NCBI GenBank assembly: GCA_937860145.1
Contig: CALMBF010000155.1
Span: forward strand, 147,719-203,065
Source: an uncultured Geobacter sp.
Lineage (GTDB): Bacteria; Desulfobacterota; Desulfuromonadia; Geobacterales; DSM-12255
DNA: 55,347 nucleotides
Direction of reading: 5' to 3'
Below, piece after piece: positions 1-55,347 of this stretch. Below the pieces are notes generated by a model. It was given only the letters and a program-made list of their open reading frames with translations, had not been told where the DNA came from and ran no database searches. The position numbers and the translations under genes are program-made. Every line of letters begins with the position of its first letter. The stretch's first letter is position 1.

Positions 1-2
1 TG

Positions 3-599
3 TTGACCGATCGGATCATGCTCCAGGTTTTGACCATCGAATGCCTCGGGGCGGCAACTTTTTCTGTTTTCCGCGGGTTCGTGGCGCCTGTGGCGGTGAC
101 AATTCTCCATCTGTCCGTGCGGGATGTCTCCTTCCTGATCCTTTCCCAGGGCGCGGTGGCCATGTGTCTGCTGCTGTTCGGTGGTGGCCTGCTGGAACTG
201 TTTGCAGTCGACCGGATTTACCGTTGCAGCGGCATATTTGTGGCTGTGGGTTCCGTTCTGCTGGCCTGTGCCGGCGGCTTCTGGTCATTCTGGGCCGGAG
301 CGGTGATTCTGGGTACGGGAACCGGACTCATGAGCCTCTGCAGTCTGTCGCAGATTTCCCGGGTGCAGGGGGAAAAGGGGAAAATTGCGGCGCTTTTCAG
401 CTTCAGCATCGGCATCGGCAATACCATTGGTCCGGTCGTCGCCGGTATGGTCGGCGACCTGCTTGCGGTACAGGTCAGTTTTCTTACAACCCTGCCGCTG
501 GTCTTTCTGAGCTGGTTGCTGTTCCAGCCGGGAAAACAGCCGACCCGGTCGATCTTCGACCCGGTCTGTATCAATGAGCAGACGGATCAAATTTCATGA
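3..599 (+). CDS. MFS transporter, C-terminal part (cut by window edge)
   Basis: The frame is open from the first bases of the window to a stop at 599, so the true start lies upstream. The 198 visible residues are strongly hydrophobic, with about five or six membrane segments separated by short charged loops. A glycine-rich segment (GIGNTIGPVVAGMVGD, about residues 137-152) resembles the helix 11 region of major facilitator superfamily exporters. The usual MFS length of about 400 residues fits with half of the protein missing. No substrate can be assigned. The tail after residue 175 is hydrophilic and cytoplasmic in type. It ends about 90 bases before the first sulfur-type leader RNA and shows no link to it. 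Confidence 0.7.
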   Translation: MTDRIMLQVLTIECLGAATFSVFRGFVAPVAVTILHLSVRDVSFLILSQGAVAMCLLLFGGGLLELFAVDRIYRCSGIFVAVGSVLLACAGGFWSFWAGAVILGTGTGLMSLCSLSQISRVQGEKGKIAALFSFSIGIGNTIGPVVAGMVGDLLAVQVSFLTTLPLVFLSWLLFQPGKQPTRSIFDPVCINEQTDQIS

Positions 600-691
600 A
601 TTTTCTGCTCCCCATAAAAATTGGTTGACAGCACGGAATGTTTCTAATAAGTTTGTAAAAAATACATACACTATTAAATAAATAGACTTAT

Positions 692-744
692 GGTTCACTT
701 GAATGACAAGAGACCGGCTGCCAAAGGCACCCGGTCTTTTTTTT
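692..744 (+). promoter_or_regulatory. Leader RNA copy 1: antiterminator/terminator switch
   Basis: GGTT-CA-CTTG, a five-base loop, then CAAG-A-GACC can fold as a hairpin with a CA/A internal loop. The same GACC lies in AGACCGG (711-717), which pairs perfectly with CCGGTCT (731-737) before a run of Ts, forming an intrinsic terminator. The two folds exclude each other. This is the most diverged of eight copies and the most useful: both stems carry compensatory changes against the common form (GGCT/GGCC, CCAG/CTGG). It precedes the exported glutaredoxin-like gene at 775. A TTGACA at 624-629 may belong to its promoter, but no good -10 is evident. Confidence 0.7.
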
Positions 745-774
745 AGCTGCTATCGGTCAAGGGGGGCACAAATC

Positions 775-1131
775 ATGAAAACTCTCATTGCTCTTGTTCT
801 GCTGGTACTCTTGGTATCGTTCAAGTCCGCTAGCCATGCTGCAACAACGGGAAGCCACGCGATAGCACCTTATCCGAAGGTCGTCATCTACACAACACCC
901 TGGTGCACCAGTTGTAATGCGGCAAAGGATTATTTCCTCAAGAACAATATTCCGTTCATCAAGAAGGACATCGATGCCAATGACCGGTATCTTGACGAGA
1001 TGACGGGAAAATACAAAAGCCGCGCTGTGCCTTTGATAGTGATCGGCAGGGACCAGAAAGTACTCCATGGATTTGTTCCTGATCTATTTCAGCAGGCTTT
1101 CAAGGATGTTATGACAGCAAGCAGCAGGTAG
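775..1131 (+). CDS. Exported glutaredoxin/thioredoxin-like protein
   Basis: A 118-residue protein. ATG 775 is chosen because it follows a GGGGGG-type ribosome site and begins a clear signal peptide (MKTLIALVLLVLLV, cleavage near SHA-A); the frame extends upstream only into the leader RNA. After the signal lies a glutaredoxin-like fold with the redox motif CTSC in TTPWCTSC, then a cis-proline segment (AVPLIVIG) and a glycine turn. It should work in the periplasm in thiol-disulfide exchange. It stands alone behind leader RNA copy 1 and ahead of copy 2, so it probably belongs to the sulfur regulon. The partner reductase and substrate are unknown. Confidence 0.75.
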   Translation: MKTLIALVLLVLLVSFKSASHAATTGSHAIAPYPKVVIYTTPWCTSCNAAKDYFLKNNIPFIKKDIDANDRYLDEMTGKYKSRAVPLIVIGRDQKVLHGFVPDLFQQAFKDVMTASSR

Positions 1132-1168
1132 TGCAGATAGCAGAACTCGTTGCAGAATAATTAAATAT

Positions 1169-1220
1169 GGCTCACCAGAAATCTGGAGGTCGCACCCCTT
1201 AAAAGGACGCGGCCTTTTTT
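1169..1220 (+). promoter_or_regulatory. Leader RNA copy 2: antiterminator/terminator switch
   Basis: GGCT-CA-CCAG, loop AAAT, CTGG-A-GGTC forms the small hairpin. AGGTCGC (1187-1193) pairs with GCGGCCT (1209-1215) before six Ts, forming the terminator with one G-U pair. The internal loop is CA/A as in copy 1, against GA/A in the others. It sits 37 bases after the glutaredoxin-like gene and before the lipoprotein and porin genes. I see no promoter box between, so it may act as an internal attenuator controlling read-through. Confidence 0.75.
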
Positions 1221-1273
1221 ATTGCCTGAAAAGGAAGTGGATATGAACAGATTAAAAGGAAAGGAGCTTGAAA

Positions 1274-2209
1274 ATGAATGTGCCAGGAAAATGGCGACTA
1301 TTAGGCGGCACGAGCTTGCTTATCGCCTCGCTGGTAATCAGCGGCTGTAACAGGGCTCGGGTCTCCTACAACCCTAACGATTATGTGGAGATCGACAACC
1401 CGTATATCGAAGGGGACCCGTCGGAGAATCAAAAAATTTGGGTGCCGAAAAGCTCTCTGGAAAAAGGGGTGCCCCGTGGTGGCGACCTGGCGAGAAAGGG
1501 GTATGACTCCCTGGTGCCCAAGGGTAAAGCAACTGACAAGACAGCTGCCCCGGCAGAGAAACCCGATCATGTTCGCCATAGGCTGCTGCTTGCCGGTGAG
1601 ACCGGCTCGACGCTGAACCGGCAGCTGGCTGACCAGCTCAGAACCAGTTTCACCGTCCGAACCACGGGCAGACCAGCACCGGCAACGAACGCTGCTGAAG
1701 AGGAAAAAATTGCCTTTGTCTCCTCTGCTGTATCTCAGGTTGGTGGCGGCCCAGTGTTGTTTATCGGGGCGCCTGAGGGGATCAAAGCTGGGGCGTCGAT
1801 CAAGGCAGAACTGTTCGATAGCCGCGGGCCGGTATTGTTGCGCTCAATTACCGTGACAATCCCGGCACCTGAACAGGATGAAACCATTGAAGACGCGGTG
1901 CAGCGGGCTCTCAGCGGTCTGACGGGCGCGATCCGGGATCTGCTGGGCCGATTTCCCTGGTACGGCAGGGTGATAACTGTCAGCGGCGACCGGGTCTATC
2001 TGGACAGCGGCGTGGAAAGCGGCCTGAAGCCTGGGCAGCAACTCATTGTTTATCGCGGCGGTGAAGTGGTCAAGCAGCTTGGATTTGCCCCTGGAGAGCG
2101 GATTACTTCTCTCAACATTACTGACTACGTCGGACCTGACGGATCGTACGCTGTTTCTGCCGAAGCGGCCAAGGTGAAGCCGGGCGATTTTGTAGAGATT
2201 GCACGATAG
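1274..2209 (+). CDS. Lipoprotein with FlgT-like C-terminal domain
   Basis: A 311-residue lipoprotein. ATG 1274 is preferred over TTG 1268 because AAGGAG ends seven bases before it. The N-terminus has a lipobox (SLVISGC), so the protein should be anchored to a membrane facing the periplasm. Residues from about 225 to the end (YGRVITVSGDRVYLDSG, then GLKPGQQL) resemble the C-terminal domain of FlgT, a small beta domain found in flagellar and other envelope proteins. The middle resembles a periplasmic alpha/beta domain of the kind that assists outer-membrane assembly. No flagellar genes are near. It lies 29 bases before the porin gene, and both follow leader RNA copy 2, which suggests a helper role for the porin. 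That role is an inference. Confidence 0.6.
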   Translation: MNVPGKWRLLGGTSLLIASLVISGCNRARVSYNPNDYVEIDNPYIEGDPSENQKIWVPKSSLEKGVPRGGDLARKGYDSLVPKGKATDKTAAPAEKPDHVRHRLLLAGETGSTLNRQLADQLRTSFTVRTTGRPAPATNAAEEEKIAFVSSAVSQVGGGPVLFIGAPEGIKAGASIKAELFDSRGPVLLRSITVTIPAPEQDETIEDAVQRALSGLTGAIRDLLGRFPWYGRVITVSGDRVYLDSGVESGLKPGQQLIVYRGGEVVKQLGFAPGERITSLNITDYVGPDGSYAVSAEAAKVKPGDFVEIAR

Positions 2210-2238
2210 AAGTACAACACCACCCCAAGGAGGAAGGA

Positions 2239-3621
2239 ATGAGTAAAAGAAAAACAGCAGCAGTCCTGGCCGTGGCGCTCTTTGCCGCAACACACGTATG
2301 GGCGGCGGAAGGGGACAAGGCTCCGCAACAGGTCCCCTACAATTGCGATTTTGAGCCGTCTTGCGAGGTCGCACCGGGTTATTACGGGAATCTGACAGCT
2401 CCGGCCACCAGTAAATTCAATCTTTCTGTCGGCGGATTCGTCAAGCTGGACTACGCCTACAACTCGACTAACTACGGTCCGACCGGCTTCCTGACGCCGA
2501 CCAATGTGCCGAAGGATTCCTCGACAGCCGGGCAGAAGGATCAGAGCATCTTCTCCATCCGTCAATCCCGCCTCTGGTTCAAGGTTGCCGGACCACCACT
2601 GATCGGTGCGAAAACCAACGGTCTCATCGAGTTCGATTTCACCAGCCCCAATACGAGCTCCACCAATGCGGAAAATCTTAATGCCACCCCCCGGTTGCGT
2701 CATGCCTTCGGCAACCTGAACTGGGGGAAAACACAGGTTCTTTTCGGTCAGACTTCCGACATTTTCGGGAGTTTTGTCGGCAATACGGTTGATTTTCAGT
2801 CCGGCAACACGGCAGGCTTCCTTAGCGGCACCAGAAATCCCCAGATCAGGCTGACTCATCTAGTCGATCTGAACAAGGATAACTCCCTTAAATTTGTTCT
2901 CGGTTTGCAACAGCCCTACCAGAGTAACTACTTCAATAATGCGGTTAATGGCGCTCCCGGCTCAACAACGGGCGATTCATGGGGGAATACCCCCAATCTC
3001 GCAGGCCAGGCGTTTTTCATCAGCAAGGCGCTGGGAACCTCTCCCGGTTATTATGGCCAGAGCCTGAACAACTTTACCATCGGAGTTTCGGGACTGGTCG
3101 GCAAGCAGAAAGTCTGGGGCAATGACGACAAGGTAAATTCCTGGGGAACTGCCTTGTATACCTTTGTACCGGTAATCAGTTCTGCGGATGGCAAGAGCCG
3201 GGCACAGACCCTCACCTTCGAAGGACAGGGCTATATAGCCGCAAATGTCAATAACGGCGCGACTGCCGCCCAGTATGTGGGTACAACCGGAGATCTCAAA
3301 TCGGCCAAGGGGGTTGGTTATGGCGCGCAGTTAATCTACTATCCGACCCAGAACCTCGGTCTGTCTACCGGATATGGTCGGCGTCAGGCTCTCGATAATT
3401 CCGATTATAAGTACAATAACTATGAAAAGTACAACCAGACCTATTTCGTCAATGCCGCTTATGACCTGAATGCTGCCGTCAGGGTCGCAGTGGAGTATCA
3501 GCGCTTTGAAACCGGCTACAACAACGTCACCAATGTGACCACCCCCGGAAGCCCACTCGGTGGTACTGATGATAAAGGGAGCACTAACATCGGGCGTCTG
3601 GCGCTCTACTACGTCTTTTAA
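2239..3621 (+). CDS. Outer-membrane porin, DcaP-like
   Basis: A 460-residue protein with a signal peptide (cleavage after THVWA-A) and a ribosome site (AAGGAGGAAGGA). The body has alternating hydrophobic and polar residues, many Tyr/Asn/Gly, and ends in Tyr-Tyr-Val-Phe; a C-terminal aromatic residue is the hallmark of BamA-recognised beta barrels. Segments such as FSIRQSRLWFKVAGP and the TPRLRHAFGNLNWG region match the pattern of DcaP-like porins, which pass small anionic compounds. Its position behind leader RNA copy 2 suggests uptake of a sulfur compound, but nothing in the sequence fixes the solute. A strong terminator follows at 3715. Confidence 0.75.
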   Translation: MSKRKTAAVLAVALFAATHVWAAEGDKAPQQVPYNCDFEPSCEVAPGYYGNLTAPATSKFNLSVGGFVKLDYAYNSTNYGPTGFLTPTNVPKDSSTAGQKDQSIFSIRQSRLWFKVAGPPLIGAKTNGLIEFDFTSPNTSSTNAENLNATPRLRHAFGNLNWGKTQVLFGQTSDIFGSFVGNTVDFQSGNTAGFLSGTRNPQIRLTHLVDLNKDNSLKFVLGLQQPYQSNYFNNAVNGAPGSTTGDSWGNTPNLAGQAFFISKALGTSPGYYGQSLNNFTIGVSGLVGKQKVWGNDDKVNSWGTALYTFVPVISSADGKSRAQTLTFEGQGYIAANVNNGATAAQYVGTTGDLKSAKGVGYGAQLIYYPTQNLGLSTGYGRRQALDNSDYKYNNYEKYNQTYFVNAAYDLNAAVRVAVEYQRFETGYNNVTNVTTPGSPLGGTDDKGSTNIGRLALYYVF

Positions 3622-3714
3622 TCGAACGCGGTATTATCATCCGGATTGTAGGTATGATTGTGCAGCACTGAAGATCGATTATATGTCGGATCGGACAATT
3701 ACCTGTTATGTGAT

Positions 3715-3738
3715 GGCCCTCGCAAGAGGGCCTTTTTT
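3715..3738 (+). terminator. Intrinsic terminator of the porin gene
   Basis: GGCCCT (3715-3720), loop CGCAAG, AGGGCC (3727-3732), then six Ts. No GGCTGAC-type hairpin precedes it, so it is an ordinary terminator rather than another copy of the leader RNA. Confidence 0.85.
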
Positions 3739-3822
3739 ATGGGAGTGCTTGCGCTTTACCAGCCTCAGGCTGACGGATCCTGTGGCCAATCTTGCCTGCC
3801 GTCTGGATTCATCGATCCTTAT

Positions 3823-4368
3823 TCAGGGAGAAATCGGGTTGGTTTCATGCACAGATGGGTCGAACAGGAAACGGAGTGCCCCGGTTATTTCGCCGTTGCT
3901 GGCACCCATGTCGTCCCAGAGAAAAATGAGGATGGCTTCTCTGATACAGGTGTCGATAGTTGAGGCATGCAGTGAATAGTCACCTGCTTTGCCGTTGGTG
4001 AAGAAGCATCCGGCCAGGTTGGCAAATCCCATCTGTTCACAGACCGGGTTGTAACAGGGGTAGCCGGCAAGCAGTTCCGGTTTCTTTCCGGCGATGCAGT
4101 AGGCTATGTTGATGCTGGCGTTGTTGAAATCGAATTCAGTGGAGCAGGGACCGTGTTGGTATTCTTTATCCAGTCTGGCGCTGCCTGTTGCCGGTTGGGG
4201 ATATTTTTTGACAAAGACCGCCTCGGCTTTTTCGGTGACGGTCTGTAGCGGTGTTTGCATGAGCTTCTGAAATTCGCCATAGTCAGCGGAGTCCATGGCA
4301 CCGGCTGGGCCGGTAACGGTCAGGGAGAAAAGGGCTGCAGCGTATAGGGACTTTTTTGCTCGGCGCAT
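3823..4368 (-). CDS. Secreted Cys-containing protein of unknown function
   Basis: A 181-residue protein with a signal peptide (cleavage near AGA-M, about residue 24). The mature part has six cysteines (in HGPCS, AYCIAG, YPCYN, PVCEQ, AGCFF and DTCIRE), an even number that fits disulfide bonds in the periplasm. I recognise no domain. It is convergent with the porin gene and lies about 160 bases downstream, in the same direction, of the NosL-fusion gene. It could be a third member of that copper-type group, but this is weak. Confidence 0.55.
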   Translation of the reverse strand: MRRAKKSLYAAALFSLTVTGPAGAMDSADYGEFQKLMQTPLQTVTEKAEAVFVKKYPQPATGSARLDKEYQHGPCSTEFDFNNASINIAYCIAGKKPELLAGYPCYNPVCEQMGFANLAGCFFTNGKAGDYSLHASTIDTCIREAILIFLWDDMGASNGEITGALRFLFDPSVHETNPISP

Positions 4369-4478
4369 GGGAGTCTCAGTGATTGAGTAGGATTGGAGAA
4401 AATGATCCCCTGATGTGATCGTAATATCTTGTCAATTGGTGTCTACGCGAACGTTTGTTTCGCCCAGGATGTCAAGAA

Positions 4479-4506
4479 CCCTCCGAGGCGTAGTCAACTC
4501 GGAGGG
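4479..4506 (-). terminator. Hairpin after the NosL-fusion gene
   Basis: A perfect 9-bp stem, CCCTCCGAG (4479-4487) against CTCGGAGGG (4498-4506). In the minus direction it lies 25 bases past the stop of the NosL-fusion gene. Only a weak T-rich tail follows, so termination may be partial. Confidence 0.5.
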
Positions 4507-4530
4507 CTTGATTCACTGCACTTGTTCCCG

Positions 4531-5982
4531 TTAAAACATCGCCTGAATGCCGGCAGTCAGATACCAGTCTGTTTTCAGCTGCAGACCGTTCAGGTCCTGG
4601 TACAGCGGCAGACCGACCTCGACGCCGACAGTGACCGGTCCCTGTCCATAGCTTACCCCCATGAAGCCGTCGAGTCGCTTGCCGCCATAGTTGTGCGGGT
4701 CGGCATCGGGTGTGCGGGCTCCCATCGCCGGGTCGAGAAGCTTGCGGATTTCCGGGTCCTCTCCGGTAATTCTACCGGTATCGCTATAGGCAAGCCGCAG
4801 CCACGCGGCTGCCGGTCCGAAGGTCCGTTGCAGCCAGCCTGTCAGCTTCAGGCTGTCACCCAGTGCATACTGGTTGTCGTTCCGCCCCAGATGAAGCGTA
4901 GCGGCGGCCTGACCACCCCAGTTCCACCTGGCATCATCACTGATGACGTTGCAGGTTATGGCGGGTTTCAGGTCAAAGGTGCCCGAGCCGAGTTGCATGT
5001 CGTAGGGGGCGCGGAACTCCATCCCCATCGTGGTGAATTTCTGGTCTATATCACCGGTGGGGATGCTCACACCCAGGCTGCCCGTTACCGTGTCATGGAT
5101 GCGGTACATCCCCCGCAGTTCCGTATCGCCGACGCCTCTTGTCTTCATGGTCGGCTCGGCCTTGTTGCTCCCCATTGCGCCACCCATGTTCATGACCATG
5201 TCCATGCTGTTTTCCACGTAACTCCCCATCCCCATGAGGGTGAACCTGTCGGTCAGGCCGTACATCAGCATGACCATGTGCATGTCCATGGTCATGCGTG
5301 TCGGTGCCATCATGTAGCCGTAGCGGGTACCGTTCATCGGGATGACCTGATTTATGGAAACATTGTTGGTTCCATCACGCAGCCCTTTCATGGCAGTGTG
5401 CATGAATTTGTAGTTGGCCATCCACATGCCGGCCGGATGGGTGTGGTACGTGTCATCGCCAAAAGCGGGGTTGGCCAGCAGGCTGCTGCCATGGTTGTGG
5501 GTATGTCCCTGGGAATCGGCTGCGGGAGAACCTTCGGTAATTTCTGCACTGGCCAATTTCAGGACGTCGGTAAACGGCGTCACCGTGCCGCCATGTTCCT
5601 TTAAGAAGAGCCGGGCATCGTTGTCGCGGGCAAACGCCCATTTGGGAAGAGACGTCATGACGCCACGGATGTCCCCCCCTACAACCCAGGTGGCGCTCCG
5701 GGCTTCGATCAGCTCCCTGGTACCGTAGTCGGCTATCTGCAGTGAGCTGCTGCCGTTATCGCCATCCTCAAGGAGCTTTTTGGCGGCACAATGGATGCAG
5801 CAGAATCCGTGGGTTTTGCCGTCCGCAGAGCGTATCAGGGTGCGGCTGTGGGCGAAAACTGCTCGATCCATGCCGCAGACGGAACATTCCCCCGGGGCTT
5901 CTATGTTTGTGTCAGCCAGCGCCGGGAATGCCCAGGATAGCCCCATAACGATGATTATTAGTAGAATGCGTAATATTTTCAA
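4531..5982 (-). CDS. NosL-like domain fused to an outer-membrane barrel
   Basis: A 483-residue exported protein. Residues 1-23 are a signal peptide. Residues about 30-140 match NosL, a copper(I)-binding protein: CSVCGM (C33, C36, M38), then THGFCCIHC (C61, C62, C65). A His/Met-rich linker follows (HTHNHG near 160, many Met between 185 and 270). The last 300 residues have the alternating pattern and terminal AMF of a beta barrel, like outer-membrane proteins found beside copper-efflux genes. I infer a periplasm-to-outer-membrane copper handling role. NosL is normally a separate lipoprotein in nitrous oxide reductase clusters, and no nos genes are visible here. The upstream gene at 6564 is co-directional. 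Confidence 0.65.
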   Translation of the reverse strand: MKILRILLIIIVMGLSWAFPALADTNIEAPGECSVCGMDRAVFAHSRTLIRSADGKTHGFCCIHCAAKKLLEDGDNGSSSLQIADYGTRELIEARSATWVVGGDIRGVMTSLPKWAFARDNDARLFLKEHGGTVTPFTDVLKLASAEITEGSPAADSQGHTHNHGSSLLANPAFGDDTYHTHPAGMWMANYKFMHTAMKGLRDGTNNVSINQVIPMNGTRYGYMMAPTRMTMDMHMVMLMYGLTDRFTLMGMGSYVENSMDMVMNMGGAMGSNKAEPTMKTRGVGDTELRGMYRIHDTVTGSLGVSIPTGDIDQKFTTMGMEFRAPYDMQLGSGTFDLKPAITCNVISDDARWNWGGQAAATLHLGRNDNQYALGDSLKLTGWLQRTFGPAAAWLRLAYSDTGRITGEDPEIRKLLDPAMGARTPDADPHNYGGKRLDGFMGVSYGQGPVTVGVEVGLPLYQDLNGLQLKTDWYLTAGIQAMF

Positions 5983-6066
5983 GTTGCTGCCTCCATGATC
6001 TCTTCAGGTAAAGTCCTCCTGTTTCGGCACGTTGAGAGACGAACAGGTGGGAAAAACTGGTGCGTA

Positions 6067-6564
6067 TCAGCTGTTTTTCGTAGAAACCTGAATAATTCTA
6101 GGAGGCGGGTCCGGAGGGGGACGGTGAAAATTCGGGCCATTCCGGTCAACCGATGCAAATGACAGCGCGGACCCGGGCGCCCGTTCTGTCAATTGTGTTC
6201 GGTGAGGGATATGATCTGCACTGGTAAAACTGCCACTGTCGGGATATTTGCCGCCGCCGCAGGGGAGTGGGCTGATTTCGGGATGACCGGTATGGTGGCC
6301 ATGTTCTTTTTTACAGCAGCTTTTCCCCTCCTGCTGTGCAATACGCTGCAGTTGTTTTTTCCGTGCGCAGCAGCAGAGTTTCAACGCACTCGCTTCGGGT
6401 GAGCAGCCGCAGAGGGCGCACTCGCCCTGGCATGCTGTGACGATAACCGGCGACGTGCCGGTACCGAAAAGAGCGATCAGGTTGGTTGCCCCCATCATGC
6501 TCATGAGATAGGCGGTGATGCACAGCACGCCAATGATGTGACGTGATGGTTCGGATATGGACAT
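6067..6564 (-). CDS. Cys/His-rich single-pass membrane protein
   Basis: A 165-residue protein. One hydrophobic segment lies at about residues 10-35 (HIIGVLCITAYLMSMMG). After it comes a run of closely spaced cysteines (CQGECALCGC, LCCCARKK, SCCKKEHGHHTGH) followed by a Pro-rich tail. Clusters of Cys with HGHH strongly suggest metal binding. I do not recognise the family. It lies upstream of the NosL-fusion gene with an 84-base gap, and the two may be co-transcribed as a copper or other soft-metal response pair. The start is uncertain; ATG 6564 gives the full hydrophobic segment. Confidence 0.5.
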   Translation of the reverse strand: MSISEPSRHIIGVLCITAYLMSMMGATNLIALFGTGTSPVIVTACQGECALCGCSPEASALKLCCCARKKQLQRIAQQEGKSCCKKEHGHHTGHPEISPLPCGGGKYPDSGSFTSADHIPHRTQLTERAPGSALSFASVDRNGPNFHRPPPDPPPRIIQVSTKNS

Positions 6565-6616
6565 TAAGGTGGACCGAATGAGAGTCCGTTTAAAAACTCT
6601 GGTTGTTTTTCAGCGT

Positions 6617-7078
6617 CTAGATTGCATAATCGACGATGGTTTTCTGCTCACTACGCACCGATTCACTGCGAGTGAGCATATCAGCAAGGGTTACCGTGTC
6701 AAGAATCGAACCGACGGCAAGCTTGACATCCGCCATGATCAGCTTGACGCCGCAGCTTGATTCGTCGTTGCACTCTGGACAACCGGCATGGGCAGCGCCG
6801 TTCAGGCACTGTATGGGCGACAGGTCGCCTTCAAGTGCTTCGATAATATCCCCGATGGTCAGGCTTTCGGCGGGCTTGGCAAGGGAATATCCCCCTTTCG
6901 GACCTTTTTTGCTGGCAAGAATCCCCTTTACCTTCAGTGACAGCAGGATGGCCTCCAGGAACTTCTTCGGGATATTCTCCGCCTGGGCAATCTCTGCAAT
7001 CAGAAAACTGTCCTTATGCCGCTCACGTGCCAGGACGCCGAGTGCTTTCAGGGCATATATGCTGCGCATGGATATCAT
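6617..7078 (-). CDS. Rrf2-family regulator, four-cysteine type
   Basis: A 153-residue Rrf2 protein with a winged-helix start (MRSIYALKALGVLA) and the family segment AENIPKKFLEAIL in the recognition region, followed by the wing KKGPKGGYSLAKP. Cysteines at 91, 100, 103 and 109 sit where IscR binds its Fe-S cluster, although the spacing differs from IscR (92, 98, 104). Iron-sulfur or thiol sensing is therefore likely. It is closely similar to the second Rrf2 protein at 30842, with the same four Cys positions. It is the last gene of the nitrogenase-like operon, 17 bases after yezD, so it is likely autoregulated through that operon. Confidence 0.85.
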   Translation of the reverse strand: MISMRSIYALKALGVLARERHKDSFLIAEIAQAENIPKKFLEAILLSLKVKGILASKKGPKGGYSLAKPAESLTIGDIIEALEGDLSPIQCLNGAAHAGCPECNDESSCGVKLIMADVKLAVGSILDTVTLADMLTRSESVRSEQKTIVDYAI

Positions 7079-7094
7079 TGCTTACTCCGGTCTG

Positions 7095-7277
7095 TTAGGG
7101 TGAATCCGGCGAAAGTTTGACTGATTCTTCACGGTTAATCTGAATAACCACGCCATCCTGAATGACCATGGATATTTTCCCGTAATTTATGCCAGTTATC
7201 AGTCTGGCCAGTGTACGTTCCAGTTCGCTGCCCGGTGACTGGCGAGGACGTCTTATTATTACCGGTGAGTTTCCCAT
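7095..7277 (-). CDS. YezD-family (DUF2292) small protein
   Basis: A 60-residue protein. ATG 7277 is chosen because AGGAGGAG precedes it; the longer frame only runs into the leader RNA. The conserved core is YGKISMVIQDGVVIQIN followed by a charged segment, and it matches the second copy at 32334. YezD proteins are short, of unknown function, and often sit among cysteine and sulfur-assimilation genes. This copy lies directly behind leader RNA copy 3 and just before the Rrf2 gene. A mostly beta, basic protein of this size could bind RNA, so it is a candidate antiterminator. That is conjecture from position only. Confidence 0.75.
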   Translation of the reverse strand: MGNSPVIIRRPRQSPGSELERTLARLITGINYGKISMVIQDGVVIQINREESVKLSPDSP

Positions 7278-7290
7278 CGTTCTCCTCCTA

Positions 7291-7339
7291 AAATAAAAGG
7301 CCGGCATATATGCCGGCCTCCGGTTGTTTCCAGTCAGCC
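7291..7339 (-). promoter_or_regulatory. Leader RNA copy 3: antiterminator/terminator switch
   Basis: On the minus strand: GGCT-GA-CTGG, loop AAACAA, CCGG-A-GGCC, then the terminator stem AGGCCGGCA paired with TGCCGGCCT, then TTTT. The inner stem uses one G-U pair. It lies between the nifK-like gene and yezD, and its tail runs directly into the yezD ribosome site, so it could limit both transcription and translation of yezD and the Rrf2 gene. Confidence 0.75.
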
Positions 7340-7363
7340 TTACAAAAATCAGGTTATTAGACT

Positions 7364-7400
7364 GAAGGCTGAAGACAGTCAGGAAATACCTTCAGCCTTC
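7364..7400. repeat. Inverted repeat after the nifK-like gene
   Basis: GAAGGCTGAAG (7364-7374) and CTTCAGCCTTC (7390-7400) form a perfect 11-bp stem. A further partial copy (CTTCAGCC) follows at 7404. No T-run follows on the minus strand, so it may protect the 3' end of the upstream mRNA or be an intergenic repeat rather than a terminator. Confidence 0.5.
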
Positions 7401-7415
7401 TAGCTTCAGCCTGTC

Positions 7416-8759
7416 TTATCTTGCAGCAATCACCGCGCTGAGGAGATCTTCAGTCAGTCTCAGTCCACCATCGAAACCGGTATAGCCTCGGTCCAGCACC
7501 GCCCGGTTGGTAACCGGAAAGGTGACGGATAGATGGGGGGCGCCGATGGAGCTGGCAAGTTCCCGTTCGAGCGAACTGCCGACGACAAAAGCCGGACTGA
7601 AGGCATTGTAGTATTTCTGCCCGCGGGATCGGGGCCAGTGCCTGTTCAGGTGGTTGACCACTTCGCTGGTATCGGTTTCGAATACCAGGTTGGTGGTGAA
7701 ACCGGACGAGAGCCGTGCCACCCGGTTCGCGAGGAGCTGCTGTTCGTCCTCTCGTACCTGGTCGGTGCAAACGGTCAGCTCGGGGAGCCATCCCAGGTCA
7801 TCGGCCAGGAAACGGGTGAGGGCAGGGGCGTAATTGCCGTCGCCGACCACTACCGCGTAGCGCTGCAGGTCAAGGTCGTTCCAGCAGTCGGTGAGGGGTT
7901 CGAGAATTTTGTAGTAGCGCTGTTTTTCTCCGTCAATGACCTGCTCGATCAAGGACTCGGGCAGGGAAAGCTGTGTGCCGACCGCGTGCAGGAATTCGCT
8001 GGATGCGGATGGTCCCACCGGCAACGGCTGGGTGAGGAATGGTGTGCCGTGGCGTTCCTCGAACAGCCTGGCCCCCCCCTGTCCGTAGATGTCTGAAATC
8101 ACCACGTTCAGTTCCGCTTCTCCGGCTTTTTTGACACTTTCCAGGGTACTGTCGGGGGTGAAGAAGGTGTTGACCTCCAGTCCCAGGAGTTCCAGCAGTC
8201 GCCGTGCGCCGGTAAGGTTGCCCCGCCAGAACGGGTCCATGTAGGGTACAACCCCCCAGAGGTTCACCTTGCCCTTTACCTTTGGCAAACCTTTTTCCAG
8301 GTAATCCTTGAACAGGGCCTGCAGCACGAGGTCGTAGCCCCAGTAGGAGTTGCCGCGGAAGCCACCGGTGGAGGCGCCGATTATCGGCACACCCTCGTCA
8401 CAAAAGTCGTTGACCACGGCAAAGATATCGTCACCGATCATCTCCGGCACGCAGCCGGTGACCACGAAATAGAGGTCACCGTCCATGACCTTCACGGTAT
8501 TGCTAATCTGCTCGCGCAGCCGCTCCTCGCCACCGAAGACCACTTCACTTTCCTGCATGTTACTGCAGGGGACCGTGAGCGAGCCGCAGTAGCCACCGAC
8601 CTGCAGGCCGCTGCCGCCATTCTGGGTCCAGGCGAAGTTGCCGGCGCAGCCGCTCGCCGAGTGGAGAATTGGGATAGCGCCGGGGAGCGCGGTGATGGTT
8701 GCTGCCGCACCACCGAGGGAGCAGAGGTAACGGGCCCTTTCGACGAAATGCTCACTCAT
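7416..8759 (-). CDS. Nitrogenase-like reductase, NifK-like (beta) subunit
   Basis: A 447-residue member of the nitrogenase component 1 family. ATG 8759 gives an 8-base overlap with the stop of the NifD-like gene and leaves MSEHFVERARYL as the N-terminus; a GGGAGGG site precedes it. The three P-cluster-type cysteines are visible: C13 (RYLCSLGG), C38 (LHSASGCAG) and C103 (TGCVPEMIGDDI). The segment VPCSNMQESEVVFGGEERL matches the NifK region near the cluster. It is shorter than NifK (about 520 residues) and lacks the long N-terminal arm. With the subunit upstream it should form an alpha2-beta2 reductase. The context of sulfur genes, with no nifENB, argues against dinitrogen reduction. Confidence 0.85.
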   Translation of the reverse strand: MSEHFVERARYLCSLGGAAATITALPGAIPILHSASGCAGNFAWTQNGGSGLQVGGYCGSLTVPCSNMQESEVVFGGEERLREQISNTVKVMDGDLYFVVTGCVPEMIGDDIFAVVNDFCDEGVPIIGASTGGFRGNSYWGYDLVLQALFKDYLEKGLPKVKGKVNLWGVVPYMDPFWRGNLTGARRLLELLGLEVNTFFTPDSTLESVKKAGEAELNVVISDIYGQGGARLFEERHGTPFLTQPLPVGPSASSEFLHAVGTQLSLPESLIEQVIDGEKQRYYKILEPLTDCWNDLDLQRYAVVVGDGNYAPALTRFLADDLGWLPELTVCTDQVREDEQQLLANRVARLSSGFTTNLVFETDTSEVVNHLNRHWPRSRGQKYYNAFSPAFVVGSSLERELASSIGAPHLSVTFPVTNRAVLDRGYTGFDGGLRLTEDLLSAVIAAR

Positions 8760-10281
8760 TGACTGCCCTCCCGCGGGTATTGATATATGCAAACGGTTCG
8801 GTTTTGTACCATTCTTCGGAGTAGGGAAGCCGGATATTCTCGGCCAGATTGCGGTTATAGGCCGGGTTCTTCAACTGACGGTACAACCTGCGGGCGATTT
8901 CATACACTCCGCGATAACCGATGTAGGCGAGTCCGGTATTGTAGATAACGTGGGTCGGTATACCGAGCTTGGCCGCTGTCATGTTGCCGTTGGCATGGCC
9001 GAGGAACAGGTCAGGCTTGAGCCTTTTCAGCAAATTGGCCTCTTCGAAGGGTTGCACATTGGCGATATCTACCACGTAGTCACTCTTGGCATCTGCTGCC
9101 AGTTTTTCGTACTCGCTGTTGGCGAACTCGTCATGGTGGAAGGAGCGGATTCCGACCACCTCGAAGCCGATCTCCTGCAGCAGTTTGGCTGTTGCCAGGG
9201 CGCGGAACTCACCGGCACTGACAAAGACTGTTTTGCCGCTAAAAGTTGGCCGGAACTCTTCGAGCGCCCCGTGCAGTTCCGCTTCCTCGGCGGCAATGAG
9301 TCGTTCCACCTGCTCTTCAGCCCCGAACACAGCGGCTACGTCACGCAGCCAGAGACTGGTGTTCGAGATGCCGATCGGCATGTGCCTGATGATTGCAGGG
9401 ACATTGAACCGCTCCTGCAGATAACCGAGGAAATAATCGTCATGGGTCGGGCAGGTGCTGATGGAGAGTGCCGCCCGGGTTGCCTTGATGAACGAATCGG
9501 GGTGTGAGAAGACCGGGAAGACATTGACATCGAGATCGATGCCGGTCAGCAGCCGTTCAAGTTCCTGCTCGTCTATTCTCCCCATTGATGACACATTCAT
9601 CAGATTTACCGTGCGGTTGAGTCGCTCTTGTTCCTGAAGTACTTTAAGCTCGTCTTCAGGTTTCGGATCACTGACTCCGCGTTCAACGAGCAGGTTGCGG
9701 CCGATGGTGTGGTAGACCGCATCATAAGCGGTGGCCCAGATCTTGGTCTTGAACCCCTCGCAGTGTACCGGCAAGAGGCGGGCGCTGACCTGTGACTGGA
9801 GATTCTGGGCAACACCGTCGATGTCGTCACCGATGATCCCCGGCACGCAGCCGGCAACGATGGTGATGGTTGCCGGACGGTAACGGCGGTCGGCCTCGAT
9901 GATTGCCCGTTCCAGCTTCGTTTCGCCGCCGTTGATGACATCCGATTCGTCAAGGGAAGTGGAGAGCCAGATTCCGTCCTTGGCTTTTCCCTGGCGGGCA
10001 TTACTCCCTATGCGGACGTTGGCGTTCTGGGAGTGGGTGCAGGAGCCACAGCCCAGGGCACTGTGCAGCAGCACCACGTTGTCCGGCAGCGTGTTCAGCA
10101 TCGCCAGCGCCGGGAGCAGCAGACAGATGGATCCCTGGGTAAAGCCGCGCTCGCCATCGTCGATCAGGCAGCTTTTAGACTTCCCCTTTTTTGCCAGTCC
10201 GCAGATGCTGTCGCTATGGGCAATGACCGCTTGGAGCCGGTCCTCCCGCTTGGGTGGTATTTTGTTGTCAAGATAACTCAT
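8752..10281 (-). CDS. Nitrogenase-like reductase, NifD-like (alpha) subunit
   Basis: A 509-residue nitrogenase component 1 homologue. P-cluster-type cysteines are C38 (KSCLIDDGERG), C78 (LHSALGCGSC) and C145 (AGCVPGIIGDDI). A fourth, C277 in ISTCPTHDDY, aligns with the NifD cysteine that binds the iron end of FeMo-co (C275 in Azotobacter). The second cofactor ligand, His442 in NifD, seems absent: the matching segment reads GIPTHVIYNTG, with Tyr at the site and a His three residues earlier. So a NifB-derived cluster may be held by Cys, but probably not standard FeMo-co. It starts 15 bases after the permease gene, so importer and reductase are one unit. Its substrate is unknown. Confidence 0.85.
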   Translation of the reverse strand: MSYLDNKIPPKREDRLQAVIAHSDSICGLAKKGKSKSCLIDDGERGFTQGSICLLLPALAMLNTLPDNVVLLHSALGCGSCTHSQNANVRIGSNARQGKAKDGIWLSTSLDESDVINGGETKLERAIIEADRRYRPATITIVAGCVPGIIGDDIDGVAQNLQSQVSARLLPVHCEGFKTKIWATAYDAVYHTIGRNLLVERGVSDPKPEDELKVLQEQERLNRTVNLMNVSSMGRIDEQELERLLTGIDLDVNVFPVFSHPDSFIKATRAALSISTCPTHDDYFLGYLQERFNVPAIIRHMPIGISNTSLWLRDVAAVFGAEEQVERLIAAEEAELHGALEEFRPTFSGKTVFVSAGEFRALATAKLLQEIGFEVVGIRSFHHDEFANSEYEKLAADAKSDYVVDIANVQPFEEANLLKRLKPDLFLGHANGNMTAAKLGIPTHVIYNTGLAYIGYRGVYEIARRLYRQLKNPAYNRNLAENIRLPYSEEWYKTEPFAYINTRGRAVNE

Positions 10282-10296
10282 GGTTTCTCCTTGTAT

Positions 10297-11202
10297 TCAA
10301 TTGCGCCAGCGCAGCAGATGCCGTTCGATCCGTTCGGTTCCCCAGGTGATGGCCGTGACCACGATGCCGATGAAGATGATGCCGACTATGACCCGCTGGT
10401 AGTCGGCGAAGTCGGCAAAATTTTTCACGTACCAGCCGATGCCGGAGTTGGCGCCGATCAGTTCGGCGGCAGCCAGCATGACCAGGGAGAAGACCAGCGC
10501 CAACGTTGCCCCGGTGCAGATGGAGGGCATGGCTCCCGGCAGGATGACCCTGAAGAGCAGGGTACGCTCCTTCAGGTTGAGCACTTTCGCCGAGTCGATC
10601 AGACCCTTGGGGATGTTGAACACCCCATGGACCGTGTTGATGAATATCGGCCAGAATGCCCCGATGAATATGACGAAGATCGAGGCCGCCCGGAAGCTGG
10701 GGAGGAGGGCAATGGCATAGGGTATATAGACAATTGGCGGGATCGGACCCAGCACCTTGGTGAACGGGTTGATCGCCTTGAACAGTCGTACCCTCCACCC
10801 CACCAGCAGTCCCAGCGGCAGTGCCAGCCCCAGGGCAAGGAGGTAGCCGCTTACCAGCAGGATAAGAGAGTTCCCCAGCCCTTTCAGCATGTCCGGCAGT
10901 TCCGTGACAAAGAGGTGCAGCACTCCTTCCGGCTTGGGAAAGAGCATCTTGTCCAGGATAACGAACCTGCCGGTAGCCAGGAACCAGAACAGCAAGAAAA
11001 GGTAGACTATGGCAGCGGCATCGCCGGCACTTGATCGCGACGACTCTTCCCTGGCACAGGTGAACCTGAGCAGATAGATGCCATGGATAACGACGGCGAC
11101 GGTCAATACATGGTTGGGCACGGACTCGCCTGCGACTGGCCAGAGAAGAGCGGCCAGCAGCGCTACAAACAGCAGATTGGGGACGATCGGTACGGTTTTC
11201 AT
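10297..11202 (-). CDS. ABC importer permease (SsuC/TauC type)
   Basis: A 301-residue inner-membrane permease. ATG 11202 is chosen because it lies just after the stop of the upstream binding-protein gene (11213); the longer frame overlaps that gene. About seven hydrophobic segments are visible, beginning VPNLLFVALLAALLW. The cytoplasmic coupling loop is in the segment from DSAKVLNLKERTLLFRVILPGA, typical of the binding-protein-dependent transport family for nitrate, sulfonate and taurine. It must work with the ATPase at 14282 and the binding proteins at 11213, 12445 and 13473. It is followed after only 15 bases by the NifD-like gene. Confidence 0.85.
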   Translation of the reverse strand: MKTVPIVPNLLFVALLAALLWPVAGESVPNHVLTVAVVIHGIYLLRFTCAREESSRSSAGDAAAIVYLFLLFWFLATGRFVILDKMLFPKPEGVLHLFVTELPDMLKGLGNSLILLVSGYLLALGLALPLGLLVGWRVRLFKAINPFTKVLGPIPPIVYIPYAIALLPSFRAASIFVIFIGAFWPIFINTVHGVFNIPKGLIDSAKVLNLKERTLLFRVILPGAMPSICTGATLALVFSLVMLAAAELIGANSGIGWYVKNFADFADYQRVIVGIIFIGIVVTAITWGTERIERHLLRWRN

Positions 11203-11212
11203 CAGCTTAGTC

Positions 11213-12271
11213 CTAGTGTGCGTGGGAAATGATGTGCAGTTCCGGGTCGCCACCCTTGAACTCATTATCCAGTTTCTTCCAGAGCTTCTCCTTCGGTTCC
11301 CGTTTCTGAAGTGTGGCCAGGGCACTGGCATACAGTCTGGTATTGATCCGGTTGTCGATGGACTCGGTGGTGGTAATGTAGTCAGCCTTTTTCATGAAAT
11401 CCCAGAACTGCAGTACCGACTTGCGATGGGGATCGGGGCTGACCAGCAGATGCCCGCCGTAGATGTCCTTGAGCAGATCCCCTTTGTCGATCTGCACGTA
11501 CTTGGCAACCACATCCACCGTGCCGTTCTTGTCGGTCAGGTAGAATTTGTACGCCTTGAGCAGGGCGGTCAGAAAACGCTCGAAATCGGCCTGTCGCTCC
11601 TTCAGTGTCGCGGTTAGCGCCACCTGTCGGCAGCAGGTGTGACCCTTGATGACATCACCGGAGTATTTGACAACCTTGAGCCCCTGCTTCTCGGCCAGGG
11701 TGAAGTAGGGAATCCAGACCAGGCCGGCATCCAGGGTCCCTTTTTTGACCGCTTCCATGACCGCTGCCGGAGAGTCGAACTCTTTTATGGTCAGATCCTT
11801 TTTCCAATCCACTCCCGCTTCATGGAGGGCTGCCCGAAAGACCACATCTCCGGTAGCCAGGCGCACCGCACCAATGGTCGCGCCGCGGAAGTTTTTCAGG
11901 TCTTTGAAACGTTCAGCCTTCTCGGGCTTGGCGATCAGGCCGTGACCTTCGCCCATCTGGCCGCCGAAGATGGTGAAGTCGGCCCCCTTGGCGATGAAGG
12001 CCAGTGGTGCCGAAGTGCCGAATGAGCCGGCATCCAGTTTGCCGGTCTTGATCGCGGTAAGCCCCTCCCCGGAGTTGGTGAACCGGGCCAGTTCCACATC
12101 AAGCCCCTCCTGCTGGAAGAATCCTTTCTCCTTGGCCACGAAATAGAGCAGGTGCCCGGAGGTGGGGAGATAGCCAACTTTCAGTTTCTTCAGTTCAGTC
12201 GCAGCCTGACTTCCGGTCGCCCCGAGGATGAGAAGGGTGAGTGTAATGATGAGTGATACAATGCGTTTCAT
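11213..12271 (-). CDS. ABC substrate-binding protein 1, vicinal-Cys type
   Basis: A 352-residue periplasmic protein with a signal peptide (cleavage after SQA-A). It has the type 2 binding fold of the SsuA/TauA/NMT1 group: KVGYLPTSGHLLYFVAKEKGFF at the start, then GEGLTAIKTGKLDAG. A notable TCCR motif (near residue 219) is shared with paralogue 2. Vicinal cysteines in the exported domain could be a disulfide or could bind a thiol, metal or thiol-reactive ligand. The C-terminus ends in HIISHAH. It is one of three binding proteins in the operon, so either ligand range is broad or the proteins differ in role. Confidence 0.85.
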   Translation of the reverse strand: MKRIVSLIITLTLLILGATGSQAATELKKLKVGYLPTSGHLLYFVAKEKGFFQQEGLDVELARFTNSGEGLTAIKTGKLDAGSFGTSAPLAFIAKGADFTIFGGQMGEGHGLIAKPEKAERFKDLKNFRGATIGAVRLATGDVVFRAALHEAGVDWKKDLTIKEFDSPAAVMEAVKKGTLDAGLVWIPYFTLAEKQGLKVVKYSGDVIKGHTCCRQVALTATLKERQADFERFLTALLKAYKFYLTDKNGTVDVVAKYVQIDKGDLLKDIYGGHLLVSPDPHRKSVLQFWDFMKKADYITTTESIDNRINTRLYASALATLQKREPKEKLWKKLDNEFKGGDPELHIISHAH

Positions 12272-12323
12272 GGGTTATGCTCCTATTTGCTGTTTCTCAG
12301 CTGGAAGAATATATTTTTAATAA

Positions 12324-12441
12324 GGACGCGATATTTCTGCCAGGTTGGCGTCGCCCGGAAGAACCTCGCGGAGGCGTAGCAGCGCTACGCCGCACAAGAA
12401 AGTTCTGAGGACGGCGTCAAGATGGCGGGAAGAGCGCGTCC
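12324..12441. repeat. Nested imperfect inverted repeat (118 bp)
   Basis: The gap between the two binding-protein genes folds onto itself almost completely. Outer arms GGACGCG (12324-12330) and CGCGTCC (12435-12441) match. Inside, GCCA and TGGC match, then AGAAC and GTTCT, with GGCGTAGC-AGC-GCTACGCC (12373-12391) at the tip. It resembles a small mobile repeat (MITE-like or REP-like) or a stable mRNA structure separating the two genes. No target duplication was recognised. No second copy was noticed in this window. Confidence 0.6.
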
Positions 12442-12444
12442 GCT

Positions 12445-13476
12445 TTAGTTGTTCTTCTTATAGAAGGCCAGCATCTGCTGATACACCTTGTCCTTCGGCT
12501 CCTTCCTGATCACTCCGTCCAGTGCCTCTTTATAGATGCTGGTGTTGATATGCTTGTCCAACGGGTAATCCTGGCTGATGTAGCCCGCATCCCGGATATG
12601 CTGCCAGAAGTCGAGAATCCCCTTGCGCAGCGGATCAGGGTTGGATTCGGCCACTCTCTTCACATAGGTCTCGTTGCGGATGATATCCTCGTCAATCTTC
12701 AGCGCCCTTGTGTAGATCTTCACCGTTTCATCCGGGTTGGTCTTGTAGAACTTGTAGGCGCGGATCAGGGCGGAGAGGAACTTCCGGTAGGTGGCCGGGT
12801 CGGCATTGACCTTGCCGGTATGGGCCACGATGCGGCAGCAAGTGTAGTCGGGATAGAACTCCTCGATATAGTGGGCGACCTTGAGCCCGTGGTTCTTCTC
12901 GGCCAGGGAGAAGTGGGGCGGGTAGGTAAGCCCGGCGTCCACCGCCCCTTTCTTGACCGCTTCGACCACGGCGGCGACGGTACCGAATTCGACGAACGTC
13001 ACATCCTTCTTGTAGTCAATGCCGGCCTTCTTCAGCGCCCCCTTGAAGATGACATCGCCGGTGGAGAGCTTGACCAGGCCGATTTTCTTCCCCTTGTAGA
13101 CCTTGAGATCTTTCCCTGAAAGCTCAGCCAGACGTTCCGGTCGAGTGATGATCGCCTGGCCACCGATCATCATGCCGCCGATGAAGGTGAATTCGCTCCC
13201 CTTGCTGATAAAGAGCAGCGGGGCGGTGGTGCCGAAGGTGCCCACATCAAGCTTCTCCGCCTTGAGGGCCGCAAGGCCTTCGGCGGCGCTGCCGAACTGG
13301 AACAGGTCCACATCGACCCCTTCATCCTTGAAATAACCCTTTTCCTTGGCAACGAAGTAGAGTCCGTGGGCTGGCTCAGGGACATAGCCGACCCGGAGTT
13401 TGGGCAGGGTGGCAGCGGTGGCTGCGCTGGCCAGTGTTACGCAAAGCAGCAGTGCGGTAATAATTTTCTTCATCAT
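12445..13476 (-). CDS. ABC substrate-binding protein 2, vicinal-Cys type
   Basis: A 343-residue paralogue of binding protein 1 with a signal peptide (cleavage after ATA-A). Matching segments are LRVGYVPEPAHGLYFVAKEKGYF, EGLAALKAEKLDVG and the YTCCR motif near residue 217. ATG 13476 follows AAGGAG by seven bases and overlaps the stop of binding protein 3, so translation is probably coupled. The C-terminal third (FLSALIRAYKFYKTNP) is also close to paralogue 1. The two are similar enough to come from a gene duplication, with the 118-bp repeat now lying between them. Confidence 0.85.
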   Translation of the reverse strand: MMKKIITALLLCVTLASAATAATLPKLRVGYVPEPAHGLYFVAKEKGYFKDEGVDVDLFQFGSAAEGLAALKAEKLDVGTFGTTAPLLFISKGSEFTFIGGMMIGGQAIITRPERLAELSGKDLKVYKGKKIGLVKLSTGDVIFKGALKKAGIDYKKDVTFVEFGTVAAVVEAVKKGAVDAGLTYPPHFSLAEKNHGLKVAHYIEEFYPDYTCCRIVAHTGKVNADPATYRKFLSALIRAYKFYKTNPDETVKIYTRALKIDEDIIRNETYVKRVAESNPDPLRKGILDFWQHIRDAGYISQDYPLDKHINTSIYKEALDGVIRKEPKDKVYQQMLAFYKKNN

Positions 13477-14285
13477 GGTGTAGCTCCTTTCGATGTTTTG
13501 TTTTTCCGTTTTTTAGCGTCCGGACAGCAGTCGGGGATGCAGACCGCGACGCTGGAGAGTTTCTGCAGCACCTCGTTCTGCGGATCCTCGTCCAATGCCC
13601 GGTCAAGGGCATCGCAGTAGATCTCCTCATACACGTGACTGTTAAGATGGTCGCGTCGCATGCCCGGCTTTTGAAGCCCCAGATCCTCCCATGTTGCGGC
13701 AAAACGGTAATAGTCAGGGTTGGGATCAAATCTGTAGGCGCCGGGGAGAGGCTGGTGCGATAAGTGATGCTTGATGCTCTGTAACGATTTTGTTTCGTGC
13801 TGTTGCAGTTGCTGGTGTGCCCGGATCAGGGCCTTGACCAGCCGTGTCGCTGTCTCTTTGGTGCCGGCTGTCTTCCCGCTGTTGATGACCGTGACCATTT
13901 CACGGGCCCGAAGCTCGCTCTGGGCACTCCTGTCAAGCTCGGCAAGCAGTTCGCCCGGCATCGGAGTGCCGCCCCCGGCAACGATCTGCAGATCTCCGCT
14001 CCCGGCAATGGTCCGCAGAACATCACCGGCAGGGAAGGCCCCGGCTTCGATTTTCCCGGCAGCAAGGGCGGCTACCCCTTTGTCGACGCTGTCGAATTTA
14101 ACGAGGGTGACGGAGAGGCGCTCCCTTTTGAAATAGCCGTGCTCAGCTGCCAGCAGCACGGGGGCGCTCCCCGGGTCATCCAGATATCCGAAGCGCAGCT
14201 GAAATGATCTCTGCCCGGCATTGGCCGTGCCGCAGAGCAGCGTGCCGAGTGTCAGGAAGATGAGCAGTCGCCGGATCAGCATCAT
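13473..14285 (-). CDS. ABC substrate-binding protein 3, short divergent form
   Basis: A 270-residue paralogue about 75 residues shorter than its two neighbours. It keeps the signal peptide (cleavage near ANA-G), the opening fold (LRFGYLDDPGSAPVLLAAEHGYF) and the C-terminal helical part, but lacks most of the second lobe segment that carries the CCR motif. A different Cys group is at the end (VCIPDCCPDAKK). It overlaps the ATPase gene by four bases (ATGA). It may be a degenerate binding protein, or an adapted one that presents cargo differently. I see no frameshift. Confidence 0.75.
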   Translation of the reverse strand: MMLIRRLLIFLTLGTLLCGTANAGQRSFQLRFGYLDDPGSAPVLLAAEHGYFKRERLSVTLVKFDSVDKGVAALAAGKIEAGAFPAGDVLRTIAGSGDLQIVAGGGTPMPGELLAELDRSAQSELRAREMVTVINSGKTAGTKETATRLVKALIRAHQQLQQHETKSLQSIKHHLSHQPLPGAYRFDPNPDYYRFAATWEDLGLQKPGMRRDHLNSHVYEEIYCDALDRALDEDPQNEVLQKLSSVAVCIPDCCPDAKKRKNKTSKGATP

Positions 14286-15097
14286 ATCCCGTCTCCTTGG
14301 GCATGCATGGTCTGGCCTGCCTCGAGTTCGCTGAGGATGTTTTCGTGGAGCACTGACACCAACCGTTCGCGCAGGGCAAGAAAATCCTCCTTCAGGTAGA
14401 GATCTTTGCGAATCCGCGGCCTTGGAACGTTCACGGGGATGATTTCTTTTATCGTGCCCGGATTGAGGCCGAGGACTACAACCCTGTTGGCCAGCAGTAG
14501 CGCCTCGTCCACATCGTGGGTGACGAAGATGACGGTCTTCCGTTCCCCTTCACGCTGGTCCCAGAGCTGCAGCAGCAGATCCTGCAGCCGGGCCCTCGTG
14601 ATCGCGTCCAGTGCGCCAAACGGCTCATCCATGAGCAACACCGGAGAGTTTATGGCGAAAGACCGGGCAATAGCCGCCCGCTGCCGCATGCCGCCGGAGA
14701 GTTGCCCGGGGAGTTTGGGGAAGGCATCGGCAAGGCCCACCATCTCCAGGTATTCCAGCGCTGTCTGCCGGTACTCCTGCTTGCTCTTCCCCGGGAATGC
14801 CTGTTCAAGGGCCAGTACCACGTTCTGTCCGGCTGTCATCCAGGGGAAGAGGCTGTAGTCCTGAAATACAACCCCGCGATCCAGTCCCGGACCGGTAATG
14901 GGCGAACCGTCAAGGGCGATGGAGCCGGATGTGGGTTGGGAAAGTCCGGCCAGCAATCTGAGCAAGGTACTTTTGCCGCACCCGGAAGGACCGAGCAGGC
15001 AGACAAATTCACCGGCCTCAACGGTCAGATTGATGTCGCGAAGCACTTCATTGCTGCCATAGGTAAAAGATGTGCTATCGATGACGATTTCGTGCAT
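14282..15097 (-). CDS. ABC importer ATPase (SsuB/TauB type)
   Basis: A 271-residue cytoplasmic ATPase. Walker A is GPSGCGKST (about 37-45), the Q-loop is VVFQDYSLFPW, the signature is LSGGMRQR, Walker B is VLLMDEP, and the switch His is in FVTHDVDEA. This set matches importers for nitrate, sulfonate and taurine. AGGAG precedes the ATG. It is the first transporter gene of the operon and overlaps binding protein 3. It energises the permease at 10297. Confidence 0.9.
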   Translation of the reverse strand: MHEIVIDSTSFTYGSNEVLRDINLTVEAGEFVCLLGPSGCGKSTLLRLLAGLSQPTSGSIALDGSPITGPGLDRGVVFQDYSLFPWMTAGQNVVLALEQAFPGKSKQEYRQTALEYLEMVGLADAFPKLPGQLSGGMRQRAAIARSFAINSPVLLMDEPFGALDAITRARLQDLLLQLWDQREGERKTVIFVTHDVDEALLLANRVVVLGLNPGTIKEIIPVNVPRPRIRKDLYLKEDFLALRERLVSVLHENILSELEAGQTMHAQGDGI

Positions 15098-15110
15098 GAC
15101 AAAAGAACTC

Positions 15111-15242
15111 CTAACGTCGGTTTATCTCGGCTCGTTCCGCCTCAGCTTCGGTCAGGCAGGAACCCGGGTAGGCGCCGGTCTGGCAATAGCCGTTGAAGGT
15201 GGTGCTATCACCGCAATTAAGGGCGCTGTTCTGCCCGGTCAC
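15111..15242 (-). CDS. Possible small Cys-containing protein (43 residues)
   Basis: A short reading frame too small for routine calling fills the gap between the NifX-like gene and the ATPase gene. It would start at GTG 15242, inside the last codons of the NifX-like gene, and stop 13 bases before the ATPase ATG. The product has three cysteines (LNCGDS, NGYCQTG, GSCLTEAE) and a charged tail. Its tight fit between two genes supports translation, but the upstream ribosome site (AAAGG) is weak and GTG is less common. No family is recognised. It could be a small partner or a coupling frame. Confidence 0.4.
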   Translation of the reverse strand: MTGQNSALNCGDSTTFNGYCQTGAYPGSCLTEAEAERAEINRR

Positions 15243-15594
15243 GGGTTTTACCTTTGAGATAGTTGAATTGATTCGACCTCAGCATCACCTGCAATGCCTC
15301 GTCAACGCTCCCATCCATCGTGAAGGGGAGGGTACGCTGGGCAATAAGGAGATCGATTGCCGCGGCACCGATCTGGCTGACAATCACTCCCTGACAGTCG
15401 GCGATGCGGGTGGCTGTCTGTTCCAGACCGGTGTCGCTGTGTCGCTGTCCCGAACAGGCCGGGTCGGTATTGCGCACTTCAATGAATTCATAGCCGTTAT
15501 CGATTAAACGGTAGATCCTGAACTGAATGGCTCTACCGAAATGCTGATCGATGCTCACTCCATCGCTGCTGGCAACTGCAATTCTGATTTCCAT
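15217..15594 (-). CDS. NifX/NafY-like cofactor-carrier protein
   Basis: A 125-residue protein of the dinitrogenase iron-molybdenum cofactor family (PF02579 type): MEIRIAVASSDG, the HFGRA segment that holds the ligand pocket (about residues 19-23), and a ribonuclease H-like pattern ending in the QVMLRSNQF helix. ATG 15594 is used because the frame upstream only reads through leader RNA copy 4. NifX and NafY carry NifB-co or FeMo-co. As the first gene of the operon holding NifDK-like subunits, it would suit a carrier that delivers an iron-sulfur-carbon precursor to the reductase. A sensor role is the alternative. Confidence 0.8.
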   Translation of the reverse strand: MEIRIAVASSDGVSIDQHFGRAIQFRIYRLIDNGYEFIEVRNTDPACSGQRHSDTGLEQTATRIADCQGVIVSQIGAAAIDLLIAQRTLPFTMDGSVDEALQVMLRSNQFNYLKGKTRDRAEQRP

Positions 15595-15606
15595 GAAATT
15601 CACCCC

Positions 15607-15673
15607 AAAAAAAAGAGGCCAGGGACTCCACCATGTGCGGTGTTTCCCTGGCCTCCAGTCTGTCTGGTCAGCC
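15607..15673 (-). promoter_or_regulatory. Leader RNA copy 4: antiterminator/terminator switch
   Basis: On the minus strand: GGCT-GA-CCAG, loop ACAGA, CTGG-A-GGCC. The terminator stem AGGCCAGGGA pairs with TCCCTGGCCT, with an inner CCACC/GGTGG type arm, then eight Ts. It lies between the promoter at 15722-15782 and the NifX-like gene, so it gates the whole importer and reductase operon. Confidence 0.85.
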
Positions 15674-15721
15674 AAACGTTTGTCAGGAACATCGGTGAAG
15701 ATGTGCCTTATCGTGGGTGGA

Positions 15722-15782
15722 ATCCTACCTGAGTAATTGGTCGTTCGTCAAATAATAAATATAACGTCCATAAATAAAGTAG
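15722..15782 (-). promoter_or_regulatory. Promoter with upstream box, importer/nitrogenase-like operon
   Basis: On the minus strand: -35 TTGACG (15746-15751), an 18-base spacer, -10 TAGGAT (15722-15727). A 24-bp box (15759-15782) of the form CTAC-N7-ATGGAC-G-TTATAT ends exactly seven bases before the -35. The same layout occurs at 17.1, 18.9 and 30.7 kb. A box just upstream of the -35 is the usual place for an activator. Rrf2 proteins are the obvious candidates. Confidence 0.65.
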
Positions 15783-15835
15783 ATAACTTAGTGGCCACTT
15801 AAGCCAACTATGCGTAATGCGAGTTATTTCATGAC

Positions 15836-15982
15836 TCAGGCAGTTCCGACAATTCGTGCAGTGGTCACTGTCGACACGCCACGGAATATGGTGGCGACTG
15901 TGCCGATTGCATCAGCGAAGGTGATCGCCTGTTTCATGCGGCGAGCCTCATATTGTTGCAAGCCATAAGCCGGCTTTATCAT
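15836..15982 (-). CDS. Possible small protein coupled to rhodanese (48 residues)
   Basis: A short frame whose ATG overlaps the rhodanese stop codon as ATGA, the usual sign of translational coupling. The product begins MIKPAYGLQQYEARRMK and continues with a hydrophobic, Thr/Ala/Val-rich stretch (ITFADAIGTVATIF), so it could be an amphipathic or membrane-associated peptide. No cysteine and no recognised family. The region downstream up to the next promoter box (15782) holds nothing else. It may be a real small gene or the remnant of a longer one. Confidence 0.45.
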   Translation of the reverse strand: MIKPAYGLQQYEARRMKQAITFADAIGTVATIFRGVSTVTTARIVGTA

Positions 15983-16956
15983 TTCCCGGTCAAAGCCAGG
16001 TTTGTTCCAGCGGGATTGCCGCTGACGATCGGCAGGTTTTTGTCCTTGGACCAGCCAATCCAGGAGCTGTCGTAGTTGTGTAGCTTTTCCAGAGGCCAGC
16101 CGGCCAGATAGAGGGTGAAGATGGCCTGGGTGGAACGGACCCCGGACTGGCAGTAGAAATACTGTTCCTTGCTCTTGTCATAGCCCATTTTTTTCAATAA
16201 CGGTTGAACCTCGGACGCTGACAGCCATTCGCCCTGATTATCCTTTTTCTTGAAGATGATCCAGTCACTGTGGGAACTGCCGGGGATGCGTCCTGCCCGG
16301 TAGGCCCCCTTTTTCAACTCTTCGCCGGTGAATTCCTTGATATCCCGATTATCCCAGATCTGTGACGAGTTGCTTTTTTGCGCGGCAATGATATCAGCTG
16401 TATCCACCCTGAGTGCAGGGGATAAAACCCTGGCGATAAAATCGCCGCTGCGGAGTGGCGCAGCAGGGGCGAGCAGATCAACCGGATAACTGGCCCCTTT
16501 CCATGCCTTGATGCCGCCGTCCAGTACCCGCACGTCACCCTTGCCGTAGTAGGTGAAGGCCCACCAGAGCCGGGTCGCGTCGTACTTGGTGTCATAGATC
16601 ACCACTTTGGAATCCCGGTTTATGCCCAGGCTCTGTGCCAGCTTGGTGAAGCTGGCGGCATCGGCCAGGTTGCCGCTGACGCCGTTCTGGGTTTCGGGCG
16701 GGGCTTCGATGGCAGGGCGGTCAACCTGGAAAGAGCCCGGAATATGCCCCAGGCGGTATTCGACATTACTCTCCGCAGCCAGGATCACCAGTCCCGGGGT
16801 TTTGGTGTCGAGTAGCTGTTTCAGTTCCTGCACGGTAATCAGGGCACTGCCGCGCGGGTATCCCTTGTAGCCATTTTGCTGTGCAAAAGCAGTGACTGTC
16901 AGCAGAATCAGCAGGGCCAGAACGGTCAGCAGGGTGCGTATCGGTCGTATTTTCAT
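15979..16956 (-). CDS. Exported tandem-domain rhodanese (thiosulfate sulfurtransferase)
   Basis: A 325-residue protein with a signal peptide (cleavage after AFA-Q) and two rhodanese domains. The first (LVILAAESNVEYRLGHIPGS) lacks an active-site cysteine loop. The second has the catalytic Cys in YFYCQSGVRSTQ, about residue 268. It should move sulfane sulfur from thiosulfate or similar donors to an acceptor in the periplasm. Its own activator-type promoter and leader RNA copy 5 place it in the sulfur regulon. A 48-residue frame overlaps its stop. Confidence 0.85.
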   Translation of the reverse strand: MKIRPIRTLLTVLALLILLTVTAFAQQNGYKGYPRGSALITVQELKQLLDTKTPGLVILAAESNVEYRLGHIPGSFQVDRPAIEAPPETQNGVSGNLADAASFTKLAQSLGINRDSKVVIYDTKYDATRLWWAFTYYGKGDVRVLDGGIKAWKGASYPVDLLAPAAPLRSGDFIARVLSPALRVDTADIIAAQKSNSSQIWDNRDIKEFTGEELKKGAYRAGRIPGSSHSDWIIFKKKDNQGEWLSASEVQPLLKKMGYDKSKEQYFYCQSGVRSTQAIFTLYLAGWPLEKLHNYDSSWIGWSKDKNLPIVSGNPAGTNLALTGK

Positions 16957-16974
16957 GGTTAACTCCTTTGAAAT

Positions 16975-17045
16975 AAAAAAAGGCCAGGGTCGGTCGGGGC
17001 GTACTAACCCTTTCCGTGCCTGGCCTCCAGTTTTTCTGGTCAGCC
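16975..17045 (-). promoter_or_regulatory. Leader RNA copy 5: antiterminator/terminator switch
   Basis: On the minus strand: GGCT-GA-CCAG, loop AAAAA, CTGG-A-GGCC. AGGCCAGG pairs with CCTGGCCT before six Ts, with a 31-base insert between the arms (the longest but one). It lies between the promoter at 17074 and the rhodanese gene. Confidence 0.85.
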
Positions 17046-17073
17046 TCGATACCGCGACTACAAGTTTTGTTGA

Positions 17074-17133
17074 ATAGTACCTGCGTAAAACTCAGATGTC
17101 AATAATAAAATATAACATCTATAAAAGTTATAG
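17074..17133 (-). promoter_or_regulatory. Promoter with upstream box, rhodanese gene
   Basis: On the minus strand: -35 TTGACA (17097-17102), 17-base spacer, -10 TACTAT (17074-17079). A box of the form CTAT-N7-ATAGATG-TTATAT (17110-17133) ends seven bases before the -35, as at 15.7, 18.9 and 30.7 kb. Confidence 0.7.
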
Positions 17134-17173
17134 TTTAATCTGTTTGTGGAGACTTTCTCATTTCAGGTAATGG

Positions 17174-18796
17174 CTAAAGAATGTAGTCGGTTGAAAGAAA
17201 ATGTGATTTTCTGTCTCTGACGATCTGGTTGATAATATCCTTGTTAGTGTCGGCATCCCGGGTGGCAACTACGGTGCGGATTGACAGGACCCGCAGTGCG
17301 TCGATTATCGATTGGGTCCCCTCTGCCGAATTTTTACGGCCATTGAAGGGGAAGGTGTCGGGGGAGCGCTGGCACTGGCTGTTGATATTGATCCGACAGA
17401 CCTGGTTGACCAGCGCATCCATTACCTGGGCGATACGGTCCGGCGCCGTGCCGAATATGCTGGCCTGCTGGCCGTAGTCGGAAGAGACCACGTAGTCGAT
17501 GACTTCCTGGATGTCGTCATAGGGTACCACCGGTACGACCGGACCGAACTGTTCCTCGTTGTAGATCCGCATGGCCGGCGTCACGGGATAGAGCAGGGCA
17601 GGGTAGAAGAATGATCCGGCCACTGTTCCTCCCCCGGGGTTGACGACCCGGGCACCATGTTCCAGGGCGTCTTCTACCAGTCCGGTGAGGTTGGAGGGCT
17701 TTTCCGGCTCGGGCAGCGGGGTGATGGTGACACCATCTGACCACGGCATGCCGCAGCAAAGACCGTTGATGCCGCTGGCGAGTTTCTCCAGAAATGGTTC
17801 GGCAACAGAACGGTGGACAAAGATGATCTTCAAGGCAGTACAGCGCTGGCCATTGAACGTCAGGCTGCCGCTCAGGCATTCGCTGGCGGCCAGGTCGAGA
17901 TCGGCATCCGGGAGGACAACGGCCGGATTCTTCGCGTCAAGGCCGAGCACGCAGCGGAGGCGGTGAGGGCGGGGGTGCATGGCACGCAGGCCGTCGGCAA
18001 CGCGGCTGGTGCCGATGAAGGCAAGGACGTCGATGTCGCCGGAAGCCATGAGCGGCGGGACAACGACTTCACCGTCGCCATAGACCGTGTTGACAACGCC
18101 GGGGGGGAAGGAATCACGGAATGCCTCCAGCAGCGGCTGGAAGAGGAGGATGCCGAAACGGGGCGGTTTGATGATGGTAGTGTTCCCCTTGAGCAGGGCC
18201 GGGATCAGGGTAGTGAACGTTTCGTACAGGGGGAAATTGTACGGTCCCATGCAGAGGACAACCCCCAGAGGCGCACGGCGGACCTGGCCGATGATCCCCT
18301 GCTGGATGATGAACCGGGACGAAGCGCGGTCAAGCTCCTTGAGTGCGTCGATGGACTCGGTGATACAGGCAACGGCCCGGTCGAATTCCCGCTGTGCCTC
18401 CCGCAGCGGCTTGCCGACTTCCCACATGAGCAGGCGGATTATCTTCTCCCGCTTGCCGTTCATCTCTTTGGTGAAACGCTGGACAGATTCAATTCGCTCG
18501 CCGACCGACATGGTGGGCCAGGCGCCTCTGCCGTCGGCATAGGCGCGCTTGGCGGCTGTGAGCGCCTGCAGGGCTGCTTCGGGCGTCAGGAGCGGGGCAT
18601 GGCCGACAACCTGCGGTACAAGTCTGTCCTTTTCTGTTACCCACAGCGGTGAAATTACCGTCTGTAACGGTCCCTTCCAGGTCAGAAGCGTGCCGTCCAC
18701 CAGGTATTCCCGCTGCTCGAGCGGATGGTTCAGGCTGGCTTCTGAAGGTATGTTGCACGGTTCAGGGAACACGGAGTCATGTAGCAATGATCTCAT
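17174..18796 (-). CDS. GapN-like non-phosphorylating aldehyde dehydrogenase
   Basis: A 540-residue aldehyde dehydrogenase. The catalytic cysteine is in FNGQRCTALK (about residue 320), with the cofactor segment PALLKGNTTIIKPP and the fingerprint YNEEQFGPVVPVVPY near the end. The family match is to long GapN-type enzymes that oxidise glyceraldehyde 3-phosphate to 3-phosphoglycerate with NADP. The usual ELGGK motif reads LGLDAKNP, so the general-base Glu is not in its normal place; I believe this is common in this long subgroup. The gene stands alone behind leader RNA copy 6 and an activator-type promoter. NADPH supply for sulfur reduction is one possible reason. The start lacks a clear ribosome site. 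Confidence 0.75.
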   Translation of the reverse strand: MRSLLHDSVFPEPCNIPSEASLNHPLEQREYLVDGTLLTWKGPLQTVISPLWVTEKDRLVPQVVGHAPLLTPEAALQALTAAKRAYADGRGAWPTMSVGERIESVQRFTKEMNGKREKIIRLLMWEVGKPLREAQREFDRAVACITESIDALKELDRASSRFIIQQGIIGQVRRAPLGVVLCMGPYNFPLYETFTTLIPALLKGNTTIIKPPRFGILLFQPLLEAFRDSFPPGVVNTVYGDGEVVVPPLMASGDIDVLAFIGTSRVADGLRAMHPRPHRLRCVLGLDAKNPAVVLPDADLDLAASECLSGSLTFNGQRCTALKIIFVHRSVAEPFLEKLASGINGLCCGMPWSDGVTITPLPEPEKPSNLTGLVEDALEHGARVVNPGGGTVAGSFFYPALLYPVTPAMRIYNEEQFGPVVPVVPYDDIQEVIDYVVSSDYGQQASIFGTAPDRIAQVMDALVNQVCRININSQCQRSPDTFPFNGRKNSAEGTQSIIDALRVLSIRTVVATRDADTNKDIINQIVRDRKSHFLSTDYIL

Positions 18797-18857
18797 CCTT
18801 TCAGCGCGGTGCTTGACATTGCCCCGTACAGTCCGCGCTCACCTGCTCATAGTTTCA

Positions 18858-18907
18858 ATAAAAGAGGCCAAGGATGTTTTCCCTGGCCTCCATCTGTCTG
18901 GTCAGCC
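18858..18907 (-). promoter_or_regulatory. Leader RNA copy 6: antiterminator/terminator switch
   Basis: On the minus strand: GGCT-GA-CCAG, loop ACAG, ATGG-A-GGCC; the inner stem has one mismatch, the weakest of the eight. AGGCCAGGG pairs with CCTTGGCCT (one bulge) before TTTT. It lies between the promoter at 18945 and the GapN-like gene. Confidence 0.75.
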
Positions 18908-18944
18908 GAACCGAGTGTTTTGTTCAACTAGGTTCTTGCAACAC

Positions 18945-19005
18945 ATCGTAGAAGATTGCCCAACCGCCGGTCAAGCTCAAAATATAATGTCTATCATGTT
19001 AGTAT
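18945..19005 (-). promoter_or_regulatory. Promoter with upstream box, GapN-like gene
   Basis: On the minus strand: -35 TTGACC (18969-18974), 18-base spacer, -10 TACGAT (18945-18950). A box of the form ATAC-N7-ATAGAC-A-TTATAT (18982-19005) ends seven bases before the -35. Confidence 0.65.
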
Positions 19006-19050
19006 TTATTGTCCTTGTCCTTGCTTTTAGCCTGACGACGCAGTCGGTCA

Positions 19051-19506
19051 TCATCTCCCTATCTTCTCCATGAAAACGATCCCGAAACTTCCAGGAATCT
19101 CCTTCCACTCGTAGATTTGGTACCCAAGACGTTCATACAGCTGGATATTACGCACGCTGAGTTCCCCGGTAAAGAGCCGGAACACCTCCGCCTGCGGGAA
19201 CTCAGCCTCGATGGCTGCCATAAGGGCCGTGCCGACCCCTCTCCCCTGCATCTCCGGATGCACCATGAGTCGTCCTATCAGGCAACGCCCCTTGCTCATC
19301 CGGCCGTTCACAGAACCGACGATACGATCCGCCTCAACCGCCTTGAGGACGGTCTTACGGGAATAGCTCTCCCTCAACTCGGAGAGGGTCTGGGTGAGAG
19401 GCGGGATAGATTCGTCGCCGTACAGTTTTGCTTCGCTCAGGTAGGCGACTTTCTGCAGGGCGAGTATTTCCTCGGCGTCGTCGACGGTGGAGCGTTGAAT
19501 AATCAT
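19051..19506 (-). CDS. GNAT-family N-acetyltransferase
   Basis: A 151-residue GNAT protein. The acetyl-CoA binding loop is visible in GRLMVHPEMQGRGVGTALM (about residues 76-94), followed by LYERLGYQIYEW, the usual C-terminal strand pattern. The acceptor cannot be predicted. It overlaps the upstream membrane-protein gene by four bases (ATGA), so the two form a unit. It lies next to the sulfur cluster but has no leader RNA of its own. Confidence 0.85.
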   Translation of the reverse strand: MIIQRSTVDDAEEILALQKVAYLSEAKLYGDESIPPLTQTLSELRESYSRKTVLKAVEADRIVGSVNGRMSKGRCLIGRLMVHPEMQGRGVGTALMAAIEAEFPQAEVFRLFTGELSVRNIQLYERLGYQIYEWKEIPGSFGIVFMEKIGR

Positions 19507-19898
19507 GGTGTGAATCCTCTGAGACGGGCAGTCAACCAGGGCGAAACGGCAATTGTCAGGAGCACCAGCAGCCAGAGATTGCCGGTGGTGGGGTCATACG
19601 CCTGCAACAGCTCGCCCCACGGCTTCCGTGCCACCAGCCGTCCGAAGAGAAACTCGAAAGCGACGGTCATGACGAGCCAGGCGATGCCGATAAGTCGATA
19701 GTGGACTAATTTCAGAGGGCCGAGCCGGGGGAGGATGCTATAAGTGAGGAGGAAGAAAAGAATGGAGCAGAAGATGCCGGAGAGCGGTAGTGCAAGCCGC
19801 TGGCCGAGGAGCGGCACGAGGCATTTCTCGCGGAGGAGGCCGTTCAGGATGGCGATGGGGATGAAGGTGGCCCAGATGGTGGTGGTTTTCAATATCAT
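19503..19898 (-). CDS. Four-helix integral membrane protein, unknown function
   Basis: A 131-residue protein from ATG 19898 (TTG 19919 is possible). Four hydrophobic segments are visible: TTTIWATFIPIAILNGLL, GIFCSILFFLLTYSIL, LIGIAWLVMTVAFEFLFG and NLWLLVLLTIAVSPWL. I recognise no family with certainty. It is translationally coupled to the GNAT gene and begins 39 bases after the SIR2 gene ends, so it may be part of the same inserted block or older flanking sequence. Confidence 0.65.
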   Translation of the reverse strand: MILKTTTIWATFIPIAILNGLLREKCLVPLLGQRLALPLSGIFCSILFFLLTYSILPRLGPLKLVHYRLIGIAWLVMTVAFEFLFGRLVARKPWGELLQAYDPTTGNLWLLVLLTIAVSPWLTARLRGFTP

Positions 19899-19937
19899 CT
19901 TCAAGTCTTCACGCCCCAACCCCGAAATCTCCCCCCC

Positions 19938-22900
19938 TCATCGTGCACTCCACCGCCGCTTCAGTTCAATTAATCGAGAATCATTCAACAAAGAAGGGTC
20001 AGCTTCAGCAATTTTCACAAGAACATCTTCAATGTCATATGTCCATTTCGTCGCGTTTTCAGGTAAAACAGCCCATAGAAGAGCCAATGTCTTTTCCGGG
20101 AATTTTGCGACAATATCGGTCTTTGTCCCACGTAAGTGAGGCAGGAAAAAACCTTCCTCATCAATTTTAGTCAATAGTGGCAAAATTATATCGGCGATAA
20201 TGAGGAACACTGCTTCATTTGAAAAGGCCAGATCACAAAGCTTAGCGGACATTTTCGGGCTCTTTGCCTGTTTCTGCCGCGGCCATACCTCTGTAAAGAA
20301 TATAGGCAAGTTCGTTTTCCAAGAGCCTTTCCCCTTTTCAGAGGACCATCGCTCCAAATGCCAAATTATCTGCCCACGGAATTCATCATCTGCATTAAGC
20401 AAAACATTTCGCATCTCATCATTTGAAATGAAACGCCTCCCGGTTTTCTTGTGAATACTCCCCCAACCTGCCAAAAGAATTCCCGATAACACATTTACCT
20501 CTCTTCGACCGGCAACATGCTTATGCAAGGCAAGCTCTAACAGCCAAGGCTGCAAGCGAAGGTAGAGTTTTTCGTCAGGGACTCTTGATGCCCAGAAAAA
20601 ACCGTCCCAAAATGCCTCTTGATCCTCGTCTTCACTCTCAAGGGCAGAGAGAAGATTCTTATCGGTCCAAGATGGATCAATATAAAAGAACCAATTCAGG
20701 TTAAAAGCCAACATTACCAATGCGTGCCGCCTGTGGTCGCCGGACAAGCCAAGCAGTTCTTCGACATGGTTGGTCCACGGGATTGGGAAGCCTTTCCCAG
20801 CTTTCAATCCCTCCTTCTGCGGATCATTCATGATGGCTTGCGCCAATTTGCCAACCGGCGCATTCAAAGCTTCCGTTGCCCATGCCGGGTCCTTATTCCC
20901 GCGAACCAGAGAAGTTTTGGAGATATCAGCTTCAGCCTTCAGAACACTGACTATCTTAGACCATACCCGTTCGAATTGTTCTGGATAGTCGGCAAGCAAG
21001 ATCTTGCTGGACTTTTGCAGCCAATCCGATACCGGGTATATAAATTCAGCAACTGCGTCGACAGGATAAGTTGATATTCTATGGGCAATCAGAGCAGAAA
21101 AGCGCGGTTTATCTTTCTCTCTCGCAGAAGAAAAAAGAAACTTTCTCCAGGCCCACTCCGGCCACTCTCCCCGCTTCGCAGAGTTGTTGAGCGCCGAAAA
21201 TGCACGAATTGGTCGTTCTGAAGCCAATCCCGCAAATGGATCTTTTTCTACGAATCCTTCATCCATTCGACCGCTAAGTTCCCTGGCCTTGCCGAGAAGT
21301 GTTTCCAATGGTTCAGCAAGCAGAACTGAAAAATCTGAGTCAGTGCGGACAGTGCCACCACGGCCTTCCATGGAAGCTGCGGCCTTATCTGAATAGCGTT
21401 GTTGCCATTCAGGTGCAAGCTCCTGTAACTTTTCGCTTTCCTTTTGTATGTCGAAGCTGAAGCTGCATCCTTTTTCAGAAAGCCAATGAATACGGTTCAG
21501 GGAGTCCCAGGCGCGACGCTCTTCATATTTGGTCTTTTCCTCACCTTTCCATCTTGAACGCCCACGGAGCAATCGTTTCTCAAGGCGTATTCTTATCGTG
21601 GAGGGAAAATCATTCCAGCGTTTGCCCAAAGCGAGCATGAGATCTCTCTGGTGGCGACTATCCCAAAAAACGTCATCATTCAGACTGCAAATCAACTGTC
21701 CAGCTTCGGCACCAGCAAGAAGCTCTTGACGGCCGGAGACCCATATTCTTAATCTGGCAAAGACCTTATCATCATCTGTCCACCAAGCCAGATACTCATG
21801 CTTTGCTGCTTTCTGGTCGTGAACAATTAGCCTTCTAATAAGACCTACATAGAAAAGGAAGGTGTGTGAAATGCCGTAATGTCGATCAGATGACTCTCCC
21901 TCCAAATCCGGGTCCGGTTCTATTGGACAGAGAGTGATGTAGCTGAATCCTTCAAGTTCTTTCTCAAGGGAAACTGCATGTTCTAAATTCTTCCGGAATT
22001 CACGAACAGCAGTTACGAGATATTCGTCTGGGATTCCTACCTTCTCATGAAACTCCAAATACTTGACGTCCAGATTCACCATTTCCCTGACACTAACAGC
22101 ATCAATGTTCTCCGGGGGTTTTGGTCCACTGCTATATGGCCATTCCACTTTCAAATACGGTCGCCAAATCAATGCGACCTCCCTTATCGCAGCATCAGAC
22201 CAGCCATTAAGATCAATTGAAGCCTTCAGTTGATACCATTCATGGAAGTCTTTTTTATGAGTTCCCCATGTTTCGAACACATAACGCCAGGACCGCCTGA
22301 CCTCAAGAGAGGATTCTTTTTTTCTGCGTTCAAGTTCAAACAGGATGTGATTTTGTATGTCGGGATGAAGACCGGCTTGATGCGTTGCCCACCAAACCGA
22401 TGCGGGTTGATACGATACCGCACCAATCCAAAAACCAAGTTGCCTTAATCTCTTAGGCAACGTGGGTATATTAATAGAGTAATGACCCTTTAATGCCGCA
22501 AAGTTGTTGTCTTGGAAATCTTGTCGATCAAGCCGGGTAGCGGCGAAGCAATTCCAGACGCCTTCAGGAATTTCTCTTTTTGCCATATAATCTTCTGGAC
22601 CAATCTTTTTTGGACTTGGATCACTGTCCAATCCGTATGCTTCGAAAGGATCAAAATATGGTCCTCGTTCAAAGTAACTGCCGAGATTGCCAGGCTTTAG
22701 ATATCGTATGGCAGGGTCAAAAACGCACAACCATTCTGCAGGTGGATGATTTTCAGAACCAGTGAACCTCTTTGCCCCTTCAAGAGTTGAGACAATATGG
22801 GCAACCTGTCCTCTTTCGTGAGGTAGCAGTGATTCTGGCCCCTTTTGAGCCATATCAATAACATTTCCATACCATAAATCTGGGTTCTGCGCTCTGCAAG

Positions 22901-23765
22901 CCCAGGCGCGCAACGTATCCCAAAGAGATTTATGATTATCTGTATCGTCATAGGCGATTGGCAGAACGCCCTTATGTCGCCACTTGGCCTCTGCATCACT
23001 TTGAGTGCCGGCCTGAAAGGCATACATTCCTGACAAGGATTCCTGATGCCTGTTCAGGGCTTCAAGCAGATACAGAACGGGCGGGTCATCAGCAGCATAT
23101 CCAACGAAAACAACGATATATTTTTCCAGAATTGATCGGATGAACCGGGTTGCCCATCCATCTGCAAGGTAAGCATGACCAAATTCTGAACTCGATAAAA
23201 CAAAGCCATCGCCGAATGCCCCGCGATACTCTTTGTCTACATGGCCATGGAGATGAATGATCCCTTCGAATTCGTCATTACGCGTCGGATCAGGCAGGCG
23301 GGGTGATCTGTGACATGGAAGAGAATCGTCACACGACTCGAAAAGGAGGTCGAAGTTCGTTGTGACAAGTCGGGTTTTACCGTCAGTTGACCTCGCCAAA
23401 TCAAGCATTATCCGGTGGGCTGAAAGATCAACTTCCGAGGTTGGCTTAAGCGCATTAGCAACCGATGCTTCTATCTCGCGAGCAAGGAAATCTCGCTCCA
23501 GAAGGCCGAAAATCCTGTCAGCCGAAATCAGTCCACTAATTCCTATTCTAAGGTCTAGGTCTCTCGCTTCCGTTATGAGCTTTCTTACTGGATCGTCTGC
23601 GGTAACGCCCAAACTGTCGGTTACGTTTTTCGCCAATCCGAAGAAATCCAAGAGGCCGGCGCGTGCACGAGAAACGCCAGCACCGCAGAAGAAAATTACT
23701 CTCCCTTCGTCCCTGGCGACGAGTAATTCATCAGGTATTGATGGACCGTCAGCAAGAAATCGCAT
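19938..23765 (-). CDS. SIR2-domain protein with large C-terminal region (DUF4020-like)
   Basis: A 1275-residue protein. The N-terminal 280 residues are a SIR2-like NAD-binding domain: FFCGAGVSRARAG (25-37), TTNFDLLFE (near 139), IIHLHGH (near 169) and VFVGYAADDPPVLYLLEAL (near 215). The rest, about 1000 residues, is helix-rich with many Trp and resembles the DUF4020 region found behind such SIR2 domains. Proteins of this build (compare DSR1, DSR2 and ThsA) are anti-phage NADases that deplete NAD on infection; I infer that role here. The gene is more AT-rich than its neighbours, a sign of transfer. A possible nuclease gene lies 58 bases upstream. Confidence 0.8.
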   Translation of the reverse strand: MRFLADGPSIPDELLVARDEGRVIFFCGAGVSRARAGLLDFFGLAKNVTDSLGVTADDPVRKLITEARDLDLRIGISGLISADRIFGLLERDFLAREIEASVANALKPTSEVDLSAHRIMLDLARSTDGKTRLVTTNFDLLFESCDDSLPCHRSPRLPDPTRNDEFEGIIHLHGHVDKEYRGAFGDGFVLSSSEFGHAYLADGWATRFIRSILEKYIVVFVGYAADDPPVLYLLEALNRHQESLSGMYAFQAGTQSDAEAKWRHKGVLPIAYDDTDNHKSLWDTLRAWACRAQNPDLWYGNVIDMAQKGPESLLPHERGQVAHIVSTLEGAKRFTGSENHPPAEWLCVFDPAIRYLKPGNLGSYFERGPYFDPFEAYGLDSDPSPKKIGPEDYMAKREIPEGVWNCFAATRLDRQDFQDNNFAALKGHYSINIPTLPKRLRQLGFWIGAVSYQPASVWWATHQAGLHPDIQNHILFELERRKKESSLEVRRSWRYVFETWGTHKKDFHEWYQLKASIDLNGWSDAAIREVALIWRPYLKVEWPYSSGPKPPENIDAVSVREMVNLDVKYLEFHEKVGIPDEYLVTAVREFRKNLEHAVSLEKELEGFSYITLCPIEPDPDLEGESSDRHYGISHTFLFYVGLIRRLIVHDQKAAKHEYLAWWTDDDKVFARLRIWVSGRQELLAGAEAGQLICSLNDDVFWDSRHQRDLMLALGKRWNDFPSTIRIRLEKRLLRGRSRWKGEEKTKYEERRAWDSLNRIHWLSEKGCSFSFDIQKESEKLQELAPEWQQRYSDKAAASMEGRGGTVRTDSDFSVLLAEPLETLLGKARELSGRMDEGFVEKDPFAGLASERPIRAFSALNNSAKRGEWPEWAWRKFLFSSAREKDKPRFSALIAHRISTYPVDAVAEFIYPVSDWLQKSSKILLADYPEQFERVWSKIVSVLKAEADISKTSLVRGNKDPAWATEALNAPVGKLAQAIMNDPQKEGLKAGKGFPIPWTNHVEELLGLSGDHRRHALVMLAFNLNWFFYIDPSWTDKNLLSALESEDEDQEAFWDGFFWASRVPDEKLYLRLQPWLLELALHKHVAGRREVNVLSGILLAGWGSIHKKTGRRFISNDEMRNVLLNADDEFRGQIIWHLERWSSEKGKGSWKTNLPIFFTEVWPRQKQAKSPKMSAKLCDLAFSNEAVFLIIADIILPLLTKIDEEGFFLPHLRGTKTDIVAKFPEKTLALLWAVLPENATKWTYDIEDVLVKIAEADPSLLNDSRLIELKRRWSAR

Positions 23766-23823
23766 TTATTGTGAACTCCTATTTACGATTATCAGAAATA
23801 CCGACTTCACCGATCATACTACA

Positions 23824-25077
23824 TCAGTTCCCCCTTGCCACCTTCAGCAAAACCCGCCAATCATCCCCAAACCGCCCCATCGCCTCGCAGTTACAGGAGA
23901 TATCCGAAAAGAGCAGATAGCGGAAAGCCACGCTCGCCAGGCTACGAAACGCCGGCCGCTGGAGCTGAGCAACGATCTCTTTCTCCCGGTTGTCCGGTGC
24001 GACGAGAAAGAAGTCGTATTTCTTATCACCCAGTGAGGATGCCAGATCCAGGAGTCGCAGCATCCCGGAATAGATGGAGGTGCTCTTCTCGATCTCGAAG
24101 GCGCACTCGATCTGTTGGCTCTCCCGGTTGATCCAGATGACATCGATGAGTGAAACCGTCTTCAGAGTTTCCGGCGCCATATCCAGCGGTGGCAGTTCGG
24201 CCAGCGTCAGCGACTGCAGACAGACGCCACCATGGGAGCGCATCCGGTCGTTGGCGGCGACCCAGACATCGTAGCCGAGCTCGCGCCCCATCCGCGTCAG
24301 GGTCAGCTGCATCTCCAGGTGCGAATTCTCCTCCTCCTGCGCCCGACGCACCTCCTCGTGCCGCTTCTTCAGCGCCTTCTCCAGCTTGGCTCGGTCGAAC
24401 TCCAGTGCCGTTTCGAAATTGCCGGCAAGGGCGATTTTTCCCACCCCTACGTCGAAGAGAAGCCCCGAGATGGCTCCCAGGTCCTTGGAGAGCGCCGGCT
24501 GCAGCTCCTCGTTCGCCTGCATGATCGTCTCGCGCATCTCAAGGTACGCCGGCCAGGAGCCGAGCTTTTTCCTGTCGCCAAAGACGGTATTGAAACCGTT
24601 CAGCATGGCGGTGTTGAAAGGGGGCATGTGGGTCGGGTGAAGGAAGTAGAGTATGTTTGCTACGGCCGGGCCGAGACCCTTGATACGCCGGTCATCCAGG
24701 GTGAGGATCTCGCGGATGATCCGCTCGGCGGTGGGTGCGGCGAGGCAACTATCCAGGAAGCGGCCGAAGGCGTCCTTGTTCTCTTCGTTCTCGTAGATGT
24801 CGGGAATACGAAGCTTCGGCTTCCAGTAAAAGGGGTGCGCCGCACCCTCGAAGACCTGTTTCTGCTCTGTGATGCATGTTAGGACAAACTCCAGCGGCGA
24901 CCCTTTGAAGTCGTTGGGGAAGGTGCCGCTCTTAATCGCTTCGATAACGTCGATGACCCCGCGCCGGATAGAGCGAAACGCCTTCATCCGGGTTTCGTTG
25001 TCGATGAACCAGGTGTTGTAGACCGACTCCGGGTCCGACTTGTAGCGCCGGACAAGCTCCTTCACGTTCGCCGCCAT
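23824..25077 (-). CDS. Possible nuclease with HhH-like segment, defence-associated
   Basis: A 417-residue protein from ATG 25077, which follows AGGAGGG. In the middle lies KGLGPAVANILYFLHP, resembling a helix-hairpin-helix DNA-binding turn. Residues about 240-275 form a charged coiled coil (KKRHEEVRRAQEEENSH). Near 335-360, SLIDVIWIN and IECAFEIEKSTS resemble the D...ExE/K pattern of PD-(D/E)XK nucleases. The function is not proven; restriction-type cleavage is the likeliest. It is 58 bases upstream of and co-directional with the SIR2 gene, so the two may act as one system. Confidence 0.55.
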   Translation of the reverse strand: MAANVKELVRRYKSDPESVYNTWFIDNETRMKAFRSIRRGVIDVIEAIKSGTFPNDFKGSPLEFVLTCITEQKQVFEGAAHPFYWKPKLRIPDIYENEENKDAFGRFLDSCLAAPTAERIIREILTLDDRRIKGLGPAVANILYFLHPTHMPPFNTAMLNGFNTVFGDRKKLGSWPAYLEMRETIMQANEELQPALSKDLGAISGLLFDVGVGKIALAGNFETALEFDRAKLEKALKKRHEEVRRAQEEENSHLEMQLTLTRMGRELGYDVWVAANDRMRSHGGVCLQSLTLAELPPLDMAPETLKTVSLIDVIWINRESQQIECAFEIEKSTSIYSGMLRLLDLASSLGDKKYDFFLVAPDNREKEIVAQLQRPAFRSLASVAFRYLLFSDISCNCEAMGRFGDDWRVLLKVARGN

Positions 25078-25217
25078 CTTCCCTCCTGAAACGGAAATCA
25101 TTTGATTCTGCGAATGCCGCTTAGAGCCGGAATAGTCGGCCGGACCGACTGACATTCAGTGAGCAGTTCTTAACTACTCCTTTCAACATCTCCACGTCAA
25201 ACCTTTTAAAGCAGTTC

Positions 25218-25246
25218 ACCCTGCCATATATGATAGGGCAGGGTGA
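25218..25246 (-). terminator. Hairpin after the corrinoid operon
   Basis: CACCCTGCC (25218-25226) and GGCAGGGTG (25238-25246) form a perfect 9-bp stem about 60 bases past the last gene of the corrinoid operon. The T-run is weak. It separates that operon from the defence block. Confidence 0.5.
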
Positions 25247-25305
25247 GGAAGCCTGGTGTATTTATCTTCCGCAGATGGTAGTCCGCTTCATGCTATCCGG
25301 GGCAG

Positions 25306-26130
25306 CTATATCCCGGAACCATCCATGACGACGCCGGATTCCATTTGGGAAATGGTCTCGTACCATTTTCTGCCCCAGTGCTCAAGTTCGGTTTCATCAA
25401 AAAATGTCGGCCGTTTAGCAATCTCCGCATTCCCTATCTGCTTTGCAAGGATGCGATAGAGAATAGAGTCGTGACTGTTGGGAGCGGCTTCCAGCAGGGT
25501 TTCTCCGAGATAGTCGCACATGGATACCATCATGGAGCTCTGAAAACTGGCGATGATTGATGTCCCGGTTCGGGATGCGAAATCATTGACCATCAATTCA
25601 TGAACCTTGTTTTTGATGTTGTTGATGATGACTCCCGCGAACCTGCAGTCGCTGGATTCCAGGTTGTTCATCCAGGCAAACAACTCGTTCAGCGTCTCAA
25701 TCGATGCCATGTCGCCTGTGGAGACAGCGAGCAGGCGAGGTGCCGAGTGGGCAACGGGGGGGAGGATGAAGCTGCTACCGGGGTACTGCCACAGGTCATG
25801 GATGACAAATCGGGGGTTGTAATGCGCAATGAGAGCGTTCAGCCGGGAAGCAAGAAGGGGTGATGCCGTTTGATCCTCCAGTTCGCCGGCTTCGATGCAG
25901 AGCGAATGCTTGTAGCCAATGGTGAACAGCGGTTCACCCGTTGCAGCACCGTCTTCGGAAACCGTTATGAGTTTGCTCCCCCCTCTCAGGGCAATGGTTG
26001 ATCGCTGGCGCGGATCATAGCCGATCATGGCAACACTATGACCGGATTCCGCCAGCGCGGCTGCCAGATTGGCAGCAGTCGTCGATTTACCCACCCCTTC
26101 TCTGCCGGCAATGAGAATATGTTCGGCCAT
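25306..26130 (-). CDS. NifH-like ATPase lacking the cluster cysteines
   Basis: A 274-residue P-loop protein of the NifH/MinD class. Walker A is GREGVGKSTT (9-18), followed by the NifH-like LAAALAESGHSVAMIGYDP. The two cysteines that hold the Fe-S cluster in NifH are absent: the first region reads EAGELEDQTAS (80-90) and the second WQYPGSSF (114-121). It ends in MESGVVMDGSGI, clearly related to the end of the Cys-containing NifH-like protein at 32618. So it cannot donate electrons as NifH does. As the last gene of the corrinoid operon, an ATP-dependent assembly or activation role (compare CooC) is likely. Confidence 0.75.
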   Translation of the reverse strand: MAEHILIAGREGVGKSTTAANLAAALAESGHSVAMIGYDPRQRSTIALRGGSKLITVSEDGAATGEPLFTIGYKHSLCIEAGELEDQTASPLLASRLNALIAHYNPRFVIHDLWQYPGSSFILPPVAHSAPRLLAVSTGDMASIETLNELFAWMNNLESSDCRFAGVIINNIKNKVHELMVNDFASRTGTSIIASFQSSMMVSMCDYLGETLLEAAPNSHDSILYRILAKQIGNAEIAKRPTFFDETELEHWGRKWYETISQMESGVVMDGSGI

Positions 26131-26139
26131 TGATACCTC

Positions 26140-27810
26140 CTAGAACTTCATCGCTTCCATGAACGCCCGGTCAAAGGCTGGATTGGCTGCCAGTTCAACG
26201 ACCTTTACGCTATCGACCAGTTCAAGCAGTTCGCTGCGAAGAGTATGGTTCAGTAGCATCATTTCGCCGCCGCTTTTGGCCGTATTTCCGAGAAAGGTTA
26301 CCTTGCCGGCGACTTCCGCCGGCAGCAGCCCCAAGGTCAGCAGGCTTTCCTCTCGCAGGTGAAAACCGAAGGAGCCGGCGATGTAGACCCGGTCTATCTC
26401 CTCTGCTGTCGTGCTGTTGGCTTGGAGGAGCAGGTCGATGCCGGCACGTATCGCTCCCTTGGCCAGTTGCACCTGGCGGACATCCGTCTGGGTGAACGAG
26501 AGCACGTCGGTGAGCGTAAGGAGCGTCTTGCCATTGATTTTCTGCACGCGTGAGGCGAGTGCATCGGGGAGGTTGCCAGCCGATGGGTCGGTAAATCGGC
26601 CGCTTTGACCGATGACGCCGGTACGCACCAGTTCCGCGGTCAGGTCCATCAAGCCGCTGCCGCAGATTCCCTTAGCGGCGCCGCCGCCGATGGTTTTCAG
26701 AGAGAGGTCAGAAAGGGGAGAAAAACTGACCTCCTCGATGGCACCGGCGGCAGCGCGCATTCCGTAGGAGATGTTCATTCCTTCAAAAGCCGGTCCGGCA
26801 GCGGTGGCAGTGGCGGAGAGCCTGCCGTCCCGGGCAAGGATCATTTCGCCGTTGGTGCCGATGTCGATAAACAGGGTAACGCCGGATAGCTTGTGCAGTT
26901 CTCCGGCCAGGATGCCGGCGGTTATGTCCGCGCCAACGTAGGCCGAGATGACCGGCGGCAGCCAGACAAGACCGTGGGGAGCGATTTCCAGGCCGCAGGA
27001 CGATGCCGAAAGATGGTTGCCACCCCGTATTGCCGGGTTAAAGGGGAGGCGGCCGAGGGGGGCGGGATCCACGCCGGTTGCCAGGTGGAGCATGCAGCTG
27101 TTGCCGCTGAAGATCACTTCATAGATGCTGCCGCTACCGATGCCGGCCTCTGTTGAGGCTTCCCCGATCAAGCGGTTGATTTCCGATATGAGTGAGCTGC
27201 GCAGTGTCTCCAGTCCGCCATCGTCAGCAGCAAACCTGATGCGGGAGAGTACGTCCTGACCGTACACGGTCTGCGGGTTGAGGGCGGAGCGGGAAACAAT
27301 TTCGACGCCGCTTGCCAGATCGATCAGACCCGCTGCTAGGGTGGTGGTGCCGATGTCCACGACAACACCGAAATTTTCAGAGGCACTGTTGCCCGGTTCA
27401 CGGGTCAGGACGGTGCTTCCGCCAAGCACAATTGTTTCGTCCGTGGCCGGGTCGTAGCGCTTGCTGATGAACGGATTACGTTCAATGGTATGGCTCACTC
27501 CGCCGGTAACTATCTGTAGGTCGCGCTCTTCACGCTGCGGCACGGATACGATCAGGTCGCCGTGGATTTCCGCATGACAGGCCAGCACTATGCCCGCTTC
27601 TTCCTTTTCCACCGACAGGTGGTGGGGGGCGTGGATAATCAGTTTTCCGAGGTCATCGGGCGGTATTCTGACCGCGCACTTTCCGCAGTGACCGGCTCCG
27701 TTGCAGGGGGCGTCGATAACGACGCCGGCCAGTCGGGAGGCCTGCAGGATGGTGGTCCCATGGACAACCGAAATAGGGCGATTATCAGGTATGAACGTAA
27801 TGATAGGCAT
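26140..27810 (-). CDS. Reductive activator of corrinoid protein (RACE, DUF4445 type)
   Basis: A 556-residue protein. The N-terminus is a [2Fe-2S] ferredoxin domain with C36, C42, C45 (APCNGAGHCGKC) and C78 (LACHAEI). The rest is an ASKHA-fold ATPase region: VVDIGTTTLAAGLIDL, then FIDIGTNGEMIL and AGPAFEGMNISYGM. This build is that of the ATP-dependent activators that return inactive cob(II)alamin to cob(I)alamin in O-demethylase and Wood-Ljungdahl systems. It overlaps the stop of no gene but lies directly after the methyltransferase gene (shared base 27810). Its target should be the corrinoid protein at 29899. Confidence 0.9.
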   Translation of the reverse strand: MPIITFIPDNRPISVVHGTTILQASRLAGVVIDAPCNGAGHCGKCAVRIPPDDLGKLIIHAPHHLSVEKEEAGIVLACHAEIHGDLIVSVPQREERDLQIVTGGVSHTIERNPFISKRYDPATDETIVLGGSTVLTREPGNSASENFGVVVDIGTTTLAAGLIDLASGVEIVSRSALNPQTVYGQDVLSRIRFAADDGGLETLRSSLISEINRLIGEASTEAGIGSGSIYEVIFSGNSCMLHLATGVDPAPLGRLPFNPAIRGGNHLSASSCGLEIAPHGLVWLPPVISAYVGADITAGILAGELHKLSGVTLFIDIGTNGEMILARDGRLSATATAAGPAFEGMNISYGMRAAAGAIEEVSFSPLSDLSLKTIGGGAAKGICGSGLMDLTAELVRTGVIGQSGRFTDPSAGNLPDALASRVQKINGKTLLTLTDVLSFTQTDVRQVQLAKGAIRAGIDLLLQANSTTAEEIDRVYIAGSFGFHLREESLLTLGLLPAEVAGKVTFLGNTAKSGGEMMLLNHTLRSELLELVDSVKVVELAANPAFDRAFMEAMKF

Positions 27811-28832
27811 TATTGTTCTTTCACTGTGTCGGTCATGGCGCGTATCGCCGTCAGTGTCGTTGCTGTGCTCAGTCCGCAGGCCGGCGCGATGATGTTAATG
27901 CCGTCCTTCACCAGTTGTGCCGTGTGCCGGGCCACCTTTTCCGCTTCGGTCAATTCCAGCATGAAGGTGCTGACATTCCCCATGGTGGTCAATTGAGGAA
28001 ACTCCTCCTTGAGAACGCGCAGGTTCACTAGTGCGTCGGTACTGATGGCGTTGGCCCTGAGGTGCGGCAGGGAATGTTTCACCGATTGTATCTTGCCGCA
28101 GATATGGACAATGACCGGGGCGCCGGCAGCATGGATGCCGTCGATGACCTTGTTCAGATATGGGACGGCAAACTCGTTAAAGACCTTTGGGCCAAGTATT
28201 TCACCGGTGGCGGTCGGGTCACCGATGGAGATCAGGGTAACTCCGTTGGTTATCATCTCCCTGCCGAAAGCAATTAGCAGGTCACTGACGTAATCGAGTA
28301 CCCGGTGCGAGTTTGCCGGGTCCTTGCGCAGCTCCTTGAGAAAGGTTACCGGGTCCACAATGGAGGCGGCGGTACTGATTGGTCCGGTCAGGTTGCCAAT
28401 GACCGGGCTGTCCTGATGTTGCCGGGAGATCCGGTAGCCGGCCTGGATGATTTCCACGACCCGGCCGGATTTGAGCATGGTAGCGATGTCGCGTTGCTCT
28501 ACCTGGGCTACTGACGGGAATATTTCCCGGGCGATTTTTGGTTCGCAGGCGAGGGTGCCGAAATCGATGTCGCTACCGAGCAGTTCAGCCTCCACTGTCA
28601 TGCAGAAGGGGATGCCGAGGTTTTCGAAGCCGGTCATGGCATGTATGTCAGCGGAGAGGGCGGCCATCAGCCCCCCCTCGTGGTGGGCGTCGGGGAGGGT
28701 GTTGCCGGTGCTGGTCATCACCTCGACGATGGCCGCATTCATCATGCCGCCGGTGCAGATGACTGGCGGGCGATCGACCGATTTTTTGTCAAGAACCCGC
28801 AGTAGACGTTCTTTCGGGCTGAGTGAACTCAT
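27810..28832 (-). CDS. MtaA/URO-D family cobamide methyltransferase A
   Basis: A 340-residue protein from ATG 28832, which overlaps the stop of the upstream gene as ATGA. It belongs to the uroporphyrinogen decarboxylase superfamily. The zinc motif of the methyltransferase branch is visible: HICGK (about residue 239) and a later Cys in APACGLSTATT (near 320). These residues bind zinc to activate a thiol as methyl acceptor or donor. The gene order (corrinoid protein, two such enzymes, activator) suits one enzyme moving methyl from substrate to cobamide and the other from cobamide to acceptor. Confidence 0.85.
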   Translation of the reverse strand: MSSLSPKERLLRVLDKKSVDRPPVICTGGMMNAAIVEVMTSTGNTLPDAHHEGGLMAALSADIHAMTGFENLGIPFCMTVEAELLGSDIDFGTLACEPKIAREIFPSVAQVEQRDIATMLKSGRVVEIIQAGYRISRQHQDSPVIGNLTGPISTAASIVDPVTFLKELRKDPANSHRVLDYVSDLLIAFGREMITNGVTLISIGDPTATGEILGPKVFNEFAVPYLNKVIDGIHAAGAPVIVHICGKIQSVKHSLPHLRANAISTDALVNLRVLKEEFPQLTTMGNVSTFMLELTEAEKVARHTAQLVKDGINIIAPACGLSTATTLTAIRAMTDTVKEQ

Positions 28833-29899
28833 GGATTCCTCCGTGCTAATTTTTCCAGCGTGATCGGCCAGCCAATTTCCGCCGTGGCATCGATCATCGC
28901 CTGGATGTTGGCAAATGGTGTTTCCGTGGGGAGGCTGCATCCAGAGGCAACGATATACCCCCGCGGTGAGTCGCCGGCCAGGGCCACACAGTCGTAGACT
29001 GCGTGTCTGACATCTTCAGGTGTGCCTTGCAGCATGATCTCGGAAGGTTTGATGTTTCCCATGATCCTGACCCTGTCGCCGACGGTGGTGCGTGCCTCGG
29101 CCAGGCTCGCGTCGTTGTCGATGCTCAGGCAGTCGGCCCCGGCTGCTATCATGTCGTCCCAGATACGGTTGGTCTTGCCGCAGATGTGCAGCGTGACGGA
29201 TTTGCCATGTCCATGGATGAAGCTGATCAGTTCCTTCAGATAGGGAAGGCTGAATTCACGGAACTGCTTCGGGCTGATGACCGATGTGGATGACATGGGG
29301 TCGGTCAGGCTCGGTGTGCAGTCGGCGGCGATGATGGCAGCAGCATAATTTTTGGCGCTTTCCAGCGCTACCCGGCAGAGGAGGTGCACCGCCTGCGGAT
29401 TTTTCAGGGTGAGCCTGACAAGGTTTTCCGTGCCGATCAGAAATGATGCGGTGGTGAATGGGCAGGTGAGGGCGCCGGTAACCGCAACTTCCTTACCGAC
29501 AGATTCGACAGTCAGGTTCATTGCTTCGAGATGGTGGGGGAGGTTGCCATCGCGGCGTGGATCTGCCGGTTGCAGGCGACTTATGTCGTCAACGCCGGTG
29601 ATGGCCGGTGCCGCAAGATAGGCAGTTTCATCGGTTGGATAGTGAACCCTGGCTCCCATGGCTTCGGCCAGGGTGAAGAGGTCGGTGAATACCCGGATAA
29701 CATCGTAACCGAATTTCCGGTAGGAGGCGATCTGGGCTGCGGCGATCAGTCTGCCGTTCCCCCGGAATTCGGAAACCTTTACGCCGATGACCCTGACAGC
29801 GGTATTGCCGATGATCGGTACACACGGCAAACGGTCAATGCTCTCCCCGCGCCCGTAGGCTGCGAGTCGTTCCAATGGTTTCATGGCGGCGATCGTCAT
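28829..29899 (-). CDS. MtaA/URO-D family cobamide methyltransferase B
   Basis: A 356-residue paralogue of the downstream gene. Zinc-type residues are in LHICGKTNRIWD (near 240) and ASGCSLPTETP (near 325). The segment LTGALTCPFTTASFLIG resembles the pocket region of methylthiol and methylamine-type MtaA proteins. It shares one base with the corrinoid gene stop. The two paralogues differ widely outside the motifs, which fits different methyl partners. MtbA/MtaA/MtsA enzymes normally use thiol substrates, in keeping with the sulfur regulation. Confidence 0.85.
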   Translation of the reverse strand: MTIAAMKPLERLAAYGRGESIDRLPCVPIIGNTAVRVIGVKVSEFRGNGRLIAAAQIASYRKFGYDVIRVFTDLFTLAEAMGARVHYPTDETAYLAAPAITGVDDISRLQPADPRRDGNLPHHLEAMNLTVESVGKEVAVTGALTCPFTTASFLIGTENLVRLTLKNPQAVHLLCRVALESAKNYAAAIIAADCTPSLTDPMSSTSVISPKQFREFSLPYLKELISFIHGHGKSVTLHICGKTNRIWDDMIAAGADCLSIDNDASLAEARTTVGDRVRIMGNIKPSEIMLQGTPEDVRHAVYDCVALAGDSPRGYIVASGCSLPTETPFANIQAMIDATAEIGWPITLEKLARRNP

Positions 29900-30549
29900 C
29901 AGACTGCTCCGGCTAGTTCCCTGGCGACCTTGACCGCTTCGGCGGCGTTAATTGCATAGCCGTCGGCACCGATTTTTTTGGCAAAGCCGGGTGATATGGG
30001 CCCGCCGCCAACCATCACCTTGTGCCTGTCCCGGATGTTCTCTTCCTGCAACAGGCGGACCACCTGGCCCATGCCGTCCATGGTGGTAGTCATAAGGGTG
30101 GACAGGCCGATGATAGTGGCGTTCACCTCCTTCGCCTTGTCGACAAATACACGGGGAGGGACGTCACGGCCGAGATCGTGGACTTCAAACCCGCCGGTTT
30201 CCAGCATAATCCTGACCATGTTTTTACCGATATCGTGGGTATCTCCCTCGATGACACCGATGACGACGGTCCCTTTCTTTTCACCGGTTGTTTTGAGGTG
30301 AGGCTTCAGTACATCCAGTCCGGCATACATGGCATCTGAACACATGAGCAGTTCAGGGATGAAGTACTCCTCCTCTTCGAACAGTTGACCTGCCCGCTCC
30401 ATGCCGCGGGAAAGACCGCCATCGATTGCCTCGTAGGCATCAAGCCCTTCCGCGAGGCTTTCATGGGCTGTGGCTACGGTCAACTTTTCATCCATATCCA
30501 CGACTGCGTCCGCAAGTTTCTTGAGTAAGTCCTCTTTTTTTCCTGACAT
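29899..30549 (-). CDS. Corrinoid methyl-carrier protein (MtaC/MttC type)
   Basis: A 216-residue protein with the helical cap domain first (residues about 1-90) and a B12-binding Rossmann domain after. The cobalt-ligand motif DTHDIG is at 103-108 (EGDTHDIGKN), followed by GLSTLMTTTM (S/T at the nucleotide loop) and VMVGGGPIS. It should carry a methyl group on cobalt between the two methyltransferases. It is the first gene of the operon, directly behind leader RNA copy 7. Confidence 0.92.
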   Translation of the reverse strand: MSGKKEDLLKKLADAVVDMDEKLTVATAHESLAEGLDAYEAIDGGLSRGMERAGQLFEEEEYFIPELLMCSDAMYAGLDVLKPHLKTTGEKKGTVVIGVIEGDTHDIGKNMVRIMLETGGFEVHDLGRDVPPRVFVDKAKEVNATIIGLSTLMTTTMDGMGQVVRLLQEENIRDRHKVMVGGGPISPGFAKKIGADGYAINAAEAVKVARELAGAV

Positions 30550-30571
30550 GTTCCGACTCTCCTTGTGGAAA

Positions 30572-30632
30572 ATAAAAAAGGCCGGAGCCCCCGTGCAATA
30601 GGGGATCTCCGGCCTCCAGTTTTCTGGTCAGC
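30572..30632 (-). promoter_or_regulatory. Leader RNA copy 7: antiterminator/terminator switch
   Basis: On the minus strand: (T)GCT-GA-CCAG, loop AAAA, CTGG-A-GGCC; the first outer pair is lost. AGGCCGGAG pairs with CTCCGGCCT, with an inner CCCC/GGGG arm, then six Ts. It lies between the promoter at 30650 and the corrinoid operon. Confidence 0.85.
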
Positions 30633-30649
30633 ACGAATTGATGTAAGCT

Positions 30650-30710
30650 AGCCTAGCAGAGCATGATTATTGGCGTCAAGATAAAAATACAAAGACTATC
30701 AATATTGTAT
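30650..30710 (-). promoter_or_regulatory. Promoter with upstream box, corrinoid operon
   Basis: On the minus strand: -35 TTGACG (30674-30679), 18-base spacer, -10 TAGGCT (30650-30655). A box of the form ATAC-N7-ATAGTC-T-TTGTAT (30687-30710) ends seven bases before the -35. Its outer ATAC/GTAT arms make the dyad most obvious here. Confidence 0.65.
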
Positions 30711-30784
30711 TCAACTCTGGTGGCCAATACGCATGTGCTCCCGTAGACCTCGCAATGGCTGAAATCTCAGATTTAAAAAACTCG

Positions 30785-30813
30785 TTGACATTGCACCGAT
30801 ATTCTTTTATAAC
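30785..30813 (+). promoter_or_regulatory. Promoter of the second Rrf2 gene
   Basis: TTGACA (30785-30790), 17 bases, TATAAC (30808-30813): a near-consensus housekeeping promoter. ACTATAGT, a perfect 8-bp palindrome, lies just downstream (about 30820), where a repressor could bind. The promoter diverges from that of the corrinoid operon. Confidence 0.7.
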
Positions 30814-30841
30814 CAGTTTAACTATAGTAATGGTAGGCTTT

Positions 30842-31303
30842 ATGATTTCAATGCGGAGCAAATACGCCATCAAGGCGCTGACCTATATGGCGCGGACACG
30901 GGATAAGGAGAGCTATCTTATCGCCGATCTTGCCACGGCTGAAAATATACCCAAAAAGTTTCTCGAGGCAATTCTGCTTACCCTCAAGAGTCAGGGTATA
31001 CTCACCAGCAGAAAGGGTCCCGGCGGCGGTTATTGGTTGGCAAAAGCTCCGAATACCATTACGTTGGGCAGCATAATCAGGGCATTCGAGGGTGATCTTG
31101 CTCCGGTTCAGTGCCTTTCGGAAAATTCCCCAGGTTCTTGTCCGGAATGTCAGGACGCGGCAACGTGTGCCACCAGACTGGTCATGGCGGATGTGCAGAA
31201 AGCCATCTCTGAGATAATCGATACTGTCACCCTTGCCGACATGATCGAGCGCAGCGAGTTCGAGCGTCAAAGATTGTCAAAGCAGCTCGATTTTTCAATA
31301 TAA
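30842..31303 (+). CDS. Rrf2-family regulator, second four-cysteine copy
   Basis: A 153-residue Rrf2 protein. ATG 30842 is chosen because MISMRSKYAIKAL matches the start of the paralogue at 7078 and GGTAGG precedes it. The core ATAENIPKKFLEAIL and wing RKGPGGGYWLAK are nearly the same as in the paralogue, so the two probably bind similar DNA. Cysteines are at 91, 100, 103 and 109, as in the other copy. Known Rrf2 proteins of this kind are CymR, which controls cysteine genes, and IscR, which both activates and represses. It is divergent from the corrinoid operon and upstream of cysK. Confidence 0.88.
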   Translation: MISMRSKYAIKALTYMARTRDKESYLIADLATAENIPKKFLEAILLTLKSQGILTSRKGPGGGYWLAKAPNTITLGSIIRAFEGDLAPVQCLSENSPGSCPECQDAATCATRLVMADVQKAISEIIDTVTLADMIERSEFERQRLSKQLDFSI

Positions 31304-31313
31304 ATTTTTTTAT

Positions 31314-31337
31314 CACTATAGTCTATCATGTCTATAG
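31314..31337 (+). promoter_or_regulatory. Probable Rrf2 operator in front of cysK
   Basis: Read on the minus strand it has the same form, CTAT-N7-ATAGAC-N-ATAG; on the plus strand CTATAG occurs at both ends (CTATAGTC and TGTCTATAG). It lies 44 bases before the cysK ATG, and no -35 lies seven bases from it on the cysK strand, unlike the activator-type sites. A repressing role is therefore likelier. Confidence 0.5.
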
Positions 31338-31380
31338 ATAAGCAGGTATGATGCCTGCAACAAAGAGAGGAGAATCCAAC

Positions 31381-32334
31381 ATGTCACGTATTTATGCAGA
31401 CAATTCTCAGTCCATCGGCAACACCCCGCTTGTCAAACTCAATCATATTACCAAGGGTGCGGGTGCCACTGTCCTGGCCAAAATCGAGGGTCGCAACCCG
31501 GCCTATTCGGTCAAGTGCCGTATCGGCGCCAACCTGATCTGGGATGCCGAAGAGAGGGGTGTCCTTAAGCCGGGTGTGGAGATCATCGAACCGACCAGCG
31601 GTAACACCGGCATTGCCCTGGCTTATGTTGCCGCCGCCCGGGGCTATAAGCTGACTCTCACCATGCCGGAAACCATGAGCATCGAGCGTCGCCGGGTACT
31701 GGCTGCTCTTGGAGCGAACCTGATCCTGACTCCCGGTGCCGAGGGGATGAAGGGGGCAATCAACAGGGCGGAGGAGATTGCCGCCTCCGACCCTAGCCGC
31801 TGGTTCATTCCCCAGCAGTTCAAGAATCCGGCAAACCCGGCGATCCATGAAAAAACCACCGGTCCGGAAATCTGGAACGATACCGACGGGGCAATCGACG
31901 TGCTGGTCTCAGGCGTTGGCACCGGCGGTACCATCACAGGCATTTCGCGCTATATCAAGAACACCAGGGGGAAGAAAATTCTTTCGGTAGCCGTGGAGCC
32001 AAAGGAGAGCCCGGTCATTAGCCAGAAAATCGCGGGAGAGGCGCTTAAGCCCGGTCCTCACAAGATCCAGGGGATTGGAGCGGGATTCATCCCCGATACA
32101 CTCGATCTTTCCATTGTCGATCGTGTCGAACAGGTAACCAGTGATGATGCCATAGAGTTTGCCAAGCGACTGGCCAGGGAAGAGGGGGTGCTGGTGGGCA
32201 TTTCGGGTGGCGCGGCTCTGGCGGCTGCCACCAGGCTTGCTTTCGATCCGGAATTTGCCGGCAAAACCATTGTCGTCATTCTTCCCGACGGCGCCGAGAG
32301 ATATCTTTCCACAGCGCTTTTCGAGGGCGTCTGA
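31381..32334 (+). CDS. cysK: Cysteine synthase (O-acetylserine sulfhydrylase)
   Basis: A 317-residue PLP enzyme that makes cysteine from O-acetylserine and sulfide. The PLP lysine is in [14 protein letters not shown] (about residue 45). The substrate loop is TSGNTGIAL, the phosphate loop is [10 protein letters not shown], and the ring-facing Ser region is [14 protein letters not shown] 31381 follows GAGAGGAGAA. It is 77 bases after the Rrf2 gene with an Rrf2-type operator between, and its stop overlaps the yezD start. It is the main exit of the sulfide made by the sulfite reductase at 35073. Confidence 0.95.
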
Positions 32335-32516
32335 TGTCTGCCCCGGTCAGTGAACTCTGGAATGGTGAGCTTGAACGCCAAGTGCGGGAAGCTCTTCGCG
32401 TAATACGTTTTGGCACGGTAACTCTCGTTATCCAGGATGGAAGGGTCATTCAGATCGACAAGAGCGAGAAGATACGTCTCAACCGTCAGGAACATATTCA
32501 CGGTAGCGGTATTTAG
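32334..32516 (+). CDS. YezD-family (DUF2292) small protein, second copy
   Basis: A 60-residue protein whose start overlaps the cysK stop (TGATG). The core FGTVTLVIQDGRVIQIDKSE and the following EKIRL match the copy at 7095. The N-terminal 20 residues differ. It lies immediately before leader RNA copy 8, so both yezD genes touch a leader RNA. The function of the family is unknown. Its C-terminus (IHGSGI) is not a GG tail, so it is not a ThiS-like sulfur carrier. Confidence 0.8.
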   Translation: MSAPVSELWNGELERQVREALRVIRFGTVTLVIQDGRVIQIDKSEKIRLNRQEHIHGSGI

Positions 32517-32537
32517 ATACAAACAGCGCAAAATAGT

Positions 32538-32596
32538 GGCTGACCGGAGAACCGGAGGCCGGGATTGAGTCGTTGCAGACCATCCCGGCCTTTTTT
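32538..32596 (+). promoter_or_regulatory. Leader RNA copy 8: antiterminator/terminator switch
   Basis: GGCT-GA-CCGG, loop AGAA, CCGG-A-GGCC. AGGCCGGGAT (32556-32565) pairs with ATCCCGGCCT before six Ts. The inner stem has a compensatory change (CCGG/CCGG for CCAG/CTGG). It is internal to the cysK operon and gates the NifH-like gene. Confidence 0.85.
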
Positions 32597-32617
32597 ATCC
32601 GTAGCAGGGGGATTCAC

Positions 32618-33481
32618 ATGACTGAGCAAATTGCCATTTACGGCAAAGGGGGGGTGGGCAAGACGACACTTGCGGCCAACTTGAGCGCAGCTCTTGCCGA
32701 AATGGGCAAGAGGGTACTGCTGGTTGGCTGTGACCTGAAGGCCGATGCCGGTACTCTGATTCATGGCAGTGAGCAGATCCCGACTCTTTTTGATTATCTG
32801 CACAGGGGGGAAGTTCCGCATATCGATGACATCGTGGTGCATGGATACCGGGATATCGCCTGTGTGGAAGTCGGCGACTCCCTTGCCGAGGACGACTGCG
32901 CAACCAAAAGCATAGGCCGGGCCCTGGAGTTATTGCGCAAGCTCGACCTAGTTCGCCACCTGCAGTCTGATTATGTCGTCTATGATATCCCCGGAGAACT
33001 AGGCTGCTCTGCGATAGCATCCCATCTGAACGCTCTGGCGCTACAGCGTACATTCATCGTTACGTCCGGTGATCTGATGTCCTTTTATGCGGCTAATTCA
33101 TTCATCAGGTCTGTCGCCAGGCAGTCCGGGGTGACCTCAACCTCTCTTATCGGCAATGCTCTGGCGGGAAGCTTCGAGGAGTCATTTGTCGGTGATTTTG
33201 CCAGTCAGGTCCATGCGCAGGTAGCCGGCTTGATACCCCGCTCCCTTGTTGTCAGGCACAGTGAACTGTACGGGAAAACGGTGATTGAACTGTCACCCGA
33301 TTCCACCCAGGCACGTCTCTATCGTCGCCTGGCACAGCAGATAATTACCGACCGGGGTCATCTGCTTGACGGAATGCCAAAACCACTTTCCGTAACCGAA
33401 TTGCGTAAATGGGCACAGGGGTGGGGGGATCGGTTGGGAGAGCTGGAGTTCGGCATAATTCAGGATGGGGCCGGTATCTGA
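32618..33481 (+). CDS. NifH-like iron protein with both cluster cysteines
   Basis: A 287-residue NifH homologue from ATG 32618 (the longer frame starts inside leader RNA copy 8). Walker A is GKGGVGKTT (9-17). The cysteines that bind the shared [4Fe-4S] cluster in NifH are present: C94 (AEDDCATKS, matching C97) and C130 (GELGCSAIA, matching C132). YAANSF and the HSELYGKTVIELSPDSTQA segment also match NifH. It should dimerise and pass electrons, with ATP, to the NifDK-like reductase at 7416-10281. It lacks the GCAGRG loop Arg of true NifH. It ends in FGIIQDGAGI, like the Cys-less paralogue at 25306. Confidence 0.8.
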   Translation: MTEQIAIYGKGGVGKTTLAANLSAALAEMGKRVLLVGCDLKADAGTLIHGSEQIPTLFDYLHRGEVPHIDDIVVHGYRDIACVEVGDSLAEDDCATKSIGRALELLRKLDLVRHLQSDYVVYDIPGELGCSAIASHLNALALQRTFIVTSGDLMSFYAANSFIRSVARQSGVTSTSLIGNALAGSFEESFVGDFASQVHAQVAGLIPRSLVVRHSELYGKTVIELSPDSTQARLYRRLAQQIITDRGHLLDGMPKPLSVTELRKWAQGWGDRLGELEFGIIQDGAGI

Positions 33482-33512
33482 TCCGTAAGAGAAATGAAGG
33501 GGGGGCTGCCCT

Positions 33513-34046
33513 ATGACCGTTGCAAAAAGTATTAACCGTTACTGTAATTTTTTTAGATACCAGGGAGCTGAAACGGTTCTGGACTACGGGGCCGGCAAGC
33601 TGCGCAATTCCAGATATCTGGCAGAGCAGGGTTTTACGGTCTTTGCGGCCGATCTCCCTGACCAGGTGGAACGGTTTCGCGACCTCCCGTGCAGTGACGC
33701 TCTGGCCGGTGGCTTTGACACGGATCAGCTGTCTCATGCGAGACTGAATGTTGATCTGGTACTTTCCACCTACGTGTTCAATATTATTTCCGGATCTGCA
33801 GAGAAGGATACCTATGTTGCCAACATTGTCCGCAATTTGAAAAAAGGGGGGTATCTTCTCATGGAGGTCCGATGCCGCCGGCCGGACTCTTGCGGTGACG
33901 GTTGCACCCATTATTTCAACCATGCCGACTGTGCACGGACCTTTACCCATCAGGAACTGGACAGCTTGCTTTTGCCTCACGGGTTCAGGCGAATCAGTCA
34001 CTACTATCGCAAACATGCCGTTGCTGCAATCTATCAACTGGATTAA
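33513..34046 (+). CDS. SAM-dependent methyltransferase, class I
   Basis: A 177-residue Rossmann-fold methyltransferase. Motif I is VLDYGAGKLRNS (about 22-33), motif II is VFAADLP, motif IV is VDLVLSTYVFN, and LKKGGYLLMEVR follows. The substrate is unknown; the short length suggests a small-molecule acceptor. It lies 31 bases after the NifH-like gene in the cysK operon. With the reductase system in mind, it could make or remove a methylthio group, or repair a thiol, but nothing in the sequence fixes this. Confidence 0.75.
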   Translation: MTVAKSINRYCNFFRYQGAETVLDYGAGKLRNSRYLAEQGFTVFAADLPDQVERFRDLPCSDALAGGFDTDQLSHARLNVDLVLSTYVFNIISGSAEKDTYVANIVRNLKKGGYLLMEVRCRRPDSCGDGCTHYFNHADCARTFTHQELDSLLLPHGFRRISHYYRKHAVAAIYQLD

Positions 34047-34151
34047 TTACAGTAATTATTCTGTACAAGTACGTAAATATTGTGTGGCAAGACGGGAATA
34101 TTTACTTCCGGAAAAGGCTAGTCATTTGCTAGGCAATATAAGAAATGCAAG

Positions 34152-34180
34152 TTGACAAATTTACTATGCTTTAATAGCAT
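34152..34180 (+). promoter_or_regulatory. Probable promoter of the ThiF-sulfite reductase group
   Basis: TTGACA (34152-34157), 17 bases, TAGCAT (34175-34180). ATGCT and AGCAT flank the -10 as a short inverted repeat. I do not see the 24-bp box of the other sulfur promoters. Confidence 0.5.
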
Positions 34181-34211
34181 CAGCCAGCAACGTAATGTGA
34201 GGAGGATGCTG

Positions 34212-35021
34212 ATGCTGAGCGAAGAACAGATCCAGCGGTACTCGCGACACGTCATTCTCAAGGAAGTGGGTGGGAAGGGGCAGCAGAAGCTCCTTGACGG
34301 CCGGGTTCTGATCATCGGAGCCGGCGGTCTCGGTTCGCCAATCGCCCTCTACCTGGCCGCTGCCGGGGTCGGCACCATCGGCATTGCCGATGCCGATAAG
34401 GTTGAGGTCAGCAACTTGCAGCGACAGGTGATCCACTTCACTCCGGACGTTGGGAAACCGAAGGTGGTCTCCGCCGCGGAAAAGATGCGGGCCATCAACC
34501 CGGATATCACGGTTAATACCTATAAGGAGTGGGTCAGCGCAGCCAACATCGCTCAACTCATTGCTGACTACGACTTCGTCATCGACGGCACTGACAATTT
34601 CGCTGCCAAGTTCCTCATCAACGACGCCTGCGTTCTTGGTGGCAAGCCGTACTCCCATGGAGGTATCCTCCAGTTTGTCGGTCAGACCATCACTGTCCTG
34701 CCCGGTCAGTCGACCTGCTACCGCTGTGTGTTTCCGCAGCCGCCCCCCAAAGATGCCATTCCCGCCTGTTCACAGGCCGGCGTCATCGGCGTACTGCCAG
34801 GGGTCATCGGCTCCATCCAGGCCACCGAGGCGATCAAATTTCTGGTCGGCAAGGGGGAGCTGCTGACAGGCAGGATTATGATGTACGATGCCTTGGAGAT
34901 GACCTTCCGCGACGTGGCCCTCAAGCGCAACTCTAACTGTCCCATATGCGGTGATGCGCCAACCATCACCGAGCTGTGTGACGAGACGGACGCCATGACC
35001 GTCTGCGAGCTGGAGCAATAA
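34212..35021 (+). CDS. ThiF/MoeB/HesA-family E1-like adenylyltransferase
   Basis: A 269-residue E1-like enzyme. ATG 34212 is preferred since AGGAGG lies six bases before it; ATG 34206 is too close. The ATP-binding motif is GAGGLGS (36-42), then DADKVEVSNLQRQ, and a likely active Cys in AIPACSQAG (C186). Zinc cysteines are C169, C172 (STCYRC) and C243, C246 (NCPIC). It would adenylate the C-terminus of a ThiS-like carrier so that it can accept sulfur. No such carrier is visible nearby. With sulfite reductase, LarE-like protein and TusA downstream, it may be part of a protein-bound sulfide route. Confidence 0.85.
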   Translation: MLSEEQIQRYSRHVILKEVGGKGQQKLLDGRVLIIGAGGLGSPIALYLAAAGVGTIGIADADKVEVSNLQRQVIHFTPDVGKPKVVSAAEKMRAINPDITVNTYKEWVSAANIAQLIADYDFVIDGTDNFAAKFLINDACVLGGKPYSHGGILQFVGQTITVLPGQSTCYRCVFPQPPPKDAIPACSQAGVIGVLPGVIGSIQATEAIKFLVGKGELLTGRIMMYDALEMTFRDVALKRNSNCPICGDAPTITELCDETDAMTVCELEQ

Positions 35022-35072
35022 CCAGTTGCAGATGCGGAACCGACAACCATCTGCCGATAAAGGAAATGCAGT

Positions 35073-36032
35073 ATGTCTGAAGATAACAAAAGTACAGCCG
35101 TCGACCTGAAGAACCTCAAGGCCGGCGGTTTCATCAAGGAACGGAAGAAGGACCTGTTCACCATCCGCCTGCGGGTGCCGGGTGGCCGCCTGCCGGTGTC
35201 ACGCCTGAAAAGGATCGCCGAAGTGGCGGAAAAGTATTGCAGCGAGGGGATGGTGCATCTCTCCGTCCGCCAGTCTGTGGAGCTGATCAATGTGAATTTC
35301 AAGGATTTCGATGCCGTGGTCGCAGAACTGGGGGAGGGGGACCAGCGGGTGGCGTCCTGCGGCGCCCGGGTTAGGGTGCCGACGGCCTGCGGTGGTTGCG
35401 AGTACAACCCCAACGGGCTGGTGGATACCCAAAAAACGGCCCTGGAGGTTGACCGGCAGCTGTTTGGCACCTCCACCGGTCACCACAAGTTCAAGGTCGG
35501 CTTTGCCGGCTGTCCCTTTGACTGTCCCAAGTCGGCCACCAATGACGTCGGCTTCCAGGGCGCGATTCTGCCGGAACTGGCAAATGATGCCTGCATAGGG
35601 TGCGGGCTCTGTGTCAAGAGCTGCAGTGACGGTGCCATCACCATGGGGGACGTCAAGCTCCCCCGGTTAGACGCCTGCCTTTGCACCTGGTGCGGTGATT
35701 GCGTCAAGGTCTGCCCCACCGAGGCATGGCGGGCTGCAAAGCGCGGCTATACGGTCCGGATCGGCGGCAAGTGGGGACGTCATCCGTTGGTCGGAACGCT
35801 CTTTGCCTCCTTCCTGCCGGAAGAACAGGTAGTGGATTTTATCGCAACAGTTCTGGACTGGTACAAGGAGAAAGCCGAAGGGAAGGGGCGTACCCGCCTC
35901 GGCGAGATCATCATCCAGGAAGGTCCGAACTCTCTGCTGTCAGCTTTGCGGTCTAAATTTCCGCAGTACGTGGTCGATGCAACGATTCCACCTCAACGAA
36001 TTGAAACACAGGTAGGAAAGCGTCCGGGATAA
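35073..36032 (+). CDS. Siroheme sulfite reductase with ferredoxin domain
   Basis: A 319-residue enzyme. Siroheme and Fe-S ligand candidates are C106, C109 (TACGGC) with C147 and C151 (AGCPFDC); the first pair does not show the classic C-x5-C spacing. An inserted ferredoxin domain follows with two [4Fe-4S] motifs (CIGCGLCVKSC, 174-184; CTWCGDCVKVC, about 204-214). This is the single-chain anaerobic assimilatory or AsrC-like type, smaller than CysI. It reduces sulfite to sulfide with six electrons from ferredoxin. It follows the ThiF-like gene by 51 bases and supplies sulfide to CysK. Confidence 0.88.
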   Translation: MSEDNKSTAVDLKNLKAGGFIKERKKDLFTIRLRVPGGRLPVSRLKRIAEVAEKYCSEGMVHLSVRQSVELINVNFKDFDAVVAELGEGDQRVASCGARVRVPTACGGCEYNPNGLVDTQKTALEVDRQLFGTSTGHHKFKVGFAGCPFDCPKSATNDVGFQGAILPELANDACIGCGLCVKSCSDGAITMGDVKLPRLDACLCTWCGDCVKVCPTEAWRAAKRGYTVRIGGKWGRHPLVGTLFASFLPEEQVVDFIATVLDWYKEKAEGKGRTRLGEIIIQEGPNSLLSALRSKFPQYVVDATIPPQRIETQVGKRPG

Positions 36033-36095
36033 TGCTTCTGGGTGGCAGCATTTGTTGCATGGAATTCGGGAAACGAATGATTTGAAAGAGGTTTG

Positions 36096-36908
36096 ATGAA
36101 CACGTTACTGGCCGAAAAAAAACGGGAACTTCAGCAGATTCTCCTTGAAATGGGATGTTGTGTCATCGCATTTTCCGGTGGGGTTGACTCGACTCTTCTG
36201 TTTGCTGTTGCCGTTGAACTGCTTGGGGAACGTGCTCTGGGCGTAACGGCGACATCGGCGACCTATCCTGAACGGGAACTGCATGAAGCAGAGTCACTGG
36301 CACGGCAGATCGGTGGACGTCATCAAGTGATCGCTTCCGAGGAACTCGACATCCCCGGTTTTGCCGATAACCCTGAAAATCGCTGCTATTACTGCAAATT
36401 GGAGCTTTTCAGAAAACTAAGCCGGATAGCAGCAAAAGAGGGTCTTGAGTTTGTTCTGGATGGTAATAATGTCGACGACAGGAGCGATTATCGTCCAGGC
36501 CGGCAGGCCGCAGCGGAGTTGCATGTCCGCAGTCCACTGGAGGAGGCCGGCCTGACAAAAAATGATATTCGCGAGCTGTCCCGGGAGATGAAGCTGCCGA
36601 CTGCGGAAAAGCCTTCGTTTGCCTGCCTCTCTTCCAGGTTTCCGTATGGCACCAGTATCACCCGCGAGAAACTCTCCCAGGTCGGCCGTGCCGAGGAAGG
36701 CTTGCGGAATCTCGGGCTGAACACTATCCGGGTCCGTCATCACGATACCGTTGCCAGGCTGGAATTGGGAGAGGATGAATACCTTCGAGTAGTGGGCGAA
36801 CTTCGTGATGAAGTGTTAAGACTGGTCAAGGATGCAGGTTATGCATATGTGGCTGTGGATCTGCAAGGTTACCGGACCGGCTCAATGAACGAGACGATCT
36901 CGTACTGA
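36096..36908 (+). CDS. larE: LarE-like PP-loop sulfur-transfer protein
   Basis: A 270-residue ATP pyrophosphatase-fold protein. The PP-loop is SGGVDST (27-33). CYYCK (near 93) and ACLSSRFPYG (near 176) hold cysteines; the latter site corresponds to the sacrificial Cys of LarE in lactic acid bacteria. LarE donates sulfur to a nicotinic acid-derived cofactor, but LarB and LarC, needed for that pathway, are not here. In this sulfide-handling group it may adenylate and sulfurate another target. ATG 36096 is used rather than TTG 36093. Confidence 0.8.
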   Translation: MNTLLAEKKRELQQILLEMGCCVIAFSGGVDSTLLFAVAVELLGERALGVTATSATYPERELHEAESLARQIGGRHQVIASEELDIPGFADNPENRCYYCKLELFRKLSRIAAKEGLEFVLDGNNVDDRSDYRPGRQAAAELHVRSPLEEAGLTKNDIRELSREMKLPTAEKPSFACLSSRFPYGTSITREKLSQVGRAEEGLRNLGLNTIRVRHHDTVARLELGEDEYLRVVGELRDEVLRLVKDAGYAYVAVDLQGYRTGSMNETISY

Positions 36909-36933
36909 GATCAATGAGAAAGCGAGTCTATTA

Positions 36934-37158
36934 ATGAAAAATATCGATTTGCGGGGCGTGAGTTGTCCGACGAATTTCGTCAAGGCCAAGCTGGCCCTGG
37001 AGCTGCTCGATGCTGGTGATAAGGTTGAATTCCTGCTGGATGACGGTGAGTCGGTCAAGAACGTGCCGCGCAGCCTCAAGGGAGAAGGGCACAAGTTGCT
37101 GGCGTTGACAGAGGTGGACGGTTACTATGTATTGAGCTTGGAAAAAGGCGAGGAGTAA
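36934..37158 (+). CDS. tusA: TusA-like sulfur-carrier protein
   Basis: A 74-residue TusA/SirA/YedF protein. The Cys in SCPTNFVKAK (C12) lies in the place of the conserved CPxP persulfide site; Thr replaces the usual first Pro. TusA relays persulfide sulfur from a donor to acceptors in tRNA thiolation and other routes. It follows the LarE-like gene by 25 bases and is the last gene before the sulfate-uptake promoter. Confidence 0.85.
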   Translation: MKNIDLRGVSCPTNFVKAKLALELLDAGDKVEFLLDDGESVKNVPRSLKGEGHKLLALTEVDGYYVLSLEKGEE

Positions 37159-37172
37159 GCTTAAACTTTTGC

Positions 37173-37222
37173 TTGACTTATCTGGCCTGGTGCAGTTATT
37201 ATAAAGCCTATAGTATTTATAT
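37173..37222 (+). promoter_or_regulatory. Promoter and overlapping operator of the sulfate operon
   Basis: TTGACT (37173-37178), 18 bases, TATTAT (37197-37202). A box matching the sulfur consensus on the opposite strand (ATAGGC-T-TTATAA, 37199-37222) overlaps the -10 and the start site. This is a repressor position, unlike the four upstream-box promoters. It suggests that the same kind of regulator represses sulfate uptake and activates the scavenging genes. Confidence 0.6.
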
Positions 37223-37229
37223 GCTAATG

Positions 37230-37256
37230 CCCCCCCCTTTTTACGAATAGGGGGGG
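37230..37256 (+). terminator. C/G-run hairpin in the cysP leader
   Basis: Eight Cs (37230-37237) and seven Gs (37250-37256) flank a 12-base loop, followed by TTTA. It could terminate tusA transcripts or attenuate transcription into cysP. The arms lack the GGCTGAC hairpin of the leader RNA family. Confidence 0.6.
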
Positions 37257-37274
37257 TTTAATTTGGTAGTATAA

Positions 37275-37298
37275 ACTATAAAGTCTATAGAGTACAAA
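37275..37298 (+). promoter_or_regulatory. Second Rrf2-type box, in the cysP untranslated region
   Basis: ACTATAAAGTCTATAG contains CTATA-N5-TATAG, a perfect dyad, and on the other strand reads as ATAGAC-T-TTATAG. It lies just before the cysP ribosome site (AAGGAGG) and could act as a roadblock or as the operator of a second, unseen promoter. Confidence 0.5.
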
Positions 37299-37308
37299 AG
37301 GAGGAATT

Positions 37309-38319
37309 ATGAAATCTGCATCATTCAGAAAACTGACTGCAAGCGCGGTACTTGCCCTGGGGCTTTTTGCCGCCGGGCTGGCAAGTGCCGAAACGACCCT
37401 GCTGAACGTCTCCTACGACCCGACCCGGGAGCTGTACACCGACTTCAATGGCGCCTTTGCCAAGTACTGGCAGAAGAAAACCGGTGAAAAGGTCACGATC
37501 AAGCAGTCCCACGGCGGCTCCGGCAAGCAGGCCCGGGCGGTCATCGACGGTCTGGAGGCCGACGTGGTCACCCTGGCCTTGGCCTACGACATTGATGCCA
37601 TTGCCGAAAAGGGGCTGATCAAGCCGGGGTGGCAGAAGGAACTCCCCCACAACAGCTCCCCCTACACCTCCACCATCGTCTTCCTGGTGCGCAAGGGGAA
37701 CCCGAAAAAGATCAAGGACTGGGGCGATCTGGTAAAACCCGGCGTGTCGGTCATCACCCCCAACCCCAAGACCTCCGGCGGGGCCCGCTGGAACTACTTG
37801 GCAGCCTGGGCCTATGCCCTGCACCAGAAAGGTGGCAACGAGTCCAAGGCCAGGGAGTTCGTCACCAGTCTGTTCAAGAACGTGCCGGTGCTCGATTCCG
37901 GCGCCCGGGGCTCCACCAATACCTTTGTCCAGCGTGGTCTGGGCGACGTCCTTCTTGCCTGGGAGAACGAGGCGTTCCTGGCCATTAACGAACTGGGACC
38001 GGACAAGTTCGAGGTCGTGACCCCCTCCGAGAGCATCCTGGCCGAACCGCCGGTCACGGTCATCGACAAGGTGGCGGACAAGCGTGGCACCCGTAAGGTC
38101 GCCGAGGAGTATCTGAAATACCTCTATACCGACGAGGGTCAGAAAATCGCCGCCAAACACTACTACCGTCCGATCAACAAGAAAATCCCGACCAAGCTGG
38201 CAAAACTTAAGCTCTACACCATCGACCAGTCCTTTGGCGGCTGGCAGAAAGCCCAGAAGACCCATTTCAGTGATGGCGGTATTTTTGACCAGATCACTGG
38301 AGCAGCCGCCAAGAAATAA
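37309..38319 (+). CDS. cysP: Sulfate/thiosulfate-binding protein
   Basis: A 336-residue periplasmic protein with a signal peptide (cleavage after ASA-E). It matches the sulfate/thiosulfate-binding family: [15 protein letters not shown] near the start, [20 protein letters not shown], then [11 protein letters not shown] and the long C-terminal [17 protein letters not shown]. These loops ligate the oxyanion through backbone NH groups. It feeds the CysTWA importer that follows. Sbp and CysP cannot be separated by sequence alone here. Confidence 0.92.
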
Positions 38320-38333
38320 AGCTTACAATTTAT

Positions 38334-38360
38334 TGCCCCCTCCTGATTCAGGAGGGGGCA
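38334..38360 (+). other. Perfect 13-bp hairpin between cysP and cysT
   Basis: TGCCCCCTCCTGA, one T, TCAGGAGGGGGCA. No T-run follows. Such stems after binding-protein genes usually block 3' exonucleases and keep the binding-protein message more abundant than the permease message. Confidence 0.7.
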
Positions 38361-38475
38361 CAATAGCCGTTTCATCATGATCCCGATCGAGTGGAAGTGC
38401 ATGGAACTGACCCCCACTTTATCACACCCGGTGCGTCAGCTTCCGCCCTTCCCGGAAAAGCCAGAGACGCAACCC

Positions 38476-39306
38476 ATGAAACTCTTCGCAAAACACAACA
38501 ACGTGCTTCCCGGATTCGGCCCCACCATGGGGTACACCCTGCTGTACCTCAGCCTGGTGGTATTGATCCCCCTGTCGGCTCTGGTCTTCAAGACCGCCGG
38601 GCTTTCCTGGTCCGGTTTCCTCGAAGCGGTGGCCGCTCCGCGGGTGCTCGCCTCCTACAGGATCACCTTTGGCGCCGCCCTGGCTGCTGCCGGCATCAAC
38701 GCCGTCTTCGGCGTGCTGGTGGCCTGGGTGCTGGTTCGCTACCCGTTCCCGGGAAAACGCCTGGTGGACGCCCTGGTGGATCTCCCCTTCGCCCTCCCCA
38801 CGGCGGTGGCCGGCATCACCCTGGCCACGGTCTACTCCGCCAACGGCTGGGTCGGGCGCTACCTGGAACCGAGGGGGATCAAGGTAGCCTTCACCCCCCT
38901 GGGGATCATCATCGCCATGACCTTCATCGGCCTCCCATTTGTTGTCCGCACGGTGCAGCCGGTGATCGAGGAGCTGGATGCCGAGATCGAAGAGGCGGCG
39001 GCCTGCCTCGGAGCGAGTCGCTGGCAGACCTTTTGCCGCGTGCTCTTTCCGCTCCTGACTCCTTCGGTGCTGACCGGTTTTGCCCTGGCCTTTGCCCGGG
39101 GGGTGGGGGAGTACGGCTCCATCATCTTCATCGCCGGCAACATGCCCATGGTTTCGGAAATCACTCCGCTGATCATCATCACCAAGCTGGAGCAGTACGA
39201 CTACCAGGGGGCAACCGCCGTGGCCACAGTCATGCTTCTGGCGTCGTTCGTCCTGCTGCTGGTGATAAATCTCCTTCAAAAATGGAGCCGGCGTTACGCC
39301 GAATGA
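38476..39306 (+). CDS. cysT: Sulfate ABC importer permease CysT
   Basis: A 276-residue inner-membrane permease. ATG 38476 gives MKLFAKHNNVLPGFG, the normal CysT beginning; the upstream ATG 38401 has a slightly better ribosome site, so the start is uncertain. About six membrane segments. The coupling loop is EEAAACLGASRWQTFCRVLFP, which matches CysT of enterobacteria closely. It pairs with CysW and the CysA ATPase. Confidence 0.9.
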   Translation: MKLFAKHNNVLPGFGPTMGYTLLYLSLVVLIPLSALVFKTAGLSWSGFLEAVAAPRVLASYRITFGAALAAAGINAVFGVLVAWVLVRYPFPGKRLVDALVDLPFALPTAVAGITLATVYSANGWVGRYLEPRGIKVAFTPLGIIIAMTFIGLPFVVRTVQPVIEELDAEIEEAAACLGASRWQTFCRVLFPLLTPSVLTGFALAFARGVGEYGSIIFIAGNMPMVSEITPLIIITKLEQYDYQGATAVATVMLLASFVLLLVINLLQKWSRRYAE

Positions 39307-39351
39307 CACATCTCTCCTTTTTAGTGGAAGACATACGTTATAGAGGTTCTC

Positions 39352-40218
39352 ATGTCCGCACCGATCACAAAACATGCAGCACGTCAGCACGGTAGCCGGC
39401 GCATCAGCGAACCGGCAGCCGTCCGCTGGCTCCTCACCGCCATTGCCCTGGCATTTCTCGCCCTGTTCCTCGCTCTCCCCCTGGCGGCGGTCTTCAGCCA
39501 GGCGTTCGAGAAGGGGTGGGAAACCTACCTGGCAGCCCTGAAGGAGCCAGACACCCTGGCCGCTGTCAAGCTGACCCTGTTGACCGCCGCCGTGGCGGTG
39601 CCGCTCAACCTGGTCTTCGGCGTGGCTGCCTCCTGGGCAATCGCCAAGTTCAGCTTCACCGGCAAGAACCTGCTGATCACCCTCATCGACCTGCCGTTTT
39701 CCGTCTCGCCAGTCATCTCCGGCCTGATCTACGTGCTCATCTTCGGCAGGCAGGGGTGGCTGGGTCCCTGGCTGGAAGCCCACGACATCAAGATCGTCTT
39801 TGCCGTCCCCGGCATCATACTGGCCACGGTATTCGTCACCTTCCCCTTCATTGCCCGGGAGCTGATCCCACTGATGGAGTCCCAGGGGAAGGACGAGGAG
39901 GAGGCGGCCATGGTCCTCGGCGCCAGCGGGCTGCAGACATTCTTCCGCGTCACCCTTCCCAATATCAAGTGGGGGATCATCTACGGGGTCATTCTCTGTA
40001 ACGCCCGAGCCATGGGGGAGTTCGGCGCCGTCTCCGTCGTCTCCGGCCATATCCGCGGCATGACCAACACCGTGCCGCTGCAGGTGGAGATCCTCTACAA
40101 CGAGTACAACTATACCGCCGCCTTTGCCGTGGCCTCGCTCCTCGCCTTTCTTGCCCTGGTCACCCTGGTGGTGAAGACGATTGCCGAATGGCAGGTGCAG
40201 CGGCAGCTGCAGGATTGA
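39352..40218 (+). CDS. cysW: Sulfate ABC importer permease CysW
   Basis: A 288-residue permease with six or so membrane segments, the [17 protein letters not shown] segment and the coupling loop [19 protein letters not shown]. It follows cysT by 45 bases and precedes cysA by 32 bases. With CysT it forms the membrane channel for sulfate or thiosulfate. Confidence 0.92.
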
Positions 40219-40250
40219 ACCCGATCACGAACCGTTATCTAGAGGTCTTT

Positions 40251-41282
40251 ATGAGCATCGAAATAGAAAACATCAGCAAGCAGTTCGGAGACTTCACCGC
40301 CCTGGACAACGTCAGCCTGACCATCCCGACCGGTGAACTGGTGGCCCTTCTCGGCCCTTCGGGGTGCGGCAAGACAACCCTTCTGCGGATCATTGCCGGA
40401 CTGGAGGCCGCGGACAGGGGGCGAATCCTGTTCAACGGCGAGAATACCACCGACCGCCATGTGCGCGAGCGCAAGGTCGGCTTTGTTTTCCAGCACTATG
40501 CCCTGTTCAAGCATATGACCGTGTTCGACAACGTCGCCTTTGGGCTCACGGTCCGGCCCAAAAGCTCCCGTCCCTCCAAGGGTGAGATCAGGGACAAGGT
40601 CATGAATCTGCTCAAGCTGGTGCAGCTGGATTTCCAGTCCGACCGTTACCCGTCCCAGCTCTCAGGCGGACAACGCCAGCGGATTGCCCTGGCACGGGCT
40701 CTGGCGGTGGAGCCCCAGGTGCTCCTGCTGGATGAACCGTTCGGCGCGCTGGATGCACAGGTGCGGGCCGAACTGCGCCGCTGGCTGCGGCGACTGCATG
40801 ACGAGATCCATGTAACCAGCGTCTTCGTCACCCACGACCAGGAAGAGGCGCTGGAGGTGGCCGACCGGATCGTTGTCATGAACAAGGGGAGGGTGGAGCA
40901 GGCCGGCACGCCGGACCTGGTGTACGACCACCCGGCCAACCCCTTCGTGCTCAACTTCCTCGGTAACGTCAACCTCTTCCACGGCAGGACGCAGCATGGC
41001 GTGGGGGTGCAGGACAACCGGAACGCGGTCTCCTATGTCCGCTCCCACGACATCGAGATCGACCGGAGCCAACAGGATTCCACCTCCTTCAGGGCTGAGG
41101 TGAAGCATGTCCAGAAGCTGGGGCCGTCGGTGCGGGTGACCCTGGTTATGGACGGTAACGCAGAGCTCATCGAAGCGGAGCTCACCCGGGATGCGTTCCA
41201 GAACCTCGGGCTGCAGCACGGGGAAAAAGTATATGTTCGGCCCCGGCAGGTAAGGGTGTTTGTCGAGGATTATCAAATCTAG
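40251..41282 (+). CDS. cysA: Sulfate ABC importer ATPase CysA
   Basis: A 343-residue ATPase. Walker A is GPSGCGKTT, the Q-loop is [11 protein letters not shown], the signature is LSGGQRQR, Walker B is VLLLDEP, and the switch is [11 protein letters not shown]-terminal regulatory domain of about 100 residues (from [11 protein letters not shown]) is typical of CysA and related ATPases. ATG 40251 is used because upstream sequence belongs to the cysW end. Confidence 0.93.
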
Positions 41283-41291
41283 GAGAGTCGT

Positions 41292-41987
41292 ATGCGGTTA
41301 AGAATTCCGGAACTTCCGCTTGGCGCCACCCCCGCCGAGATCCTCAAGGCAGGCATAGAATCCTCGCACGGTCCGGTCTCTCTCGCGTGTTCCTTCTCCC
41401 TGGAGGATGTTGCGATCATAGACATCGCCCACAAGGCAGGACTTCAACTGGGGGTCTTTGCCATTGATACCGGACGGCTCAACGAGGAGACGTACGAGGT
41501 GGCAGATGCCCTGACCGAACGCTACCGTTTGAAGATAGACTGGTACTTCCCCTGTCACGAGAATGTGGAGAAGCTGGAGAGGGCTAAGGGGCTCTTCTCC
41601 TTTCGCGAGTCAACGGAGAACCGGGTGGAATGTTGCAGCATTCGCAAGGTGGAGCCACTTTCCCGGGCAATTAAATATCTATCCGGTTGGGTCACCGGTA
41701 TGCGACGGGAACAGAGCGTTACACGTAGTGACCTGCAAGCGATTGAGATTGACGAACTGAATGGCGGTATCCTCAAGATTAATCCGCTCATCGACTGGAG
41801 TGAAGAGGAGTTGATCGCTTACAGCGAAGCCAACCATCTCCCGAAAAACCGTCTCTTCAGTCAAGGATACCGTTCCATTGGCTGCGCTCCTTGCACACGG
41901 GCGGTCAAGCCGGGTGAGGATGCTAGGGCAGGCAGGTGGTGGTGGGAAAATCCGGAAAACAAAGAGTGCGGTTTGCACAGGAGATGA
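41292..41987 (+). CDS. cysH: Adenylyl-sulfate (APS) reductase
   Basis: A 231-residue PAPS/APS reductase. The [4Fe-4S] cysteines typical of the APS-using type are present: C114-C115 (ECCSIRK) and C198, C201 (GCAPC). The catalytic Cys is C226 in KECGLH near the end. It reduces APS to sulfite with thioredoxin. The absence of a cysC gene or CysC domain in CysN agrees with direct use of APS. It starts nine bases after cysA. Confidence 0.95.
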   Translation: MRLRIPELPLGATPAEILKAGIESSHGPVSLACSFSLEDVAIIDIAHKAGLQLGVFAIDTGRLNEETYEVADALTERYRLKIDWYFPCHENVEKLERAKGLFSFRESTENRVECCSIRKVEPLSRAIKYLSGWVTGMRREQSVTRSDLQAIEIDELNGGILKINPLIDWSEEELIAYSEANHLPKNRLFSQGYRSIGCAPCTRAVKPGEDARAGRWWWENPENKECGLHRR

Positions 41988-43073
41988 ATGAAAGAAACTG
42001 GCACAAGAAATAAGCGCGTAGTGGTTGCCATGAGCGGCGGAGTTGACTCTTCAGTCAGCGCAGCGCTCTTGAAGGAACAAGGTTACGATGTAACCGGAGT
42101 ATCGCTTCAGCTCTATGATCCTATCCCGAAAGAGCCCGGGTGCCGGATAAAAACCTGCTGTTCGCTCGATGATGTCATGGATGCCGCCAGGGTGGCGAGG
42201 AAACTCGAGATAACTTTCGAGGTACTCGATATGCGCGCAGAGTTCAAACAACTGGTGATCGATTACTTCATTGCCGAATACGCTGCTGGCCGTACACCAA
42301 ACCCCTGCATTCGTTGTAACGAGCTTGTCAAGTTTGACCTGTTGCTGGAGAAGGCGAAAAAGATGGGGGCAGACCTGCTGGCAACCGGCCATTATGCACG
42401 CATAGCCGAGGATAGCAGCGGCTGCAGACGTCTCATGACAGGTCTTGACCCTGCCAAGGATCAGTCGTATTTCCTCTTTACCCTGACCAAGGAACAATTG
42501 CGCCATATCTTATTTCCGGTGGGCATGTTGGAAAAGCCATCTGTCAGGCAGCTGGCAGCCGAGTACGATCTCCCGGTGGCGCAGAAAAATGAGAGCCAGG
42601 AGATCTGTTTTATCCCTGACAACGACTATGTTACATTCCTGGAATCTCACGGCGTTGCCCAGCAGCCAGGCGAGATTGTTACTGGAGATGGCATCGTTAT
42701 CGGTCGACATCTGGGGTCGCACCGTTACACGGTCGGTCAGCGCAAGGGATTGGGGATCGCCTGGCATCATCCGCTGCACGTGCGAGCAATCGATACGGAA
42801 AAGAACCGGGTCGTGGTCGGTGGGCGCGAAGAGCTGGAAACTGAGTCATTTACAGCCGGAGGAGCAATCTGGAACAGCATAACTGCTGCAACAGAGTTCC
42901 GTGCCACCTGTCGTATCCGCTACCGTCACAAACCTGCACCCTGCCGGGTACTGGTGCTGGATGACAGCCGATTCTCCGTGCATTTCGATTTCCCTCAGTC
43001 AGCAGTTTCCCCCGGACAGGCGGCCGTGCTCTATGACGGCGAATATGTCCTCGGTGGCGGCTGGATCGAGTAG
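41988..43073 (+). CDS. mnmA: tRNA-specific 2-thiouridylase
   Basis: A 361-residue MnmA/TrmU. PP-loop SGGVDSS, the catalytic Cys in [12 protein letters not shown] (about residue 103) and the second Cys in EICFIPDND (about residue 205). It thiolates U34 of Lys, Glu and Gln tRNAs with sulfur relayed by IscS/TusA-type carriers. Finding it inside the sulfate operon, between cysH and cysD, ties tRNA thiolation to sulfur supply. It starts directly at the cysH stop. Confidence 0.95.
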
Positions 43074-43110
43074 CAGACTAGAATATGCCCAAGAGAGACG
43101 AGAAACCTAT

Positions 43111-44013
43111 ATGAGCAACCTTACTCACCTGCAGCAACTGGAAGCCGAGAGCATCCACATCATCCGCGAGGTGGTGGCCGAATTCTCCAACCCGGTGATG
43201 CTCTACTCCATCGGCAAGGACTCGGCGGTCATGCTTCACCTGGCCCGCAAGGCCTTTTACCCGGCGCCCCCCCCCTTTCCCCTGCTGCACGTGGATACTA
43301 CCTGGAAATTCCGCGAAATGATCCAGTTCCGCGACCGGATGGCCGCCGAGTGTGGCCTCGATCTGATCGTGCACGTCAACGAGGAGGGGGTGCAGCAGGG
43401 GGTTTCCCCCTTCACCCACGGCTCGGCCCTCTACACGGACGTCATGAAGACCGAGGGGCTGAAGCAGGCGCTGGACAAGTACAAGTTCGACGCCGCCTTC
43501 GGCGGTGCCCGCCGGGACGAGGAAAAATCGAGGGCCAAGGAGCGGATCTTCTCTTTCCGCAGCGCCCACCATCGCTGGGACCCGAAGAGCCAGCGCCCGG
43601 AGTTGTGGAACCTGTACAACACCCGGATCAAGCCGGGGGAGAGTATCCGCGTCTTCCCCCTCTCCAACTGGACCGAGCTGGATGTGTGGCAGTACATCCA
43701 CCTGGAGAACATCCCCATTGTCCCCCTCTACTATGCCGCTGTCCGGCCGGTGGTGGAGCGGGACGGCATGCTGATCATGGTGGATGACGAGCGGTTGGAG
43801 TTGAAACAGGGCGAGAAGGTGGAGTACAGGTCGGTCCGCTTCCGCACCCTGGGGTGCTACCCCCTGACCGCTGCCGTGGAGTCGACGGCCGACACGCTGC
43901 CGCAGATCATCCAGGAGATGCTGCTCACCCGAACCTCGGAACGCCAGGGGCGCCTGATCGACCATGATCAGGCGGGGAGCATGGAGAAGAAGAAGCAGGA
44001 AGGCTATTTTTAA
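43111..44013 (+). CDS. cysD: Sulfate adenylyltransferase subunit 2
   Basis: A 300-residue PP-loop enzyme. PP-loop [30 protein letters not shown] and the long C-terminal VSTADTL-type tail typical of CysD are visible. With CysN it makes APS from sulfate and ATP. ATG 43111 matches the family start [17 protein letters not shown]. The frame upstream is only the end of mnmA in another register. Confidence 0.95.
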
Positions 44014-44021
44014 ACCGTTCA

Positions 44022-44068
44022 GGGCTCAGGGCTTGGGATAATTCCCTTTAGCCTTCAACCCTGAGCCC
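44022..44068. repeat. Inverted repeat between cysD and cysN
   Basis: GGGCTCAGGG (44022-44031) and CCCTGAGCCC (44059-44068) form a perfect 10-bp stem with a 27-base loop, in an 84-base gap. No T-run follows. It may be a processing or stability hairpin or a small intergenic repeat. Confidence 0.6.
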
Positions 44069-44097
44069 CGACCTAGAGCCCATAACCGAGGTTTTAC

Positions 44098-45777
44098 ATG
44101 GCACACCAATCGGAACTGATCGAAAAGGATATCCTCGCCTACCTGAAGAGCCAGGAAGAGAAGTCTCTCCTGCGCTTCATCACCTGCGGCAGCGTTGACG
44201 ACGGCAAGAGCACCCTCATCGGCCGGCTGCTCTGGGACTCGAAGATGGTGTTCGAGGACCAGCTGGCGGCGCTTGAGGCGGACAGCAAAAAGGTCGGTAC
44301 CCAGGGTGGGGCCATCGACTATGCCCTGTTGCTTGACGGCCTGCAGGCGGAACGGGAGCAGGGGATTACCATCGACGTGGCCTACCGCTACTTCTCCACC
44401 GACAAGCGCAAGTTCATCGTCGCCGACACTCCGGGCCACGAGCAGTATACCCGCAATATGGTCACCGGTGCCTCCACCGCCCAGGTGGCGGTCATCCTGA
44501 TCGATGCCCGCAAGGGTCTCCTGACCCAGACAAGACGCCACAGCTACCTTGTTTCACTTGTCGGCATCCGCCATATCGTCCTGGCAATCAACAAGATGGA
44601 TCTGATCGACTTTGACAAGCAGAAGTTCGAGGCAATTCGTCGCGACTACGAGCAGTTCGCCGCTCCCCTCGGATTTGTCTCCATTGCGGCCATCCCCATC
44701 TCCGCCCTTGGCGGGGACAACATCATCGAAGCTAGTGCCAACACCCCGTGGTATGAAGGGCCGACTCTGATGCACTACCTGGAGACCGTGCAGGTCGAGG
44801 ACGATCTCAGGGGGAAACCGTTCCGGCTGCCGGTGCAGTGGGTGAACCGCCCCCATCTGGATTTCCGCGGCTTCTGCGGCACGGTCGCTGCCGGTACGAT
44901 ACACCCGGGGGACGAAGTGCGGGTCGCTTCATCGGGGCGAACCAGCCGGGTGGCCAGGATAGTTACCATGAACGGCGATCTGCCGGAAGCGACCGCCGGC
45001 CAGGCGGTGACCCTGACACTGACCGACGAGATCGATGTCAGCCGGGGAGACCTGTTCTCCTCGTTTGATTCGCCACCCATCCATACCCGGCACCTGGAGG
45101 CGCACCTGGTCTGGCTCCATGACGAGCCGCTTCAGCCGGGGCGGAGCTACCTGATCAAAACCGCGTCAGCCCTGACCCCCGGCCGGGTCACCAGCCTGAA
45201 GCACGCGGTGGATGTGAATACCCTGGAGCAGAAGCCGGCATCCGCACTGGGGCTGAACGAAATCGGCGTCGGGCTGCTGGAGCTGGACCGACCGGCAGCG
45301 TTCGATCCGTACCGTCAGAGCCGCGACTGCGGCAGTTTTATCGTCATCGACCGCTTTACCAACGCCACCGTGGCGGCAGGCATGGTCATCACTGCGGCAC
45401 CGGAGATACTGCAGCCGCAGGAACTGGTCTCCATGGCAGATGAGGAAACGGCCGGCGGATCTGACCGAGCCGTCCGGCGGATCAACCTGGGGGAATATTT
45501 CATTAGCGGCGACGAGGGGAACCTAGTGGACCTTAGTGAAGAGCGGGGGGAGATCGAGTTCGACGTGACCCCGGCCTTCCTCCATACACTTGCCCGGGGG
45601 GACCGGGTGCTCTTCCGCCTGCGCGATCCTGGGCAGCTGCCGCCGGTGGCTCAACTGGCCTACAAGCATGGCCTGCAGTGCACCTTCGGCCGTGTAGGTG
45701 ACCGGGTCAACCTGGTCCTCTTCAATGCGTCAGCGATCACATCACCGAAAGATTATAGTGGGGATATGGGGCTGTAG
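44098..45777 (+). CDS. cysN: Sulfate adenylyltransferase subunit 1 (GTPase)
   Basis: A 559-residue EF-Tu-like GTPase that drives APS synthesis by CysD. G1 is GSVDDGKS, G3 is DTPGHEQY, and G4 is NKMD. There is no C-terminal APS kinase domain; the last 130 residues are an extra beta domain ([16 protein letters not shown] to the end) that is not typical of the short CysN form, and its role is unknown to me. This agrees with the APS-type CysH. Confidence 0.9.
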
Positions 45778-46140
45778 TTTCGGTGCGGCGAGGCAATTTC
45801 GCAGGTTGACCATCTTTACGGGACAGTCAGCAGTGTTTAATTCAGAGAGTGCAGAAAATTCTGATCCATTCTCTTTGTTAAATTTGACGAAGTTATGTTT
45901 CACTCATCGAAATAATGGGCACATGCTAATTGAAGTGTGGACACGAGATCACTACATGATTTTATATAAAAGAAATATTCCAGTGCTAAGTTTATGTGCT
46001 CATTTGAGTGAGACGCAGCGATATATGATAACTTAAATCTATGTTGCTAGAAAAAACGATAGGTTGGGATGTCGGGTATGGAGAACAAGAATAGTAGTCA
46101 TAAAACCGGCTTGTGCCCAATGATTGTTACCTGTTTGAGA

Positions 46141-46161
46141 TATGAATCACGGTGATTCATA
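46141..46161. repeat. Perfect 10+1+10 palindrome
   Basis: TATGAATCAC, G, GTGATTCATA. ACCTGT occurs on both sides (46129 and 46161). The symmetry suggests a protein-binding site or an element end. Confidence 0.6.
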
Positions 46162-46225
46162 CCTGTAATGGCACGGCAGGTAGTAGTCAAAAATCCAGTT
46201 TTTTTTGTTTAGAGTTAAATATCGC

Positions 46226-46254
46226 GGGCACAATTTGGGCACAGGATGGGCACA
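46226..46254. repeat. Three GGGCACA repeats, 11-bp period
   Basis: GGGCACA at 46226, 46237 and 46248, each 11 bases apart, so all on one face of the helix. Such phasing is typical of iterons or cooperative binding sites. Confidence 0.55.
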
Positions 46255-46350
46255 GACTTGATCAGAATGGTCGGGAATAGGGTTCGTGGTGCTTGATTTT
46301 TAAGTGAGTTAGTGCGAGAGTAGGTTGGTAACAGCTTGAATGTAAACAAT

Positions 46351-46378
46351 AAAAAAGGCCAGGTTTGTTGACCTGGCC
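46351..46378 (-). terminator. Terminator of the tRNA-Val gene
   Basis: On the minus strand: GGCCAGGT, loop CAACAA, ACCTGGCC, then six Ts. It is 13 bases past the tRNA 3' end. Confidence 0.85.
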
Positions 46379-46390
46379 TGTCAAGTTTCT

Positions 46391-46465
46391 TGGTGGGCGA
46401 TACTGGGATCGAACCAGTGACTTCTACCGTGTGAAGGCAGTGCTCTCCCGCTGAGCTAATCGCCC
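46391..46465 (-). tRNA. tRNA-Val (CAC)
   Basis: Cloverleaf on the minus strand with acceptor GGGCGAT/ATCGCCC, D-arm GCTCAGCGGGAGAGC, anticodon loop TTCACAC giving CAC (valine, GTG codons), T-loop GGTTCGATCC, and encoded CCA. Well formed with no mispairs in the acceptor. Confidence 0.95.
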
Positions 46466-46614
46466 GATGCGTATTTTAGATAGCAGATGCTCTTGCACGT
46501 GTCAAGTGGTGCTTTTAGGTGCCTTGCTTTTGTCAATCCACTATGATATATCTACTTTTTTCAAAATTCGACGACTTATGCGTCAAGCCATAAGATGATG
46601 AAAGCGAGGATACG

Positions 46615-47916
46615 ATGCAGGTAAATGTTGAAGAAATAAGCAGCGTGAAAAAGAAAATCATGTTCGAGATCCCTGCCGACCGGGTACAGGCCGAGATGGA
46701 CAAAGTCTTTGCCGACATTCGCAAACGTGCTGTTGTCCCCGGTTTCAGGAAAGGCAAGGCTCCCCAGGACCTGATCAGGAAAAGCTACCAGGGGCAGGTG
46801 GAGAACGATGTCGTCAAGAATCTGTTCAACGATACCTATTTCAGATACATTCAGGAGAACAGCATCTATCCGGTGGCCTATCCGGTAATCGATGCGGACA
46901 CCCTCGTTCCGGGCGAGTCGTTCAAGTACTCAGCAACGATAGAGGTTTTCCCGACCGTGGAAGTGAATGCGTACGAAGGGCTCGAGGTGGAGCGGGAATC
47001 ATTCGTTGCCGACGAGTCCGCCATTGATAACCGTTTGCAGCAGATGCGCGAAAATATGGCACAGCTTAAGCCAGTGACCGGAGAGAGAGCATGCCAGTCA
47101 GGTGATCACGTTATCATTGATTTTGTCGGTTTTGTCGACGGCGAAAAGCTCGATGGCGGCGAAGCCAGCGATTATCAACTGGAGCTGGGGAGCAACTCAT
47201 TCATTCCCGGCTTCGAGGATCAGGTCGCCGGCATCACTGTTGGTGAAACAAAGCGGGTTAAGCTCGCTTTCCCGGAAAACTACCACAACGATCAGCTTTC
47301 CGGAAAGGATGTGGAGTTTGACGTAACCCTGAAGGAGATCAAAGTCAAAGAGATTCCCGAGCTTGACGATGCCTTTGCTCAGGAGTTCGGAGAGTTCCAG
47401 ACTGTTGCCGAGTTGAGAGCCAAGGTTGCAGAGAGCTACGAACGTCAGGAACTGGACAGGATCGATCGCGAGTTCAAGGACTCCATCGTGAAAGCGCTCA
47501 TCGAGAAGAACGATTTCGAACTTCCGGATGCGCTGGTTGACAGGCAACTTGTGACCATGCTGGAAAATACCAAGCAGCGTCTCAAGTACCAGAACCTCAC
47601 TCTTGAGATGATGGGACTGGACGAAGCCCAATACAAGGAGCAGTTCAGGTCGGTCGCTGCAAGTCAGGTCAAGGGTGCGTTGCTTCTCCACGAGCTCGCC
47701 GGCAAGGCAGGGATTCAGGTTACTCAGGAGGACCTTGAGAACCGTGTGCGCAAAATTGCCGAAGAGAGCGGTCAGGATTTCGAAAGGATCAGCCGCTACT
47801 ACCTGCAAAGTGACGAGGCCAAGCAGAATCTTGAAGAGCAGGTGAGGGAAGAGAAAGTCCTGGAGCTTATCGCTGCCAAGGCGGTTGTTACCGAAAAACA
47901 GCGCGCCATGGCCTAA
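46615..47916 (+). CDS. tig: Trigger factor
   Basis: A 433-residue ribosome-associated chaperone. The N-terminal ribosome-binding motif is VVPGFRKGKAP (residues near 40-50), then the FKBP-type PPIase domain (CQSGDHVIIDFVGFVDG, about 160-245) and the helical C-terminal arms. It is the first gene of the tig-clpP-clpX-lon group. Confidence 0.95.
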   Translation: MQVNVEEISSVKKKIMFEIPADRVQAEMDKVFADIRKRAVVPGFRKGKAPQDLIRKSYQGQVENDVVKNLFNDTYFRYIQENSIYPVAYPVIDADTLVPGESFKYSATIEVFPTVEVNAYEGLEVERESFVADESAIDNRLQQMRENMAQLKPVTGERACQSGDHVIIDFVGFVDGEKLDGGEASDYQLELGSNSFIPGFEDQVAGITVGETKRVKLAFPENYHNDQLSGKDVEFDVTLKEIKVKEIPELDDAFAQEFGEFQTVAELRAKVAESYERQELDRIDREFKDSIVKALIEKNDFELPDALVDRQLVTMLENTKQRLKYQNLTLEMMGLDEAQYKEQFRSVAASQVKGALLLHELAGKAGIQVTQEDLENRVRKIAEESGQDFERISRYYLQSDEAKQNLEEQVREEKVLELIAAKAVVTEKQRAMA

Positions 47917-47961
47917 CAGTCTCGATGCTCTTTTTGAGAACGAGCACGTAATGAGGTCTTC

Positions 47962-48558
47962 ATGTTTGTCCCCATTGTAGTTGAACAGAGCGGCCGAGGC
48001 GAAAGATCCTTCGATATATACTCCCGGCTCCTGAAGGACAGGATAATATTTCTCGGCGGACCGATTGACGACAACGTGTCGAATCTGATCATTGCCCAGT
48101 TGCTTTTCCTGGAAGCGGAAGATCCTGACAAGGATATCCATCTTTACATCAATTCACCCGGCGGGGTGGTAACTTCTGGCATGGCGATCTATGATACCAT
48201 GCAGTATATCAAGCCCAACGTTTCTACCATCTGCGTCGGCCAGGCAGCCTCTATGGGGGCGATACTGCTTGCTGGCGGGGAGAAGGGGAAGCGATATAGC
48301 CTGGTTCACTCCCGTATCATGATTCACCAACCCCTGGGCGGATTCGAGGGGCAGGCTACCGATATCAGCATTCATGCGCAGGAGATCCTGCGCATGAAGA
48401 AAAAACTTAACGAGATTCTTTCACTTCATACCGGTCAGCCTTTCGAGAAAGTGGAAGCAGACACTGACAGGGATTACTTCATGTCCAGTATGGATGCCTG
48501 CTCTTATGGCCTTGTTGATGCTGTCCTGGAGCGCAATCCTTTGACAGGGGGTGCATAG
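47962..48558 (+). CDS. clpP: ATP-dependent Clp protease proteolytic subunit
   Basis: A 198-residue ClpP. Catalytic Ser in GQAASMGA (about 98), His in [10 protein letters not shown] (about 123) and Asp in DTDRDYFMS (about 172). It forms the 14-mer peptidase used by ClpX. The start ([25 protein letters not shown]) is the normal family start. The stop shares its last base with the clpX GTG. Confidence 0.97.
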
Positions 48559-49811
48559 TGAGTAAACGTGATGACAGGACTGATGCGTTGATCTGCTCTT
48601 TCTGCGGCAAGAGCCAGGACGAAGTCAAGAAGCTCATTGCCGGTCCCACGGTATACATCTGCGACGAGTGCATCGATCTCTGTAATGATATTATTGCCGA
48701 GGAAACCCGACTGGAAGAAACCGTTGGCTCGGATGTCAGCAAACTTCCCAAGCCGCTGGAAATACGGGAAGTCCTTGACGAGTATGTCATCGGTCAGGAG
48801 AGCGCGAAAAAGACACTTGCGGTGGCGGTGTACAACCATTACAAGCGTATCGAGTACATGGCAAAGCCGACCGATGTGGAGATGCAGAAAAGCAATATTC
48901 TCCTCCTCGGCCCGACCGGTTCGGGTAAGACGCTCCTGGCCCAGACCCTTGCCCGAATACTCAAGGTGCCGTTTGCAATGGCTGATGCCACGAATCTGAC
49001 TGAAGCCGGCTATGTCGGAGAGGACGTTGAGAATATAATTCTCAGTCTCTTGCAGGCTGCTGATTACGACGTGGAGAGGGCGCAAAAGGGCATTATCTAC
49101 ATCGACGAGATAGACAAGATCGCCAAGAAATCCGATTCTCCGTCTATAACTCGGGATGTATCTGGTGAAGGGGTGCAGCAGGCTCTTCTGAAGATTATCG
49201 AAGGGACGATTGCCAGCGTCCCTCCCAAGGGGGGACGCAAGCACCCACAGCAAGAGTTTCTCAAGGTGGACACCACTAACATCCTTTTTATCTGCAGTGG
49301 CGCTTTTGCAGGGCTGGAGAGCGTAATTCAGCAACGCACCGGTGTGAAAACCCTTGGTTTCGGTGCGGATATCAAGAAAAAAGAAGAGAAGCGGGCGGGG
49401 GAACTGCTTAGTGACGTAACCCCTGAGGACCTGCTCAAGTACGGCTTTATCCCCGAGTTCATCGGCAGGTTGCCGGTTCTTGCGACACTGACCGAACTGA
49501 ACGAGGAGGCGATGGTTCAGATACTCAAGGAGCCCAAAAACGCCTTGGTCAAACAGTATCAGAAGCTGTTCGAAATGGAACATGTAAAACTTAAGTTCAC
49601 CGATGGTTCACTGGTGGCCATTGCCAAGGAGGCGCTCAAACGGAATACCGGTGCCAGAGGGCTTCGCTCGATCCTGGAGAACGCAATGCTCGACATCATG
49701 TACGAGATTCCCTCCCAGTCAATGGTCAAAGAGGTGGTAATCAGCGAAGATGTAATTTCAAGGAAGGAAAAGCCGATAATTGTCTATGAAGGCATGGCTG
49801 AATCCGCATAA
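48558..49811 (+). CDS. clpX: ATP-dependent Clp protease ATP-binding subunit
   Basis: A 417-residue AAA+ unfoldase with a GTG start. The zinc domain uses CSFCGKS and CDECIDLC (residues about 13-38). Walker A is [11 protein letters not shown], Walker B is IIYIDEIDK, and the IGF-type ClpP loop (LGFGADI) is present. Translationally coupled to clpP. Confidence 0.97.
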
Positions 49812-49819
49812 AGGATACA

Positions 49820-52237
49820 ATGAAAAAAAGCATCAATAATGCAGAAAACGGAGAGAGGGAACTGAAGAAGTTTCCTCTTTTGCCTTTAAGGGACATCGTC
49901 GTCTTCCCGAACATGGTGGTCCCTCTTTTCATCGGCAGAAGCAAGTCGGTGCTTGCACTCGAAGCGGCCATGGGATCAGACAGGTTCATATTCCTCGCTG
50001 CACAGAAGAACTCCAGGACTGAGGAACCGTTGCCGGAAGAAATCTACTCCGCGGGAACGCTCTGCCAGATAATTCAACTGCTCCGGCTTCCCAATGGGAC
50101 CGTAAAGGTGCTGGTCGAGGGGAAATCCAGGGGGCAAATCCACTCGTTTGAGTACAACAACAACTATTTTACCGTCGATGTTGCCGTTCATGCCGATTCT
50201 GTTAACGAACCGTCGAAAGAGATCGTTTCCATGATGATAGAGGCGGTTTCGTTATTTGAGGCTTATCATGCCAATGTCAAGGGGAGCGATGATGCCGATG
50301 CTCAATCCAATCTTGCTGCTATTGCCAACCCTGACCTCTTGGTCGATACGATCATCAATCAACTTAATGTAAAGCTTGAAGAGAAGCAGAATATCCTGTC
50401 AATTTTTGATGATCAGGAGAGGCTTGACGCTCTTTTATCGCTCATTCTTGCCGAGACGGAGATCATTCAGTTGGACAAGAAGATCAAGGATCGGGTAAAG
50501 AAGCAGATGGAGGAAAACCAGAAGGAATATTACCTTAATGAACAGCTCAAGGTGATACAGAAAGAGTTGGGGAAAAAAGACGAGCATGCCGAAGAGTTTC
50601 GCGAACTTGAGGAGAAGATTTCCTCCAGGCCTCTTTCCGATGAAGCACGGAGCAAGGCCCTGAGTGAGTTGAAGAAACTCAAGCTTATGTCACCCGTTTC
50701 TGCGGAGGCTTCGGTCATCAGGAATTATCTGGATACTATCGTCGATCTCCCTTGGGGCAAGACGAGCCGGGTCACCAGGGATATTTCCTTTGCCGGGAGA
50801 GTGATGGACGAGGACCATTACGGACTTGATAAGGTGAAGCAGAGAGTTTTGGAGTTTCTCGCCGTTCAGGCACTCGTCAATAGTGTCAAGGGGCCGATAC
50901 TCTGCCTTGTCGGTCCTCCCGGTGTTGGTAAGACATCGCTTGCCAGGTCGATCGCAAGGGCAACCTCTCGTAAATTCGTGAAAATGTCTCTGGGGGGAGT
51001 TCGTGACGAGGCAGAGATACGCGGACACCGGCGAACCTACATCGGAGCAATGCCGGGCAAGATACTGCTCAATCTGAAAAAAGCAGGGGTCAGCAACCCT
51101 CTTTTTCTCCTTGATGAGATTGACAAGATCAGCTCAGATTTTCGCGGTGACCCTGCATCCGCACTCTTGGAGGTTCTCGATCCCGAGCAGAATTCCCGCT
51201 TCAATGATCATTTTCTCGATATCGATTACGACCTCTCCAAGGTGATGTTCGTTGCTACTGCCAACTCGTTGCACTCTATCCCGCGACCGCTTTTGGACCG
51301 TATGGAGATAATCCGTCTCGAAGGGTATACGGACAGTGAAAAACTCAGTATTGCAAGACAGTATCTTATCCCCAAGCAGTTAAAACAGAACGGCCTTAAC
51401 GGCAGAGTCCTCGGATTTACTGATCAAGCCATCAGTCGAATTATTAATTGTTACACCCGTGAACCTGGTGTGCGCGGTCTGGAAAAAGAAATTGCTTCCC
51501 TCTGTCGCAAGGTTGCCCACCGGAAGGTCAAAGGCGAGAACTGGCGCAGGCAGTTGGACACCAATGATCTTGCCGACTTCCTTGGTCCGGAAAAATTCCG
51601 AAACGAAAGTGTCGAACCGGTTCTCCAACCGGGAGTGGTGAATGGTCTGGCATGGACCGAAGCGGGCGGTGATATTCTCCAGATTGAGGTTGCTGTTGTC
51701 CCCGGTAAGGGGAAATTAACGATAACCGGTAAGCTGGGTGAGGTGATGAACGAGTCGGCACAGGCAGCCATGACATATGTCCGCTTACGGGCTGATTTGC
51801 TCGGCCTGGAACGGGACTTCTATCAGAACATTGATCTGCATATTCACGTTCCCGAAGGAGCAATACCGAAGGACGGTCCATCAGCCGGCATCACGATGGC
51901 CACGGCCATAGTTTCTGCCCTGATAGGTCGGCCTGTCGATGCTTCCCTAGCCATGACCGGAGAAATTTCCCTGCAGGGGAGGGTGCTGCCTATTGGAGGC
52001 CTCAAGGAGAAGTTAATGGCGTCAGTGCGCTCCGGAATAAAGCAGGTGCTTATCCCGGAGAAGAACCGGAAGGATCTGCAGGAGATCGGAGCAGAAATCG
52101 TTGATAAGGTGGAAGTGGTGATTGTGAACCACATGGACGAGGTGCTTTTCAGGGCGTTGCAGCTTGATCCCACCCGTCAATCACTGGCACATCGGGTCGC
52201 AGGGAAGGAATCTGCCCCGGAAATAACAACCCATTGA
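49820..52237 (+). CDS. lon: ATP-dependent protease Lon
   Basis: An 805-residue Lon: N-terminal substrate domain ([20 protein letters not shown]), AAA+ domain with Walker [10 protein letters not shown] (near 355) and Walker B FLLDEIDK, and the C-terminal protease domain with Ser in [12 protein letters not shown] (near 680) and the Lys about 43 residues on. It begins eight bases after clpX. Confidence 0.97.
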
Positions 52238-52245
52238 GAAAATAT

Positions 52246-52275
52246 TTGACATTGCGATTCTGGTTCTGGTATAAG
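52246..52275 (+). promoter_or_regulatory. Promoter of the tRNA-Asp/tRNA-Val pair
   Basis: TTGACA (52246-52251), 18 bases, TATAAG (52270-52275), about 30 bases before the first tRNA. Confidence 0.75.
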
Positions 52276-52306
52276 ATGGATTCCTTTGTATGGCAAATAA
52301 TGATTT

Positions 52307-52383
52307 GGGGTAGTAGCTCAGTCGGTTAGAGTGCTGGCCTGTCACGCCAGAGGTCGCGGGTTCGAGCCCCGTCTGCCCCGCCA
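52307..52383 (+). tRNA. tRNA-Asp (GTC)
   Basis: Acceptor GGGGTAG/CTGCCCC, anticodon loop CTGTCAC giving GTC (aspartate), T-loop GGGTTCGAGCCC, encoded CCA. All arms pair well. Confidence 0.96.
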
Positions 52384-52388
52384 TAAAA

Positions 52389-52464
52389 GGGTGAATAGCT
52401 CAGCTGGGAGAGCGCCAGCCTTACAAGCTGGATGTCGGGGGTTCGATCCCCTCTTCACCCACCA
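52389..52464 (+). tRNA. tRNA-Val (TAC)
   Basis: Acceptor GGGTGAA/TTCACCC, anticodon loop CTTACAA giving TAC (valine), T-loop GGGTTCGATCC, encoded CCA. It begins five bases after tRNA-Asp, so both come from one transcript. Confidence 0.96.
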
Positions 52465-52474
52465 AAGAAAAACG

Positions 52475-52506
52475 GCCACTTAGATTTTTGTCTAAGTGGC
52501 TTTTTT
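52475..52506 (+). terminator. Terminator of the tRNA pair
   Basis: GCCACTTAGA (52475-52484) pairs with TCTAAGTGGC (52491-52500), then six Ts. Confidence 0.9.
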
Positions 52507-52644
52507 CGTTTTAATCCTTGATAATCTCCGATGTAACTCCTTCGTGATCCTTTGCCGACCAGGTTCATTTTGCATCAGCATAAGTTGACACAGGTAATTA
52601 AGTTAGTATATTTAAATTAAATCACTTGTTGTTGGGAGTTGTGC

Positions 52645-52711
52645 AGGGCATACATGGCGAAAAACCATTGTTTTGTAAAGAGGTCGCCAAGTTGCCGAAA
52701 TGAAGGTCGGC
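52645..52711 (+). promoter_or_regulatory. Structured leader, possible degenerate GEMM-type riboswitch
   Basis: Two adjacent stems: GGCGA (52656-52660) with TCGCC (52684-52688) and GCCGA (52694-52698) with TCGGC (52707-52711). The run GCCAAGTTGCCGAAATG resembles the end of the GEMM-I (cyclic di-GMP or cGAMP) aptamer, and a GAAA lies in the first loop, but the second GEMM arm seems missing. It precedes a terminator and a surface-protein gene, where Geobacter often has GEMM switches. Treat as a guess. Confidence 0.35.
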
Positions 52712-52741
52712 TTTCATATTACCTCGAATCCTGAAAAGAAA

Positions 52742-52782
52742 GGGCGCCCATCATCGGTTTAACCGGGGATTGGCGCCCTTTT
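52742..52782 (+). terminator. Terminator or switch hairpin ahead of the repeat protein
   Basis: GGGCGCC (52742-52748) pairs with GGCGCCC (52772-52778), with an inner CGGTT/AACCG arm, then TTTT. It lies 70 bases before the ATG at 52853, so it would stop transcription unless disrupted. Confidence 0.75.
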
Positions 52783-52852
52783 CTTTGGGTTGTTCCCCTA
52801 GCAGCCGTTAGAGATACCTGCCGTATTCATAACGGGATAAGGAGGATTGATT

Positions 52853-54646
52853 ATGGGAGACGGATTCGGTCTTAAATTGCTGCTGTCGATATGCTTGGTG
52901 TTTTGTGTGATTGCAACGGGGGCAGGTGCTGCTGAGACACCCGTGATCAGTTCATTCCACTGGCAACCCGTGGTTGGTCCCTTTACCGCTAACGTGGTAA
53001 CCGACACCAACGGTCAATGGGGGCTTTCTCATCCCGCAGGGGCTGTAACATTAGCCGTAAAGGGAGGATCGTTGGTCTATAACGATGCTGGCGAAAGCTC
53101 GTATAGGTTTTTGAAACTGGTCGACAGCCCAACGAATCCTCTTGTTGGTTCATGGTACCGACGGAACGCTCTCCAGCCAAACAGTGCTGTAGTTCTCACA
53201 TTCCTTGACGATTCGAATCTTGTTTTTGCCCAGGACAGTACCCCTGTTCCCAATGCTACTGGAACTAGTGGCATGGAGCGGGGGACCTACACATGGAACC
53301 AGTCAGACGGCACCTTTACGGTTAATCTGTCAGTTGATACGAACGGAGAATGGGGACTTTCCCATCCGACTGGTACGGTAACCATTACCGTCAATGGTGA
53401 TATTCTGACCTACACGGACTCTGTTGAAGGGTGGGTTCAATTTGCCAGGTTGAAAGAGAGCCCTACCAATCCGCTGGTGGGAACCTGGTGGAGGGGAACC
53501 CTTACAACACCAGATAATCTTATTGTAACTACAGTCCTTGATGACACCACTATCATCTTGATTGAAGACGGCAATCCAGCCATTGATCCTGCCGGTACGG
53601 ATGGCATCGAGCGTGCGACCTACACATTCACACCGAAATCTGCATCCTTGACCGTGCCACTTTCACTTACGGCCACCGGCACCAATTCTCCATTCAGTTT
53701 CTATCTTTCCGAAACACCCACCCCTCCAATTGCCAACCAATCAGGATGGGTCACCACGGCACCGACCGTCTATGAATTTTCCTCGGAGGGGCTAAAAACG
53801 CTTTATGCCTGGGCAATAGATGCACTTGGGAACATTTCAGAATCAAAAGTTATCAGTATGACCATCAATACAGCTTACAGGTCGCCGTTTGCATCCAAAA
53901 TAGCCGTTTTCGATAACGGTTACTGGTATCTCGACACCAATCTGAGTTGGGCGTGGGACGGTACCCCCACTGATACCCTTGGTATTTTCGGTGTTGGTCT
54001 TGTGGGAGCAATTCCGGTGGCCGGAGACTGGAACAACGACGGTAAGACCGAAATCGGTGTATTCATAGACGGTATCTGGTATCTGGATATGAACGGTAAC
54101 GGGCAGTGGGACGGTGAAGGGATCGATGTCCGTGGCGTATTCGGAATCGGCGTTCCAGCTGCCCTGCCAGTTGTCGGTGACTGGAACGGGGACGGTAAAA
54201 CCAAGATAGGTATTTTTTCGAATGGCATCTGGTACCTCGATATGAACCAGAATTGGGCGTGGGACGGCGAAGCGACCGATGTGAGTGGCTATTTCGGCGG
54301 TGGAGTTGTGAATGCCTTGCCAGTAGTCGGTGACTGGAACGGAGACGGCAAGACCAAGATAGGCATATTTTCGAATGGTATCTGGTATCTGGATATGAAT
54401 CAGAACTGGGCGTGGGATGGCGAAGGGACCGATGTGCAGGGCTACTTCGGTGGTGGACTGCCAAACGTGATTCCCGTGACAGGAGACTGGAACGGTGACG
54501 GCATCACCAAAATCGGTGTATACAGTAACGGCAACTGGTATATGGACAAGAACAGAAGTTGGTTCTGGGATGGAGCTGTTACTGACATTTATGGCGCATT
54601 TGGCTTGGGCTTGTCAAATGCAGTCCCGATGGTTGGCAACTGGTGA
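52853..54646 (+). CDS. Secreted protein with FG-GAP/VCBS-like repeats
   Basis: A 597-residue exported protein. ATG 52853 follows AAGGAGG; TTG 52847 is too near. Signal peptide (cleavage near GAGA-A). Residues about 30-300 hold two related beta domains (WGLSHPAGAVTLAVKGG and WGLSHPTGTVTITVNGD). The last 250 residues hold five repeats of about 46 residues with a Ca-type loop GDWNGDGKTKIG and then GIWYLDMNQNWAWDG. Two central units are almost identical, a sign of recent duplication. Likely a surface or extracellular beta-propeller-like protein. The leader is discussed above. Confidence 0.7.
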   Translation: MGDGFGLKLLLSICLVFCVIATGAGAAETPVISSFHWQPVVGPFTANVVTDTNGQWGLSHPAGAVTLAVKGGSLVYNDAGESSYRFLKLVDSPTNPLVGSWYRRNALQPNSAVVLTFLDDSNLVFAQDSTPVPNATGTSGMERGTYTWNQSDGTFTVNLSVDTNGEWGLSHPTGTVTITVNGDILTYTDSVEGWVQFARLKESPTNPLVGTWWRGTLTTPDNLIVTTVLDDTTIILIEDGNPAIDPAGTDGIERATYTFTPKSASLTVPLSLTATGTNSPFSFYLSETPTPPIANQSGWVTTAPTVYEFSSEGLKTLYAWAIDALGNISESKVISMTINTAYRSPFASKIAVFDNGYWYLDTNLSWAWDGTPTDTLGIFGVGLVGAIPVAGDWNNDGKTEIGVFIDGIWYLDMNGNGQWDGEGIDVRGVFGIGVPAALPVVGDWNGDGKTKIGIFSNGIWYLDMNQNWAWDGEATDVSGYFGGGVVNALPVVGDWNGDGKTKIGIFSNGIWYLDMNQNWAWDGEGTDVQGYFGGGLPNVIPVTGDWNGDGITKIGVYSNGNWYMDKNRSWFWDGAVTDIYGAFGLGLSNAVPMVGNW

Positions 54647-54707
54647 ACAAATGGAATTTTCTCGAAGGGCTTGGCATTTGCCAAGCCCTTATTAGATTCA
54701 GTCACTG

Positions 54708-55079
54708 TCACCAGGTGGGGAGGAGCTCCCCCTTGTCGATAAAGTGTCGGATCGCATGCATATCGTCGAGGGAAAGGTCTATGAACTGAATCCCCATCCC
54801 CGGGGGAAGCGATGGCTTCTTCAAGCTGGCCGGGTCATTGAGCCAGGCAACTCTTGATTTACAGGCAATTACCGAATCCATGTCTGGCAGCTTGAATTTC
54901 ACCATCAATAAAGTATCTACAGGGAGCAGTTTTGCTGTTTCAATGAAAAGACCACCGCTACTGACATTGACTGAGTAGTCCGTAACCAGTTCTTTCAGGC
55001 TGGGGCCGTTGAATATGGCGATTCTGGCTAGGAACCTGGGGTCAGAGCGCCTTTCGATATGCTCACGTTTTTCTGTCAT
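54708..55079 (-). CDS. PilZ-domain protein
   Basis: A 123-residue single-domain PilZ protein. The c-di-GMP motif RRSDPR is at 10-15 and the second motif NVSSGG follows about 22 residues on. It probably acts as a c-di-GMP effector for envelope or motility targets. It faces the repeat-protein gene, which has a possible c-di-GMP-type leader. Confidence 0.85.
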   Translation of the reverse strand: MTEKREHIERRSDPRFLARIAIFNGPSLKELVTDYSVNVSSGGLFIETAKLLPVDTLLMVKFKLPDMDSVIACKSRVAWLNDPASLKKPSLPPGMGIQFIDLSLDDMHAIRHFIDKGELLPTW

Positions 55080-55347
55080 AAATCCTCCGAACGGTAATTA
55101 CCCCCCCCCTTAGAATGGCAAAATATGAACCCCTATCCACACACGACGTGGTTTCGTTGAGCGAACTAGGGGGTACTCTGCTGTCAAGCAGCATGGACAT
55201 CATCATGAAATATAGGAGGTCTAGATGCGAAGTAGAAAACAACAGGCATTTGTACTCATCGTTTTGCTAGCAGGAATGTTAAAATAGCTACGAGATCAGT
55301 AGTGTCCCAACGTTGAATAGTCTATGGCCTGCAAGAGCCAGTTAATT
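55080..55347. other. Region upstream of the PilZ gene, no clear gene
   Basis: About 270 bases to the window end. It holds a run of nine Cs (55101) and a 20-codon frame at 55225-55287 behind AGGAGG. Nothing else was recognised; a gene may start beyond the window. Confidence 0.4.
55225..55287 (+). CDS. Possible 20-residue peptide frame
   Basis: AGGAGG lies six bases before ATG. The product starts MRSRKQQAFVLIVLLAG and is basic then hydrophobic, like a truncated signal peptide. It may be a pseudogene start or a leader peptide. Weak. Confidence 0.25.
   Translation: MRSRKQQAFVLIVLLAGMLK

Follow-up and report, generated by a model that had tools for sequence, protein, structure and literature searches.

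In a Geobacter-like bacterium, a gene island for sulfur scavenging contains four minus-strand promoters (S1 to S4) that share one box, always equally far from a TTGAC element. The window, that is, the whole stretch of 55,347 nucleotides that was analysed, also carries this box at an rrf2 gene, at a sulfate-type transporter operon and at cysK. Computation supports that the operator is shared, that its position is fixed, that it is linked to a clade of Rrf2 regulators and that it occurs at two positions relative to the promoter. From these patterns we infer binding by Rrf2, the sign of control, an Fe-S cluster in the regulator, attenuation, and a signal that could be sulfur, cysteine or Fe-S supply. 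The explanation that we consider best, with a probability of slightly over one half, is that an Rrf2 operator near -60 serves class I activation of the four operons, that the regulator represses its own gene and that a leader RNA acts as a second check. Taken together, we judge this to be an Rrf2 sulfur regulon with operators at two positions.

The actual operator, TCTAY-N7-ATAGA, is a dyad of 17 bp that lies 15 bp upstream of the -35 element at each of S1 to S4 and is centred at -59 to -60 (with +1 assumed), which is the position of a class I activator. At S1, the operator TCTACTTTATTTATGGA (15767..15783, minus strand) precedes the core promoter TTGACG-18-TAGGAT (15722..15751, minus) and then NifX-like, ABC transporter and NifDK-like genes. 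The S2 operator ACTATAACTTTTATAGA (17118..17134, minus) is followed by TTGACA-17-TACTAT (17074..17102, minus) and a rhodanese gene, with a weak second box, TCAACAAAACTTGTAGT (17057..17073, minus; 9.0-9.2 bits), directly after the -10. At S3, AATACTAACATGATAGA (18990..19006, minus) and TTGACC-18-TACGAT (18945..18974, minus) lead into an aldehyde dehydrogenase gene, and at S4, AATACAATATTGATAGT (30695..30711, minus) and TTGACG-18-TAGGCT (30650..30679, minus) stand before genes for a corrinoid protein, two URO-D methyltransferases, and RACo-like and NifH-like proteins. The initial annotation had described a 24-bp box of the type CTAT-N7-ATAGAC-N-TTATAT ending exactly seven bases before a TTGACR -35 element. 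The spacers of 18, 17, 18 and 18 bp and the TAnnnT -10 elements that it gave can be read directly from the sequence, and the seven-base distance is kept at all four sites; TTGACR fits three of them, S3 having TTGACC. The box is indeed shared by the four sites, but the quoted consensus matches S1, S3 and S4 only loosely (CTAC or ATAC for CTAT at these three, ATGGAC at S1, and ATAGTC with TTGTAT at S4). What remains of the 24-bp box beyond the dyad is an A/T-rich, UP-like tract. In relatives, the distance from dyad to -35 ranges from 13 to 18 bp (our site classification gated it at 13-19 bp), so the rigid seven bases are a local feature.

That one phased operator recurs at the four promoters was borne out by a matrix built from 23 boxes at rrf2 promoters, all from other genomes, which finds every site 15 bp from TTGAC, with scores of 13.5, 20.0, 10.6 and 10.5 bits at S1, S2, S3 and S4. 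When the 180 bp in question were Markov-shuffled, a random position reached such a score with a probability of 5e-5 to 2.5e-4 per site, 5e-5 being the floor of 20,000 draws. Window-wide, 8 matches reach at least 13 bits against 0.25 expected and 13 reach at least 10 bits against 2.0 expected; the S3 and S4 boxes fall only in the latter class and are weak taken alone. Applied to 48 matches to the leader pattern (window and relatives), with the 170 bp upstream of each as input, unsupervised EM recovered the same box. In other families, an upstream box together with a leader is found at operons related to S1 (L045), S2 (L055, 69% identical) and S4 (L065); the S4-like operon of L062 scores just 5.9 bits, and at the S2-like gene of G028 a leader stands alone, with no upstream box. 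Raw counts of two box-promoter patterns did not rise above a reversed-pattern control (23 versus 33, and 33 versus 35), and we therefore relied on spacing histograms instead. A scan of the distance from CTAY-N7-ATAG to TTGAC over 5-35 bp in 38 genomes, which uses no leader information, gave 89 matches; 22 fall in bins 16, 17 and 18, and the other 67 are spread over 28 bins (2.4 per bin; peak p 3e-5). By our reading 5 of the 22 are leader-linked, and the bins were picked after leader-linked sites had been seen. Among A/T-rich matches, 17 lie in bins 16-18 and 13 elsewhere (p 2e-10). The weakness of S3 and S4 taken singly and the reversed-pattern controls, which match as often, would suit a likeness produced by chance in A/T-rich intergenic DNA, yet the independent training set, the exact spacing at four of four sites, the same layout in related operons of other families and the spacing peak make that explanation close to negligible.

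The proposed binder of the box is an Rrf2 protein encoded at 30842..31303 (plus strand; start set by similarity to relatives), with cysteines C91-C100-C103-C109. Between its gene and that of cysteine synthase CysK (31381..32334, plus; ATG picked by eye, the listed ORF starting at 31348) lies a further operator, TCTATCATGTCTATAGA (31322..31338, plus; 20.9 bits). The clade has another member in the window, encoded at 6617..7078 (minus) and 58% identical to the first; leader copy F and a small ORF precede its gene. The two proteins score 130.2 and 118.2 bits with the Pfam Rrf2 domain (cut-off 30), 67.2 and 65.1 bits with the CymR equivalog NCBIfam NF047409 (cut-off 195), and 76.3 and 66.9 bits with the IscR equivalog NCBIfam TIGR02010 (cut-off 207.55). 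In clade rows of at least 44% identity, cysteines 91, 103 and 109 are present in 49 of 49 and cysteine 100 in 48 of 49. Three cysteines are common to all 61 aligned Rrf2 rows, and the fourth is an extra of the clade. The CysK-linked, four-cysteine Rrf2 clade probably consists of Fe-S proteins.

Rrf2 had been put forward as the likely binder, and the distribution of the box among rrf2 genes argues for it. Outside the window, 34 clade rrf2 genes were examined, and 29 of them have a box of at least 10 bits in the 100 bp before the gene (leave-one-out; Markov null 2.9%), mostly just after the -10, versus 0 of 9 other rrf2 genes, these controls being a sample of less similar matches. There were 39 full-length clade matches, and the 34 leave out both window genes and three of G016 and G019, where an upstream-type box lies further up. 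In the window, rrf2 at 30842 has a box of 14.9 bits and rrf2 at 6617 sits behind leader F without one. The contrast of 29/34 with 0/9 connects the box with Rrf2 and points to negative autoregulation of clade rrf2 genes through an operator over their own start region. Among 19 rrf2 relatives from named genomes, some of them in the same genomes as those with G handles, 12 keep the box and 7 lack it (L192, whose match begins at residue 29, was left out). The box scores 14.4 bits in a Nitrospirae MAG relative (71% identical) and 14.1 bits in two Xanthobacteraceae relatives (45% identical).

A different regulator, such as a LysR protein, could instead activate from the boxes near -60, with Rrf2 binding only the downstream ones. 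CTAT-N7-ATAG also fits the T-N11-A rule of LysR regulators, for which binding near -65 is common, and G009 has boxes and leaders without a clade Rrf2, the lists of short ORFs beside these boxes containing no obvious other regulator. However, the boxes at both positions share much the same consensus and no LysR-like ORF was noticed when the translations were read by eye, and we consider a separate activator improbable. Two Rrf2 paralogs might also read one operator with opposite signs, one as autorepressor and the other as an activator encoded in upstream-type operons. The gene at 6617-7078 does lie downstream of the S1 genes, and a second rrf2 gene in G016 and two in G019 stand behind an upstream-type promoter with a leader; by contrast, eleven genomes in our tally have both kinds of site and encode just one clade Rrf2, and this division of labour appears highly doubtful. 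The tree gave no support for a dedicated activator paralog, as second rrf2 copies do not group together.

Operators downstream of the -10, the position of a repressor, which the initial annotation does not mention, are found at the rrf2 promoter itself (TTGACA-17-TATAAC with the operator at 30821-30837; together 30785..30837, plus) and at the promoter of the sulfate-type ABC transporter operon (TTGACT-18-TATTAT with the operator at 37207-37223; together 37173..37223, plus). The transporter operon has a second operator, ACTATAAAGTCTATAGA (37275..37291, plus; 21.4 bits), and ACTATTAAATAAATAGA (670..686, plus) lies downstream of a TTGACA and before an ORF that we named glutaredoxin-like by eye. 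Our wider set of 32 upstream-type and 55 downstream-type sites is no census, the loci having been picked by leader, Rrf2 or box pattern, and two of its upstream-type entries (L007+ and L010-) are boxes that read as downstream-type on the opposite strand, while L060/L061 are near-identical copies. The 32 upstream-type sites have centres from -57 to -62 with a median of -61, +1 being assumed and the gate bounding the range. Over the 15 bp adjoining the -35, A/T content is 84% at 31 upstream-type sites versus 68% at 54 of the downstream type (p 2.7e-8). The activator-type design proposed by the initial annotation is supported in part, by the activator-like position near -60 and by the spacing peak over 38 genomes.

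In our preferred model, TCTAY-N7-ATAGA would be the operator of the CysK-linked Rrf2 from 30842-31303 and its paralogs, and the A/T-rich tract between box and -35 would give room for the RNA polymerase alpha C-terminal domain. Because the box lies at about -60 and is followed by such a tract and a near-consensus -35, bound Rrf2 would most likely activate the four sulfur-scavenging operons in class I fashion, and we regard activation of S1 to S4 by this predicted regulator as likely. The same protein would repress its own gene from the box just downstream of the -10, and probably the sulfate-type transporter operon in the same way. A more specific version, to which we give somewhat less than even odds, has an Fe-S Rrf2 acting as a class I activator from -60 and as a repressor from +1 (of itself and of sulfate uptake), with position alone setting the sign and an attenuator below both kinds of promoter.

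Rrf2 might also repress from both positions, like CymR, keeping sulfur genes off when sulfur is plentiful; it would block RNA polymerase downstream of the -10, and near -60 it would bar the alpha C-terminal domain from the A/T-rich tract or loop to a second operator. Depending on the genome, CysK-, NifB- and transporter-like genes have the box either upstream of the -35 or downstream of the -10, and the same gene kinds under both positions fit badly with opposite signs of control. A strong second box (11.5-22.9 bits) stands 63-173 bp after the -10 at 7 of the 32 upstream-type sites, among them five of the six before transporter genes. The near-consensus -35 elements may make an activator needless, and RisR of Myxococcus, a distant Rrf2, represses both its operons according to passages of PMC9973013. 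Repression throughout nevertheless has difficulty with the sharp peak near -60 and the 15-18 free bases before the -35. Moreover, no second box within 220 bp after the -10 exceeds 3.8 bits at S1, S3 and S4, and S2 has only its weak one of 9.0; in the same 220 bp, a second box of at least 10 bits is found at 0 of 14 leader-labelled upstream-type sites and not at S3. We hold repression from both positions to be somewhat unlikely. The quality of the -10 was dropped as a test of sign, one of two comparisons being significant: taken over all upstream-type sites the -10 is no weaker (p 0.95), and only in the leader subset is it so (3.57 versus 4.18 matches, p 0.009).

A leader copy follows each of the four promoters, as first reported. 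Hairpin and terminator (terminator ends hand-counted) span 15607..15672 in copy A (S1), 16975..17044 in copy B (S2), 18860..18906 in copy C (S3) and 30569..30632 in copy D (S4), all on the minus strand. In the class I model, the leader RNA would be a second check after activation, probably by attenuation. Two further pattern-matching copies in the window (7315, minus; 32539, plus) have no S1-S4-type promoter. Rfam gave only three tRNAs at the gathering threshold across the whole window, and a permissive search restricted to 15560-19020 yielded four matches, all under gathering scores, with no family for the leader.

The initial annotation named IscR as a parallel, and Escherichia coli IscR is indeed an Rrf2 protein, with a cysteine-bound Fe-S cluster and repression or activation by position, but the parallel is inexact in where the box lies relative to the -35. 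At the activated ydiU promoter, IscR covers -58 to -28, discussed as class II in passages of PMC8561392, and compensates for a poor -35 that it overlaps, whereas here the box is near -60, 15 bp clear of a near-consensus -35. The clade also differs from IscR in its fourth conserved cysteine and in its association with sulfur genes, not Fe-S assembly genes. CymR of Bacillus and Staphylococcus is alike in family, in its cysteine and sulfur genes and in its CysK link. Bacillus CymR, as described in passages of PMC9338935, binds DNA complexed with O-acetylserine thiol-lyase and binds no Fe-S cluster; the clade here, in contrast to CymR, has four conserved cysteines (48-49 of 49 rows) and a CymR model score far under the cut-off. 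RisR of Myxococcus xanthus is similar as a delta-proteobacterial Rrf2 regulator whose palindromic operator overlaps promoter elements. CysB, which has an activator position near -60 and also represses its own gene, and CRP, a class I activator at -61.5, resemble our system in activator position (CysB also in autorepression) but belong to unrelated protein families. If the more specific version of our model holds, it would amount to a sulfur switch resembling that of CysB but made from an Rrf2 protein.

Many anaerobes have nitrogenase-like and corrinoid methyltransferase genes for organic sulfur scavenging, and how they are switched on is little described in the literature searched. Our analysis provides a candidate regulator for them, together with an operator of 17 bp and a set of promoters. 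If sign follows operator position, the Rrf2 family would extend beyond the class II activation of IscR, and these sites would form a natural promoter series in which position alone changes. We found no description of the operator or regulon in the literature searched, a weak absence given that subscription papers lay mostly outside its scope, nor in passages of PMC545781, PMC7726332, PMC10418091, PMC9973013, PMC9338935, PMC8561392, PMC3543383 and PMC3403914. A text search of PMC10418091 returned no mention of Rrf2, and its passages likewise contain neither operator nor leader. The type 1 mlp gene clusters in those passages resemble the S4 operon in having a corrinoid protein, UroD-type methyltransferases and a reactivase-type protein, with nitrogenase-like genes nearby.

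The four minus-strand promoters S1 (15722-15782), S2 (17074-17133), S3 (18945-19005) and S4 (30650-30710) share a layout of box, A/T-rich stretch, TTGAC, spacer and -10 element (TAGGAT, TACTAT, TACGAT and TAGGCT, respectively). The initial annotation placed a 24-base box ending seven bases before the -35, which reading of the sequence confirmed at all four sites, and an 18-base spacer with 17 at one site, which proved to be S2 (the other three have 18). Its -35 consensus TTGACR fits three promoters and fails at S3, which has TTGACC. The leader RNA expected below every promoter is indeed there, with its hairpin 17 to 49 bases after the -10. S1 precedes genes for a NifX-like protein, an ABC transporter with three NMT1/SsuA-like binding proteins and a nitrogenase-like pair; S2, a rhodanese; S3, an aldehyde dehydrogenase; and S4, a corrinoid protein, two URO-D methyltransferases, a RACo-like protein and a NifH-like protein. 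Elsewhere the island encodes CysK, a sulfite/nitrite-reductase-like protein, two PAPS-reductase-family proteins and a further ABC transporter, which we take by likeness to be of the sulfate type.

For 48 leader matches, an unsupervised motif search of the preceding 170 bp returned tCTAtAAAAtttATAGAttAtATAgtTT, which is the dyad TCTAY-N7-ATAGA plus an A/T-rich tail. The dyad lies upstream of the -35 at 15 of these matches, 14-18 bp away (15 bp at the four window sites), and at the -10 or shortly after it at eight; site classification or inspection by eye also placed it at or close after the -10 at L044, L072 and L074+. Leader copies also occur inside operons without a promoter, and reading of these found neither an upstream nor a downstream dyad. 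A matrix built from 23 rrf2-promoter boxes, none from the window, recovered S1-S4 and also matched at rrf2 itself (30821), between rrf2 and cysK (31322), before the sulfate-type transporter (37207 and 37275) and before a glutaredoxin-like ORF (670). A match at 20290 lies within a coding region and is probably due to chance. Between the transporter operon's two operators is a C-run/G-run stem-loop (about 37229-37257).

Genes of the clade of the window Rrf2 regulator (30842-31303, plus strand; 46-100% identity) mostly carry the same dyad shortly 5' of the start codon, typically immediately 3' of the -10. Scored with leave-one-out matrices, 29 of the 34 clade rrf2 genes outside the window have a box of at least 10 bits within 100 bp, versus 2.9% of shuffles, and none of nine other rrf2 genes (30-37% identical) reaches 10 bits within that distance. 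The clade misses are L107 (8.9 bits), L090 (7.5) and a small group, L104, L110 and L111 (at most 0.3). This distribution makes it very probable that the clade Rrf2 protein binds the box. Relatives in other groups, two from Xanthobacteraceae (L185, L186) and one from a Nitrospirae MAG (L177), also have it 5' of rrf2 (14.1-14.4 bits); seven more distant relatives lack it there.

The closest solved structures by sequence are the Rrf2-family regulator 4cic (72.5 bits), CymR 2y75 (54) and IscR 4chu (45.1), and the protein scores below both the IscR and the CymR equivalog thresholds. Cysteines 91, 103 and 109 are present in 49/49 aligned rows of at least 44% identity and Cys 100 in 48/49, with Cys 100 in 3 of the 12 other rows. 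The window Rrf2 likely carries an Fe-S cluster; Bacillus CymR is described as lacking one (PMC9338935).

Across 38 genomes, a scan of CTAY-N7-ATAG to TTGAC at 5 to 35 bases put 22 of 89 matches at 16-18 bases, the remaining 28 bins together holding 67. The mirror scan (TTGAC to box) peaked at 25 and 27 bases (17 and 11 of 120 matches), that is, just after the -10. Because raw counts of both box-promoter patterns were not above the reversed-pattern control, the positional evidence is the spacing peak. With +1 assumed seven bases after the -10, box centres fall at -57 to -62 for 32 upstream-type sites and at a median of +2 for 55 downstream-type sites. The 15 bp before the -35 are 84% A/T at 31 upstream-type sites versus 68% at 54 downstream-type sites, which fits binding by the alpha C-terminal domain and, equally, a plain UP element.

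CRP activates from -61.5 at class I promoters, CysB represses its own gene, and LysR operators follow a T-N11-A rule. The reading we prefer, at a probability of about 0.52, is that Rrf2 would activate S1-S4 from -60 and repress its own gene from the downstream box. Its first part, activation from the -60 box, is somewhat better favoured. In its favour, the box lies near -60, the A/T tract is free, and by our tally there are eleven single-Rrf2 genomes in which upstream boxes mainly precede genes of sulfur uptake or biosynthesis and the regulator's own gene has a downstream box. Against activation, both box positions are seen at CysK-, NifB- and transporter-like genes, and G009 has boxes without a clade Rrf2. 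Second boxes bear on both sides. One of at least 10 bits follows the -10 by 63-173 bp at 7 of 32 upstream-type sites, namely five of the six before a transporter-binding-protein gene (L041, L130, L131, L142, L144; L011 lacks it) plus L095 and L125, and this counts against activation. None was found at any of the 14 leader-labelled upstream-type sites or at S3, and S1, S3 and S4 have no second box above 3.8 bits. S2 has a weak one (9.0 bits, 17057-17073, minus strand) directly after its -10 and may carry both positions. Leader promoters are thus single-operator, activator-like designs, which favours activation, and transporter promoters look two-operator. If Rrf2 does activate S1-S4, their near-consensus -35 implies a mechanism different from that of E. 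coli IscR, which protects -58 to -28 at the activated ydiU promoter and makes up for a poor -35 (PMC8561392). For Myxococcus RisR, a repressor role is described (PMC9973013). Our literature search, largely of open-access papers, found no report of a TCTAY-N7-ATAGA operator or regulon. Near C155:130000 (L010/L057), a single box seems shared by two divergent promoters, downstream-type for a plus-strand leader gene and upstream-type (16 bp) for a minus-strand metK-like gene.

Within the order, three further families have related operons with both upstream box and leader: L045 (S1; NifX-like, 51%), L055 (S2, 69%) and L065 (S4, 72%). The box of a second S4-like operon, L062, scores only 5.9 bits, and an S2-like gene in G028 has the leader without the upstream box. 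On own-genome contig C127, an aldehyde dehydrogenase gene (81% identical) diverges from an rrf2 (87% identical). A box of 10.5 bits lies there 16 bases ahead of ATGACG, but there is no clear -10, and the arrangement is no more than suggestive.

The leader hairpin, GCTGACC-AG..TGGAGGCC, is accompanied by a terminator-like hairpin using the same GGCC, and stem pairs change by eye among AG/CU, GG/CC and UG/CA. The leader type GGCUGACC-RG..YGGAGGCC, seen in the window and in relatives L041-L076, overlaps the terminator. The leader looks like an attenuator; an Rfam search returned no family match. Of the 38 genomes searched, 23 contain the pattern, and some of the matches look like chance because they lack hairpin pairing; all eight in the own genome lie on the window's contig. 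Further leader-type stretches are at 7290-7338 (minus), 32539-32597 (plus) and 1170-1189 (plus). In L127, L128 and L129, a leader-like hairpin sits at the ribosome binding site ahead of a MetY-like gene (named by eye). A GTCAGC stretch further upstream complements the 5' part of this hairpin and could compete with it; this is possibly a translational version of the leader. Two small DUF2292/YezD-like genes, also named by eye (about 7096-7278, minus; 32335-32517, plus), adjoin rrf2 or cysK and leader copies. Several more nitrogenase-like component 1 genes lie on own contig C155 at 108000-147900 (L057, L204), where leaders with downstream-type boxes occur as well.
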